A stretch of 64,000 nt of DNA from Tribonema minus (lineage: Eukaryota > Sar > Xanthophyceae > Tribonematales > Tribonemataceae), in NCBI GenBank assembly GCA_017506865.1, contig JAFCMP010000191.1, positions 1-64,000 on the forward strand, given 5' to 3'. A program made the position numbers and the translations under genes. The notes beneath the pieces were generated by a model. The model searched no databases. It was not told the DNA's origin and saw only the letters and a program-made list of their open reading frames with translations. Below are positions 1 to 64,000 of the stretch, piece by piece. The first letter of the stretch is position 1, and the number at the start of each line of letters is the position of its first letter.

Positions 1-353
1 TTGAGCGCTGCTGTGAGCACCGTGCGCCATCCTCGGCTCCCTCCCGCGCGCCAGCTTCATGCTGATTCAGCTGCTCACGGCAGTGCGAAACAAATAAGGT
101 CGGATTTCTCGTTCGCTGCGCTGAACGCTGGGCACTGTTTGCTGAGCGCTGCTGCAGCTGGCGCTGTCAGACGTCGTGGAGCGCCCCGTGCTGCACGCGC
201 TGGCCGCGCTGGTGGCGCTTTTCACTGAGCGCTGCTGGCTCTGTTTGCTGAGCACGCAGTTGGCGCTGTTGTTGAGCGCTGCTGCTGGCGCTGTCGCTGA
301 GCGCTGCAGCTGGTGCTCACAGCGCTGCTGCTTCTGTTTGCTGAGCGCTGCAG
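1..353 (+). repeat. Intron with a tandem copy of the next exon's 5' edge
   Basis: This is the intron before the first visible reductase exon. Bases 154-216 nearly repeat 354-415 (the acceptor context, then the codons for LALSDVVERPVLHALAALVA). Between them lie degenerate GAGCGCTGCTGCTGGCGCTG-like words. The copy at 154 keeps a TGCAG acceptor but its frame soon fails, so I take the 354 copy as the real exon edge. A copied acceptor could allow alternative splicing. Confidence 0.6.
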
Positions 354-3300
354 CTGGCGCTGTCGGACGTCGTCGAGCGCCCCGTGCTGCACGCGCTCGC
401 CGCGCTGGTGGCGCGCATGCGCGGCGCGGCGCCGTCGCAGAACGGCGCCGGGAATGGCGCTCAGAACGGGCACGCGACAATCAGCAGCGGTTTCAAGAAC
501 GGCGCTGAGAACGGCTCCGGGAACGGTGCTGATGTGGTGGATCTACCGGCAGAGGCCGCCAAGCTGGACCCTTCCATATACCCCGCGCCCACGCGCAAGG
601 CCGGCTACTCTCGCTTCAGGTGCGTACTTCAAATTTGAAGTACATGTTCAAAGAGGCATAGAGGATCTTGGCAGCTGGGCTGTCTGTCGCCCTGCACGAG
701 ATCTGGTGCATGTATGAGTCGATGGCATGGCGTAACCAGCAGTGGTTTGCAGAGCGAGAGCTTTCTCACAGCGCAGCAATTACATCGGGGACCATTAAAC
801 ATGAGTGTATGTAGTATGAAAAACGAATCTGAAAATCGTAGAGCTCTAGGTGACAAGGGATGATTAGCCGCAAGTGCCTTCCATAGTATATGTTTTGCGT
901 TTCGAGGCTTGCCGAGGGCGGACGAGACGTAACTGCCGCAGCCGCCGCATTTCAGGGCGAGCACTGCTGCTGCTGCTCACCCCGCCCTGTCACTTCCACT
1001 TGCAGTCTCCAGCAGTGTCAGTCTCGATGCTGAGGTGCTGATGATGCGCAACTGCCACAAGGCGTTGCGCGCTTGACTTGCCGAGGTGGCATCTCCTTGC
1101 TTTCTATGCTAGCCTACCAGCTATGTACTTGTACTTTGCTGCAGCTACGCGCCTAGTCTTGCTGGTCGGCGCCAAGCATGGAGCGCTGCACACGCTGCTG
1201 CCTCTTGCAGACTCTTCGCAAAGACTTCACACTCTCACTCTTCAACGCCTGTCTCAACTGCCGCAAACCATTGTGCAGGGTGAGCGCTGCTGCCACAACG
1301 CCCACGCGCATGCTGCCGAGACGGACGTGCACCCGATTCATTCAATGACAAACGCTGCTGCCTCTCGCAGATGTTTCGCACAGACTTCACACTCTTTAAC
1401 GCCTGTTCCCCAACTGCCGCAACCGCTGTGCGCAGGGTGAGCGCTGCTGCCATTACGCTCGCGCGCTTGCCGCTGAGACGGGCGTGCAGCCGATTCATTC
1501 AATGACAAACGCTGCTGCCTCTCGCAGATGTTTCGCACAGACTTCACACTCTTTAACGTCTGTTCCCCAACTGCCGCAACCGCTGTGCGCAGGTTGAGCG
1601 CTGCTGCCATTATGTTTCGCACAGACTTCACACTCTTTAACGCCTGTTCCCCACTGCCGCAACCGCTGTGCGCAGGGTGAGCGCTGCTGCCATTACGCTC
1701 GCGCGCTTGCCGCTGAGACGGGCGTGCACCCAATTCACTCAGTGACACACGCTGCTGCCTCTCCCAGCCTCTTCGCAAAGACTTAACACTCTTCAACGCC
1801 TGTTTCCCAACTGCCGCAACCGCCGCTGTGCAGGGTGAGCGCTGCTGCTATAACGCCCGCGCGCGTGCTGCTGACGGGCGTCACTGGCTTCCTGGGTGCG
1901 CACATCCTGCACCACATGCTCATGGAGACTCAGGCAAGCGATACGTACTACCTACCGACGCTGTTGCACTTGGAAACCGAGTTCGATTATGTTGCTATGG
2001 CATTCAGGCAAATGAGATACGTCATCACAGTATTGGACACTCAGGCACGAGCTGCGTACTCACAGTGTTGCACTTGGAAACCGAGTTAAGTATTGTTGCT
2101 GTGGGCATTCAGGCAAGCGATTCGCACTGACCCACAACAACGTGCACTTGTTAACCGAGTTCACTTGTATTGCTGTGGACACTCAGGCGAGTGAAGCGTA
2201 TGCGATGCATGTTCACGGCATGGCACCTGCAACTCTGCACTTGACAGAGTTCACTCACGTTGCTGTTGACGTAGGCGAGTGACACTGAAGGACGGTGTTG
2301 CATTTGAAAACCGAGTTCACTCGTGTCGCTGTAGTAGTTTGCGGAAACAACCGCGCCAACGCATGTATGTATATATGCATGTAGGCATCCCGGCACCACC
2401 TGTGACGTGACCGGGTCGGGGCTGCCGTTGAATGTCACATGTCCTCAGCTTGTATCTGAAATGATCGCACTTTAAATATGATTGCGCTATGGCTGCGGAA
2501 GTGACAATGGCAAAATCTGATTGAATGTAGGCCAATGTAGACTCCACAATTGCACAAGAGCTGGAGTTAGCATCCAGCCCCCCCACCCCACCCCTCCACC
2601 ACCACCCTGTCACCTCTTACCACCAGCAGTGCTCAGCTCACGCTCGCCGCTGCTGACCCCCCCCCCCCCTTCCCCGCCTCCCCCGCCCCCACATGCCAGG
2701 TGGTCGCCGTCTACTGCATCGTGCGCGCGCGCGACGCGGAGCACGCCGCGCAGCGCATCGAGGCAGCGCTCAGGGCGCTGGGCCTGTGGAGCGCTGACGT
2801 CGCGGGGCACGTCGCCGAGTGCGTGGTGCCGATCGTCGGGGACCTCGCGCGCCCGCTGCTCGGCCTGCCGCTGCGCGACTTCCAGGCGCTCGCGGGCGAG
2901 CTTGACGCCATCATCCACGCCGGCGCCAAGGTACGGCTTGCACGCATGTCGTGTACTTCTATAGTTCAAGAAGTAGTTGTAGTGGCCGCGAAACGCTGCA
3001 GCTGCACGGCCTGTCGCTGCGCGATTTCCAGGCGCTCGCGGGCGAGCTCGACGCCATCATCCACGCCAGCGCCAAGGTACGTAGTCGCGTCTCTTACGCT
3101 GCGTTCGCGGCCTGCTGCTTACGTGCGCATGTTGTGTACTTCTGGAGTTGAAGTGGCCGCAAAGCGCTGCAGCTGCCCGGCCTGCCGCTGCGCAACTTCC
3201 AGGCGCGCTCGCGGGCGAGCTCGACGCCATCATCCACGCCGGCGCCAAGGTACGTACGCGGCCGCATCCCTGTCGCGCTGAGCGTCTGGGGTGCGCCCGC

Positions 3301-6300
3301 GGTGTATCGCCCGGCTGCGGCTTGAAGTTGCTGCGGTGTCGCCGCTGCGCGATGTGCAGGCGCTCTCGCGGGCGAGCTCGACGCCATCGTCCATGCAGGC
3401 GCCAAAGTGCGTAGGCGCATCCCTGTCGCGCTGCGCGTCTGGGGTGCACGAGTGGTGCGTCGCGCGTCTGCTGCTCGAAGTGCTGGTCTCTGTCAGAGAC
3501 ACTCCCCATCAACCGTCGCCGTTTCGTTGCTAGCGAATACCCACCCGCCATTCTGTAAATGCCCACTAACCCCTGCCTTCGCTCTCATATTTCCCAGAGC
3601 CTGGAGGCTGCCAACGTGCTCAGCATGCAATTTTTGCAGCTGTTCGCTGACACCTGGTCAACCTGTCACATTCCTGGTGAATGCCTACCAACCCCTCAGA
3701 TCGCCCCCCTACCAGGTCAACCTGGTGCGCCGTGCCAGGGCCTCAAGCCCCCCAGTGTGCTTGGCACTCTGTGCTTATCCCTGCTGCTTGCTGAACACGT
3801 GGTCACCCTGTCACCTTTTTTGGTGAATACCTGCTAACCCACCGACGTGAGGGTTGGATTAGGGTTAGGGTTAGGATTAGGGTTAGGTTACCCCCCCCCC
3901 CCCACAGGTCAAGGCAGCCAGTGTGCACACCTATAATACGAAACACACACTAACCCTTCATATTTCTGGAGTATCACTCTCATCCCCCCCCCCCCCCCCC
4001 TCTCCCCCCTTCCCAGGTCAATCTGGTGCGCCCCTACCAGAGCCTCAAGGCCGCCAACGTCCTCGGCACGCAGGAGGTGCTGCGCCTGGCCGTCACCAAC
4101 GGCTTTGCCACGCGCGTCAAGCCCGTGCACTACGTGTCCACCAATGGCGTCTTCCCGTTCGGCGCGGGCGCGCCGGCGCGGCGCCGCGAGGGCGATGATT
4201 TGTCCGAGATCTGGCCGCAGCTCACGGTGAGCGCTGCTGCTGCTGCAGTGAAATCGTAATCAAAGCAGTGCCACGAACTCTCAAATAATTGAATGTGCAC
4301 TCAGGAGAGTCAGATGGGTTCGTTTGTCGGAGCCATTGCAAGTGTTTACGTGTGTTGGGCGCCGCGAGGGCGATGATGTGTCGCAGATCTGGCCACAGCT
4401 CAGGTGAGCGCCGCTGAACGGTCTGAAGAAAAGGCGCTGTTGCGTATTTTACAGATGAAGATTATTCAAAAATATTTAAAACTTGGTCATTTGCGTCACA
4501 TCGCTCAACTTAAAGTGAGCAAGGCGCCGCGAGGGCAGCGATCTGTCGGAGATCTGGCCGCAGCTTACGGTGAGCGCTGCTGCAGAGGTGCTGCAGTGGA
4601 GTTGTAATCAAGTATGAAAACGAACTCTGCACTTAAGCAAGTCAGGTTGCTTCGTTTGCCGAAGACATGACAAGTGTTTTTGTATGTTGGGGTCGCGAGG
4701 GCGACGACCTGTTGGTGATCTGGCCGCAGCTCACGGTGAGCACTGCTGCATTGGAACCGTCATCAAAGTATGGACACGAACCCTTAATAGAAGTACAATC
4801 AGTCCCTGAAATCAGGAAAGTCAGATGGCGTCGTTTGCCGTAGATACTACGAGTGTTTTCGTATGTTGGGCGCCGCGAGGGCGGCGACCTGTTTGCGATC
4901 TGGCCACAGCTCAAGGTGAGCGCTGCTGAGCGCTGCTGAGTTCTCATTGCCCTTGTCGAGAAGACTTTGCTTTCGGAGCATCACCTCACCGGCTCCCCCC
5001 CACCCCCAATTCAACACAAACTCTCGGGATGGCTACGCGAGCCCGAGTGGGCCGTGGAGGCCATGTGCACGAATGCGCACTTATGGACACCCTCCGCTTT
5101 GTCACCATATTGCCCACTTTCAGAGCGCCACCTCAACCCCCCCTCCTCGCTCCTCCCCCCTCCCTTGCCTCAACACCGCTCTCAGGACGGCTATGCGCAG
5201 ACCAAGTGGGTCGCGGAGGCCATGTGCGCGGAGGCGCGGCGCCGCGGCCTGCCGCTGAGCATCCTGCGCTGCGGCAACATGGCGCCGTCGTCCGCCACGG
5301 GCGCGTGGAACGGCGCGGACTTCATGTACCTGGCGCTGCGCGCGTGCGCGCAGCTCGGCTGCGCGCCGGACGCCGCCGCGGGCTGGAAGGTGCGTCAACT
5401 TGAAGTTTTGATGCTGAGCGCAAGCTTGGGCCGTAGGTTCAACTTTCATAATGCACATCAAGGCTTCTTGCGGAGGGAGTACAGTCGTGCGGCGTGTACT
5501 TGGCGCTGTGCGCTGCGCGCCTGATGCGGCCGAGGGTTGGAAGGTGCGTCAACTTCAAGTCCCTAGTGTGAGGACAGACCGTGCCTGTAAGGTACAACTG
5601 TTGAACAAAAAGTACGCCTCTCGACTGTACACCTCGGGTCATGGACCATGTGAAGGTCTCAATGGGCGTCTTGGCTTGCAGGGAGGCGATGAAAGCATCG
5701 GCTTTCAAGTGCCCATGCATCGAAGGGGGCGTCGCCCCTCGCCATTTTTGTGAAGCAACTGTTCACGGCTTCTCCCTCTCACTTGCGCCGCCGCCGCTGC
5801 AGGTGGGCATGACTACGCCGCGTGCGCCATCGTGCACTGCGCTGCCTGCTCTACCTAGGCATGTTGCACATACATTGCGCTCAAGCGCATCTGGTCCGAC
5901 ATCTCTCTGTCGCAACTCGCACAGCTGATGCGCAGCGCATCAGCCGCACAATGGTGTCTGCTTACGGCTTGCCTGCATCGTTTGCGCCTTCCTTGTAAAC
6001 TGACCCGTGCCTTAATCTCGCACGATGCCATGATCGTTAACGAGTGATATAACAAGCAGATGCCTGCTGCATTTGATCGTGTCGTCTGCTGCAGGTCGAC
6101 ATGACGCCTGTGGATTATGCCGCGTGCGCCATCGGGCACTACGCTACCTGCTCTCTTTAGAAAGTGCGCATACCTTTCACTGAAGCGCTTACGGTCTGAC
6201 GTCCCTTGCAGTTTTACGACCAATGCATAGCGCGTCGGTCTCACGACGGTGTCTGTCCACGATTTATTTGCGCCGCCGCTGCAGGTGGACATGACGCCCA

Positions 6301-8547
6301 TCGACTACGCCGCGCGCGCCATCGTGCACTGCACTACCTGGAAAATGGTGCAAAACTTGCACGCAAGCGCTTTTGGTCTGACGTCCCTCGCAGTTTTACG
6401 ACCAATGCATAGCGCGTCGGTCTCACGATGGTGTCTGTCCACAATTTGTTTGCCTCACGTGTGCCGCTATCGCTGCAGGTGGACATGACGCCCGTGGACT
6501 ACGCCGCGCGCGCCATCGTGCACTGCGCCGTCACCGACCCCAGCAAGGCGCTGGGCAGGGTGCTGCACGTGCAGAACCCACAGGCCGCGGTGCCATTCGA
6601 GCAGGTCAGTTGCAATACAAAAACAGCACTCAGCACTAATGATGACATTGCTCAAGGCGAACCGCAGGCCGCAAGTGCGCTTCGAGCAGGGCAGCCGCAA
6701 CGCGCGAGCAGTGCTCGGCATCTCATCAGACGGCAACACTCCAGCGTTTCGCCTTTGCGTCAACGACCGCTCCGTGCGCCCTCGAGCTGCTGTCTCCGTT
6801 CATACGCTTTTGGGACTGTGCGCGCTTTATCGTGTGGCTTTACGTGTGTGCAGAAATTTCAGTTCTGCTGATGAGTCATGTTCAGCCCCCTCCACTAATT
6901 GCCGCTAGTCCTACCTTTTTCCTTGCATGCGAGGTTCATTATTGACAAGCATGTTGTCAATTTGTGCGGAAATTGCAGATAGTTCGGGTTAGGGTCAGGG
7001 TCATGGCCTATGAGTCATCGTGCAGCCCCCTCCCACAACTGTCGTTCGCGCTCCCTTACTTGTCGCATACAAGCTTCACTGTGAACGGGCACGGTGTCTA
7101 ATTTGCTGCCAAGCCGTCATCGTTCAGCCCTCTCTACCAACTGCTATCACTTCTGCCTCAGTTCTTGCACGCAAGATTCGTGATTGATGGGTGCGCTGTC
7201 AAACTAACTGCTGCAAATGCAGGTGCTGCAGTGGATGGAGGCCGCCTCCAAGGCGCCGCTAGAGCGCGTGCCACTCGCGGAGTTCAAGTCGCGTGTGACG
7301 GCAAATGCGGGCACCTCCGACACCCTCGCTCAGGTACACTACTCATGATTCATGCATATGAATATGATATTTCAACGTACTTCTATGAATTGTAGCCGCT
7401 GGAGCACATGATGCTTGCGGTTCAAGGCGCACCTCCGACAACCTCGCTCAGGTACACTATCCATGATTCATGCATATGAATTTCAACGTATGTGAATTCT
7501 GCGAGGACCTGTCTGTACACAGTGAACGCTGTGGCTGAGGAACAGCAAATTCGCTCAGGTACGGCCATCATTTCAGAGAACTTGGTAGTGTATCTTGTGC
7601 CAATGGCGTGTACTCTGCGCTACCCAACGATGCCACAAATCTTGCGACGCAGGTGCGGGCCTCAGTGAACGCTTGGCAATGCTTAGAAGCAGTCGCTAGC
7701 CTGAACACATCACAAAGCCATTTTCCAGGGCGCACAGTCGGACTTCGGGGTAGGGTCAGGACTCCGGGGTAGGGCCAGGCTTAGGCTCAGGGCTACGGTC
7801 AGCATCAATGCAGGCAGCTGTGATGCTCTCGCCGATACGGTCTTCTGCAGTGTACGCAAATGCACCGGGACTTACGGTACAGTCTGCAATGACGGCTGCA
7901 CCAGAACCACAGGTTTGCTTCTGGCCTCACGATGCCTTAGAGGCACTGCAACGCGAAGTACTCCGCGCACTCACAAACCATGAACTCAGGCAAGCGTTCA
8001 GGTGGGTGTGTGACCACATTTGCAGCTTCGCACCATGTGGCGCTTCACCCTAACGCTAACCCTAAACTGTAACATATGCTCGTTCCGTGGTCGGTTTGCA
8101 ATACTTGTACGGCGCTCCTGCACGGCGCCTGTTGCCGCCCATGGTCATAGCTCATAGCGCAGCGCTGCGCCCGCATGACGCAGCATAAGTTCAACACACA
8201 CCGGGCACTTGACATTGTCACCGATACTGAAGCATTTCCTCTGAAGTACTTCATGATTACCGGTATGACCACCACCACCTTCTCAAAAGCTTCTGCAATT
8301 GCTGAACCAAATACCCCCCGGCGGCTGCTGCGCGCTGCAGGTGGCGGCGGGCTTTGACAGCTTCGACCACTACCTGGCGGAGCCCGGCGATTTTGGCGGC
8401 GACGAACTGGCAGCAGCGCTCCAGGGCACCGGGCTAACGTGCCCGGCCGTAGACTCGGCGCTGGTGTCGACGTACGCGGCGACGCTTTTGGCCAACGCGA
8501 CCAGTGACGGCGACGGCGGCGGCGCAAACGGCACCGCGGCGCAGTAG
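354..8547 (+). CDS. Thioester-reductase C-terminal part of an NRPS-like / carboxylic-acid-reductase enzyme (5' partial)
   Basis: Eight exons: 354-619, 1834-1933, 2700-2930, 4017-4226, 5186-5389, 6479-6604, 7223-7333 and 8341-8547 (TAG stop). All phases agree and give 484 residues. Exon 1 starts with the last helix of a phosphopantetheine carrier domain (LALSDVVERPVLHALAALVA), then an N/G-rich linker, then LPAEAAKLDPSIYP, which is typical just before thioester-reductase domains. The Rossmann motif TGVTGFLGAH opens the extended-SDR reductase; later come IHAGAKVN, YVSTNGVF, the catalytic YxxxK as GYAQTKW, and LSILRCGN. In this family the domain uses NAD(P)H to release the carrier-bound thioester as an aldehyde or alcohol (Lys2, carboxylic-acid reductases, NRPS/PKS R domains). 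The adenylation or ketosynthase part lies left of the window, so the substrate cannot be told. Intron 2 has a GC donor. The family call is strong; the exact enzyme is open. Confidence 0.85.
1255..1833 (+). repeat. Tandem copies of exon 2 acceptor edge
   Basis: At least four degenerate copies (near 1250-1330, 1405-1490, 1570-1615 and 1650-1730) of the sequence that surrounds the true acceptor at 1833. Each has a CAACTGCCGCAACCGC...GTGCAG tract followed by GGTGAGCGCTGCTGCCATTACGC, which corresponds to the first codons of exon 2 (VSAAAITPA). Between them recur TTCGCACAGACTTCACACTC words. Confidence 0.75.
1934..2345 (+). repeat. Tandem copies of a GC splice donor (GC-AG intron)
   Basis: The phase-consistent end of exon 2 is ACTCAG followed by GCAAGC. 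No GT donor in this neighbourhood restores the frame to the next exon at 2700. Downstream, five degenerate copies of the donor edge occur (TTCAGGCAAATG, CTCAGGCACGAG, TTCAGGCAAGCG, CTCAGGCGAGTG, CGTAGGCGAGTG), separated by words such as TTGCACTTGGAAACCGAGTT. All keep GC, none GT. Confidence 0.7.
2985..3425 (+). repeat. Tandem copies of exon 3 donor edge
   Basis: Three degenerate copies (near 3010-3080, 3165-3255 and 3340-3412) of the last ~60 bases of exon 3. The encoded words LRDFQALAGELDAIIHA and AKV are still recognisable, and each copy still ends in CCAAG followed by a GTACG or GTGCG donor. The copies drift out of frame and include stops, so the donor at 2930 is chosen: only it joins in phase to the exon at 4017. 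Confidence 0.8.
3848..3890 (+). repeat. Interstitial telomere-like repeat (TTAGGG type)
   Basis: A run of imperfect TTAGGG units (GGATTAGGGTTAGGGTTAGG and so on) inside the intron before exon 4, ended by a poly-C tract. Similar words lie in other introns of the window. It marks intron sequence rather than a chromosome end, since genes continue on both sides. Confidence 0.75.
4235..4940 (+). repeat. Tandem copies of exon 4 donor edge
   Basis: Three to four copies (near 4355-4410, 4527-4580, 4688-4742 and 4868-4925) of the exon 4 end, GCCGCGAGGGCGATGATTTG...ATCTGGCCGCAGCTCACGGTGAGCGC. Units are about 160 bp and share intronic filler (AAGTCAG...CGTTTGCCG, GTGTTTTCGTATGTTGGG). The donor GTGAGC is kept in most copies. 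Confidence 0.8.
5010..5080 (+). repeat. Copy of exon 5 acceptor edge
   Basis: AACTCTCGGGATGGCTACGC...GTGGAGGCCATGTGCACG repeats the start of the exon at 5186 (CTCAG then GACGGCTATGCG...GCGGAGGCCATGTGCGCG) with drift. The copy has lost the AG, reading CTCGG instead of CTCAG. Confidence 0.65.
5490..5565 (+). repeat. Copy of exon 5 donor edge
   Basis: GCGCTGTGCGCTGCGCGCCTGATGCGGCCGAGGGTTGGAAGGTGCGTCAACTTCAAGT repeats the end of exon 5 and its GTGCGTCAACTT donor region at 5340-5400. The copy carries a stop (TGA) in the exon frame. Confidence 0.65.
5795..6345 (+). repeat. Tandem copies of exon 6 acceptor edge
   Basis: Three copies (near 5800-5850, 6090-6145 and 6280-6340) of the exon 6 start: CTGCAG, then GTGGACATGACGCCC...TAC, then GCCGCG...GCCATCGTGCACTGC. 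The last copy before the true exon is almost perfect over ~50 bases. The copies are followed by shared intron filler (GTCTGACGTCCCT...CAGTTTTACGACCAATGCATAGCG). The 6479 exon alone stays open into a proper donor. Confidence 0.8.
7415..7565 (+). repeat. Copies of exon 7 donor edge
   Basis: GGCGCACCTCCGACAACCTCGCTCAGGTACACTA at 7420-7458 repeats the end of exon 7 at 7305-7340 together with its GTACACT donor and the following ATTCATGCATATGAAT. A shorter relic (ATTCGCTCAGGTACGGCC) sits near 7550. Confidence 0.65.
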
Positions 8548-8775
8548 GCGCAGGCCTTTCGTGAGCCGCTGCGTTTCGAAGCCGTGCTGCGCGAAACGGT
8601 ATTGCGGCGCAGTGAGCTGGCAGTGGCGACGGCGGCGGCGGCGCAACTGGCGCCGCGGCGCAGTAGGCGCAGGCCTGTCGGGAGCTGCTGCGTTTCGAAG
8701 CCGCGTAGGCGGGGGGGGGGAGTTGGCAGCAGCTGCGCGAAACGGTATTGCGGCGCAGTGAGCTGGCCCTTCGGG
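8505..8775 (+). repeat. Tandem duplication over the stop codon and 3' end of the reductase gene
   Basis: A unit of about 130 bp holding GCGCAGTAGGCGCAGGCCT, TGCGTTTCGAAGCC, GCGCGAAACGGTATTGCGGC and GCAGTGAGCTGGC occurs twice (from ~8529 and from ~8659). The second copy has a GGGGGGGGGG insertion. The same kind of duplication seen inside the introns thus also affects the 3' end of the gene. Confidence 0.7.
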
Positions 8776-9749
8776 GCGCCCCGCCGCTCGTGTTGATGGT
8801 AAATAGGACGGGGCCCTCGAGCCGCGTTGCAAGAGTGGTTGTATGGGGGTTTTGTCCTGGGGGAATGGGGGGGGGGTAACGGCTTGCGTCTTATTGTGTC
8901 CTGTGGCATCTATGTGTCACCTAAATAGGCTAGGGAATGGTGAGCCCGCTAGGATGGATGCGCGTCATTTGGCAGCTGCCTGTACACCAGCCAGCTAGCT
9001 GCACACGATTGTGCAAACGGTCGCGCGCACACACACTACTTTTGCAGCGAGAGCTGACAGTTTCATTGTGAGACAGCGGAGCGACGGTCGTTCACATTTT
9101 CTGTGGCTCACTTGTGTCTGCGGTTTGGTAAGTGTCGTGTTGCGTAAGCATCAATATATTCAGGGACGACTCATGCACGGGATCCACAAGCGAGTGTACT
9201 GATTGTGCTGTTGCTTCTGTGTGGTCAAGCTTTGCTTTAAAGGAACATTGAAGCGCAGTTTGCCCGCAGGAGGGCCAGGGGCTCTGGGTACGCTGCGCTG
9301 TGCAAATGGCACACGCGCACAACAGATGCATTGAACAGTACTTGAGGTATCAGCATATACTTCAAAGTACTTGTACTTTTTATTAATTGTACTTCAAAGT
9401 ACTGATAAAATACAGGTCATACGCTAGAGATTCTACTGCAGCTGCGTGCACTTCTGCAGCAAGTGCCACAAGCAGTGCATACAATCTGTCAAGCTGGCTG
9501 ACTACACGTTGATGCTTGAAGAATTTGGCGCTCGAACTGTTTCTGAAGTGCATTCTTTTTTTGAACACCTCTACATCTTGACGATTTGACTGCCAGCAGC
9601 GCCCACATGGAAAATCACATTCAGTAGCGTCTGCATACATGGGTATACAAATTGGGGTGGTTGCGCGTCTCGTACAGCATCGTTTCCATGACAGCACAGC
9701 GCCTACAGAACAGCGGCTGCATCGTGCCATCTACGAGAAGGGAAGGAGG

Positions 9750-9809
<60 letters not shown>

Positions 9810-10585
9810 CGGTGCCCCCCCCCCCCCCCCCTCTCCCCCACGCCCTGCGCGCGCACGCAGCGTGTGGCCGGTGATTGGCATGCCTGCTGTCGCGGCGAGC
9901 GGGACCCTCGTGGCCAACACGCATGGTCAGCGAATGGCAGCAGCTCGGCATGCTCGGGAAGATCGGCTTCCAAGCGTATGAGCACTGCTGCTTCAGAGCT
10001 CGATGCGCGCGTGCCGTCGATCGCTGAACGGCGTGCGCACGGCGTATGAGCGCTGCTGTGCTAGGTCACACATATGAGCACTGCTACGCCGCCATGTCAC
10101 GCCTCAGTGCTCAGAGCATGCGCGCGCTTGAGCGCTGATGGCGTGCGCCCACGTTTGCTGGAGGGTCGCGCGCGGTGCGCAAAGAAGGCACTATCTGAGC
10201 ACCGCGATGCTGCAGCTCGTGGCACCAGGGTTCCGCAGAGAGATGCCACAGGCACTTGGCGGGACATAAACATCATAGTCTTGGCGCATTTTAGGGTGGC
10301 AGCATTGCACGCAGCGCTGTGAGGTACACACCACGCAGCAGCTTCACGGCGCTTGACAAGGACGTACGCAGCCTTTGTGCACGATTGACAATGCCGGACC
10401 TCTTTGAGCAGTATCAGAATGACATGTTGTTTACATGCAGCTGTGTCTTCACCTGGATGTGCGCGCCGTTGAACTTGCAAGTTGAACTTGCTGATTTCAT
10501 TTCACCTCCGAGGAACATACTTCTCATCGCCTGGAGTTTCTAGGTACGCTACTTGTGCTCAGATCTCTCTGAGATTTGATTTCAG
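8776..10585. other. Gene-free stretch
   Basis: No frame here has recognisable protein motifs, matched splice phases or coding-like third positions. The stretch contains a large homopolymer foldback (listed separately) and several TTTGAAGT/ACTTCAAAGTAC words near 9360-9410. Confidence 0.5.
9741..9831. repeat. Long poly-G tract followed by poly-C
   Basis: About 70 uninterrupted G from ~9740 are followed by CGGTG and about 15-16 C. The C run can pair back onto the G run, and the G run can form stacked G-quadruplexes. Such tracts are prone to length change and sequencing error, so the exact length may not be reliable. Confidence 0.85.
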
Positions 10586-11378
10586 GCCACCCTCGCCGAG
10601 TTCGACCGACTCCACGAGAGTCAAGAATCGAGTCCCGCCTGCAATTTCTGCGAGATTTTGCACAGATGCTTGCACTCTAAGACCCCCCCGTGTAAGCTGC
10701 GCCAACTCGCAGGGCTCATTTCACTCCCAACAACGCCACCACCACCAAGGCATGTGAAGCCTCCGCCGCGCAGGGCTTAGCCCTCTGTGGCGGCCCTCCT
10801 CTCGTCACACAACAGCGGCGACCTGGCATCAACTCCCCAAAGATATGCCGAGAGCTTCAACCTGCAGCCACAAGCACAAGCGCACGCGGCAAAGGTCAGT
10901 GCTGCTAGAATTTCGACAATACTATTCCTCCGATGACCATCTGCTGTTATCCGCGGGCACGTCCTCGTGATGTGTGGCTCAGTATTCAAGTTTCCCCAAT
11001 TTTATTGTGCAATGGACACTTGGGCTTTGTATGTACGGCAAGTCATGCTTGTCACATGCTGTCGCAGGCACCTCAATCCTTGACGCATGACAGATCAGAT
11101 CAATCGCGCTCTTCTTTCTCTTCCCTCCGCTCCGCCGCGTGCAGATGTCTACTTCGCTGTCTCCGCGCACCACGCCACCAAGTAAAGCCCAGCGGCCCAG
11201 CAGCACCTACCACCACGCTTGTTACTCCCTCTTTCACGAGAGGGTGCGAGAGCAGCTTCGTGCACAGCAGAAGTCACCACGGGGTACAGTTGTCACGTCT
11301 CCCTCCCGAAGACGCGAGAGCAGCTCTACCCCAAGCCAAGCCAAGCCTGCAGCTGTTACGCTCTCGTGTGCCAAGTGA
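10586..11378 (+). pseudogene. Possible two-exon gene remnant with one in-frame TAG
   Basis: After a good acceptor (GATTTCAG) the frame 10586-10894 is open for 103 codons except for one TAG at 10778. It ends in AAAG with a GTCAGT donor. It joins in phase 0 to 11145 (GTGCAG acceptor), which runs to a TGA at 11376-11378. The first part has a Cys-rich patch (ESSPACNFCEILHRCLHSK); the rest is S/P/Q-rich. I recognise no family. The two open segments, the matching splice phase and the single stop suggest a decayed gene or transposon piece; chance is not excluded. The second part overlaps the start of the repeat field that follows. Confidence 0.25.
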
Positions 11379-12145
11379 CTGGGTAAGAGCATCTGTGTGT
11401 ATTGCTAGCCTCGTCGCTTCACAGTTGTTAACCCCGTCGGTGGCACTCTTGCGGCGCTAGAGCGGCTTTGCATGGCTCGACCTGTTACGCTCGGAGGTGT
11501 TCAGTGGGGAGGGGAGAGCAGTTTCGTGGCATGGGTATTACCCATTCACAGCTGTTAACTTCTTTGCTGGGCACTGACGGGCGCGAGAGCAGGTGGTTCT
11601 TGCATAGCTGGACCTGTTACGCTCAGACATGTTCAGTGGGGAGGGGAGAGCAGTTTCGTGGCATGGGTATTACCCATTCACAGCTGTTAACTTCTTTGCT
11701 GAGCACCGACGGGCGCGAGAGCAGGTGGTTCTTGCCTTCAGCTGTTGCGCTGCATGAGTGCCTTCGACATAAGGGTCGAGAGCAGCTTGAGTGATGGGAA
11801 TGCCACTGCACATTGATGTTATCCCTTTGCTGCGCATTGGAGCGGCGCCAGAGCAGCTCTCAGGCAGTGCCACCAGTTGTTACGCTTCTTTGTGTGTGAG
11901 GTGAAGGGGGGAGAGCAGCCCGTGTGATGCGACTTGAGCATTTTACTTTAGTTGTCAACCCCTTCGCTTGGCATGCAATTTGCGCCAGAGCAGTTTTTGG
12001 CAAATGGCTGGTATCTCTGCAACGGGCACCAGACAAGATTGTCACCCTGCTTCCGCTTGGGGCTAGAGCGATCTGCACTGGTCATACTGTCAGGCACTCC
12101 CTTGAGTTGTTACCGCTCATATGTGAGCGGCAAGAGCAGCTGAGG
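11200..12145 (+). repeat. Degenerate tandem repeat field; clear 132-bp duplication
   Basis: Units share a TGTTACGCTC...CGAGAGCAGCTT theme, with GTTGTTAAC or GCTGTTAAC and a TTGCTGGGCACT-like centre. Two successive units, from 11481 and 11613, are nearly identical over ~120 bases (GTTCAGTGGGGAGGGGAGAG then CAGTTTCGTGGCATGGGTAT). The outer units are much more worn. No protein role is inferred. Confidence 0.7.
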
Positions 12146-12419
12146 GATGTGTTGTGCAAGAGGTGATATGTTCAGCTGCTGATGCCGCTGGTTGCATTAT
12201 TTCATTCTTGGGATCGCCATAGGCAGTTCAGCACGGCATTCGCTGCCAACTCCCTCGTGCAGCAGACCTCAATTATCAATGTAGAGGTTGCACCAAGTGG
12301 ATTCCTGGCAGCGCTCTCTTCAAGCGCTCCTGTATGCACTCCACAGACACGCACATGAATGAGAGCTCTTTTGGTGACAATATTCTCGCATAGACCTGGT
12401 TTTGTGTTTCTCTCTTTGC

Positions 12420-12615
12420 TTCGAACATTGCCTGCTTTGTTGAGTGTCCTGCGAGTGGGTTGCCATCTTGAGTTTGCTGCATGTACATGTGCATATGTAT
12501 TGAATTGGTTGAGTCAAGCGACAACATTATGCAGATTATCATTGCCTGCTTTGTTGTATGTCCTGCACATGGGTTGCCATTGCGAGTTTGAGGCATGAAC
12601 ATGTGCAACGTTTTT
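12420..12615 (+). repeat. Two ~110-bp tandem copies
   Basis: ATTGCCTGCTTTGTTGAGTG, then TCCTGCGAGTGGGTTGCCAT...GAGTTTG near 12426, is repeated near 12539 (ATTGCCTGCTTTGTTGTATG, then TCCTGCACATGGGTTGCCAT...GAGTTTG), each followed by ACATGTGCA. No coding evidence. Confidence 0.65.
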
Positions 12616-15600
12616 TTTCGAATCGGTACGCAATTATTTGCGCAGATTTTTGATTTGTTTGGTGCCTGCTGGATCGCGGCTTGGGGCTGAGCCACAAAAG
12701 CCTGTGTGTGCATATGGATGTGTTGCTATCTTTGCAAGCCCCATGGCTTTACAGCGGACAATTGTGTGAATGTTTGACGCGCGAACGGCCAATGCACGCC
12801 AACAAATGATGCTGGTGTATATGCCTCTGGAGCAGCCATGTATGCAGAGCCCAAGCATGTGATTCTGCTGTACCTAGAGGCGAGTGCAATTGTTATGTCA
12901 TACACAGGGTCTCTTCTGTTGAAATGTACAGCACTGTGCAATCACGCAAGTGAGCACATGACATGAGGCTGAGCCAGCAGGGATGGTATGCAATGATAGT
13001 GCTGTTGACACCCCCAAGCCTACTGCCATGTTGTTGCGCACACATATTCTCATGTACAGTAGCAAGAGTATCTTGTGGCTTGTGCATGTCACCTTGCGTG
13101 GGGACACAACAACATGCAGGACGAGTGCAGACCCTCGAGACCCGAACCCCATATTTGCGCCCGGCGGGCGCACACAATTGTCTGCGCCCGGGGGGTCAAC
13201 CCCCCCCCCGCCCAGTGCGCACTTGAAGTGCAGCATCAGCATCGATGTCGTCGCCGATTGCTACCGCCACGCACAGCCTGGGGCTGTCACGAGTTGCGTA
13301 CCACCAGATATGGAGGAGGGTGGCTTATCGATGCGCTTGCGTGGTGGTGCGGCAATTGCCACAGGAGCGGAAGCAAGGTGGGCGAAGACACACGACAAAA
13401 TTATGATCTGTCTCGCTTCACCAGTCTGTATGTAGCATCTGTGTGCCTGGAGAGAGAGGCTATGAAGCATGGATTATTGCATGCTTTCATATTGGTGCGT
13501 TCGTCATGTATATGAAGCCATATATAGCGCCATGCACGGATTTCTACCCATCGACAACCGACAACCCAATTTGCAGTTCAACCTGCAACCACAATATCAG
13601 CTTTCAGGAACTGGTATTGCTGCCGCTGCTGTTGCTAGCTACAAAAGCTGGTCTTGTCGAATGTTTTGCACTCTCAGAGCGAGACAGCACCTTGCGGTTG
13701 GCAATGCACAGTCTGAGAGCCGTGTCAGAGTTGCTGCCAGCTCGGAGTGCAGCAGGCAGCAGCAGCTGCTGCTGCATCATACTTCGGTGCTGCTGCTGCT
13801 CCTGCTGCAGCCCTTGTGACATAGTAACGATAAACTGTATGTAGCTGCTGGTGCCGTTCGAGTGGAAGTGCAGCTGCAGCACAGTCGCTTTCTACAGGAG
13901 CAGCAATAGCAGCAGCAGAGCAGCATATGTGCACAAAGACCACAGTGTATGTATGCCACAGGCCTTCATGTTAAATACTTGGAACCAATCTTTGCCTTAG
14001 TATGCTTGACTGTTGCACAAGCATGTCATGTCAAGGCCTGTGGCACACGTGGTAATTAACCATGCATGTCTGGCACAACATGATACAGAGGCATAGCTGG
14101 CCCAGTGCTGCAAATCTTGACTTATGAGCATAGGTAGTAATTTTGAAAAACCGCATCGCATGACAGTAGCACAAGATCCCAATTGAAAGCTCGCTGCAGC
14201 ATGCGACTGCGTCGCATTTGTGCGGTCAGCTGACGTTGTAGTTTATCATGCAGGTGACCATGTCGTGGTTGCGTTGACCTACGTTAGTCAGGGTCTGCTT
14301 GTTGTTGGACCTATTTCCCAGTAAATCCGAACAGGACGGCAGTTATCTTTGATCTTGACAGAGACAATGGCGACGTTGATTGTACGACTCAATTGTGTCA
14401 AGTGCAACATAGTGAAGTCTGTTGCAGCAGCTGCTAGCCACTTGGTGTCACTGCTCACCTTCGATGCTTCACTCCACTTTGCAGGTCACCATTATGACCT
14501 ATACATGGGACCAGTATTGTGAGGAGTTGGGCTCATTACAGTCAAGAAGGAAGCAGCGGCTTGCATCAATTAGACATCTGATGGAACGAAATGTGAGCAT
14601 CACCTCTGTGCACTCAGACTTTGCTGGAGCATATCAGTGAGTCATGCGCTTTTGTGATGGCTAGCATTGTCGCATAAGCAAGCCTGCGTGCAACTTGTGT
14701 CACTAACCAGCATGGGATCTTCTTACTATGGAATTTAGTACTCATATGTTCTTCATGTGTGAAATCATTATTGTAGGAGCAGCACATGAAGATCCTCATG
14801 CATTCAGCAAATGAACCGCTTCATGCTGAAATACCTAATTGTTGACATCACCTGTGGTCAACGAAGGTAGCTTTTGCGAGTCATGCAGTAATTGTAGGCA
14901 GTCGATTGATTCATTTGCATAGTATCTGATTACCGGCACCACAGAAGCATGAGGTTTTACATGATGTGTCTGCTCAAATTCACAACGATTGCAAGTGGTG
15001 CCGAATTGGCGCAAATGGTGTTGGCTGCCAGCATCCTGTTACAGTGCGCATGTGCAAACTTTCAGGACAGACAGATTGCACCCCTGGCACTGAACATATT
15101 GTAAGGGCAACATTTCATGCCCGCAATAACACTCAGCGGTGGGACGTTGCTTGTTGTCCACAGGAACACCGTCAGGCTTGCATGGTGTAAACATTCAACA
15201 CAGGGCAGGCTGCCATGTGTGGCACCCAGTGGGGTGAAAGTACATCGTGAGCTGGAAAATGCGCAGGACACCCGGGTTGACAGTATTGACGGAGCGCATG
15301 TTGCGGAGGTGCTGCTCAGCATAGTTCGCTACAGGAAACTGCTGCTGCTCGCCAGCAGTAAGGCTGAGCTTGATTTTATTCATGTACTTCGAAGTACAGA
15401 ATTTTACCAGGCTATTGATGTTGCCATGACAGTGCAATTCTTGACTTCATTGTGCATTGTTGCCGTTGCGATGAAGTGATCACCCAATGACTTTGATTCA
15501 TGCACAACCTGATCTGCTGCGTCAGCAAGCTACTGAATTGCCGTTCGCGTAAACACCTAAGCAGCGACCTGCGCTATATGCAGGCTGTCAGTGGATTGTT

Positions 15601-15884
15601 CGAAGCTAAGGTGATTCGCAGGCACGATCTTGTAGGCGTGACCACCTACTCCGGGGCAAACTGCATAGACATACGCTGCTGTCACAACGGCAGCGCATCC
15701 GATCTAGTGCCGATATTAATATATGCATGATGACATGACACTTTGTCAGCAATGCCATATGGCAAATGCACAGAACTATGATGCTAGACTTGAGTGGCAT
15801 TGATTTGAACAGCAGTGGCAGAACACAGATGACATCGTAAGGCAACAGTCGTAATAATTCACGTTGTCACATGAGACGACGCCT
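12616..15884. other. Gene-poor stretch with one orphan exon-like frame
   Basis: Apart from the exon-like segment at 14485-14592 and an open plus-strand frame at 15117-15479 (with an RELENAQDTRVDSIDGAH patch but no known motif), nothing here is supported as coding. CAG-type trinucleotide runs lie at 13745-13930. The segment next to the transposase may contain its flanking or terminal repeats, but I could not identify terminal inverted repeats by eye. Confidence 0.4.
14485..14592 (+). other. Orphan exon-like segment
   Basis: Exactly 36 open codons between a strong acceptor (CTCCACTTTGCAG) and a donor (AAT with GTGAGC), phase 0 on both sides. The peptide is charged and helical-looking (CEELGSLQSRRKQRLASIR). 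No partner exons were found and no family is recognised, so this could be chance or a fragment of a decayed element. Confidence 0.25.
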
Positions 15885-18800
15885 TCACCTGAGCTTCTTG
15901 CTAATGCGCCCACGGCTACTGTCCTTGGCACGTTTCTTAAGAGGCTTGTGAGACCGCTTGTGCACAACCAAAGGATCGTGAACAACGCCATCTATCCTGT
16001 CGCGACCTATCTTGCACAGATCCTTAGCCAGCTGCAATGCCTGGTGACGTGGCACTGCTTTCAGGTCTTGGCAGAGCTTTCTAAAAAGTGCAAAAACATT
16101 TGCGTGGATTACACTAGCATTGTCAGGCAAGGCCTCAGGTGCCACTGCTTCATCGCTGTTCGCACTGGCGGTGACAACACCACCTGCTGCTGCTGCATAC
16201 CGCTGGGCAGCAAGCGCCACTACCTTGGCAAGCACAACTTCCTGACCATCACCATTGGTTATGCAAAATGCTGTCAAGTCCACAGATGGACGCAGCCAAC
16301 GGCGCTGTGTGTTCCGAAAGACAGCCAGCGCTATAGGTCGTGCTACATGCATTCTACGGTTGCCTGCTGCTGCTGCGCTCGACGTTATGCTGCTCAGCGC
16401 GTCAGTGTTCGCGCTGCACCCCCCCGCACAACTAGTCCTGAGCACAGTCAGGATCGTCTGCATTGGGCTTGCCGTGCGCGCGGTTTGGATCACTGCTTTG
16501 GCGCTGTCTGTCGACAAGCACCTCAAGGGTGCCCCATCAATTGCCGTAATCACATCGCCAATGAGAATGAGGCCACTTGCCTCTGCCGGCAGTTTGACCC
16601 TTGGCGCCGCCTTGCTTCTGACAAACTGTTTCACCTTGACTGCGTCGGATGCGCCGCTGAAAAAGTCAAAGATGAGCCCAAGCCCCTGACCCTCCGCCAT
16701 GGTCAGCGTCACAGCTACCTGGCGACGGGCCGGTGCTGCTGCGCCATTGTGTCCAGCGTCGTCACGGGAATCCTCATCAGACTCCTCGGCCCCCCCTCCC
16801 ACAGTGCCGACAGGTACATGCGGCAGACAGGCCACTATGTGCCTGCAGAGCATGCCGGTGCGCGTTGTCTCTAGGCAGCTGCATAGTGCAGCGCCGGACA
16901 TGGCGATGACGACGTCATGGCACATGCGGCCAAGGGTTGGCTCCACTGTGAACCATTGGTGTGACTCAAACGCTGAGCTCCCCTGCACAATGCTGTGCAG
17001 CATCATAATGCTGGCCCGCTTGGTGTCGTTTTCATCGAGTGGCGCATCAGGCTCGAGTTCGGATGCGACCTCAGCGTCTGCAAAGGAGGGTATGCAGTAA
17101 GGGTGAGCTCGATGAAAGGTCATACATGCAACAATGGACATTGTCAACTAGTTCTGCATTCGCACCTGGCATATGAGCTCTCAACTTTTCCTATAAAGCA
17201 CGCAGCGCTATGACATCTTCTGCCTACGTCATGTGCACTTGCTGGGACTGACAACATGGTGATGGTGGTTGTGAAGCGAACACCTCTGTCTAGGAAAATA
17301 AGCGGATGAGTGGAATTGAGATTTGTGTCTGAGGTGTCACTTGTGCTTTTGGCTCTAGTCTGGTAAGCGCAACATGGGCCTGACGAGAAGTGCTGAGTTT
17401 TACAAAATACCTGCCTGTCCTACAGTCGCCCATGTTCATATGTACGCTGGTATGATCTGCACCATGGTAATTAGAAATGTCAATCCTTCCGGTCAAGCAT
17501 GGACGCCTTGACTAATCTATGTAACAGTTCTTGTATGCCACCATACTCAGTTGAACACATGCAAGCCACATTCTAGAGTCCATTTGCACATGTGGGTTCC
17601 ATGGGTTTCATGTTATCATTGGACACTTTTCATTGATGTGCGTTGTGTGCGCTCGCATGTAGATGATTTTACCCGGACTCATCATACCAAGAGTTGAAGA
17701 CCCTGACCCCCCTTTCCCCCCTCAGTTGACATGATGACCCTGTGCTGACGTGCCGCATCACACACTACAGCTCCTTCGTAGGCAAATGAGAGAAAAGAAT
17801 ACGCAATGACGTGGTGATGGTACGGCTTCTGCAGTCTACAAGCCTGTGGCATACGCGGGCTTGGCAATGACGCCAAACAACAGAACCTGCAAGGCACCAG
17901 CATCAGAATCTGATGCAACAAAGTACTGCAATAAAACTGCTGGGACTAGCTAGAGGTGGCGGACTGGAATGAATGCATCTGGCCTGGTTACAGTTGCAGT
18001 GCTGCGGATTTGATATGCACATGCTCAGTGCACTAATGGCAGTAGATTGCCGCTGCCCTCAGGCCTCAGCTGGGCTGCTGGGGTTTCTCCCCCAGCCTCA
18101 ATGACACTTCTGCCCTGGTTACTTCACTACTGGACGTTCTCAGTTGCCATTCTGCATTGCGTTCAAGCTGAGAGAATCTTGCAGTGACCCATACAGAAAG
18201 GAGTTTTGGTGTGCAGCTGGTGCCTCACATTCTACACTGTGGACTGAATCAACTGCTATGCACTGAATTGCGTTGAGCTTAGAGAATCTTTGACTGACAC
18301 CTACAACTGTACGCGAAGGAGTTGTGGTGAATACAACATGCTTTGCTCAGTATACTTCGCTCATCAACAGCTACCCTCATGCACACTTGAAGCCTACACA
18401 CCTTGAGCTGCCAATTGCTGGTCGTTAACCTCAAAAGTGCTTGAAGTTGAAGTAATGGTGTGTCTTGAGAGATGGAGTGATGGAATGTACTGAGGTTTAC
18501 TGCAGCTCACCAGCATCGCTGTTCACGGTCAGCACGCTCTCCCGTGCACACGTCCCGACAGAGTACCGATCTGCAGACCGCACTTGGCTCACAAGAGACT
18601 TGAAGCAGTGGTAGGTGCCGTCTCGCCGCGCCACAAGCAGTAGGTTGCGGTATATGGCTTGCAGACAGGAGTCCATGCCCTCCAGAGCTACGTCATAAGC
18701 AGCCGTGCGAACGGTGGCCTCCATGTACAGATGATCTTCCGAGGTGTACCTAGAGCGACAAAGGCATCGAAGTGAGCGGAGTCAAACCACTTCTGTACAG

Positions 18801-21479
18801 GTAATCAAAGGACACATGCAAATGAAACAGATATGACATGTCATGAGATTTTGGATTTCACTAGCATCGGCCTGATCCACAAAAGAGCATCGCGTATACA
18901 AACATTTTAAACAGTAGTCACTGAGCACAGTGCACTGTGATATCTGGCCATGGCCAACGCGTGCAGCAACACCCTGAGGAAGGCAGATTATTATCCGCTT
19001 GTAGCAGCCGGTTTCTTACCTGGCAGTGATATTTTCAAGCGTTTGCTTCAAATGGCAGAGCGTGGTGACCTTCAACAGTTCCGCTTTCAGGATGCCAAAG
19101 TACCCCTCGCAACGTTGAGTAGAGTTGATGCCGAGGGTGAGGACGCCAAGGCGATAGCAGAATGCCCAGCGCTCCCGGATGGGGTAGATCGTGTCGTTGA
19201 GGTACTTCATGACATCGTCATCGCTGGCGCCAGCATCCACTAGGGCGTCCAACAGTCCCTTGCACGCCCCCTGAAAACTTGCTTCCGTAGGAGCACGCGA
19301 TGCGCGCTGCATAAGGCTCCTGAACATCTGCGAACATCAAGGAAGAGGCCTCAGTCAGACCAATTGCGCACCCTGAAAGCGCAAATGCGACTTAGACCAT
19401 TGCTTTATGTACGGTCCCTAATGCCAAGTATCATTGAAGCTAGGTAATGTCACATGTCGCCCGTTGTCACCTGCTGACTACTGCAACGTTGAAGTTGATA
19501 TCAATCCTGTAGTATGTGTTCAAGCATGTATGGCATGTATGTATTATTATATCTGGGTGGTTGAGTAATCCCAAATATGCATTTTTGTGTGATTGCACCC
19601 CATATTTGCGCCTAACGGGTTGCTTGTGTGATATCTTACTTTACTTGCGCCATTTCTTTGTTAATCTCAAGTTACCTCAACTCCAATATCACTGCAGAAC
19701 ATTCACAATTGCAGTTGAACTAGATTCGACCAACAAGTGATTGACCGAAGCGGATGAGACGGGCCAATACCATGGTAGTACTCAACTTCAATAAACTCAG
19801 ACTGACAGAGTGATCTTCCCTATAGCACAAGTGCCTTGAATTCATTTGCACTGCAAGCTTGCGTTTGGGCTGAGCGAGGCCTGCAGGTAACTATTGTTGT
19901 TGGTTTGGTGACACCGCATTTTCAGCATACTACTTACTGCATGCAGCATGCACAAGTCAACCTGGCATTTTATGCATGCATGCACTATGTGCTGTCCCGC
20001 CTTGTTTGCTTGATGAAAGCTGCAAATGGTGTGATGTATGCCTGCGTGCAAGCGCCGCAGCCCACACTGAAAGCTTTTGTGACATTGCAAGGTGGACGAT
20101 AGCACACAAGCCCACCACGCCGCTCTTATTCCAGCTCCGTCATAACTGTGAGCATGTGTGCATGAGCATAGCTTTCTTCGTCAGTCCTGCGAGCTTAAAG
20201 ACTTTACTACTACGTACATACACATTGGCAATGCAAAGGTGCACAAGCAGCTTGGCTGACACATGCCAGCTTCTTCACAACTGCTACAGAAAGGCGCTAC
20301 TGCTTTGTCCGCACAGACCATGCTAGTGGACTGCATCACATCTTCTGCAGGACACTTCTTCATGGACGCGTGCTTTGTGGTATGGCTGTGCTGCTTTGCT
20401 AATCATGCTTGGCAGAGGCCTCAAAACCGTACCTTGAGAAACCTACAAGCGCAGTGTCGATACGTTTGGCACAGAGATCATCTTCTGTACATAATGATAA
20501 CACCTACTCGCTCTGCATTGCACATTGAAACCTCCACCGCAGACGCACATGGTATTTGATTGAGCGACTGTACACGTGGCGTGCAAGCGACCCACATCAA
20601 TGTGCAGGCACAACCTACACGCACAATAATCGAGGTGGACCTAGTCAGACAGGGCAACATATGACACAAGACATCTGCGCACCTCCTGTGCTGCGATGTG
20701 CCTAGCTTCTTGGTAAAGTTTGTATCCAGCATACTTACACTGTTGATTCCGTTCACATGCTTGAGCTTTCACACCTATGGCTTGACTTGATAACCTTGCC
20801 AATAACAGACATGGACTTGAACGAATGCTGACTTGCCTGCCAAGCATCCCCCAGCTTCCCCTTCAGCATCTCCTTGATGTTCTTGAAGAAGTGCCATTCG
20901 CAGATAAGATGGACAGTGCCAGGCCAAGCCAAGGTCATGGCTGCCTCCGCTGCCGCATCTCTGCAACCGAACACAAAATCCAGCAATGACACAGTTATCG
21001 CAACATCATTGCTGGGCACAGTATAGAGAGGGTAATTGCTGAAGCAGCAGAGGTGCTCGTCCCACTCTACTAAATTTCAGTATCACCTGAAATTGGCGTA
21101 CCTGTCTGTGAAACATACGGACGGATAGTGGCCGCCGACCATCTTCACATAGTGGACAAAGAACCACGAAAACGCCTCCGTGTCCTCACGTTCCAGCAGC
21201 GCCTGGCAAAACATTCGCGTCCTGGAAACACGCAGACAAGCACAAAGAATTGTATGTTAATCAGCACCGGTGAACATGAACATGATAGGTGATGCAGCCT
21301 GTAATTGCACAGCATGACACAAAGCCCTGTACAATATGACCAAAGCACAGATTACATCACATCTTGTCCATATAGGTGCATGCAAATAATTTGAAAGAAC
21401 ACACTTACTTGCTGTCACCATTGACCCCAACGATGATGCTCAGCGCCAGCCCATATTTGTTCGTTCCAAAAGTGCAGTC
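15885..21479 (-). CDS. Mutator-like (MULE) transposase with SWIM zinc finger and C-terminal PDZ domain
   Basis: Exons on the minus strand: 21479-21409, 21221-21102, 20960-20795, 19327-19020, 18749-18511 and 17077-15885 (TGA). All junction phases agree, giving 698 residues; the N-terminal exons are not resolved. The core shows the MULE order: DCTFGTNKYG (first catalytic Asp), LLERE.TEAFSWFF, FTDRDAA (second Asp), HLICEWHFFKNIKE, then ERWAF...INSTQRCEGYFG with a candidate catalytic Glu. Exon 6 has a SWIM finger (CSC, nine residues, CRH), usual in MULE/FAR1 proteins. A PDZ-like domain follows (GQGLGLIFDF carboxylate loop, then LILIGDVITAIDGAPL), then ~170 residues with no known fold and a Lys/Arg-rich end (KPLKKRAKDSSRGRISKKLR) that could be a nuclear signal. 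The enzyme would cut and paste its element. No stop breaks the visible frame, so it may be intact or domesticated. Confidence 0.8.
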
Positions 21480-21659
21480 CTGCAATCCATACAGAGAGCA
21501 CAGGCAGGTGACAGGCAGGTGACGCAACAAAGTGTCGCATGATGACAACGAACCACAAGACATGACAATCCTGGCCACGAGTTCAGGCGCCAAATGCAAA
21601 TTGATTCTCATTTACAAAAATTCATGAGATTGATTACGCACACGTATTTGCCATGACTT

Positions 21660-21765
21660 CTAATGCCCACAAGGCTCACAACGTTTTTTGTCCTCCAGCA
21701 GCAGCTCCAGAAAGTGATTACGCCCGTACACATACTCCAAGAACTTGAAGTGCACGTCCAGCTAT
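21660..21765 (-). other. Candidate upstream transposase exon
   Basis: On the minus strand a GATAG acceptor opens a frame with HFKFLEYVYGRNHFLELLLE and a possible GTGAGC donor after AAACGTT. Its donor phase does not fit the exon that starts at 21479, so a further exon would have to lie between. Position and composition suit the N-terminal part of the transposase, but the join is not proven. Confidence 0.3.
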
Positions 21766-21779
21766 CATTATCATCAGAT

Positions 21780-24537
21780 ACTGAAAAGTGCTTGTTCAGT
21801 TTGTTTGTAAAGCAACAAACTCCTGATCACATGTCATGAAAAGGTCGATTGGGCAAGAAGAAAGCTGTTGGTAAACCTGCTCCGGGCGGTAAAAAGAGCA
21901 AAGGCATGCAATGCACGAGTTTCACAACTTCAAGATATGATGAAGGCACGATTTCTGGTGTTTGCTGTTAACCCTTGTATACAAAATCATTTCAATTGCG
22001 GCATTCATATTAGTATTGAAGCTGCTGCTTGGTGTTGCTGTTGCGGGTAAACAATGAATGGACATCATCAACGTCATCTCTTTTCATTGGAATCAACTGC
22101 ATGATGAAAAGCAAGCAAAGAAAGATACAAAGTTATTCAATTCATGCTGCATAGGAATGCTTGCGCCACTACTTGTATTGGTAAGGCATCGTGCAAGGTA
22201 CTTGCCACCTTCACACTGTAACAGTATTTGTCTCTGGCAGTACTGCAGTTGACTTGTACCGAGCCATGATCAATTCATCGCAATGGCGGGCCAAGCCAGA
22301 AATACTGCAACCTATTTGGTAGCGGGCACTTGACGGCGAGGATAATTGGGGGAGGGGGGGGGGAAACCAATCAACACTGCATTCAAGTAGCCGTTTCAGC
22401 CAGTCAGCTTGTCCCCTGGCTGACCACCCTCTCCGCATGCTCCCCTCCCCTTGCGCACACTCAGAGCCATGAGCCTCGAGTCATGAGTCTTAGCCTGTTG
22501 GGTGCGGGCGCTGTTGCCTTACCCTCGTTTGTCGGACGGTGAGAGCTGATGCCTTGTTTGCCCGTCACCGCAACGGCGGCGTCCGCTTGACCCGACACGG
22601 GGCAGTTGTCATGTGTGACCATAAGACGCCGCATGATCTAGCACATGGAGATTCTGACGAAGCCGTGCTGCGTGCTGCACGCGCAGGCCAGGGCTCTGTG
22701 CTGCGTTCGCTGCGCGGCAGCGTCGCGGAACGCTGTGCGTAGGCGTTGCCCTCGCGACATGCGGCGCCGTCCCCAGTGTCCCCGCAACAACGGGGGCCGC
22801 TGCGGGTCCTCTTCATTTGGTGCAACATCAGCTTTGACTTGCGGGCAGCACAGGCGGCGGCGGCGGCAGTCGCACTTGGAGGACGCGCCCGCGGGCGCCA
22901 GCAGCAGCTTCAGCCAGCACCGCGCCCCGCCTCCTTCTCCGCTACGATGCCTGCTGCCGCTGTCGTTGGCTCAGCTGCGCCGCCGCCGCCGCCGCCGCCG
23001 CCGCAGCCGCCGCCACCGGCGCCAGCGCCGCTGCCGCCGCAGCGCGACTTGCGCAGCGCCGCCTCCAGCGAGTGCAGGCACGCAAAGAGCGGCGCGCCGC
23101 CGTCGTCGCGAAGAGACCACGCCGCCAGCACAACACGGACACCACGTTGTGCCGCAAGCACAACAAAGTGTCAGCGCTGCGAAAGCCTGCTTTTGTCACT
23201 TTTATGGTAGCAGCCGGCTAGAAGGACCCCGCTGAGCACTGCTGGTATGCACTATGAGCTTCGACGTGCACCTCGCGTTGTGGCGTTCTGATGCCGTGTT
23301 GGCTGGTGAATTTCAGGAAGGTAAACGTAAAGAAACGACCTTACCCGCGGCACGGCCAGCACACACACCACGTATTGGCCACACTGGCATGCGTGGCAGG
23401 TGCTGTGCAGCTATGCGGAGCATAATAGTCACAGCAGCGGTGATAAGTCACAGCAGCGGTAACAACGGCAGAGCACAGAACATACGCGGCACAGACTGCG
23501 CACTTAGGCGGCTGCAGTGCAGCACTGCGCCGCCGCCGCCGCCGCGGCCATGACAAGAGTCATGTCGCGAGACAGCAGACCTTCAGGCACGCTCGGCCCA
23601 TGCATTGGTCCATGCCACCGCGGTGAGAGGGACGCCCAGCATAGCAGCGCTGTGCGCATCACATCATGGCCGACGTTGTTGAGATGTCGTAAACGTATTG
23701 AAGCTGACGCACAAAATCAGCTCGCGCAAACAAAGAAGCAGCCGCAGCCGCCGCAACATCGTCAACAGCACATCACCGTGTTTATTACATCTGTGCACGC
23801 GTGTGCTCAGCACGGGGTTACCGACCGGGACGCTACACTAGCGGGGAAAGCAGCGCGGAATGAATGACTGCCGACGGCCACACAATACTTCAAACACACG
23901 CAGCCGCAAGGCCAGAGCGCCGCATTACAGATCGCTGGGCGCATGCCATTGGGCGGCGCACCTGCCAATCTCCTCATAGGTCACACCGCTGCTGCAGTCA
24001 CCGCACGCCCCGCTGCCCCCTTGTCCCCCGTTTCTCGCTCCTCAGCCCGCGCCCCCGCGCGCAAACCTCAACGCCGTTCCCAACCTCAACACTGTTCCCG
24101 CGACTCAAAACCCATGCAGCACACGAAGGCACTCAATTCGAAAAAGAAACCATGCAGCACACAGTGGCACTCAATTCTTGCACCACGCGCACTGCTTCTA
24201 GTGGTACTCGCAGCGCCGCGCACGCCGCGGCAGCGCTGCAGCACCGCTGCTGTGTCCGCCATTGTCAAGTTGACGGATTGCCATTTTGCACCCAGCAAAC
24301 GCTGCCGCCCCTGCCGCGCGGCATGCGGCACCAGCGCCGCGCAGCTGCTGTCGCGCCTCGGCCGGCCACGCGCAGCAGCAGCAGCAGCGTCGGCGGCGGC
24401 GGCAGCAGCAGCGGCAGCAGCAGCGAGCAGCAGCTGCAGCAGCGGCGGCGGCAGCAGCAGTGGCGGCGGCAGCAGCAGCAGCGGCAGCAGCAGCAGCAGC
24501 GGCGGCGGCAGCAGCAGCGCTTGCCGCTCCGCGCACC
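21780..24537. other. Gap between transposase and BAH-SH2 gene
   Basis: No supported gene. Bases 22900-23200 are GC-rich with long GCC runs and give Ala/Gly/Pro frames on both strands; none has a usable acceptor and no motif is seen. From ~24200 the sequence is the 3' flank of the BAH-SH2 gene. Confidence 0.45.
24365..24530. repeat. GCA/GGC trinucleotide microsatellite
   Basis: Interrupted runs of GCAGCAGCAGC and GGCGGCGGC lie just downstream of the TGA stop of the BAH-SH2 gene, so they probably sit in its 3' untranslated region. Confidence 0.7.
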
Positions 24538-27500
24538 TCACGGCGGCGCCCAGCGCAGCACGAAGCTGTCGATGAGCTGCACCGTCTCGCACTTGACGGT
24601 GAAGCGCGACGACCACGCGCGCACGAACGACGCAAGGTCCGGGAACTCGGCCGACAGGCCGGCGCGCGCCTGCTGCATCATGAGGCTCGCGGCGGCGGGG
24701 TCCACGGGCGCCGCCGCGTCCGCGCGGAAGCTCGACGCGTCGCGCGAGAGCGTCACGACCTGCGCAGAGAGTGCGCGCGGGTTGCAGGCACGGCGGCGCG
24801 AGGCGAGGGGGGGGCTAAGGCGCGGCAACGGGGGTGCGGTGAGGAGCGAAGCAAACGGAATGAAATGAACAGAAGTGGGGCGACGCCGTCTCCGCGCGGA
24901 AGCTCGACGCGTCGCGCGAGAGCGTCACGACCTGCGCAATGCGTGCGCGCGCGTGAGGCAGGGGGTGGGGTCAGGCGCGGCAGCGGGGGTGCGTGGGGGG
25001 GGGGCGGGGGGTGCGGCGAGGCGACGCCGCGTTCGCTCGGAAGCTTGAAGTGTCGCGCGCGATGCGTGACGAACCGCAGCGCGCATGCGTTCGGGGCACG
25101 GGGCGCCAGCAGTGGGTGGTGCCGGCAGGGACAAGCCAAGGCGCGGAGCATCAGCTTCAATGGCGTGACCGCATGCAAGGCGACGCCGCGGCTTTTGTGC
25201 GGAAGCTTGGCGTCGCGCAACAACCCGCGCGCGTGCGGCACACGCGGGGCAGGGCAGGCACCATTTGGGTCCACACGAGGCAGCGAGGCCCGATGATGGT
25301 AGGAAGAGACAGAAGGCAAAGGGCCTGCGGCCAGTACGAAGGCGCCACTCGTTGCGCGTCACTGCCTCCGAATGCGCGGCGGACGCGAGGCAGGGCAGGT
25401 ATTGGGTATGATAATGTGACAGGGCACGAGGCAGCGAAGCGCTCGAATGGTGGGAAGCGACAGGAGGCAGTGCCGCGTCCGCGATTGGACGCCCCTGACA
25501 CATCACTTCAAGTTGAGGTTGATGTTTAACTTCACCTGCAGCCGGCGCGACGCCACCGAGACGCTGGCGCCCGCCTGCGACTGACTGCCGTCCGGGCCCA
25601 GGAAGCACGTGTAGTCGACCGTGAGGTGCCCCGTCTTGTTGGAGAAGCGGAAGCAGTAGCGCCCCGGCGCGCCCTCGCGGCACAGCACCTCCCTACGGCC
25701 AGAGAGAGGTAAACAGTGGTGAACGGTGGCGTGAGCGACATCATGAGTATGTGCGATCTCTGTGTACCGCGAACCATGCGTCATACTATGTCAGAGCTCA
25801 GCGGCGAATGCACTGTCAATTTCTTTTGCCACGACGGTGCCGCGAGATGCGTCATTCTCATGACTTTTGCGACATCTGCCCCTCGCGGCACAGCGCCGCG
25901 CTGCTCTCGCGCGCAGCCAGGGGGAGCCAATGGCGCAAGCATCATAATCATGTACGGTCTCTGTCTACTGCCTCAATTCATGACCGGCGCTTGTCTGATG
26001 CGCCTCGAAGGCCCACACATGTGCTTTAGCTGCGCTGCGTTCAACCGCGATGGCATTGGGTCACGGTCGGTTCGCGTGTAAGGTGTCGCCGGTTTAAGGA
26101 TGGCATCCAAGCAGCGGTCGCCTCAAGCGTAGCGCAACTGGACTCAGGCGCAGTGCCATGGCCCAAGCAGCAGTTGACTCAGGGGGGTGGCCGCTGAAGG
26201 TTTGTGGGTCACCCGATGTGTTCTACGCCCCCATTCAAGCTCGGTGACGTCGACAGCAGTGATGTAAGTATGATCATCTCCCCAGAGGTGCGCCAGCGCG
26301 ACATTTGACGGGCTGATAGGCTACCCCGCTAATGGCACGTCACACGTCCTAACCTCAACCCAAACCCAAACCCTAGAACTGACTGTTCCGCGTACCACCC
26401 CCGGTGGCATGGGTAGCAGGTGACTCACGCGCCAGTGACGCAGCGAGCAGTTGAAGTGACGGCGGTGACTTACCAGTGGTGCTGCAGCGCAAATGGTCCT
26501 TATCCCCTAACCTCAACCCTAGCCGTACCCCTAGAATCAACTGCTACACACACCACCTCCAGGGCATGGGGGTAGCATTCGACTCGCGCAACATGCATCA
26601 CCAGCGGCGCTTCTGCCCGCACCTCCCATAGCAAAGCAAGCAGTTGAAGTTATGGCGGCGAGTCACCAGTGGTGCTTCAGCGCGACGTTCGACGAGCTGA
26701 TGGGGTACCCCGCAAATGGTCCCTATCCCCAACCTCAACCCTAACTGTAACCCTAGAACTGACAGCTACACACACCACCTCCATGGCTTGGGGCGTAGCG
26801 GTCAACTCGCGCAACATGCATCGCCAGCGGCGCTTCTGCCCGCACCTCCCATAGCAAAGCAAGCAGTTGAAGTTATGGCGGCGAGTCACCAGTGGTGCTT
26901 CAGCGCGACGATCGACGAGCTGATGGGGTACCCCGCAAATGGTCCCTATCCCCAACCTCAACCCTAACTGTAACCCTAAAACTGACAGCTACACACACCA
27001 CCTCCATGGCTTGGGGGGTAGCGGTCGACTCGCGCAACATGCATCGCCAGCGGCGCTTCCGCGCGCGCCTCCCATAGCGAAGGGAGCAGTTGAAGTAATG
27101 GCGGTGACTCACCAGTGGTGCTTCAGCGCAAATGGTCCCCATCCCCTAACCTCAACGCTAACCGCAACCCTAGAACCGACTGCTCCGCATACAACCTGAT
27201 GGCATGCGCGGCAGATGAACCGCGCGCGCCAGTGGTGCAGCAAGCAGTTGAAGTTATGGCGGTGACTCACCAGTGGTGCTTCAGCGCGACGTTCGACGAG
27301 CTGATGGGGTACCCCGCAAACGGCAGGTCGCTCTCCGACAGCAGGTCCCAGAGGCGGAGAATCTTGGCAATCAGCGGCTGGTCAGGCGCCGTGCACAGGA
27401 ACCCTGCGCGCGCGAAACCAATTTGAAGTTGACGCTCACTCATGGAAACATTGAAGTTGAAGTCACCATGACGACGTCTGGGGAGTGCCAGTATGTGGCG

Positions 27501-30500
27501 TGCGCGCGACACAAACACAGGAACCCTGCGCACACGGTACCGATGGGAGTCGGCGTTCATATAAAGATTCATATGCTCTGACGTTGTGAACTTGCGGTTA
27601 CTGCAACGACATCTGGGGGGTGCAGTGAGAGGGGTAGGTACCCTGCGCATGCGGGACCGATGGGAGCCGGCGCTCATTCATAAATATACTGAACTTGAAG
27701 TTACCATGACGATGTCTGGGGAGAGCCGATGCGTGGCGTGCGCGCGACACAAACACAGGAACCAACCCTGCGCACGCGCGGCACCAATCGGAGTCGGCAC
27801 TCATCCAATGATTGACATTCTTTGAAGTTGTGAACTCGCAGTTACTGTAATTTTTTTCTCATCTGACGGGTGCAGGGGGACGGATAGGCGGTGCGCGCGC
27901 GACACAAACACCGGTGCACTGCGCATGCGGAACCGATGGGAAGTTGGCGCTCACTCATGAACATATTGCAAAATTAAAGTTACCATGACGACGTCCGGGA
28001 GAGCCAGTACGCGGCGTGCGCGCGACACAAACACAGGAAGCAACCCTGCGATTGCGCGGAACCGATGGGAGCCGGGGCGCTAACATTCAAAATCTTTTGA
28101 ACTTGAAGTTACGATGACGACGTCTGGAGAGTGCCAGTGGGTCAGACACGTAGACTAGTGCGCGCGCGACACAACACAGGAACCCTGCACACACGGAACC
28201 GATGGGAACCGGCGCTCAGTCATAAATAAACTCTTTGAAGTTTTGAACTTGCAGTTACGGTAATGACATCTTGGGGGGTGCCAGTGGGACGGATTGGAGG
28301 TGCGCGGGTGGCGAAAGCCCTGCCCCCCCGGGAGCCCCTTGCATTTACAATAGCAATTCACAGTGCATGAAGGACAGGTAGCGTGCGCGCGGCACTCGGT
28401 GCGCTGACGACTACAGAGCACAGCGCTGAGCCTCCCCCCCCCCCCTTCCGCCCCCCCCGACCGCCCCCCTGCGCTCCAGCATTGTTCTCGACTGACTCAA
28501 GGACACAGAGACTCACATTCCATGAAGGACAGGTAGTGCGTGCGCGACACAAAAACGCGATTGATGACAACAGTGCACCTCATTGACCCTCCCCCCCCCC
28601 ATGCACCCCGTTGACCCCCCCCCCCCCCCCCCGTTGAAGTATTCATCTACTTTCATGTATGAATTACTTACTTGTGAGAAGCCAGGGCAGCGAGAGACTC
28701 AGACTTACATTCCATGAAGGACAGGTAGTGCGCGCGCGACACTCAGTGCGCTGATGAGTACAGAGCATGCACTGCATTAAGCCCGCCCCCCCTACCCCGC
28801 CCTCCTACATGGCATAAACTGAAAAATGGAAGGGCACAGACACTCACATTCCACACGTACTCAGGGCAGCGAGAGACTCAGACTCACATTCCATGAAGGA
28901 CAGGTAGTGCGTGCGCGACACAAACTCGCCCTCGTCGAGCTGCAGGGCCAGGAACGCGCGGAAGATGGCGTGCTTGCGCGCGTCAAACTGCTGCAGCATC
29001 TCTTCCGTCAGCTGCGGCGGCGTAAGAGGCGAATGCGGAAAGTGATGAGCGCTGATGCACTACTTCAACAAGTACACTTCAATAGAACATCAAAACTGCT
29101 GGAGCATCTCCTCCGTCAGCTGCAATGGTCGGGGACGTGAGAGGCGAATGCGGGCGTGTGAGGCGAGCGCTGAGGTTCTGAGCACTGAGGCAGTACTTCA
29201 AACATGTAAACTTCATGTGAATGCGTTAAACGCTGGAGCATCTCCTCCGTCAGCTGCGGCGGCGTGAACATGAGCGGAAGGTGCTGAGCGCTGAGGCACT
29301 ACTTCAACAAGTAGTAATTATGTGAACTACCTCAACTGCTGGACCCTACTTCAACAAGTAAACCTCAATTGCGCAAGTCAAACTGCTGGAGCATCTCCTC
29401 CGTCAGCTGCGGTGGCGGGGAACGTGAGAGGCGAATCGGACAGTGATGAGCGCTGATGCACTACTTCAGTAACAAGTACACTTCAATCGAAGAAGTCAAA
29501 CTGCTGTAGCATCTCCTCTGTCTCCTACGCGCAGCTGCGGTGGCGGGGACGTGAGAGGCGAACGCAGAACGTGAGAGGCAAATGCTGAGCGCTGAGGCAG
29601 AACTTCAACACGTAAACTTCATTTGAACAAGTTCAGCTGCTGGAGCAGCTCCTGTATCCAGCGAAGCCGCGGGCGGTGGTGCCGGGAACATGAGAGTCGG
29701 ATGCAAAGGGCTGAGCGCTGAGGCGGTACTTCAAATAGTAAAGTCCAACTGAACAAGTTCAACTGCTGGAGCACCTCCTCCGTCAGCTGCAATGGCGGGG
29801 ACGTGAGAGGCGAGTGCGGAAGGTGCTGAGCGCGGAGGCATCACTTCTTCAACAAGAAAGTTCAATTGAACTTCTGAGCGCTGAGGCAGTACTTCAAGGA
29901 GGAAACTTCATGTGAAAAGGTGAGCTGCTGAGCATATCCTCCGTCAGCTGCAGTGGCGGGAACGTGAGAGGCGAACGCGGAAACGTGCTGAGTGTTACAA
30001 CAGTACTTCAACAAGTAAACTTCATGTGAACAAGTTCAAGTGCTGAGGCGTCTCGGGTGTCAGCTGCGGCGCAGCGAAACTGCGGACGGGGGCGGCGGGG
30101 GCGGGATTGACAGGCGAATGCGCAGTGCTGAGCGTCAATGAGAACTGGAAGCAGTAAACTTCATCTGAACAGGAACTTGCTGGAGCGGCAACAAAACCTT
30201 GAGCCTGCACGTCTGCGAGCAACGGCAGCCGACGACACACTGTGAGGTACGCTCTGCCTGCTAGCAATTTGAGGCAGAGGCCGAACGCTGTGGACCATGG
30301 CGGACTCTGTGGCGTGCACGCGTTCGCGCAAAGTTGAAGCGCCGCCACTTTCGGCGTCACATGTGAACTTCCCATTCAGGCCCTCGTGATCCGGCGTGAT
30401 CCCAGTCGCGCTTTGCATACCACACCATCAAGAAATCAAAAGTCCCTATACTTCAGGGTTAGGGGTGACCGTAGCCCTGACCTGAGGGTTTCGCCATGAC

Positions 30501-33500
30501 CCCCATGCACACGGTCAGCTCTGTGCGTTGCTACCTGCACATGGCCTAACTGTGCGCAGAACCACTGACAGTAGAGCACCTGCAGCCGCGGTAAACTCAA
30601 CCAAGTCTGCTACAGTGGCTGCAGTGACTTCTTGGATGAACTTTGGCAGACTGTAACTTTTGAAAAATGGCATACCAGCAGCTACAACAAGTTGCTATGA
30701 TGTTTTTACATCCTTACCCACCTTATTTATCAGGACCACAACTAAAAAGAAAATCATCTGCTTTTGAGGCTCCATGTACCTAATGTAAAAGTTGAAGTTG
30801 AGTACCTCCGCATCAGCTACTTGAGCGCCATCATGACCCGGCAGAAGAGCAACCGCTACAACAGAGTCATTAGATCTACGACATAGTTGAAGTAGGGTGA
30901 CAAAGTTGAAGATGAGTACCTCCGCGGCGTCCGGCGACTCGCGCGCCATCATAAGCCGGCAGAAGAGGCTGAACGTGAGCCGTTGCAGCGCAGAGCTACC
31001 ATAGAATTGAAGTGTAGTGATAACAAAGTTGAAGTTGAGTACCTCCGCGGCGTCCGGCGACTCGCGCGCCATCATGAGCCGGCAGAAGAGGCTGAACGCA
31101 ACACGCTCGGGATTCGCTCTAAAGCACCCTTGCCACACCTGCCAACAATGGACAAGAGCAGTGGTCGCATTGGGTGCGTGAGCACAAAGCTGAAAGGTGA
31201 TGCCAGAGCGTGCGCTGTCACGTGCAGCAGCAGCAGCAGCAGCAGCGTCACCGCTTGGAGCAGGATTCGCGCGTCAGCTCGCTTCCGGTGAGCGAGCGCG
31301 CCGTGCAGTTACGTGGCAGTTACGTCCGCATCGCACAGCAACGCTCGAGAGGGGACAGGGATATGTGCACACATCACCGCTGACACGACGACGAGACGCG
31401 AAAGTGAGTGCATGCTGCAAAGCACTACTATGGACTCTGGCGTACTTCCCTTCTGATGATGATGTGCGTATGTACATCCCGTGCATGACGCGGAAGTGTG
31501 ACAGCGAATGCACACGGCAACGTACTGTGCGCTGTACGTACATTTCGGCATGCGCTTGTCTCGCCATGCAGCGCAGCCCTCACACGTGTGGACGTGGACA
31601 TACACATGTATGTACTTCAAGTTAAAGTTGAAGTATGTAAATGTGCTCACCATGCTGCAGACGGACCGCACGCCGCCCGCCCCGTACACGCGCAGCATCT
31701 GCCGCGGCGGAAAGAGCGACATGCAGCCGCGCACGAGCAGCGACCCCCCTGGGCCCCACCCGCCCCCGTGTCCCGCCTCTTCCCCCTCTGCCCAGCGCGG
31801 CACCTCCTGCATTTTTGTTGGACGAGGAGTAAGGGGGGGGGGGGGGGGGTGTCAGTGTGAACACAATGTGCATGGGCAGGGGGGAGGAGTGCATACGAGC
31901 GCCGACAAGAGGAGGGCGCACAGCAGGTGTATCTCTCGACGCTTCTCCGCAGTAACCGAGCAGTAATGGTGGGGAGCATAAGGGCAGCTGGCAGCGCCGC
32001 ACGCCCCTCAAGGCCCGGACCGCACGCGCCGCTGACCGCTGCCGCGGCGCCGAGGCGCAGCATCCCGACGTACGTTAGGCTTAAGACATTATGATACGCA
32101 GTTATTTAATGGGTCAACTTTACAAAAACAGCATCGTTGAAATGCGGACACAGGGAGGTACATGAAACTTCAGCGGCGATTGCTCCAGCCCTTGCGGCGG
32201 CGTGCGCGCGCGACCCGCCGCTGCCGCAGTGCTCAGCACGGGGCAGGAGTCGCGCGCGCATTAAGTGGCGACGACGAAGAGGGGCGGACAGCAAGGCCTC
32301 GCCAAAGCCTTTGTGCGGGCCACCGGCACGGCTGCATTTCGCGCAGGCCCCTGCCAGATGACGTCCGTGGGCCGCTGTCACAGCCGCGCTTCACACACAG
32401 GCTGTGCGGCGCTGCCGTGAGACCCGGGCGCGCGGTGCATGTGTCGCGCTGCTCTGCTGCGCGCTGCGCACACGGGCGTGCGCGGCACGCGCAGCTGGTA
32501 TTTATTATACTATTAAGAAGGAAAAATATATATACAGGTACCTCCAACTTCATTTCTGTGACCCCAATGACCATCTGTAATTACATGACGTCCTTACAAA
32601 GTCACAGAGTAAACCTGTCCTGTTCTCAAATATGGACCTATAGACAATAGTCCTTGTAAGATGCTAATTCTTCATGAATCGTGCTCCGTCATCTGACCAG
32701 CGCTGCGTGCGGCCGCTGCTGCCAGAAGGAGAAAACGGCAGCGCCATCGCGCGCGCACCTGCAGCATGCACGCCGGCGGGACGATGCGCGCGGCCGCCAC
32801 CGCCGCCGCTGCGTGCGACGCCGGCGGCAGCCCCGCCTGCGGCACCGCGCGCAGCACGTACGACTTCTTGTCGACGTCCCACATGAGCTCCGCGTCCAGG
32901 ACGACGGCGGCGGCGGCGCGCGCGCGCGCGCGGCGCCGGCGCGCGCCATGGCTGCTGCTGCTGCTGCCGCTGGCGCCGCAGCTCCTGAGCGCCGCCTGCG
33001 CCAAAGTGGATGGCGCGGCGTACATGCGAATGGTGAATGGTGATGCTCAGCTTGCTTGGACTACGAGTTGAGGTTATCACATGGAAGGCATGCGTGCAGG
33101 ATGCGTGCTGCACCGGAACAGGTGTTGTCAAGTTTGACGGCGGCGCCACTTGCGCGTACTGCAGCCGCCACTGCTGCTGCTGCCGCCGCCATTGCTGCTG
33201 CCAGATGCCGCCCCCGCAACCGCAGTGCCTGCGGGGCAGCAGCGCGGTTGCCCCGCCGCCGCTGCAGCCGCCACTGCTGCTGCTGCCGCCTCCACTGCTG
33301 CTGCCAGATGCCGCTCCGCAACCGCAGTGCCTGCGGGGCAGCAGCGCGGTTTCCCCGCCGCCGATGCTGCTGCCAAACGCAGACCCCGCAGCTGCAGCGC
33401 CCGCGCGGCAGCATCGCAGCCGCTGCGGCAGCAGCAAGGCCGGGAATGACGAGAGACCTGACATCCACTCACCCTGCCGCTAGCCCTAGCGCGCACGCAC

Positions 33501-36500
33501 CTGACTCGTGCCCGCCCCGCTGCTGATCCACCAGCTTGCTGCCGCTCAGCGCGCGCTGCAGCAGACGGTTGTGCTCATTCATCACGGCGCCGCTCATCAC
33601 GCGCTCCACGGGCGGCGCCGGCACCGGCGGCGGCGCGCCCGCCACGCCCGCTGCCGCCGCCGCCGCCGCCGCAGCAGCAGCAGCGGCGCGGTCATCTCGC
33701 CGATCCTGGTCCATCGGCGCCAGGCCGGACGCGTCACCAGTCGCAGCAGCGGCAGCGGCAGCGGCGGCGCCTTCATCGGCTGCGGGTGGCTGCTGAGCAG
33801 CGCCACTTGATGCAGCCGCCGCCGCAGCGGCATCCGCGCTGCTGCCGCCGCCGCCGCTGCCGCCGTTGGCGGTCGGGCGCCCTGCGGCGTGCGCCGCTGC
33901 CTGCTTGCCATCCGCGTCCGCGGCGCCTACAGCAGCAGCAGCGGCGGCGGCGGCAGCGCTGGCAGCGGCGCGCCTGGGCGACCTGGCGGCGCCGACGGAA
34001 CCAGCTGCGCCGGCGGCGGCGGCGCCCGCGTGGGCCCCGGCGCCGCCGCCACCGCCGATGTGGCGCTCGTGCAGAGCCAGCGGTAGCTGCGGGCCGCGCG
34101 GGCGTGCGCGGCGTTGGCGGCGCGCTGCCGCCGCTGCCGTTCAGCTGCGCCGCATCTACGGCTTCGGCTGCGGCGCCGTCGGCGGCGCTGCTGCCGCCGC
34201 CGCGCTCTCCTTCGGCGGGCACCACGGTAACGAGCCCCACGCCGCGCCCTGGCACCAGGCGGTACCAGTAGCTGCGCGTCGGGGGCGGCATCGGGGGGGG
34301 GGGGGGGGGGGGGGGGGGGGGTACGGGTAGGTATGGGTGAGCCCTGCTGAGCGCTGCTGCACATTAGATTGCGCGGGGGGGTGGGGCGCAGCGGTTGAGT
34401 TGGGAGCATGTGCGGCATAGACGCTTAAAGTGAGGGCGCGCTCTGGCATTGGCACACGCGCGCACTGAAGGCACCTCAGCGGTGTCGCGTCGAGTCCAGA
34501 CCGCTGACTGGTGGACGTGGCGCACCACAACTTCAGCTAGCACTGAATCATTGAGGTGACTCACCGCTCATTTCGCAGCCCGCTCTGGCACCGGTGCAAA
34601 CGCGCCCTAAAGGCGGCCCAGCGGCTTCGCGTCGGGGGTCGAGGCTCGTGACAGCTTCAACTAGATCTTAACTCTTGAAGTGACTCACCGCCCCTTTTGC
34701 AGCCGCTCTGGCGCTGGTACACACCCCGGAGGCGCCCCAGCAGCGTCGCGTCCGGGTCATCACCGTAACCTCAACTTTAACTTGAACTAAACTCTTGAAG
34801 TGACTCACCGCCCGTTCCGCAGCCCAGGCACTGGTACATGTGCCCTGGAGGCGCCCCAGCGGCATCGCGTCAGGCCTATGACATGGTAACTTCAACTTGA
34901 ACTAAGTACTTGAAGTGACTCACCGCCCATTCCGCAGCCCGCTCTGGCGCTGGTAGACGCCCTGCAGGCGCCCCAGTGGCGTCGCGTCAGGGTCGAGGCC
35001 CATGACTTTGGATCAACTTCAACTTAAACTAAACACTTGAAGTGACTCACCGCCCATTCCGCAGCCCGCTCTGGCGCTGGTACACGCCCTGCAGGCGCCC
35101 CAGCGGCGTCGCGTCGGGGTCGAGGCCCATGACGTAGCGGAAGTGGCAGTCCGGGCGCCACTTCATGGCAAACTCCATGAGGCTCTCCTTGGGCGGCCGC
35201 AGGTCGTTACCGTCCTCGAATTCAATCTGCAAGGCCGCGCGCGCGCGGGGGGGGGGGGGGGGGGGGGGGGGAGGGGGGGGGAAGGGGGGGCATACAGGTT
35301 TACTAAGGTACCTTGCAAACTCTTCAACCAGGTCACACCTCCGGTCATCAATGCCGTTGTCAACCAGGTGACACCTACAGTCATCATTACCGTCCTCGAA
35401 TTCAATCTGCGAGGCCACGCGGGGGTCCAGAGAAAGAAAGCATGCATCGTTGCAAGGCACCTAGCAGGGAAACGTCATGCTACCAAACACCAAATGCCAT
35501 CACTGTCATCATGTGTCAGGGGGGGCCGGGGGGGGGGGTGGGGGGTGGGGCGGGAAGGGGGGGGGTGTTCAGTGTACTTCTTTGGAAATGTTCAACCAGG
35601 TCAGAATGGAATGTGAGATATTCATGTACGGGAGCGATAGTAGGGGTGACTGGACAGCGCAATCAGGGGCGGGGCGTTGACGAGGTAGGGCGGTGGAGGG
35701 GGGGGGGTACAGAGTCCTCGACTTCAATCTGCACAGCCACGTGCAAGCGGGGGGGGGGGGGGAGCGAAGGGGGGGCATACAGTTGACACCCTCGTCAACT
35801 TTTCGACCAGGTCGCACCTGCAATCATCAGTGCCATGTGTGCGTGCTCCACTGGCGCGTGATGGCTCGTCCCGTGCTGCAATGCCTGAACACTGCTGCCT
35901 TCGTAGACCCACCCTCGCTTCGAAAATCACACGTGCACGCACCTCCATGAGGCGGTGCTTGGTGCCGTTGCGCGCACGCCGCCGACGCGTTTCGCACGTA
36001 GGGTACTGATGAAGCTTCACAAACCCAGGTTTGAACCTAACCTCACACCGTACTGTACCCGCAGTATGCGCCTGGTCTTACCTCCATGAGGCAGTGCTCG
36101 ATGCCGCTGTGCGTGCTCCACTGGTGCGTGTCGCTCGTGGGGTACAGCAGCATCTGAGCACTGCTTCTTTTCAGAACCCAGGGGCTGAAACCTACCCTCC
36201 CTTTGAATGCGCATGTACATGCCTCCATCAGCCAGTGCGCGATGCCGTTACGCGCGCTGCACCGGCGCGCGTCCCTCGCTGGGTGCCACAGCATCTGAGC
36301 ACTGCTGCCTTTGACAGCCTTCACTCCAGTTCACATGTACCTGCGCACCTCCATCAGCCGGTGCGCAGAGCCGCTGCGCGTGCTCCACTGGCGCGTGTCG
36401 CCCGTCGGGTGCCTTGGTATCTACCCCCCAAACCGATACGGTACCTACCCGTACGCGCCCGCTCTCACCTCCATCAGCCGGTGCTCGATGCCGTTGTGCG

Positions 36501-39500
36501 TGCTCCACTAGTGCGTGTTGCTCGTGCGCTACAGCAGCATCTGAGCCTTGCTGTTTTCAAGCACCCAGAGGCTGAAACCTACCCTCCTCTCAACACCGCA
36601 ACCTACGCACCTCCATCAGCCGGTGCTCGATGCCGTTGTGCGTGCTCCACTGGTGCGTGTCGCTCGTGGGGTACAGCAGCGTCGGCGCGCCGCCGCCGCC
36701 GCCGCCGCCCGCCGCCTCCTCCTCCCACCAGTGCTTGCCGCGCACACGCACCTCGTCCTCTACGCCGAGGGCGATGCCCGCGCCGCCGCCGCCGCCGCCG
36801 CCGCGCTGCGCTTTCCGCCCCCGTGGAGCGCTGCTGCCGCCGCCCCCCTCATCCCCCGAGTCCACCCCAGCCTCGGATTCTGCGTCGCCGCCGCCGCCGC
36901 CGCCCGCCGCTGCTGCCGCGGCCGCGTCGGGCTGATTGGCGCGCGCGGAGGAAGCGCCGCCGCCGCCGCCGTTGCCGCTGTTTTTGGCGGCGGAGCCTGC
37001 GGTGCGGAGAGGCGCGCAAAGGGGGGGGTGAGGTTGTCAGCAGAGGTGCATTTGACTACGCTAGCCTACCAGCTAGTACTCCGCTGCAGCTACGCGCCCG
37101 CACTTGCTGGACGGTACCAGTCAAATAGTGATGCATACGCTGCTTCCTCCCCCGGGACTCTTCGCAAAAAATGCACATACCAGGGCCTGTTCTCCATCTG
37201 ACGCGCATCGGGGCTGCTCACGCGCGTGCTGCGCAAAGCAGCAGCGCTCAGCCGCGCGCGCGCGCGGCACGCAGCGATCCTCGCGCGCACAAGCCGCGAG
37301 ACTCGTCTACGCCATGATCGCAGCGCGCGCGCGTGCGTCGCGTCGCGGTCCGGCGCTCGCTCTGCCGCCACACAGTGCGTCACAGCGCACGCGTGGTGTA
37401 CAGCTGGGCAAGCATGGCGCGCCTGCGTGGCCGCGGTAGCAGCCGCGGCGGCCGCGCAGCCAGATTGCAAACAGCACCCCTCTGACAACTGTGACTGTCC
37501 GTTACACAGCAGTTTGCTGCGGCGAGGCTCAGCCGCCCCCGCCGTGTGCCCCCAGCAGCAGTGCTCAACGCATGATCGTGGTCGCGGCGCCGCGCTGGCA
37601 GCGCACACGTCGCCCCACGCAATGCACGCCAAGTCGTTCATTTCTGGATTCGACGAGACTGCGAGCGCTGCCGCATGCGCGCACGCGCACGCCGGCGCAG
37701 GCGCTCCCCGCGCAACGCGTCTCTCTGCTGTTGCGCGCGGCAAGGTTCGGGCGCGAACGTCGTTTGCGGCCGTGGTCGCAGCGCTCGGCGAGATACGCCA
37801 TACGGCGACGCCGCACGCGCCGCGATGCGCATGGCGCCGCATGGAGTGCAGACTTTGTGCTACGACGCGGCGTGCAAGGTGCCGAGCGCTGCTGCGCGTG
37901 TGCGCCCCCGCGCCATCCCCCGTTCTAGGGTTAGGCAACTCTAGACCTGAGGTTAGTTAACCCTAGACATAGGGTTAGGAAATTCTAGACCTAGGGTTGG
38001 GTCAGGTAGCCCTAGACCTAGGGTCATGACCCTAAACCTAAATTTATATAACTCTAGACCTAACTGCAGCACCAGCGTAGCCCACTGACCCTACTATACG
38101 CAAGCAGTAGACCTGCGCGCGCTCTCACCGCAGTTCGGCGCCGCAAACGCGGCAAAGCTCAGGCGGCCGGCCGGTGTTATCACGCCTGCAGTCACAGTGC
38201 TCGACGCGTCGTCATCCTCCCGCACGAAACTCGCAGCCCACTACCCCTACAGTAAGCAAGCAGTAGACCTGCGCGCGCTCTCACCGTTGTTCGGCGCTGC
38301 GAACGCGGCGAAACCCAGGCGGCCGCTCGGTGTTGTCGCGCCCGCGGTCACAGTGCTCGACACGTCGTCGTCCTCCCTCACGGAGCTCGGCGCGGGCGAC
38401 GACGCGCGCCGCGACGACGAGCCGCCGCCGCCGTTGTCCACGGAGCCGCGCTTGCGCTTCTTGATGTGGAACACCTGGGGGAGGGGGGGGATCGAGGGGG
38501 GGGGGCGTCATGGTCGTTCTCGTGATCAGAAAGTTCAGGATTTCGTTGACTATGCGGTGCTGGAGTGGCGCATTATTTCCATGCGCCTCGACCGGCTATC
38601 TCCGCGCTTTGTCGTGTGGAACAACTGAGGGTGGGGACACTCGGGGGGGGGGGGGGGGGCTGCGGTCCTCATTGACAGAGCTGCCTCGTTGCGGCCTTTG
38701 TGCAGCAAAAATCAAGATACTGCGGCGATTTGTGGCTCGTCACAGTTGAGCTGTACACTGTGCGGTCGCAGCCTGCACCGCCGCACATGCCGTAGCGCAG
38801 CGTACGCAGCGGCAGGAGTCCTGAAGTTCACACTGCGGATCACCATCTACAGGCTGAGCACTGAGGCCGCGCAGCTGCCCCGCCCGTGCGCGCGCACGCA
38901 CCTTGACGCGCTTGACGATGTTGTCCACGGAGTGCGCGTAGGTGTCCTTGTACACACCGTCGATGCGCATGTAGTGCTGCAGCAGCAGCACGAAGTGCTC
39001 CTTCCTGATGCCAGCGCGCTCGCGCCAGTCGATGCGCACCTGCGGCAGCGAGCAGCGGTGCGCAGCAACGAGCAGCGGTGAGCAGCAGCAAGCAACAGCG
39101 AGCAGCAGTGAGCAGCAGTGAGCAGCAGCGAGCAGCAGCGAGTGGCAGCGAGCAGCAGTGAGCAGCGGCGAGCAGCAGCGAGCAGCAGCGAGCAGCAGCG
39201 AGCAGCAGTGAGCAGCAGTGCGCAGCAGTGAGCAGCGGCGGCGATGGCCATTGTGAAGTTGGGCTGACGTTGACAGTGAGGGCGCGGTGTGAGCAGCAGT
39301 GAGCGGCGGCAGCAGCGGCGGCCAAGATGAGGTTGGACTGACTTGACAAGTGAGGTGGGGGGTGTTCAGGATGAAGTTGAACTTTCCTACTTGGACTTGA
39401 CCAACTTGAACTGAGGCTGATGTTCAAGACGAGCTGAGCCATGTCGCGCTCAGGCGCGCTGCCATGCGCAATGAAGTCGAGGAGCGTGTGCCATCGCGTA

Positions 39501-42500
39501 TGCTGATTTACGCAGATGTCGTGACAGCAGCGGCCACGACGTTTGATGCGCGCCGGCAGCAGAGAGCAGCGGCACCGGTGCTGAGATGCGTCGTGCTGCA
39601 ACCACGTGAGATGAGTCAACGAGATGTGGTGATTACCGTAGCAGCTGCAACGACTCTACGCGAGGTGCCTGAGCCCGACAGCTAGTTGTGGTTCCAAGGC
39701 CACGTTCATACAGTCCGCAAATCGAAGGCATGCTGAAATATCCTTCTGGCTGGTGAGGAATTAGGTGCAAAGGCCACAGCTGAAGTTGAAGTCTAAAAAA
39801 ATGTTGAAGCTTGTTGGAAGTTCACCAACCAATGCTTGTAATTACTGCAAGCAATGGTGTGTCATCTACCTCCTGGCCGTTGATTTATACCAGCAGCAAT
39901 CATGCTCTCCAAAGTCTGACCCAGTAAAGCTGACAAAATTCCACATTTCAAGTTTCAGCTTGAACCTGAAAGGCTTCAACTTGAACTTGAAACGATGAAT
40001 GTGTTCTGCGTCTGATAACGGGCGGCGGCAAAGCAAAAAATTATGTGCACACGTATCACCGTAGGTACATAACAATTGTCTGTCAGCATCTGATGCGACA
40101 TGACATTGCAACAGGCCTGACGGACCGAGTAGACTAGTATATCATAAACTGCAAGTGCACGCCGACGACGTTGTTTGGAAGTGACCGTCGATGCGTATCG
40201 GGACAGTCAACACGAGGTATACCTGCTATCTCTGGTCGCAAGCGTGACAGGGCAGAGATTGTGTGCAGGAACAATCCAGTAGGGTTCATCAGTGTCGCAA
40301 GAAGTGTGCCAGACCAATTGCAAAAGGGGTTCATCGCAGCTTCTTGAATGATCATCGCCTAACACATCGGATTTCAAATCACATACGTCACGAAGTCATA
40401 AGTAGCACGACGACTCTTCCCCTCGGCTCTTAGCGTCGACGCGCATGGGCTCACATGGGCTCAGCATAGCATTAAGCCGGAGGCTGGCCCACGGACATCA
40501 GGCCGGAGGCGAGCACCACACGCCGAGTACAGACCATGGCAGAAAACTGGGCATGTCAGCCGCACTGATTGACCTGCCCTTTGATGGCTGAACGAAAAAC
40601 AGCTCGTGTGCCGTGCAGTGCAGAGGAAACTGGTTTCTGTGGTTGCGTTCTTGATGTCAGTTGATGACACACACGCAGTGGAGTGCACTCAGTCCGCCCC
40701 CATCAAATACAGCAGCACTGCAATGCCTGCCGCTCGTGCCAGTGATCCAGGTGACGTCTACTAACTTCAAGACCCGGTTGAAGTTTCAGGTTCGCAGTTG
40801 ACCAACGGGAATCCACATTAGCGAAAAAAAAATTTCACAATGACTGCGCATACGAAAGTCGGCTTTAAAAAGCAAAGGTGGCTAGCCCAAACCATGTGGG
40901 GGGGGGTTGGTCGCCATCATATACAGTACGCAATAGCAATCATTCTGAAATAAGTTTCATTCGATGACACAGTTCGTTCCATTACAGTGTATATGAACAA
41001 AACAATCAATCTGCGCAACTGCAAGACAGCCTGTCAGGGACATGACGTTGGGACGAAATGCTTCTCAACAGGGCGCCTCAGCGCTCAGGCACACTTGCTG
41101 CGGTGCGCGTCTCAACTTGAAGCAGCCGCGTGCGGGCTCAAAAACAGGCAACACGTGTACCCCAACCGGCGCGCTCTCAGCCCGTGTTTGACTTGCACTT
41201 TGAGTGCGCACGCAACAAACGCTCAGCTGCACGCACTCTTGTGCTTTTATGCTGCTGCCAGTGCTCAGCAGTCAGAGTGGGGGGCGCCTTACTTCAGCTT
41301 CACACTGTACTAATTTTGAAGTGGCGAGTTGAGCTTCCCTCGCCCCCTTCTCCGCAACTTGGCAAAGTTCCCGGACCCTGATCCTTGTAGGTGCATGCGC
41401 GCGCACACAATGCGCGCGTTGACGCATCCTCTTCAGTGACGCCTTTGGGACTGTTCCGCCAGGCAATACGAGATGTCTCAATCGTCCAGCGAGCGCTCAT
41501 GGCCACATTCAAAAAAATATGTCTACTTAGTTCAGATTCTGAATCTCCGCGATCGTGATGCCGCTGGTCTCAGATGTCCCCTGCACCCGTCCCCCGATGG
41601 CGCACAGATCCCAACTCGCACAAAACACTTGGAGAATTTAAAATTTCACTGCGCGCACTCAACCACGCCCCCCTCGCAAAGCGCGCGCCGCCGCCGCCCC
41701 TCCCTGCTAGCACTGCGCCGCGGCAGTGCTCCGGTCGTGCGGCGATGCGAGGGCCGCGGCCCGCACGCTGAGCCTGTGTAGCGATGCCCCCCCCCCTTCC
41801 ACAGCGAATGCAGCAGAACAGCGCGCCTGTGCAGTTCCGCGCGCGCACCTCCTTTGGAATATAACAGCTGGCCGTTCGAGATGTGCGCCAAGAATCTATT
41901 CTGGAAACGTCTTCTGGACTTTTTTTTCATGTCAAGAAAATATTGTGCGGAAGTTCCATATCCATGTCCTTCTTGAAGTGCTTCGAAGTAGAGTTCATTG
42001 GGCCTTTCAGTGCGCGCGCGCGAAAGCTTGGCGCAGCCACTGGCCGTGTTCTATGTACTATTAGCCCTGGCATTAAACTGCAGAGGGACTCTTCCATCAC
42101 GCGCGTCGCGCCCTGGCCCTACCCTAAACCCTAACCCTACATGCAACTTCAACTTGGACCTCGCACCGAAACCTCACCTTTTTTAGCCCTGCCAGCGCTC
42201 CGCAGTAAGACTCTTCTTCCAACTGTGCGCGCCATGGCCTAGCCTACCCCTAACCCCCAGCCCCCTGCACCTAACTTCAACTTCAGTTTTCGCACCGATA
42301 ACCTCACCTTCTTGTAGTCCTGCCAGTACTCCGCGGTGGGGCTTTTGTCGTCCGGCTGCGCACGCCACGGCCTGCCCCTACCGCACCCTACCGCGCCCTA
42401 TTACCCTAGCCCTGCACCTTACTTCCACTTCAATTCTCACACCGAAACCTCACCTTCTTGTAGTCCTGCCAGTACTCCGCGGTGGGGCTCTTCTCGTCCG

Positions 42501-43732
42501 GCTGCGCGCGCCACGGGCGCAGCACGACGTCTGGCCGCACGCCCCACGCCGCGTACCACTGGCGCATGCTCACGAGGAACGTCGTGCGGCGCGCGTCGCC
42601 GTCCATCGACATCTGCAGCCCCGGGTACGCGTACGGCGTCCACACGATCTCCTGCGGCGCGGCGGCGGCGCGCGGCGGCAGCGCCATCGCGTGCCCCGCC
42701 GCCCTCGCCGCGGACGGCGCGTGCGCCGCGTCGCCGCCGCCGCCGCCGGCGCTGCCGGTGCTCGACGACTTGCGCGACAGCGTCGGCGGCAGCATGGTCA
42801 GTCTGGCGTCGTGCGAAGGCGGCGGCGGCGGCGCGTCACGGCGCATGCGCTTCGCGATGCTGCCGCCGCCGCCGCCGTCGTCCGCGCCGCTGACGGACAC
42901 TGTCAGGCTGCGCGGGGAGGCCAGCATGGCATTGCTCGCCGGCGGCGGCAGCGCAAACCCCTTGGTCGTGCCGTGGAAGCGCCAGCCGGGGGGCGGACCG
43001 TCCGCCCCCCACGCGCCGTTGCCGCCGCCGCCGCGCGCGGGCGCCGCCGCCACTGTCGCCGCACGCGCCTGCTCCTGCAGCATCATGTGGTAGTGCTGGC
43101 GCTGCTGGTGATGCTGCTGCATGAACATCTGCTGCTGCACCGCCGCCATGGCCGCCGCGGCCGCCGCCTGCGCGTGGTGCGGCGGCGCGTGGTGCTGCCG
43201 CTGCTGCTGCTGCTGCTGCTGCTGCGGGTGCGCCAGCGCGGAACGCCCCGCTCCGCCCGCCGCCGCGTAAGACCCCCTCCCGCGCCCGTCGTGCCCCCCG
43301 CCGCCGTTGCCAAACGACGCCATGTCCCCGCGAGCGCTGATGCCTTGCATCCCAGGCATGAAGTACTCCGAGGCGTGCGGCGGCTTCACAAAGTTTTTCG
43401 GCATGAGCGACAGACCACGGTGACCGACGTCGCCCATGTCCGCAGCGGGAGCGTGCGGCGCGCCAGTGCTGCCGCCAGTGCTGCCGCCGCGGCCGCGGCT
43501 GTAGCCCGCCGCAGCGTGCGCGCCGTCCGCGGCGCCGCCGCCGCCGCCGCGCCGCTGATTGTGCGGTGGCAGCAGCGTTTCGGGCGCGCCCCGGGCATGC
43601 TGCTGCTGCTGCTGCGACTGCGACGCCTGCACCGCCATGTGTGCGGCTTGGAGGAGCGATTCGGCATGTGAGGATGACACCGCGCCGCCGCCGCCGCCGC
43701 CGCCGCTGCTGCTGGCTGCCGCCGCCTTTGCC

Positions 43733-43766
<34 letters not shown>

Positions 43767-44242
43767 TGCCGCCGCTCGCCGGCGCGCGGCACAGCTCAAA
43801 CTCCCCCGTGGACGGGTTGAACTTGCTGCGCAGCACATAGCTGCGCGGGCGCGGCGGCGGCAGCGCCTGCGCGGCGGCGGCGGAGCCGTCGACGCGCGCG
43901 ACGGCGACGCGCCCGAGGATGGACTGCACGTCGTTGTCGTCGCGCTCGCCGCTGAGGAAGACCTCGTTCGGCAGCGCGCGCCCGAGCGGGTACGCCGCCA
44001 GCACGCTCGCAGGGAGGTCCTCGGGGCGGTAGTACCAGCGCGTGCGCACCTTCCACTGCCCCGTGCCGCGCTCCTCCCAGAGCGCCTCCACCTGCGCGAC
44101 GAAGGGCGCGCGCCCCTCGCCGCTCAGCAGCTCCACCGTGTCGAGCTGCGAGATGACGTGCTGGTCGTCCTTCGGGCGCAGCCGCATGTAGTACACGCGG
44201 TCGCCGGAGGTGTGGACGGCGGGCCCGACCCACTCGTAGTGG
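24538..44242 (-). CDS. BAH-domain protein with C-terminal STAT-like linker and SH2 domain
   Basis: Minus-strand exons: 44242-42454, 39039-38902, 38474-38285, 36996-36611, 35226-35051, 34271-~34160, 34086-33501, ~32995-32759, 31806-31651, 31138-31043, 29011-28888, 27403-27271, 25692-25536 and 24759-24538 (TGA); about 1,500 residues. Phases agree at all joins except that before ~32995, where the boundary is unclear; the join at 34160/34086 needs a very short intron. Exon 1 encodes a BAH domain, a chromatin reader fold (GDRVYYMRLRPKDD, TRWYYRPEDLP, LPNEVFLSGERDD), then long G/S/A/Q/H-rich stretches. The middle exons match nothing known to me (one has KKRKRGSVD). The last exons read YLSFMEWFLC, FAGYPISSSNVALKHHWEVL and APGRYCFRFSNKTGHLTVDY, which follows the STAT linker-SH2 pattern including the phosphotyrosine-binding Arg of FLLRFS. 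I infer a nuclear regulator. The true start is unresolved: the BAH exon begins at an acceptor. It could be two genes, but the phase chain argues for one. Confidence 0.68.
24880..25235 (-). repeat. Tandem copies of last-exon acceptor edge (BAH-SH2 gene)
   Basis: Three copies (near 24880-24945, 25015-25075 and 25180-25235) of the minus-strand start of the terminal exon, seen on the plus strand as GCGCGGAAGCTCGACGCGTC then GCGCGAGAGCGTCACGACCTGCGCA. The nearest copy is almost perfect; the others keep GGAAGCTTG...GTCGCGC. Confidence 0.75.
26280..27240 (-). repeat. Tandem copies of the SH2-linker exon donor edge
   Basis: About five units of roughly 220 bp (near 26280, 26445, 26655, 26878 and 27100) repeat the plus-strand sequence CACCAGTGGTGCTTCAGCGC...GACGAGCTGATGGGGTACCCCGC of the exon at 27271-27403 with its GTGAGTCACC donor. 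Two successive units (26590-26810 and 26810-27035) are nearly identical. Each unit also carries CCTCAACCCTAACTGTAACC-type words. Confidence 0.85.
27500..28205 (-). repeat. Tandem copies of the SH2-linker exon acceptor edge
   Basis: Five to six units of ~120-140 bp contain CACAAACACAGGAACC...CTGCGCACGCG...ACCGATGGGA, which matches the exon start and acceptor at 27403 (CACAGGAACCCTGCGCGCGC), plus a GAACTTGAAGTTACCATGACGACGTCTGG filler. Confidence 0.75.
28350..28887 (-). repeat. Copies of donor edge of exon 29011-28888
   Basis: CAGACTCACATTCCATGAAGGACAGGTAGTGCGTGCGCGACAC at the true exon end recurs near 28362, 28507, 28703 and, truncated, 28838. The intervening sequence includes several poly-C tracts (28433-28446, 28588-28634). 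Confidence 0.75.
29075..30085 (-). repeat. About eight copies of acceptor edge of exon 29011-28888
   Basis: CTGCTGGAGCATCTCCTCCGTCAGCTGC, the plus-strand image of the exon start and its acceptor, recurs near 29095, 29232, 29380, 29500, 29635, 29762, 29922 and 30040. The filler is GGGGACGTGAGAGGCGAATGCGG...GAGCGCTGAGGCAGTACTTCAACAAGTAAACTTCA. This is one of the longest arrays in the window (unit ~125-140 bp). Confidence 0.85.
30790..31042 (-). repeat. Copies of donor edge of exon 31138-31043
   Basis: GAGTACCTCCGCGGCGTCCG, then GCGACTCGCGCGCCATCAT and AGCCGGCAGAAGAGGCTGAACG, occurs at the true exon end (31037-31100) and again at 30913-30978, with a more worn copy at 30803-30850. All are linked by ACAAAGTTGAAGTTGAGTACC. 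Confidence 0.8.
33125..33460 (-). repeat. GCTGCC-rich duplicated block in intron
   Basis: A unit of ~105 bp (CCGCAACCGCAGTGCCTGCG then GGGCAGCAGCGCGGTT, plus GCAGCCGCCACTGCTGCTGC) occurs at ~33205 and ~33310, with partial copies at both sides. It resembles the acceptor edge of the next exon (CAGCAGCAGC...GCGCCGCAGC). This complexity is why the boundary near 32995 is uncertain. Confidence 0.6.
34435..35050 (-). repeat. Tandem copies of donor edge of exon 35226-35051
   Basis: Four to five units of ~120 bp repeat CTTGAAGTGACTCACCGCCCATTCCGCAGCCCGCTCTGGCGCTGGTACACGCCC...GGCGCCCCAGCGGCGTCGCGTC of the true exon end (from ~35035), at ~34920, 34798, 34676, 34555 and, weakly, 34430. Each is linked by TTCAACTTGAACTAA filler. 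Confidence 0.85.
35240..35765 (-). repeat. Copies of acceptor edge of exon 35226-35051 with poly-G tracts
   Basis: TCCTCGAATTCAATCTGC, the image of the exon start at 35226, recurs at ~35393 and ~35714. Each is followed by a GC-rich word and a long G run (35249-35280, 35519-35570 and 35748-35760). ACCAGGTCACACCT-type words lie between. Confidence 0.75.
35835..36610 (-). repeat. Tandem copies of donor edge of exon 36996-36611
   Basis: About six units of ~125 bp repeat CACCTCCATCAGCCGGTGCTCGATGCCGTTGTGCGTGCTCCACTGGTGCGTGTCGCTCGTGGGGTACAGCAGC, at ~36470, 36345, 36215, 36080, 35940 and 35845. The filler is TCTGAGCACTGCTGCTTTT...ACCCAGAGGCTGAAACCTACC. Confidence 0.85.
37925..38060. repeat. Degenerate telomere-like block
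   Basis: Repeated CTAGACCTAGGGTTAG, AACCCTAGAC and AACTCTAGACCTGA words, a worn mixture of TTAGGG/CCCTAA units with CTAGAC spacers, inside the intron between exons 38474-38285 and 36996-36611. Confidence 0.65.
38100..38284 (-). repeat. Copy of donor edge of exon 38474-38285
   Basis: The ~165-bp unit CAAGCAGTAGACCTGCGCGC, then GCTCTCACCG...TTCGGCGC...AACGCGGC...GTCACAGTGCTCGACACGTCGTC, occurs once at the true exon end (38263-38375) and once at 38100-38220. The copy keeps a reverse-strand GTGAGAGC donor image (GCTCTCACC). Confidence 0.8.
39045..39310. repeat. GAGCAGCAGTGAGCAGC minisatellite
   Basis: Twelve- and nine-base variants of GAGCAGCAGTGAGCAGCAGC extend directly from the acceptor side of exon 39039-38902, which has GCGGCAGCGAGCAGCGGTG. 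It looks like an expanded polypyrimidine/acceptor region on the minus strand (GCTGCTGCTCAC). Confidence 0.75.
42172..42453 (-). repeat. Two tandem copies of BAH-exon donor edge (~130-bp unit)
   Basis: The exon end with its donor (plus strand ACCTCACCTTCTTGTAGTCC, TGCCAGTACTCCGCGGTGGG, CTGCGC...CGCCACGG) is at 42446-42520. It is repeated at 42302-42375 and, more worn, at 42172-42240. Between copies lies the same filler: CCCTACC/CCCTAACCCC words, then GCACCTAACTTCAACTTCA. This shows exon edge, donor, telomere-like word and CTTCAACTT motif in a single unit. Confidence 0.9.
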
Positions 44243-46239
44243 CTGCCGGGGGGGCACGCAGCGCGGGGCGCGGTGAGTTCAGGGCCTGCCAGTTTGAGGC
44301 TCGGCGGCCTGGCGCACGCTGACAGTGTGTGTGACACTGTGAGGTCCCACTTGGTAAAGTCGATGTATTCGGCGAACTGAGTTCATTGCAATCTGCGAGA
44401 GCGGCTGCGGCAGAGCCTGGTGCGCAGCGACTGACATGCTTTTGTTGGGAATCTATCAAATAAAGCAGAGTCAGTCTGAGCAATTCTTTTTGCTTTAGGC
44501 GCATAGTTAGATGTCTGATGGCGTGAAGCACGATGAAATTTTACGCCCACAGCAAGCCGAGATTTAATCTGACCTGATATGATAGTGCTAAAAAAAAAAA
44601 ACTTTGACGTTCGTATACTTCAAAGTTGTGCTTTTGTTGATCCAGTGCTTGAGGACTGGAAACACAAAAGCCCTGAATTGCCAACCCTCGCCGGCAACAG
44701 CACGATCAACAAAACGCAAGTAGGTCTGCTGTATATAAATTCTGAGAGCACTGGATCTGCCGCTTTTGGAAACGAGGGCTACTCCAAAATGTTACGGTTG
44801 GTGCAGATTTTTGAAATTAGCGTCATGGCAAACGCATCTGGCGTGCGGCGCCGTGCATCGACTGGAGCTGTAAGCGGTAATGCAGCAAGCTGGATTGCAG
44901 ATCTGATCTGCAGCAGGCAGGTTGCACCTCTGCATTGCCATCATGTAGACGGCGGTCACACGCACGTCAACGCGCAATTCTACTGGCCTATGACAAGCTG
45001 CCACCTTACAGCGAGCAAGCAAGCAAGCTTTGTCGGTGCGAGACGGCGCTCGTGCTGAGAGGGTGCACTTGACTGATTTACTCAGGTAGCTGTGTTCCGC
45101 AGCCAGTTGTGGCGGGCCTGCACGGGAGCTTTGAAGCACTCTCTCTGACCTGTTGTAGTCAAAGGGCATTGCAGTTGTCGCCATGAGACCGCAGCCGCGC
45201 TCCTAGCCGCTGCCGCTCCCAGCCTCAAGGCACACCCTGATCGCTATCGCTATCCACCTCAAACGCAGGCACACAAGGCCGTTTTGCTCCGCTCCTGACC
45301 TCAACGGACAATTCGATGTTGCTGCCCCGTGGTGGTCTATGCGCAAGCTATGATGGGCGCCCCTACCGGAGGACTATACCCCCAGTGTGTGTGCTACCCA
45401 ACCTCGCACAGCGTCAGCCCCTTTGCAGACTGCAGGCTGCGCAGCTGCACAGCGCGTGGATCTCTGAACCCCCCCCCCCATGCATATGCTGCCTCCTCGT
45501 CTCGTCTCGAGAGCCCGGACAGGCAGCGATTTTTAATGACAGTCGCATCATCATTCGTCGTCATCGGTGTGCATAGATTGTAGATTGCTTTTGTATATAT
45601 ACTCTGAGGGGAGGTAGGCGCGCGGCGAGAACAGCAAGGCGCGGGAGACGCAGAGCAGGCGGCGGCGTTGATCGTCCAGCATCGCGTGACAGGAAGGCGC
45701 CTGCTAGCATCTGCAGGCATGATGATCTTAGACACGCCGTCGGACTCAGGCCGCCGTTCAAGGCGCTGGAACGCTGGTCCAGCGCGCGTGCGTGGAGATC
45801 TGGCTTGTGTCTCATTTTGTTTAGTAGAGGTAAGTCTGCTAGCGTCCACAGCAGGAAAACCATTGTTTTGCCATTGCTTGGCAGGAAGTGAAAGCGCCAC
45901 AACAAGGACCTGCAGAGCAAAGTAGAAAACTACTCGTACACTAGTAATAAAAAAAGTACATCAGCCTAATGCCGCAGTCACTGTGCTACAAGGAGAGGAC
46001 CGACCATGCCAACGTCGGTTGTGTCACTGGGCCTACAGCAGGGCTTTCAACTTCGGGGCGTGTGTGTCTACAGCAGAATTAATGCGGTGCCAGAATCTGA
46101 TGGAATCAGGTCCTGGCCCAATTCAAAGGTAGTTGCTGTGATGCAGTTAGTAATACGTTATAAATAGTAAATGAGTGATAATATGTATCAATAATTATTG
46201 ATGGCCATCCAGATACTGCTTGTGATGTTCACGGTGAAT

Positions 46240-49200
46240 TGAATCAGATGCAGCTGTAACTGTACTGTACTGTTATGTACTGTACTGTACTGTTACTGTG
46301 TTGTGAGGCGACCCTAGAGGGTCAGGGGGCCCCGGGGCTATTAGCCATATTTTGCCACGCTGGCTCCATATAATATGCTAATCATTCTGACACCTGTAAA
46401 TCCATGCTATAAGCCTTAGCGCCTTGCTCTGCTTGTACTTGCCAACCATGGTGGCCTACTTATTAAGTGGGTAATTAATAAAATGGGAGTTAGGGGGCAC
46501 ACCCTTTCTCACAGCATCACGGGTCATTGCTGGGTCGAGGTAGGAGCGGGTCAGGTACTACTAGTCAACAGCGGCTGGTAGCTACACACACGGCATACAC
46601 ACACACAGGAGACTGGCGCACCCCAGTTCCCACATTCAATTTGGCAACCAAGACAGGACTTACTGCACTGTTCTGAGTACTACTAGTGGGTTAAATCGTG
46701 ATTCAGCTTGCAACTGTTACACTGGCAGGTACTGCAATACTGTTACAGTTCTGTAATACTAGCACTGCTACTGTAACAGTTACTGTAGTATTACCAGCCT
46801 GAGGTCACCCGGTCCGGCGGTCCGTGTGACTTGACAAGACTCAGTGATCACTGACTCAGATCGAGTCAGACATTATGATAGCATTGACCTGCCAGTGGGT
46901 CAATTTTCTTGCCATGTGACCGTGACAGCCGGACCAGGTTACTCACTGACAGGCTGGCAGTTGACAGTGTGCTGCACCCTGAGTAAGGCCTCTTGCTAAT
47001 GGTCTAAATGTCATTGCGCATTGCGAGGAAGGCCACCTGCCAGTGAGCGTTGAACTTAGAAGTTCACCGTCGAATTGAATGACTCAGAGCCTCTGAGCTC
47101 CTGGACCAGTGTCTGTCAGAGTCTCGGACCGATCAATATTTAAATTCACTCCGACAGTCTGATTTTCCGAGGCTGACTCAGAGGCTTGGAGTCAGACATT
47201 CGAATCCGATTCGATTGCATGATATGACATAGTATGCAAGAAAAGGCTTGTCAATGAGGCAAAGTGCTACTAGACGTACCAGTAGAACTTGGGCTACTTA
47301 TGATAGTAGCCTCTGAGTCAGCTATTGGTAAGCCGTACCGTCACGGTAACGCTTGCAAGCGCTTGAATCCAAAGATCCGATCCCAAAGTCTATTAGTAAG
47401 TCGGACTTGTCCGTCCGAGTCGAAATCCATAATGGCCAAATTGAATGCAATATTCATATGCCATGGATTCAGAATCGAATTGAATTTTATTATGGAAGTT
47501 CAGGTTGAACGCCATTGGGGTAGTACTCTCAGACTGGCAGTTTCAACAACGTTTTACTCTGAGTCTCACTCTGACTGAATTTGCGCGATGCAATCTTGAC
47601 CGACCTCACTATTATAGTGTATTGTATATAATATATACTTCGTAACTTCGGCTTATTAAGCGCAATGCTCGACGGTCCCGTCTGGGCTTTCAAAGAACTT
47701 CTTGGAGTTTGGGGTCCGAGTCGCAACTTAAATCGCCGATGGGCTGAGCAAGGCCAACTCGCCCGCACCCGCCGGGCCAGTGGCCTCCAGGACTCCGGAT
47801 TCAACGCTGCAGCGGCTGCCACTGAGTGCTTGAAAAGTCACTGTGTGCGCCCAGGTGTAACTGTCACCGTGACAGTTACAGCAACTTTAACAGTAACTGT
47901 TGTGCCAGTGGTCGGTACGACTCGGTAGACTAAGTACATTTGTCAATGCATTCAATGTTCAACTTGGTACTACGTGTCGTACAGCCCTCAGTGAGTTCCT
48001 GTGTCATACAGTACAGTAACTGGACTACACTCAGTCTGTGTCGTAGTACTGTTGAAAATAACAGTTACCGAGATGCATTGTACCACCGCCGAAAACACCC
48101 GGCGGGCGCAAACGAGTAATTGTCAGAAGTCAACGAGTCCAATGCTCGAGCAAGTAGTACTCTCAGAGACACTGTTTGGCAAGAGTGTTCAAAGTGTGCA
48201 AGGAAAGGGATCAGACTTCAAGTTGTTGTAGCATTTTCAAAGTTCAAGCATGATGACATCGTATTTGAATCCTTCAAGTTGCTGATACTATTAAGACCAA
48301 GTCTTCTGGAACTCAGTATTACTATGCATCGTGATGGCAACTTGAAGCTACTAGCAGTGCGTGGCCGTCATGTTTGGTCCTCAACATGCATCAGAATCTG
48401 ATGTAAAAATTTACAAATTTGCGCGACGGGCAAGTCGAACAGACTGACTGAGTCTGGTACGACTCGGAGTCTGCCAGTGCCCTCGTCGACCGAACCAGAT
48501 CCAAAAATCATATGATACTACTTCGGAGTTGCTGTTACAGTAACTGTAACAGTAGTAGAATTAGTCGTAGGATAACTTGAAGGCTGCGCTCTCTTTGACT
48601 ACTTCGCTGCAGATGGCCCACTGGCAGGAGTTGTCACAGCGGGTCACGTCTTACTTGGCTGCGCCGCGCCCCCGGGCCAGTCTCTCGTGGTGGAGCTCTC
48701 CAAGTTGAAGTGGGCTCAGAGGCAACGGGGGAGGAGGGCCCGTCTGAGTCTTCAAGTTGTCCGTAGGTAGCTTTGTGAGTGTTTGTGTACTGTAACGCTC
48801 GAGACGTCCGGAGTCCCAGCGAGGAGAGCATGCACGAGCTCACTTGGCAAGAGCATAGTATGATATTACGTGTTGTGTACATACAGTATATTACTATATA
48901 GTATACGATGTTTGGTCATAGGGATTCCGCCCCTCAAGCGGATTCCGAAGTACATGAAGCGGTGGCGGCATTCAAAATTTGAATGGTTGTTGTTGAGACA
49001 CTTTCAGACTGTCACACGACGTGTAGATTCGTACAGCAAGCTTCAACTGATAAGTTAGATGCCATTCATCTGGGCTTTTCGCGCCCTGAGCGAGAATTAA
49101 TAAGAAGTACACAAGACTTAGTACTATAATAGTCGTACCGTGACGGTGGTAGTATAGTACATTAAAGAATGATTATCTGATTTGCTGCAGCAGTTGCGGC

Positions 49201-49460
49201 AACTGCCACAGTCACTGTGGTACTATTACTGTAACATAGTAAGCTTAGCTAGGCTAAGCGCATTTATTATGTGACAACTATTGTTTTTTGAAAGGTTTGA
49301 ATTGCAAAAAACAGGACCTGCCAATGTATTACCAACATCGTCTGACTCAGTTTCTGTTACTGAGCTCAACTTGTTTTGTTCGGCACCACTTAACCTTAGT
49401 TTGGGCTTAGATCGGTACCACTTAACCTTAGTAGCAGTTACTGTTGTAGATAGATGCACA
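46240..49460. repeat. Field of short self-complementary words
   Basis: Many palindromic or near-palindromic words recur: TACTGTACTGTACTG, ACTGTTACAGTTCTGTAATA, TACTGTAACAGTTACTGTAG, TGTCACCGTGACAGTTACAG, TGTTACAGTAACTGTAACAG, and TGACTCAGA/GAGTCAG words near 46850, 47080 and 47170. Base composition is clearly less GC-rich than the gene blocks. No frame is supported as coding. Confidence 0.6.
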
Positions 49461-52400
49461 TACATCTTAAAGTTTCGTGATTTTGAAGTTCTCTCAGTGT
49501 GACAGGTTAACAATCATCATGTAACAGTTTTGAATTTCATTTAAGAACTATACTAAGTCTTGGATGCTGCAATGAATTGAATGTACAAATTGTTAATCAC
49601 AAGCAATTGTGCATTCAATTTGTTACATCTGATTCAGTTGGAGGCCTAAGCCTAGGCGTTTTGAAAATTAAAGCTAAATGGACACAGTGACTCTGCCACA
49701 TGAAGACGACCGCCGCATCATTCTGTACGGCTGCAGCCATGTGGCCATATGGTAAGTGAAACGCAGTCTGCTTGAAGTTTGCATCGAGTACTGCGAGTCT
49801 CTGTCCATGGCATGTTACTGCTGCAGCTGCTAGATGCCTGAGCCTCAATTTGGCAAGTTGAACTTGAATGCTTCAAAGCGCACTGCATCAGCCTGTCAGT
49901 GAGGGCATCATCCTCCGTCACGGTGGCCCGGAAGCCCCAGGGCAGCAGGGCCTGCCAGTGGTTCAAATTCAGCATGACACAGTGACTGCATGACATTGTG
50001 CGACGCGACCGCAGCGGCTGCATGCCTGCCATGCTGACTCAAAAGATTGCGCGGGGGAGTTACTTTTACAGTAGCAGCTGGCACTGTGACAGCGCGCGAT
50101 TTCTCTGCATTCACGTCACGGCGCCAAGCAACTTGCATTCAGGCAAGCCAACTGCGGTAGCAATCATCTGGCGTGATTGCCAACCTAAAGTTCAACGGTC
50201 AAGTTGAAGCCTCTGAGAGCTCTGAGCCTCCAGGCGCATCCATACAAATTGATCGAAGTGATCATGATGATGCCTGGGTGCGTCCTTTGTAAAGGAAATA
50301 AAGACAAGTGAGAGTTATTTCGCGCGCGCGCTCTTTGTTTCAAAATTCGCTGTATCACGTAACGCTGTGCTATGTTGTGTCCAGCATGATGTGATGGTGG
50401 CGACATGATTGTGATGGTGGCATTCACTTTGCGCGGCATCAGCATGTAATTAATAATATTTCGCCGCAGAGTTCAACTTGGAAGTTCGCCCAGCCTGACT
50501 GTCGTCGATTCAGCTGCATTTTGTAGTACATGGTGGAAGATCAACCTAAACTTGACCAACTTGGAGTTCAACTAAGTTGATTGTTTCTTTTCAAAGCTTT
50601 GAAGGTCACATAATGACCCACATTGTCATAGTTCAACTGATGCTGCATATGCCGCGCCTCCCTCAGATGGTCCTCAGGCTGGACCATTTGGCGATTCCTC
50701 CGGTTGTATTTTCACCTAGGTACTTCAAATTGCCAGACGTCTGAGCGATGCATGCCCATGATGGTCCACCGATGCGATCTGGTTGAGGATGCATTTGCAC
50801 CTATTTTTTATTCGTCAGACGAAGAACTTCAAGTTCAATGCAGTAGACAATGCAAAAAAAGCCCTGTACACTGTCAGCTACCGCACATGGCATTGCATTG
50901 CACAGTGTACCCTCAGTGATTGTCAATGAGAACTCAGAGTCTGTGCATGCACGCTGACTCCGAATGCACGTGCGTCTGACACCGAACCGGCCACCTGGAC
51001 AGTCCAGTCTGAGATGCATCTGATGCCATCTTCAGTGTATGATAGCGTGTCATCAATGATTGAGTGCACGATAGAACTGTTACACTCAGTCTGTCAGTGA
51101 CTGCACGCAACTGTACCATCATGGCCCAGTTGCGCAGCATCTGAATCAGGGTCAGATAATCATTGTGAATTGAGCCTTGAAGTTCGTAAACATTCACTGT
51201 GTGTAGTACTTGAGCTGATGATAAACCTCTATTGGGATTGGAGGGTGCCAACAATTCAAAACTTCAAGCCCACATGCGTTCCTCTTGCACCTCACTGGCA
51301 CATGCTTCACACACTCGCCGATTACTGACAGCAAAACTGTAGCTCTTTGCACGCTAATGGATGATTGTCAGCACTGTGGCGTAATAGATGCATTAAGTGT
51401 AGACACAGTAACTTCCCGAATACAGGAAGTACCACACATATCACATAGCTGGCGCCGCACTGCACATCTCTGGAGAAAGTATGTTACAACGCCCGCCAGA
51501 GGCCAGATCTTAAAGGCAAGCCCTTGGGGAAAAAAGTGCAGCACGGTTCTTGTTCAATTTAAATGGCAGAATTGTCAAGTGCAGACTGGCGGATGAGAAA
51601 ATGGTGCGCTCCCGAGACAGCCGATCTGAGTGGATGAACTGCGTGGTCAACAAAGTGACTGGCAAGACCACAATCTCACCAGCTTCCGAGGATCAAGTTT
51701 TACTGATGCCTTGATCTGAACATCAAAGGCACGACACAGTTTTAAAGCCACCAAAAGTTATCAGTCAAGGCTTGCATTGAATTTGCTGTAACATTAAGGG
51801 CCGCCTGTGTGAGAGCACCAACGGCGGCAGCCAGCTGCCCACTAGTAGGCTGTGGTGCAAAGCTGCCAGCACAATGCGTGGGCAGCTTACACTACAACAG
51901 CCGATGCTTCTCCGGGCTGGGGGGCGGCGTGCGCGCGCAAAGCGTCGAGCGACCGCGCAAAACTGCAGCCGCTGCGATGGCGGCTGCGCAAACAACCGCG
52001 GTGTACCTGTGTACCACCCAGGGCCTGGCAATAGTCGCCATGCCTGGCGCAATACCTTGTGCTGCATGCAGGCAGCTTGGACCACTCTATGAAGCGCCGT
52101 GCACACGCCCTCTACCAATGGACATTGCCTGTATGGTGGTCCCCCCCCCCTTCCCCCCCCCCCCCCCCCCCCCCCGCGCGCCGCAGCTGCGCCGTCACGG
52201 CGGCAGCTGCGAGCAGCAGTGCTCCAAGGGTATGCCTCTAATAAGTGCAGTCACTCACTGACAGCCTATCGCGCACGCGCGGCGTCCTGCTCTGGCGCCG
52301 CCTCTATGAGCTGGGTGGGAGTGCCGTAGTAGGTCGCTGTCCGACGCCTCCCGCCAGGTCGTATACAGCCTGCTCGATCGCGCACGACACAGCGAGACAG

Positions 52401-53814
52401 CAGCGCCGCAAGAGACAGCTCTAGAGAGGTGTGTATGAAGTCCGGGCTGGCTGTACTGTAAGGTGTGGCCGTTTGTGGACGTCTCTTTTCCCACGCTCTC
52501 AGTGTGCCAGGATTTCAAACCGCACTTGTTTCTCGGTAAGTACGCAGGCACTCATTGACTAATTGAAGCGTGACGCAGGCTTGAAAATATGCCAGAGTTA
52601 TGGGATAGCAGCCGCAGCACTCTATCTGCATGATCGCAACCGCGGCACCGTCAGGCTGACAACAACCAGTTCAGTGCACATTCAGCAGCGCATCACAACA
52701 TGAATGATATGGTGATCCCGCGAGGCGAGCAATTTGAACTTGAATTGACCAGCATCATGGAGCCCAGCTGTCACTGCTGCGCTGTGACAGTGCAGCGGGG
52801 GACGCACTGATTGCGGATGCTAATGTGACAGTGCAGGGAGGGACGCACTGATTGCGGGTGATATTTCAAAAGGCAACAGAGTGTGCTGCATTGAGATCAC
52901 ATGCTCACGCACATTGTCGCGCATTCTGGCACTGATGTTGCAAGGTCAAGTCATCGAGCAGTTGGATGTTGCGATTTGCAATTAGTCGCACAAACAGGTG
53001 TATTAGTCTCATTCTGCTTCAATGCTGTGGTAACGCCGCGTTTGCGCTGCCGATCGCGCTCCACACGAGACAGCAAAAAAATTATGCCAGCAATGTGTGT
53101 GCAACACGCTGCACTTCACAGTGTACTTGCACGGAGAGCCGGCTGTTTTGCGCCAGAGAACGAGCCAAAACACGTGCACCACTTCCGCTAAAATTGGCAG
53201 TTTTTGTCAGCTGCCCGGACACCAGCTGCACTGCACCCCGCAGCGCTCCAATTCCCCGCATGCTGTCACAGTGATGCGCACGGCTACCACTACTTTGCAC
53301 CGTGGCAGCGGGAAGCGGCCAGGAGTTCGCAGTGCGCAAGACGGCAGTGGCGTTGCGGAAGAGGCGCACATGCATGCCGCATGCGACAACGTACACGTCA
53401 CCGACCACTCCACAACACAGCTTCCGCGCTGTGCGCGAGACGGCGATGGCGGCGCGACAGTGGGGCGTGCGCACGCGGCGGTGCATCACATGTGCCAATG
53501 TTAACAAAACCGGTTGTCATCACCTCACAGAATGATTGCCATTGCGCGCGCGCCCGCGCGCAATGCACGCGACAATCTTACATACTGTACGCACTGACAA
53601 TGATTTCGCAGCGCGGCTCGCGCACATGACACACGCAGAGTCCATCTGTGCTGCTCTGGGCCCCTTTTTGTTTGCCGGCATGTGAGCTGCCGCCAGCTGT
53701 GCACTGCCGCCCGTCATGTGCAGCGGTGGCCGCGGCGCGCATGCACGGTCGCCGATGACGCGCAAGACGGCTACGACGTGTGGCAGAATTCGGCTGGCAG
53801 CACGCGCGCGCACG

Positions 53815-54000
53815 CACCTGCAGCGCCGCCAGCGCCAGCGCGTCCGCCTCCCCCATGGAATTAGGGCTGAAATTAGACGGCGCGCGCACGTCGCTGATGA
53901 CGCGCGCAAGACGACGACGACGTCTGGCAGAATTCGGCTGGCAGCGCGCGCACGAACCTGCAGCGCCACCAGCGCCAGCGCGTCCGCGTCCGCTAGCCTA
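53815..54000 (-). repeat. Copies of donor edge of last recognised mutase exon
   Basis: CGCACCTGCAGCGCCGCCAG then CGCCAGCGCGTCCGCCTCCC, the image of the exon end at 54148-54190, recurs at ~53814 and ~53953. Both copies keep the GTGCG donor or a close variant. Their presence below 54152 argues that this edge is a real splice donor. Confidence 0.7.
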
Positions 54001-54151
54001 CCAGCTAGTACTCTGCTACAGCTGTGTGCCTAGTCTTGCTGGTCGGTGCCAAGCAAGGAGTGATGCACATGCTGCTGCGATCCCAGACTCTTCGCAAGCA
54101 CTAAATAACTTCACACTCTTCCCCGTATGCGACCCGCGCGCGTGCACGCAC

Positions 54152-57100
54152 CTGCAGTGCCGCCAGCGCCAGCGCGTCCGCCTCCCCCTGCGTCGCCGCC
54201 TCCGCGTACACGCGCACCGCGTCCTCCGTGCCGCTGGGCCGCACGAAGCAGCGCCCGCGCGGGTCCAGCGCGTGCGCCTCCGCGTTCAACCGCGCCTGTG
54301 CGCAGTCGCAAGCGCAGAAGCAGAATGTGAATGCGGAAACTGTTGTGTTTTTTTAATCTGTTCTTCGGCAGTGCAGCGAGAGATGAGTGCCGCAGGGCAG
54401 CGTGCAGTCCAATAACGAAGCAGCGCCCGCGCGGGTTCAGCGCGTGCGCCTCCGTGCTCGACCGCGCCTGTCAGCGAGACGCATGCGGGCAGTCGTAAAT
54501 GCAGAAGACGAATGTGAAGCCTGCCAGCGAGGCGCGTAGCTGCAGTCGTGGATGCGGAGACTCAATTGTGTGTTTTTCGGCAGCGCAGAGAGAGATACAT
54601 GAGGGACGGGCAGCGCGCAGTCGAATAACAAAGCAGCGTTCCGCGCGGGTCTAGCGCGTGCACCTCCGCGTTCAATCGCGCCTGCCGGCGAAACGGGGTC
54701 CAATAAATATTGCTTTAAGTCACAGCACTCGCAGTTGTGTAATACAGCACGAGACAACGCGTGAAAGCGTGGTCCAGCAGCTACTGCAGGGTTGGCGGCG
54801 CAAGCGCGCGCGTTTCGTCCGCGGTGTCGGCGCATCAGTTGCAACCAAGTACCTCTAAACCCAACAGTTACCATAGTACAACCATAACAAACAACATGTG
54901 AGCGCATAATTACGCAACTATGCGCGTGTGAGCGCAGAATTACGCAGCTAAGCGCGTTTCGTCCGTCCGCAGTGCAGCGCACCACGCTCCTGTCAGCGCG
55001 TCGGTTGCAACAATGTACCCCTAAACCCCAACAGTCACAGTTACCGCAGTACACCACCACTACAAGATAATACGTGGGTGCACATGCCCCACTGCAACTA
55101 TTACTTCCATAGTACAACACAACACAAAGACAGCACGTGAGCGCGTGATTTCGCAACTTCGCGCGTTTCGTCCGTCCGCGGTGCAGCGCACCACGCTCCC
55201 GTCAGCGCGTCAGCCGCAATTATAGACCTCTCAACCCAACAGCCACGGATACCATAGTACTTCAAGTACAACACAATATCAAGACAACACTTGAGCGCAT
55301 GGTCACAGTGAATTGTATACATACCTGCAGGTTTGGCGGCGCAAGCGCGCGCGTTTCGTCCGCAGTGCAGCGCACCACGCTCCTGTTGGCGAGTCAGTTG
55401 CAACAATGTACCCCTAAAACCCAACAGTCACAGTCACCGTAGGACACCACTACAAGATAACACGTGAGCGCATGAACATGGCAAGTATTAGTATGTAGTA
55501 CCTGCAGGTTTGGTGGCGAAAGCGCGCGCGTTGCGTCCGCTGTGCAGCGCACCACGCTCCTGTTGGCACGTCAGCCGCAATTATGGACCCCTAAAACCCA
55601 GCAGTCACGGTTACCATAGCACTTCAAGTACGACTTAAAAGACAACATCTGAGCGCATGGTCACGGCGAATTTTACACATACCTGCAGATTTGGCGGCGC
55701 AAGCGCGCGCATTTCGTCCGCGGTGCAGCGCACCACGCTCCTGTCGGCGACGCGCAGCTTCGCCTGCAGCACGCGCAGCACACAACACAAAGCAGCGCGG
55801 GTCACAACAACGCTCGCCACAGCCGCTGAAGCTCTGATTCTCAGTGTAAGAGACTTGATCAATATTCAAATCTTTGATTTGAAACCTATCGTCGTGACAC
55901 TCACAGCATCGCCTGAGTGAATTGCGTTGCCCATGACGTTGAAATTGCGAATGCGCTTCCGGTCATCACGAGCCCCAACCCCAACCCTAACCCTAACCTA
56001 CCAATAACCCTAACAAAGACACTAACGCACATCCCGACACCAGCCTCGACAGCAGGCTTAACGCTTGCTTCTGACCTACGTGCAGCAACGCTCCACGACT
56101 TGTTATGCGCCTCTGAACCTACGAGTCTGTGCATGTGATAATCTGGAACCTTGCTCCTCGCACGCTCTTCACTGGAGCCACGGCAGCACCAAGCGCGCAG
56201 AGCTGAGTCAGAGCACAAGCGCAGGACTTCACTACGGCGCTGCGCTCTCGTGATTGTACTGCTATGATCTGTCGCGGCGCGCACCTGACGGCTCGGCAGA
56301 TCCGCGCTTGTCAACAGACACAAACCACCTCACTGAGCGTCCTTATTAGCGTTAGCACCGTCCTGAGCGCTGCCGCGGCGCGCACCTGCGGCAGATCCGC
56401 GCTTGTCGACAGACATCGAAATGAACCTTTGCGTCTCTGCCAAGGAGGTGCGGACCTCATTAACCTCACAAATAAAAAATACTTCTATGGAGATTAGCGC
56501 CAGGACCGTCCTGAGCGCTGCTGCGGCGCGCACCTGTCGGCTGGGCAGATACGCGCTCGCCAAAAGACACTGAAATCCACCCTTGCATCTCTGCCAACCT
56601 CCTTACTAAACCTCCTTATTTCCTTACTAAACCTCCTTGTTAGCGCCAGGACCGTCCTCAGCGCTGTCGCGGCGCGCACCTGGCGGCTCGGCAGATCCGC
56701 GTACATGGCGTCCCACTCCGGCAGCCCCCACTTCCGCAGCCGCAGTATCACCTCCGCCAGCAGGATGTCGCTGAAAGCGTCGCCGACAGCCTGCGGCGGC
56801 ACGGCCGGAGGGCGAAGCGCGCGCAGCGCAACACGCCGGTAGAATCAGGGTTGGGGTTGGGGTACTACAATGAGTAGATGGTTTTCTTGCGTGTTTTGAC
56901 ACAGTACGTATTACTCTCTGGCGCGGCGCACTGGTGAGCACCCTAGGATTAGGGCTGCAGTTAGGGTACTACACTGAGTAGAGTGGTTTTCTTGCGTATT
57001 TTCTGAAGTACAGTACTGCCAAGTACTATTGCTCTCTGGCGGCACCAGAGCAGCGGGCCAGAGGGCGCAGAGCGCGCTCGCAGCGCGATGCACCGGTCAG

Positions 57101-60100
57101 CACCCGTACGCGCAATGAGAGCCCCAACCCTAACCCTATATGCGGCAGGTTTGTTTGGTGGTGCTGCACTGGGTGACAGAGACGCCGACAGCCTGCGGCA
57201 GCGGACCGGGGGGCGAAGCGCGGCCCACCGGTCAGTGCCCTAGGATTAGGTTTAGGGTTAGAAATAGGGTACTACGACGAGCAGATGGTTTTCTTGCTTC
57301 TTATAGTATACTTCGAAGTAGCACCATGACTCTTTGGCGGCGCCAGAGCAGAGCAGCGGGTCAGAGGGTGCAGAGCGTGCACAGCACGGCGCGCAAGTCA
57401 AGTCAGCAAGTCAAGTCAGCAAGTCAGCGCCGTACGCGTGATGAGAGGCCCGACCCTGCCTACCACAATGCGGGCGCGACATGCGCGCGCTGTGTGTTGT
57501 CTGGGCCAAGCCTTCTGAAGCCGCCTTCGGATGTGCGATGCGTGGCGCACTCGACAAGCACTGTCGTGAATGACAGCATACTCGTTTGCGTTCTCGGCCA
57601 TGGTCAGAAGTTTTCAAGTTATAGTAATGGGTAATACTTGGGGAGGCGGTCGGCACTGCGCTGTTGTGCAATGTAGCATGCCTTGCAACACACGCACAAC
57701 ACATGACATTATGATACACTTCAACATGATATACTTGAAGTATATACTTCCATATACCTACAAGCATATACTTTGAAGCGCACACATTGCATGCATTGAA
57801 GTGCACGCATCGCATGCATATTGCCGGCATTGCGCGACTCGCTTGTCAGCCAGCTTTTCAGCACATCGGCAAAGCCAAAGCCACCGCGTCACCACACTGC
57901 CACTGCCCACCTGGTTGACCAGTTGCCGCACGTGCAGCAGCCGCTTCACCGCCAGCGCCTTGCGCCGCCGCGCCTGCTGCGCCGCTGCTGCCTGCCGCTC
58001 CACCTCCGACCCCCGCCGCGCGCGCTGCCGCCCGCCCTGCAGAGCGCGCGCGACCGAGGTATCGTGTTCAAACTTCAAACATGTTCAAACTTCAAACTTG
58101 AAGTTAAATGCAAGTCGGACTTCAGCTGTTAAGTTGCGTGATACAACACGGTAAACTTCAACTTTGCGCGGCTGCTGCCTAGCGCTCCACCTCCGACCCC
58201 CACCGCGCGCGCTGCCGCCCGCCCTGCAGAGCGCACGAGACCGACCGTCAGCGGTGTCGTGTGCACACGTCAAACTTGAAGTTAAGTCCGAGTTCAGCTG
58301 TTGTGTGGCGTTATACAACACGGTGGTACTTCACTTGTGCGCCGGCGCGCCTGCTGAGTCGCTGCTGCCTGCCGCTCCACCTCCGACCCCCGCCGCACGC
58401 GCTGCCGCCCGCCCTGGCGCGCGAGGCCTACCGTCAGCCATGTCATGAACTTCAAACTTGAAGTTAAATCAGGTGCCGCCACTGTCACAAAGTCCGAGTG
58501 CTTAGATCAAACTTCAACTTTGAAGTTATGTCACCGCTAGTAACTTGGGCGCACAGCTCCCCACGCATTGTGTAATGCCCCAAAGTCCAACACAGTGGTA
58601 GTTCAAACGCTAATGCTTGACGTCAAGGCAGCAGTGACCACGCACGAGCAGTCCAGGAGAAGGGGGGTAAACCTGTTCACTCGCCGACGCGGTGTTTGGA
58701 CCAGAGCAGCTCTAAGAAGTGCATTGATGCATGCAGAAGGAGAGTCACCTGTTTACTTGCTGCTACCGCCGCCGCCTCCGCCACCGCCTCGACGCCTTGC
58801 AATTCGTGCTGCGGTCGCGACGCGGCGGCACGCGAAAAAGGGTGAGATGACCATAGGCTTTGGGGCACGAACAAGTGGGGTAGGCAGGTATCAGCGCCTT
58901 TGCGCCCAGACGGAAGCGTCACACACTGGCTTTGAAGGCCTCTGCAGCTGGCCTGCGGCTAAACTGCGCACTGCGCGTGCACACCAATGGGTTTGTGGGA
59001 GGGCGTAACTTCTGACAGTGAACCGGACCGGATCTAGATTGCAATGCTCGGCGGTGCAGCGATGGTCATAGCGGCAATCTGTGTGTACCTTTTGATAACT
59101 TCGCAGCGGCCATGATCAACAGCAGCAGCAGGGGGCAAATCGCAAGGGAGAGGGATCACATTAGTCGAGGTTCCATTGACGCGTCAAGACCCCATGCAGC
59201 CAGGCGCCGCCACCCTAAGTGTCGAGCGCGCGGCTCGGTGCCCGCGTGGGCATCGCCGATGCAGGCGCCGTGCTCACATCTCAGTACGTGTCGGCATCAG
59301 CGAAGTAACGATGTAACAAGGGTTAGGGTTAGAGAGGGTAGGTATACTGCCCCGCACTCGTGACTGCAGCGTGGAGAGTCCTTGAAGAGCACCGTGCTTT
59401 GCTGGATAATTAGTCATCTGATGGTAAGGGCTAGCGTTGGGGGTACGCATCGCTGACGCAGGCGGCGTGCTCGCGCGTCACGGTTACCCGCCGACACAAC
59501 AGGCGCCGCGCGCGCGTCTCAACGCTGCCCGGCCGATACGCGTCGCGCACGGAGACCATGCACACTGCACCTGCGCTGAACAACGCCCGGACGCACGCGC
59601 GCCCCCCCCCCCCCCCTCACCTGCCGCAACAGCAGCGTGACGGCTGCGGAATCGTGCGTCTCAGTAACCGTGCCGATACGCATGGACAGAGACCACGACC
59701 CTAACCCTAACCCTAACCCTAACAACGCATGGGCCGCGCGTGCGCCTCGCTACCTGTGATACTCGGGCGCCGAGAAACCTGCGTCGAGCAAAGCCCCGGA
59801 CGCACGCCCCCCCCCCCCCCCCCCCCGCTTGCCGCGACAGCAGCGTGACGGCTGCGGACTCCTTTGAGGAGAACCGTGCCGTGCCTGTCGGCTCAGTCCT
59901 TGGCGGTTACAACATGAACATCCGAAGTGAGGCTGGAGGCATGGAGCATCGTGGCGTTGGTCGAGTATCGAGGGTTGGGATTAGCGTTGAGGTGGGGGGT
60001 AGGCACATCGCCCCTCACCTGCCGTGACAGCAGCGCGGAGACTGCGGAGTCTTTGAAGAGCGCCGTGCTGTGCCCACTGGCCTTCAACGTACTTGAGGGT

Positions 60101-63100
60101 GAGTGTGCTTTGATGATTAGTGTTGGGGTCAATGTTGAGGGTAGATGTATGATATCGCCCCCCATCTGTCGTGACAGCAGCATGGAGACCGTGGAGACCT
60201 TGCAAGGCACCGCGCTGTGCCTGTTGCTTAAGTACCTGGACCGCAGGATGAGTGCTTTTAGAAGTTACAAGTCGCCCTCACGTGAGGGTTTAGGGGTGAA
60301 GGTAGGTAGGTATTGCCCCTCACCTGTCGTGACAGCAGCGTGGACACCGCGGAGTCCCTGAAGAGCACCGTGCCGTGCCAACTGGCCTACAAGTACTTGA
60401 AGGTACATGTGCTTTGAGAGGGTTAGTCTTGTGGTCAATGATGAGGGTAGCTATATGACATCGCCCCTCACCTGTCATGACAGCAGCGTGGAAACTGCAG
60501 AGTCCTTGAAGAGCACCGTGCCGTGCCCGTTGGCCTACAAGTACTTGAAGGTGGGTGTGCTTTAAGAGGGTTGAAGTGAGTCTCGATGAGGGTATGTAGG
60601 TATGTATTGCCCCTCACCTGTCGTGACAGCAGCGTGGAGACCGCAGAGTCCTTGAAGAGCACCGTGCCGTGCCCGTTGGCCTCAAAGTAGACGCCGACGT
60701 CGTAGCGCAGCGCCTCGTGATGCAGGAACTTGACGCCCGTCGCAGCAAACGCCACCTGCGCGTGACGCAGCAGCAGTTACACTGTTGAAGTACGCGCGTG
60801 GTTGAAGTTTGGTTGCGGCAACAAAGGCCTCTGGCTCACAGCACCAGCGGGCGCATCTGGCTCTATAATAGAAGTATAAAACGCATCACATAATCACAGA
60901 TATTTCTGTAAATAGTCGTAGCGCAGCGCCGCGTGATGCAGGAACTTGACGCCCGTCGCAGCAAACGCCACCTGCGCGGAACCGCAGCAGATTTGCTGGT
61001 TGAAGTATAGATGCACTTGAAGTTTGGTGGGGCCAACAAAGGCCTCTAGGTCACACCAGCACTGGGCGCATTAGGCTCTGATAAAACGCATCACATAATC
61101 ACAGACATTTCTGGAAGTGTTGTAGCAGCGTGCTCACAAAAAAGAGTGCCCCGCCCCGGACCCTGACCCTAACGGCTGCTTCACCTCAAACCAACAGGAC
61201 TTGCCCCATGGGCTTGAACATCAACACGACGGTACACGCAACATGCGTCAGCGCTCAACGAGCAACGGGCGCGCAGCTGCCAACCTTAATACCGTCAGCC
61301 TTGACGAACGCAGTGGACGCCCCATTCCCGTTTACTGATACTGCTCACCACAATCTAGCTATTGTTGTGATGTTCACTGTAGCAGTTCATACGTGTCATA
61401 CAAGTTTCGGAGGTCAAAACGGGCGCGGCCGCTGACCTTGATGCCATTAGCCTTGACGAACGCATCGGACGCACCATTGGCGGTAACTGATACATCTATG
61501 GCTCACCATAATCTAGCGCTGCTCAAGAATAGCAGGTCACATGTGCCGTGCAAGTTTCGGCGGTCAGAAAAACAGGCGTGGCGCTGCTCACCTTCATGCA
61601 ATTGGCCTTGAGGAACGCAGTGGAGGGCCCGTTCGCGTTAAGTGAAACTTTTACATATGGCTCACCATACTGTAGCTACTGCTGTTGCGTGCAAGAATAG
61701 CAGGTAACATGCGCCGTACAAGTTTCGGCGGTCAAAAAAACAGGCGCGGCACTGCTGATTTTGATGCCATTGGCCTTGAGGAACGCGGTGGATGCCCCAT
61801 TCGCGTTAACTGTATTACTCACCACAATCTAGCTATTGCTGTTTTATGATAAAAATAGCACATCACATGTGCCATAGAGAATTTGGTAGTAAGGCGGTCG
61901 CTGACCTTGATGCCATTGGCCTTGAGGAACGCGGTTGACGCTCCATTCGCGTATGCCGTCTGCACCACGGCCATGCTCAGGCGGTGGTGCAGCCCCGCCG
62001 CCGCGAGCTCCTCCTGCAGGAACGTCGCGACGAGCGCTGCCATCTTGTCGCCGTCGAGCAGGTGCCACACGCCTGTTGCACGCGGCAGCAGCGTAGTTAG
62101 CATCAGCATCTATCTTGTCTGTACGCTGCGGCGCACCGCAGGCGCATGGCCGCTTGGTTTGCGTTGTGCATACTTCAAAGTGCATGAGTACTCCAGAGCG
62201 TTGTGCTGTTTGTCGCCGTCGAGCAGGTGCCACACGCCTGTCGCGCACGCAGCAGCAGCGGCAGCAGCAGCGCAAAACTCAGTCCGAGGGCTGCGAGAAT
62301 ACAGTGACGGTTCAATAAGGCATCAGTGCTCAGTGCCTCTGCGAGCTTCTCCTGCAGGAACGTCGCCACGAGCGCTGCCATCGTGTCGCCGTCGAGCTGG
62401 TGCCACACGCCTGTCGTGCGCGAGCAGCAGCAGCAGCAGCAGCGCAGTGTTCGTTGCAAGCTTCCATCTAGAGATTGTCCACTGTAGCGCTGCACGATGG
62501 CGGCAGCGCCAGCCTGTGCGCCTGCGCGTGATGGCGCGTGACGCACGCGCGCGTGACAGAGCGATGGGTTCAACAAGGCATCAGTGCTCAGTGTTGTCGC
62601 CGACGAGGAGGTGCTGCGTGACTGTCGCGCAGCAGCAGCGTCCGTGGGCCGCGATGTTGCATTGCGAGATAGCCGGCCATGCACGCGCCTGCCTCACGCA
62701 CGTACGCAGGGTTACGATTGGAGTTAGGGCTTAATGATAGGGTTAGGGTCACCGCGGTACGCAGGCCGCCGCCGCATCAGCGTCAGTGCCAGCCATAACT
62801 GCATCACAACGTGCACGGCACGGCTGCTCGTCGCGTTATGCATGTCTTCAATATTGTACGGCGGAGTACCGCTCGGATGTGTCTTTGATATGTGTGGCGG
62901 ATAATGTGTGTGCTACGCCATCTTGTCGCCACCGAGCGGGTGCGACGCGCCTCACGCGTGTGCGCGCAGCACAGTGAGCACCTCATGCAGCGAGCAGTTC
63001 AGTTCATGAAGTGTGCGGTTCAGTTCATGGACTCTTAACGGACATCAGCGCCAGGCTGTTGTATTCTTGTACTTAAAAAGTATTTATAAAGGGTGTATGT

Positions 63101-64000
63101 GCTGCAAAGCCTGCTTTTGAAAGTACCTCAAAGGAGGCACACTTCGAAGTGCGTACACTTGACAGTACTGTAGATGCAACTACAGACTTGTTCCTTCTGC
63201 ATAATTTCTACCTATATGCACATGACAACACTCACTGCTACTGTCAAAGTAGTGATACGCCAGCCTGTTGGCACCAACCGCCCAGTATACTCGACAGTAG
63301 CCGCAGGTACAGTCCCTGCTGCAGAATACTACGTACTGTGGAGCAATATCATACTTCGCAGTAGCACTCACCGCTGCTGTCAAAGTAGTGGTACACCAGC
63401 CTGTCGGCGTCGCCGTCGAGGCTGCAACATCGCTTGCCTGCGGCAGCGACCGTAGGGCACCAACCGCAAGTCAGCTCACTCACAAGTCACGATACGAGTC
63501 TCAGCGTCCTTTGAGCTGTTGACTGTGAAAAACACATGCTATATATCATACTCCACCAAAGTTGCCGACGTCCATGCGCACCTAGTCATCGGAGTGAGCA
63601 ACAGCGCTGCTCGGCGCACCGCAAGTGAGTCCCACTCGAATTCCGACGTAGCAATGCCGCCCTCCCGGACGCTGACGTGCACGGGGTGCGCAGCAGTTCT
63701 AGGTCATGCGGCCGCACGTGGTGCGTCAACTTCGCTGCCGCCTCGTACGCCGAGCAAGCTCATACGGCAAGCTCGTACGGCCGCATGACCTGGAACTGCT
63801 GTTGGAGCACGTATGGGTATGTACGCTCGCAGGTATGTGGTGCATCAACTTCAACTGACGGCGCCGCCGAGCGCTTCCATCGCTCGACGCAACAGAGGCA
63901 GGCGAGCCGACGCAGCAAGCAGCAGAACACGGGGCTTCAAGGTCGTACAGCAGTTCAAGACATTCGGCAAGCAGCAGTGCTCACCGTTGTCGCGCCCCGC
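54152..64000 (-). CDS. AGM1: Phosphoacetylglucosamine mutase, C-terminal part (5' end beyond window)
   Basis: Minus-strand exons: 63421-63372, 62072-61906, 60755-60618, 58036-57911, 56790-56680, 55763-55683 and 54295-54152; all phases agree. Family landmarks appear in order: metal-binding [65 protein letters not shown]...[18 protein letters not shown], and the phosphate-binding [20 protein letters not shown]. The enzyme (EC 5.4.2.3) converts GlcNAc-6-phosphate to GlcNAc-1-phosphate in the cytosolic UDP-GlcNAc pathway, which feeds chitin, N-glycans and GPI anchors. The active-site phosphoserine half lies right of the window; a donor-like GTGAGC at 63984 may end the preceding exon, though its phase is unproven. 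A short last exon after 54152 was not found; without splicing the frame stops at 54101-54103. Confidence 0.88.
54425..54705 (-). repeat. Copies of acceptor edge of exon 54295-54152
   Basis: GCCCGCGCGGGTTCAGCGCG then TGCGCCTCCG...CGACCGCGCCTG occurs at ~54424-54472, and GTTCCGCGCGGGTCTAGCGC then GTGCACCTCCGCGTTCAATC at ~54636-54685. These match the true exon start at 54250-54297. Both are followed by GCAGTCG...GCAGAAG filler. Confidence 0.75.
54790..55610 (-). repeat. Tandem copies of donor edge of exon 55763-55683
   Basis: About five units of ~185 bp repeat CTGCAGGTTTGGCGGCGCAA then GCGCGCGCGTTTCGTCCGCG...CAGCGCACCACGCTCCTGTCGGC, near 54785, 54950, 55155, 55325 and 55500. The filler includes CCCCTAAACCCAACAGTCACAGTTACC and ACACGTGAGCGCATG. 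Confidence 0.8.
55973..56014. repeat. Telomere-like CCCTAA run
   Basis: CCCCAACCCCAACCCTAACC then CTAACC, AATAACCCTAAC; an interstitial CCCTAA-type run in the intron between mutase exons 56790-56680 and 55763-55683. Confidence 0.75.
56280..56560 (-). repeat. Copies of donor edge of exon 56790-56680
   Basis: CCTGAGCGCTGCCGCGGCGC then GCACCTG...CGGCAGATCCGCG, the image of the exon end at 56650-56702, recurs near 56270, 56370 and 56508. Filler is TTAGCGCCAGGACCGTCC and CATCTCTGCCAACCTCC. Confidence 0.75.
57170..57235 (-). repeat. Copy of acceptor edge of exon 56790-56680
   Basis: ACGCCGACAGCCTGCGGCAG then CGGACCGGGGGGCGAAGCGC matches the exon start and acceptor at 56780-56822 (TCGCCGACAGCCTGCGGCGGCACGGCCGGAGGGCGAAGCGC). 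The flanks carry CCCTAACCCTA and TTAGGTTTAGGGTTAG words. Confidence 0.7.
58165..58440 (-). repeat. Copies of acceptor edge of exon 58036-57911
   Basis: GCTGCTGCCTGCCGCTCCAC then CTCCGACCCCCGCCGCGCGC and GCTGCCGCCCGCCCTGCAGAGCGC of the true exon start (57977-58045) recur at ~58165-58230 and ~58361-58425. Each is followed by ACTTGAAGTTAA filler. Confidence 0.85.
59315..60617 (-). repeat. Large array of donor-edge copies of exon 60755-60618
   Basis: Units of ~130-155 bp repeat CCCCTCACCTGTCGTGACAG, then CAGCGTGGAGACCGCAGAGT and CCTTGAAGAGCACCGTGCCG...CCCGTTGGCC. Copies are clear at 60470, 60318, 60160, 60010 and 59817, and relics lie at ~59620 and ~59365. Filler is TACTTGAAGGTGAGTGTGCTTTGA and GGGTTAGTGTTGGGG-like words. 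The copies decay with distance from the real exon. Confidence 0.9.
59699..59723. repeat. Perfect telomere-like (CCCTAA)4 run
   Basis: ACCCTAACCCTAACCCTAAC and onward: four perfect CCCTAA units within the donor-copy array. This is the cleanest telomere-like run in the window. Confidence 0.85.
60910..60980 (-). repeat. Copy of acceptor edge of exon 60755-60618
   Basis: GTCGTAGCGCAGCGCC...CGTGATGCAGGAACTTGACGCCCGTCGCAGCAAACGCCACCTGCGCG matches the exon start at 60697-60762 almost perfectly, acceptor included. Flanking filler (GTTGAAGTA, GGCCTCT) is also shared. Confidence 0.85.
61265..61800 (-). repeat. Tandem copies of donor edge of exon 62072-61906
   Basis: Four units (near 61285, 61434, 61590 and 61760) of ~150 bp repeat GCTGACCTTGATGCCATTGG then CCTTGAGGAACGC...GTGGACGC...CCATTCGCG of the true exon end at 61899-61955. 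Shared filler is GCTCACCACAATCTAGCTAT and GTGCCGTACAAGTTTCGGCG. Confidence 0.85.
62195..62650 (-). repeat. Tandem copies of acceptor edge of exon 62072-61906
   Basis: GAGCTCCTCCTGCAGGAACG then TCGC...GAGCGCTGCCATC...TCGCCGTCGAGCAGGTGCCACACGCCTGT of the true exon start recurs at 62340-62415 (almost complete) and in part at 62205-62245, 62590-62635 and 62920-62960. It is followed by CGCGCAGCAGCAGCAGC runs. Confidence 0.8.
63225..63305 (-). repeat. Copy of donor edge of exon 63421-63372
   Basis: CACTCACTGCTACTGTCAAA then GTAGTGATACGCCAGCCTGTTGGC at ~63228 matches the exon end and donor at ~63365-63408 (CACTCACCGCTGCTGTCAAAGTAGTGGTACACCAGCCTGTCGGC). The donor dinucleotide is lost in the copy. 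Confidence 0.75.
63691..63801. repeat. 24-bp inverted repeat (hairpin)
   Basis: Left arm CAGCAGTTCTAGGTCATGCG then GCCG at 63691-63714. The right arm at 63778-63801 is its reverse complement with one mismatch. The ~63-base loop contains further CGTACG and AAGCT words that can pair. Function is unknown; it lies in or near the 5' side of the visible mutase gene. Confidence 0.75.

Follow-up and report, generated by a model that had tools for sequence, protein, structure and literature searches.

How have the introns at this locus grown long, and why do they carry repeated pieces of the exons beside them? Intron lengthening is usually credited to transposons and small indels. For the stretch analysed here (positions 1-64,000 of contig C191 in a genome of 158 Mb and 554 contigs; hereafter the window), an earlier note proposed a repeated local duplication centred on splice junctions, which would lengthen introns and supply spare splice sites. 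We examined these proposals in the window and in genes on other contigs.

Results

Local direct repeats at exon edges in the window

Self-comparison of the window (start distance <6 kb) yielded 118 direct local repeat pairs versus 5 inverted ones. Most of the direct pairs (99/118) were separated by 100-600 b, and 17,278 of the 64,000 bases lay within local direct repeats. This excess of direct pairs and the presence of continuous arrays, for example one of 655 b at 71%, display the head-to-tail adjacency of tandem duplication.

The window contains a reductase gene (NAD_binding_4) on the plus strand, a phosphoacetylglucosamine mutase gene (PGM3/AMG1) on the minus strand and a third gene that the earlier note had called BAH-SH2. 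The BAH domain was found in this gene, but no SH2 domain was detected in the three minus frames of 24001-33999 or in the ten predicted exons scanned. Exon ends of the reductase were judged by eye from where the Pfam matches lie, the reading frame and the splice sites; for the mutase, a script placed exons and junctions on the basis of PDB alignments, while the donor after the exon ending at 56680 was chosen by eye. The mapped arrays are listed in Table 1.

In an edge test, the 50 exon bases next to each junction were compared by alignment with the neighbouring intron (threshold SW ≥ 40), each copy being sought by one junction. Five of the six window introns of the reductase and mutase carried an exon-edge copy, the sole exception being reductase intron 1934-2699, whose donor copies include only ~11 exonic bases. 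This intron is apparently GC-AG, and GC is retained in two of its donor copies. Arrays had been described on both sides of three exons. This holds for exon 28888-29011 (4 acceptor and 3 donor copies) and for PGM3 exon 61906-62072, flanked by 4 donor and 4 acceptor copies. For exon 27271-27403, the donor side was verified by 3 edge copies, one of them a perfect 50-mer. On the acceptor side, the array at 27397-28306 contains by eye only ~10 exonic bases and fails the 50-base test (SW 20).

Two large, mostly non-coding regions, poor in local repeats and reduced in G+C (0.50-0.53), lie between the repeat-rich genes, at ~8545-22921 and 44248-53700. Interstitial telomere-like TTAGGG/CCCTAA runs occur at 3850-3887 and 59698-59723, and CTAACCCTA is among the commoner 9-mers of the examined loci. 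The word ACTTCAA/TTGAAGT is about five- to fortyfold above independent-base expectation in gene loci and arbitrary stretches (window: 90 versus 4.7); TTGAAGT was rejected as a mark of the arrays, since it is enriched in array-free stretches too.

Table 1 Arrays and copies mapped at exon edges in the window
Feature	Position	Strand	Remarks
Donor-side array after reductase exon ending 1933 (apparent GC-AG intron 1934-2699)	1923..2332	+	Donor family; two mapped copies retain GC
Donor-side array, reductase exon 2700-2930	2846..3485	+	85 exonic bases; 3 mapped copies
Acceptor-side array, reductase exon 4017-4226	3593..4071	+	Exon-edge family
Donor-side array, reductase exon 4017-4226	4180..4938	+	4 copies
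Acceptor-side copy, reductase exon 5186-5389	5011..5237	+	Self-comparison, edge mapping
Donor-side copy, reductase exon 5186-5389	5358..5560	+	Self-comparison, edge mapping
Acceptor-side array, reductase exon starting 6479	5778..6528	+	3 copies
Donor-side array, BAH-gene exon 27271-27403	26279..27323	-	3 copies, one perfect 50-mer
Array abutting acceptor of exon 27271-27403	27397..28306	-	~10 exonic bases by eye
Donor-side array, exon 28888-29011	28360..28924	-	3 copies
Acceptor-side array, exon 28888-29011	28974..30189	-	4 copies in edge test; 7 beside true edge in repeat-family listing
Array beside predicted exon 35062-35247	34436..35133	-	Self-comparison and exon prediction
Donor-side array after PGM3 exon ending 56680	56269..56701	-	Donor chosen by eye
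Donor-side array, PGM3 exon 60618-60755	59306..60689	-	6 copies
Acceptor-side copy, PGM3 exon 60618-60755	60699..61126	-	Self-comparison, edge mapping
Donor-side array, PGM3 exon 61906-62072	61264..61952	-	4 copies
Acceptor-side array, PGM3 exon 61906-62072	61996..62971	-	4 copies
Donor-side copy, PGM3 exon ending 63372	63229..63408	-	Self-comparison, edge mapping

Exon-edge copies in introns of 14 gene loci

The edge test was applied to 63 introns of 14 gene loci, comprising two window genes, ten chaperonin genes and two actin-family genes, with 57 introns lying outside the window. A Pfam search of the genome returned 56 chaperonin matches, which were assigned to ten genes, all of them on other contigs, and 38 actin matches, from which three genes were taken and two used. 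Splice junctions were placed by frame, profile continuity and GT-AG. Six rows were removed for a junction score < 5 or a |delta| > 3 aa, and no C97 junction was used; two actin-family junctions (-10 and -12 aa) and two others (-9 and +5 aa) were kept despite their gaps. One C544 acceptor was shifted by eye to the second-ranked site, and one C235 junction was removed.

An exon-edge copy was present in the adjoining intron at 40/126 edges, compared with 0/126 for reverse complements, 0/626 against the introns of other genes and 2/40 for exon middles. The comparison confirmed that exon-edge copying is real and extends beyond the window. At least one copied edge was found in 31/63 introns, mostly long ones (26/57 outside the window), and both edges were copied in 9; the other 32 of the 63 had no copy at threshold. 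Introns with copies had a median length of 940 b versus 515 b for those without (p 8e-5), and the copy-bearing fraction was 2/13 below 400 b, 6/15 at 400-700 b, 13/22 at 700-1100 b and 10/13 at 1100 b or more. Many long introns thus carry copies, but in view of the last two classes the phrase "nearly every long intron" was somewhat strong.

Genes differed in their copy load (p 0.0024 among 11 genes with at least two introns), the extremes being two chaperonin genes with copies in 0/14 introns and another chaperonin gene with 6/6. On C51, partial repeats adjoining a true exon were visible even in the raw Pfam matches, where three of them start at profile positions 51-53. The exonic part of the unit ranged from 2 to 115 b, with 31/49 values within 30-65 b (flanks cut at 120 b or at exon length), and the unit spacing had a median of 152 b (10-90% range 108-248).

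In a homology-free test, exons were predicted in the window and in five arbitrary 10-kb stretches, which sit on long contigs already known from chaperonin matches; the codon model used had 17 verified exons (3,149 b) as its training set. A predicted exon edge was touched by 36/56 local repeat families, whereas 2000 circular shifts gave 15.2 on average and never more than 27. This count is an underestimate, because two families scored as non-touching (1922-2194 and 63228-63408) adjoin edges that were set otherwise. Repeats covered 38% of intronic, 21% of coding and 7% of other non-coding bases, the last class possibly including unrecognised introns.

A paralogous pair with and without copies

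Two divergent light-harvesting genes (A and B) are duplicated between contigs C1 and C79, the two versions being ~90% alike where aligned. No self-repeats were found at either locus in C79, whereas C1 has copies at the gene A acceptor, the gene B acceptor and the gene B donor. The gene B intron measures 660 b in C79, where it is copy-free, versus 966 b in C1, where it contains two extra acceptor units; since both contigs share this intron, it was lengthened rather than created in this pair. C79 provides a copy-free sister state for this one duplicated gene pair. Diagnostic calls over eight copies were C1-like in 31/40 cases, C79-like in 8/40 and neither in 1/40, suggesting that copying for the most part post-dates the split of C1 and C79. 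Repeated local tandem duplication across splice junctions that lengthens introns, as the earlier note had put forward, is supported in many genes by the edge test, by the homology-free test and by this pair.

At the end of the second gene-B exon (L060/L061), the donor lies at 1860 in C1 versus 1850 in C79, ~9-10 b apart relative to the aligned exon, as if the border had slid. Light-harvesting matches number 92 in the genome, two of which have fucoxanthin-type and other LHC proteins as their best PDB matches; the genome is thus that of a photosynthetic eukaryote. Two 18S patterns yielded no hit. Another pair of stretches, on C296 and C490 (L057, L058), is 100% identical over 3411 b in inverted orientation, as expected if the duplication is very recent or a haplotype was retained.

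Placement of duplications relative to splice junctions

The 63 introns held 60 repeat families, of which 44 were edge-spanning, 7 abutting and 9 internal (73/12/15%). Under random placement with decay, indels and like detection, simulations gave an internal share of 46%, or 53% and 39% with other decay settings, as against the observed 15%. Those simulations used intron lengths after collapse of the arrays (median 515 b). By collapsed length, internal families numbered 5/24 at 600 b or more (16.5 expected), 3/20 at 400-600 b (10.6 expected) and 1/16 below 400 b (5.0 expected), so that the deficit was greatest in introns that are still long after collapse.

The strongest alternative is random tandem duplication without junction targeting, in which selection clears events in exons and introns were ~200 b long when hit. 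Simulation with 200-b ancestral introns gave 71% edge, 15% abutting and 14% internal families, matching the observation without any centring; with ancestral introns below 400 b (median 279), the internal share was 26%, and the probability of at most 9/60 at 25% is 0.045. Four introns with two-sided arrays have only 9, 72, 108 and 137 b outside the arrays, in keeping with short ancestral introns, and the neutral decay of the copies (see below) is likewise compatible with this explanation. However, the collapsed introns are much longer than 200 b in the median and those of at least 600 b show the marked shortage of internal families given above. Moreover, the copy-free gene B intron of C79 is already 660 b long, yet its C1 twin was duplicated at the edge, and repeats are scarce in non-coding DNA outside introns (7%, against 38% within them). 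We consider random placement possible but doubtful.

When intronic letters alone were used, no edge excess was seen (17/46 families versus 15.9 expected), a comparison confounded by the splitting of edge arrays into false internal families. Since short ancestral introns fit as well and the intron-only test was null, a preference for the junction beyond purifying selection on exons is likely but unproven. The earlier claim that duplication is centred on splice junctions accordingly stands above the simulated nulls, with 9/60 internal families against 39-53%, but falls short of proof at the 14% given by 200-b introns.

Runs of six or more C occur at 6.6 per kb in the last 60 b before acceptors versus 1.1 in all introns (63 introns). 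At the C1/C79 loci, acceptor units seem by eye to break at C-runs common to exon and intron. A C-run hotspot was rejected as the cause of the copying, because the enrichment is absent at donors and C-runs cannot account for both sides.

Decay of the copies and growth of the arrays

Decay was followed in 106 junction-spanning copies at 51/129 edges, that is, the 126 edges above and three mutase edges, two of which were chosen by eye or had a poor gap fit. Agreement with gaps counted was 86-87% for exonic and 71-75% for intronic letters, and mismatches alone amounted to 10.7% and 17.8%, respectively. With gaps left out, mismatches at codon positions 1, 2 and 3 were 8.8, 7.6 and 16.6%. This pattern fits free drift of the copies beside true exons that change mainly at silent sites, because only one side then drifts at positions 1-2 whereas both sides drift in introns and at position 3. 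Splice bases within the copies were changed or gapped in 16/212 cases (7.5%), compared with 378/3563 (10.6%) at codon positions 1-2 (p 0.20). These data indicate that the copies decay like neutral DNA, and neither retention nor purging of copied splice sites was detected.

It has to be considered whether the copies are functional, serving as alternative or cassette exons or as kept spare or recursive splice sites. GT/GC is retained in 56/63 donor copies and AG in 37/43 acceptor copies, slightly above the whole-exon average (p 0.03 for donors and 0.07 for acceptors). Against codon positions 1-2, however, this advantage does not reach significance, which leaves room for weak retention, and the spacings lack the multiple-of-3 bias (33/36/37 of 106 by remainder) that the reading frame of cassette or mutually exclusive exons would demand. 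A functional role of the copies is improbable, and the earlier suggestion that spare splice sites are supplied finds no support as far as their maintenance is concerned.

Within arrays, the nearest copy was closer to the exon sequence than the farthest in 18/22 cases (p 0.003), in agreement with the decay with distance noted earlier. The accompanying idea that amplification begins at the exon edge was not supported. A first version of the test for a youngest first pair was without power (unrelated baseline 0.76); in the revised version, the pair of functional and first copy was more alike than later pairs in 13/24 arrays (p 0.70), and successive pairs were about equally alike at any position, which does not favour growth at the exon end.

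Units nearly private to each junction

An introner-like or other mobile element inserting at splice sites with long target-site duplications would place exonic bases in every unit, as is seen. The same element, however, did not recur across genes: intron matches between genes were found for 11/1796 pairs (E ≤ 1e-4), of which ten span 30-50 b and the eleventh spans 94 b at 91%, and intronic 80-mers beside junctions scored 0.106 between genes versus 0.27-0.32 within arrays. Moreover, only 1 local inverted pair (matches of at least 30 b) was present in the stretches scanned, and the exonic part of the unit is far from constant. A mobile element is thus very unlikely, and the distinction from introner insertion drawn in the earlier note was upheld. 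The 94-b match joins the C51 intron at 5989 and the C5 intron at 2661 (pieced-stretch coordinates) of two chaperonin genes and is perhaps a dispersed repeat. Tandem arrays are prone to assembly error, but an artefact is extremely improbable, as copies differ by 3-25% within the listed arrays, contigs reach 1.97 Mb, the exons splice into long chaperonin-like proteins and edge copies were found on nine contigs and on C1.

Discussion

Our results show directly that the repeats are tandem, direct and junction-spanning, that they lie on many contigs, decay in a neutral-like manner and accompany longer introns, and that a copy-free paralog exists. Recurrent tandem duplication across splice junctions, followed by neutral decay, probably lengthens introns in many genes. 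In the mechanism that we propose, segments of ~100-200 b straddling a splice junction (~50 b exonic and 100 b intronic) would duplicate in tandem, repeatedly and in many genes. After a donor-side duplication the first copy would stay joined to the exon, and after an acceptor-side duplication the last copy would. If, as we infer, the outer splice site is used, the message would be unchanged and the surplus copies would become intron. There they decay neutrally, may multiply into longer arrays and add to intron length. Duplication might be drawn to junctions by R-loops or by pausing of the polymerase at splice sites; microhomology of G/C runs is another candidate and would suit acceptors better than donors. 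More tentatively, splice junctions might be mutational hotspots at which a process tied to transcription or splicing (pausing, R-loops, the spliceosome footprint) re-replicates ~150 b at donors and acceptors, and this might be the main motor of intron growth.

No report of junction-spanning arrays at this scale appeared among the titles and abstracts listed, in which subscription journals are thinly covered. Gao & Lynch in 2009 reportedly dealt with internal gene duplication in eukaryotes and Zhuo in 2007 with human introns from tandem arrays, and both are said to concern intron creation or copies of whole introns. These cases share with ours duplications or arrays tied to introns in many genes; the units described here are instead partial, junction-centred and found on both sides.

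In the potato RdRp gene, a single tandem genomic duplication crosses an intron-exon boundary and creates a new intron (PMC4974935). The unit is of the same type, a junction-spanning tandem duplication. However, the potato case as described there is one event in one gene with a new intron, whereas here dozens of events at donors and acceptors form multi-copy arrays that lengthen existing introns. The earlier remark that no described precedent was known at this density therefore holds for the density, for which no report was found, but not for the unit, one of the same type having been published (PMC4974935). Where introns are gained from tandemly duplicated exon segments that bear AGGT (Rogers 1989; Hellsten 2011; described in PMC3443670, PMC2891723 and PMC4974935), local tandem duplication likewise gives extra splice sites and leaves the protein unaltered, but the unit is exonic and the intron new, whereas the present unit spans an existing junction. 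Introners are related sequences in many genes that cause large-scale intron remodelling (PMC9860276). The scale of remodelling is alike; in contrast, our units are nearly private to each junction. Their exonic part measures 2-115 b rather than the 3-9 b of a short target-site duplication, and local inverted matches of at least 30 b are nearly absent. What is new here is the density, the two-sided arrays and the excess at junctions over random placement, this excess being likely rather than proven.

Junction copies are a large source of intron DNA in this genome, at donors and acceptors alike, and some genes carry 12 or more decoy splice sites on which no selection is detectable. The arrays offer a natural system for asking how the spliceosome tells the true site from near-identical ones close by, and whether DNA at splice junctions is fragile. 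They also provide material from which introns could be gained, on a scale absent from the papers found.
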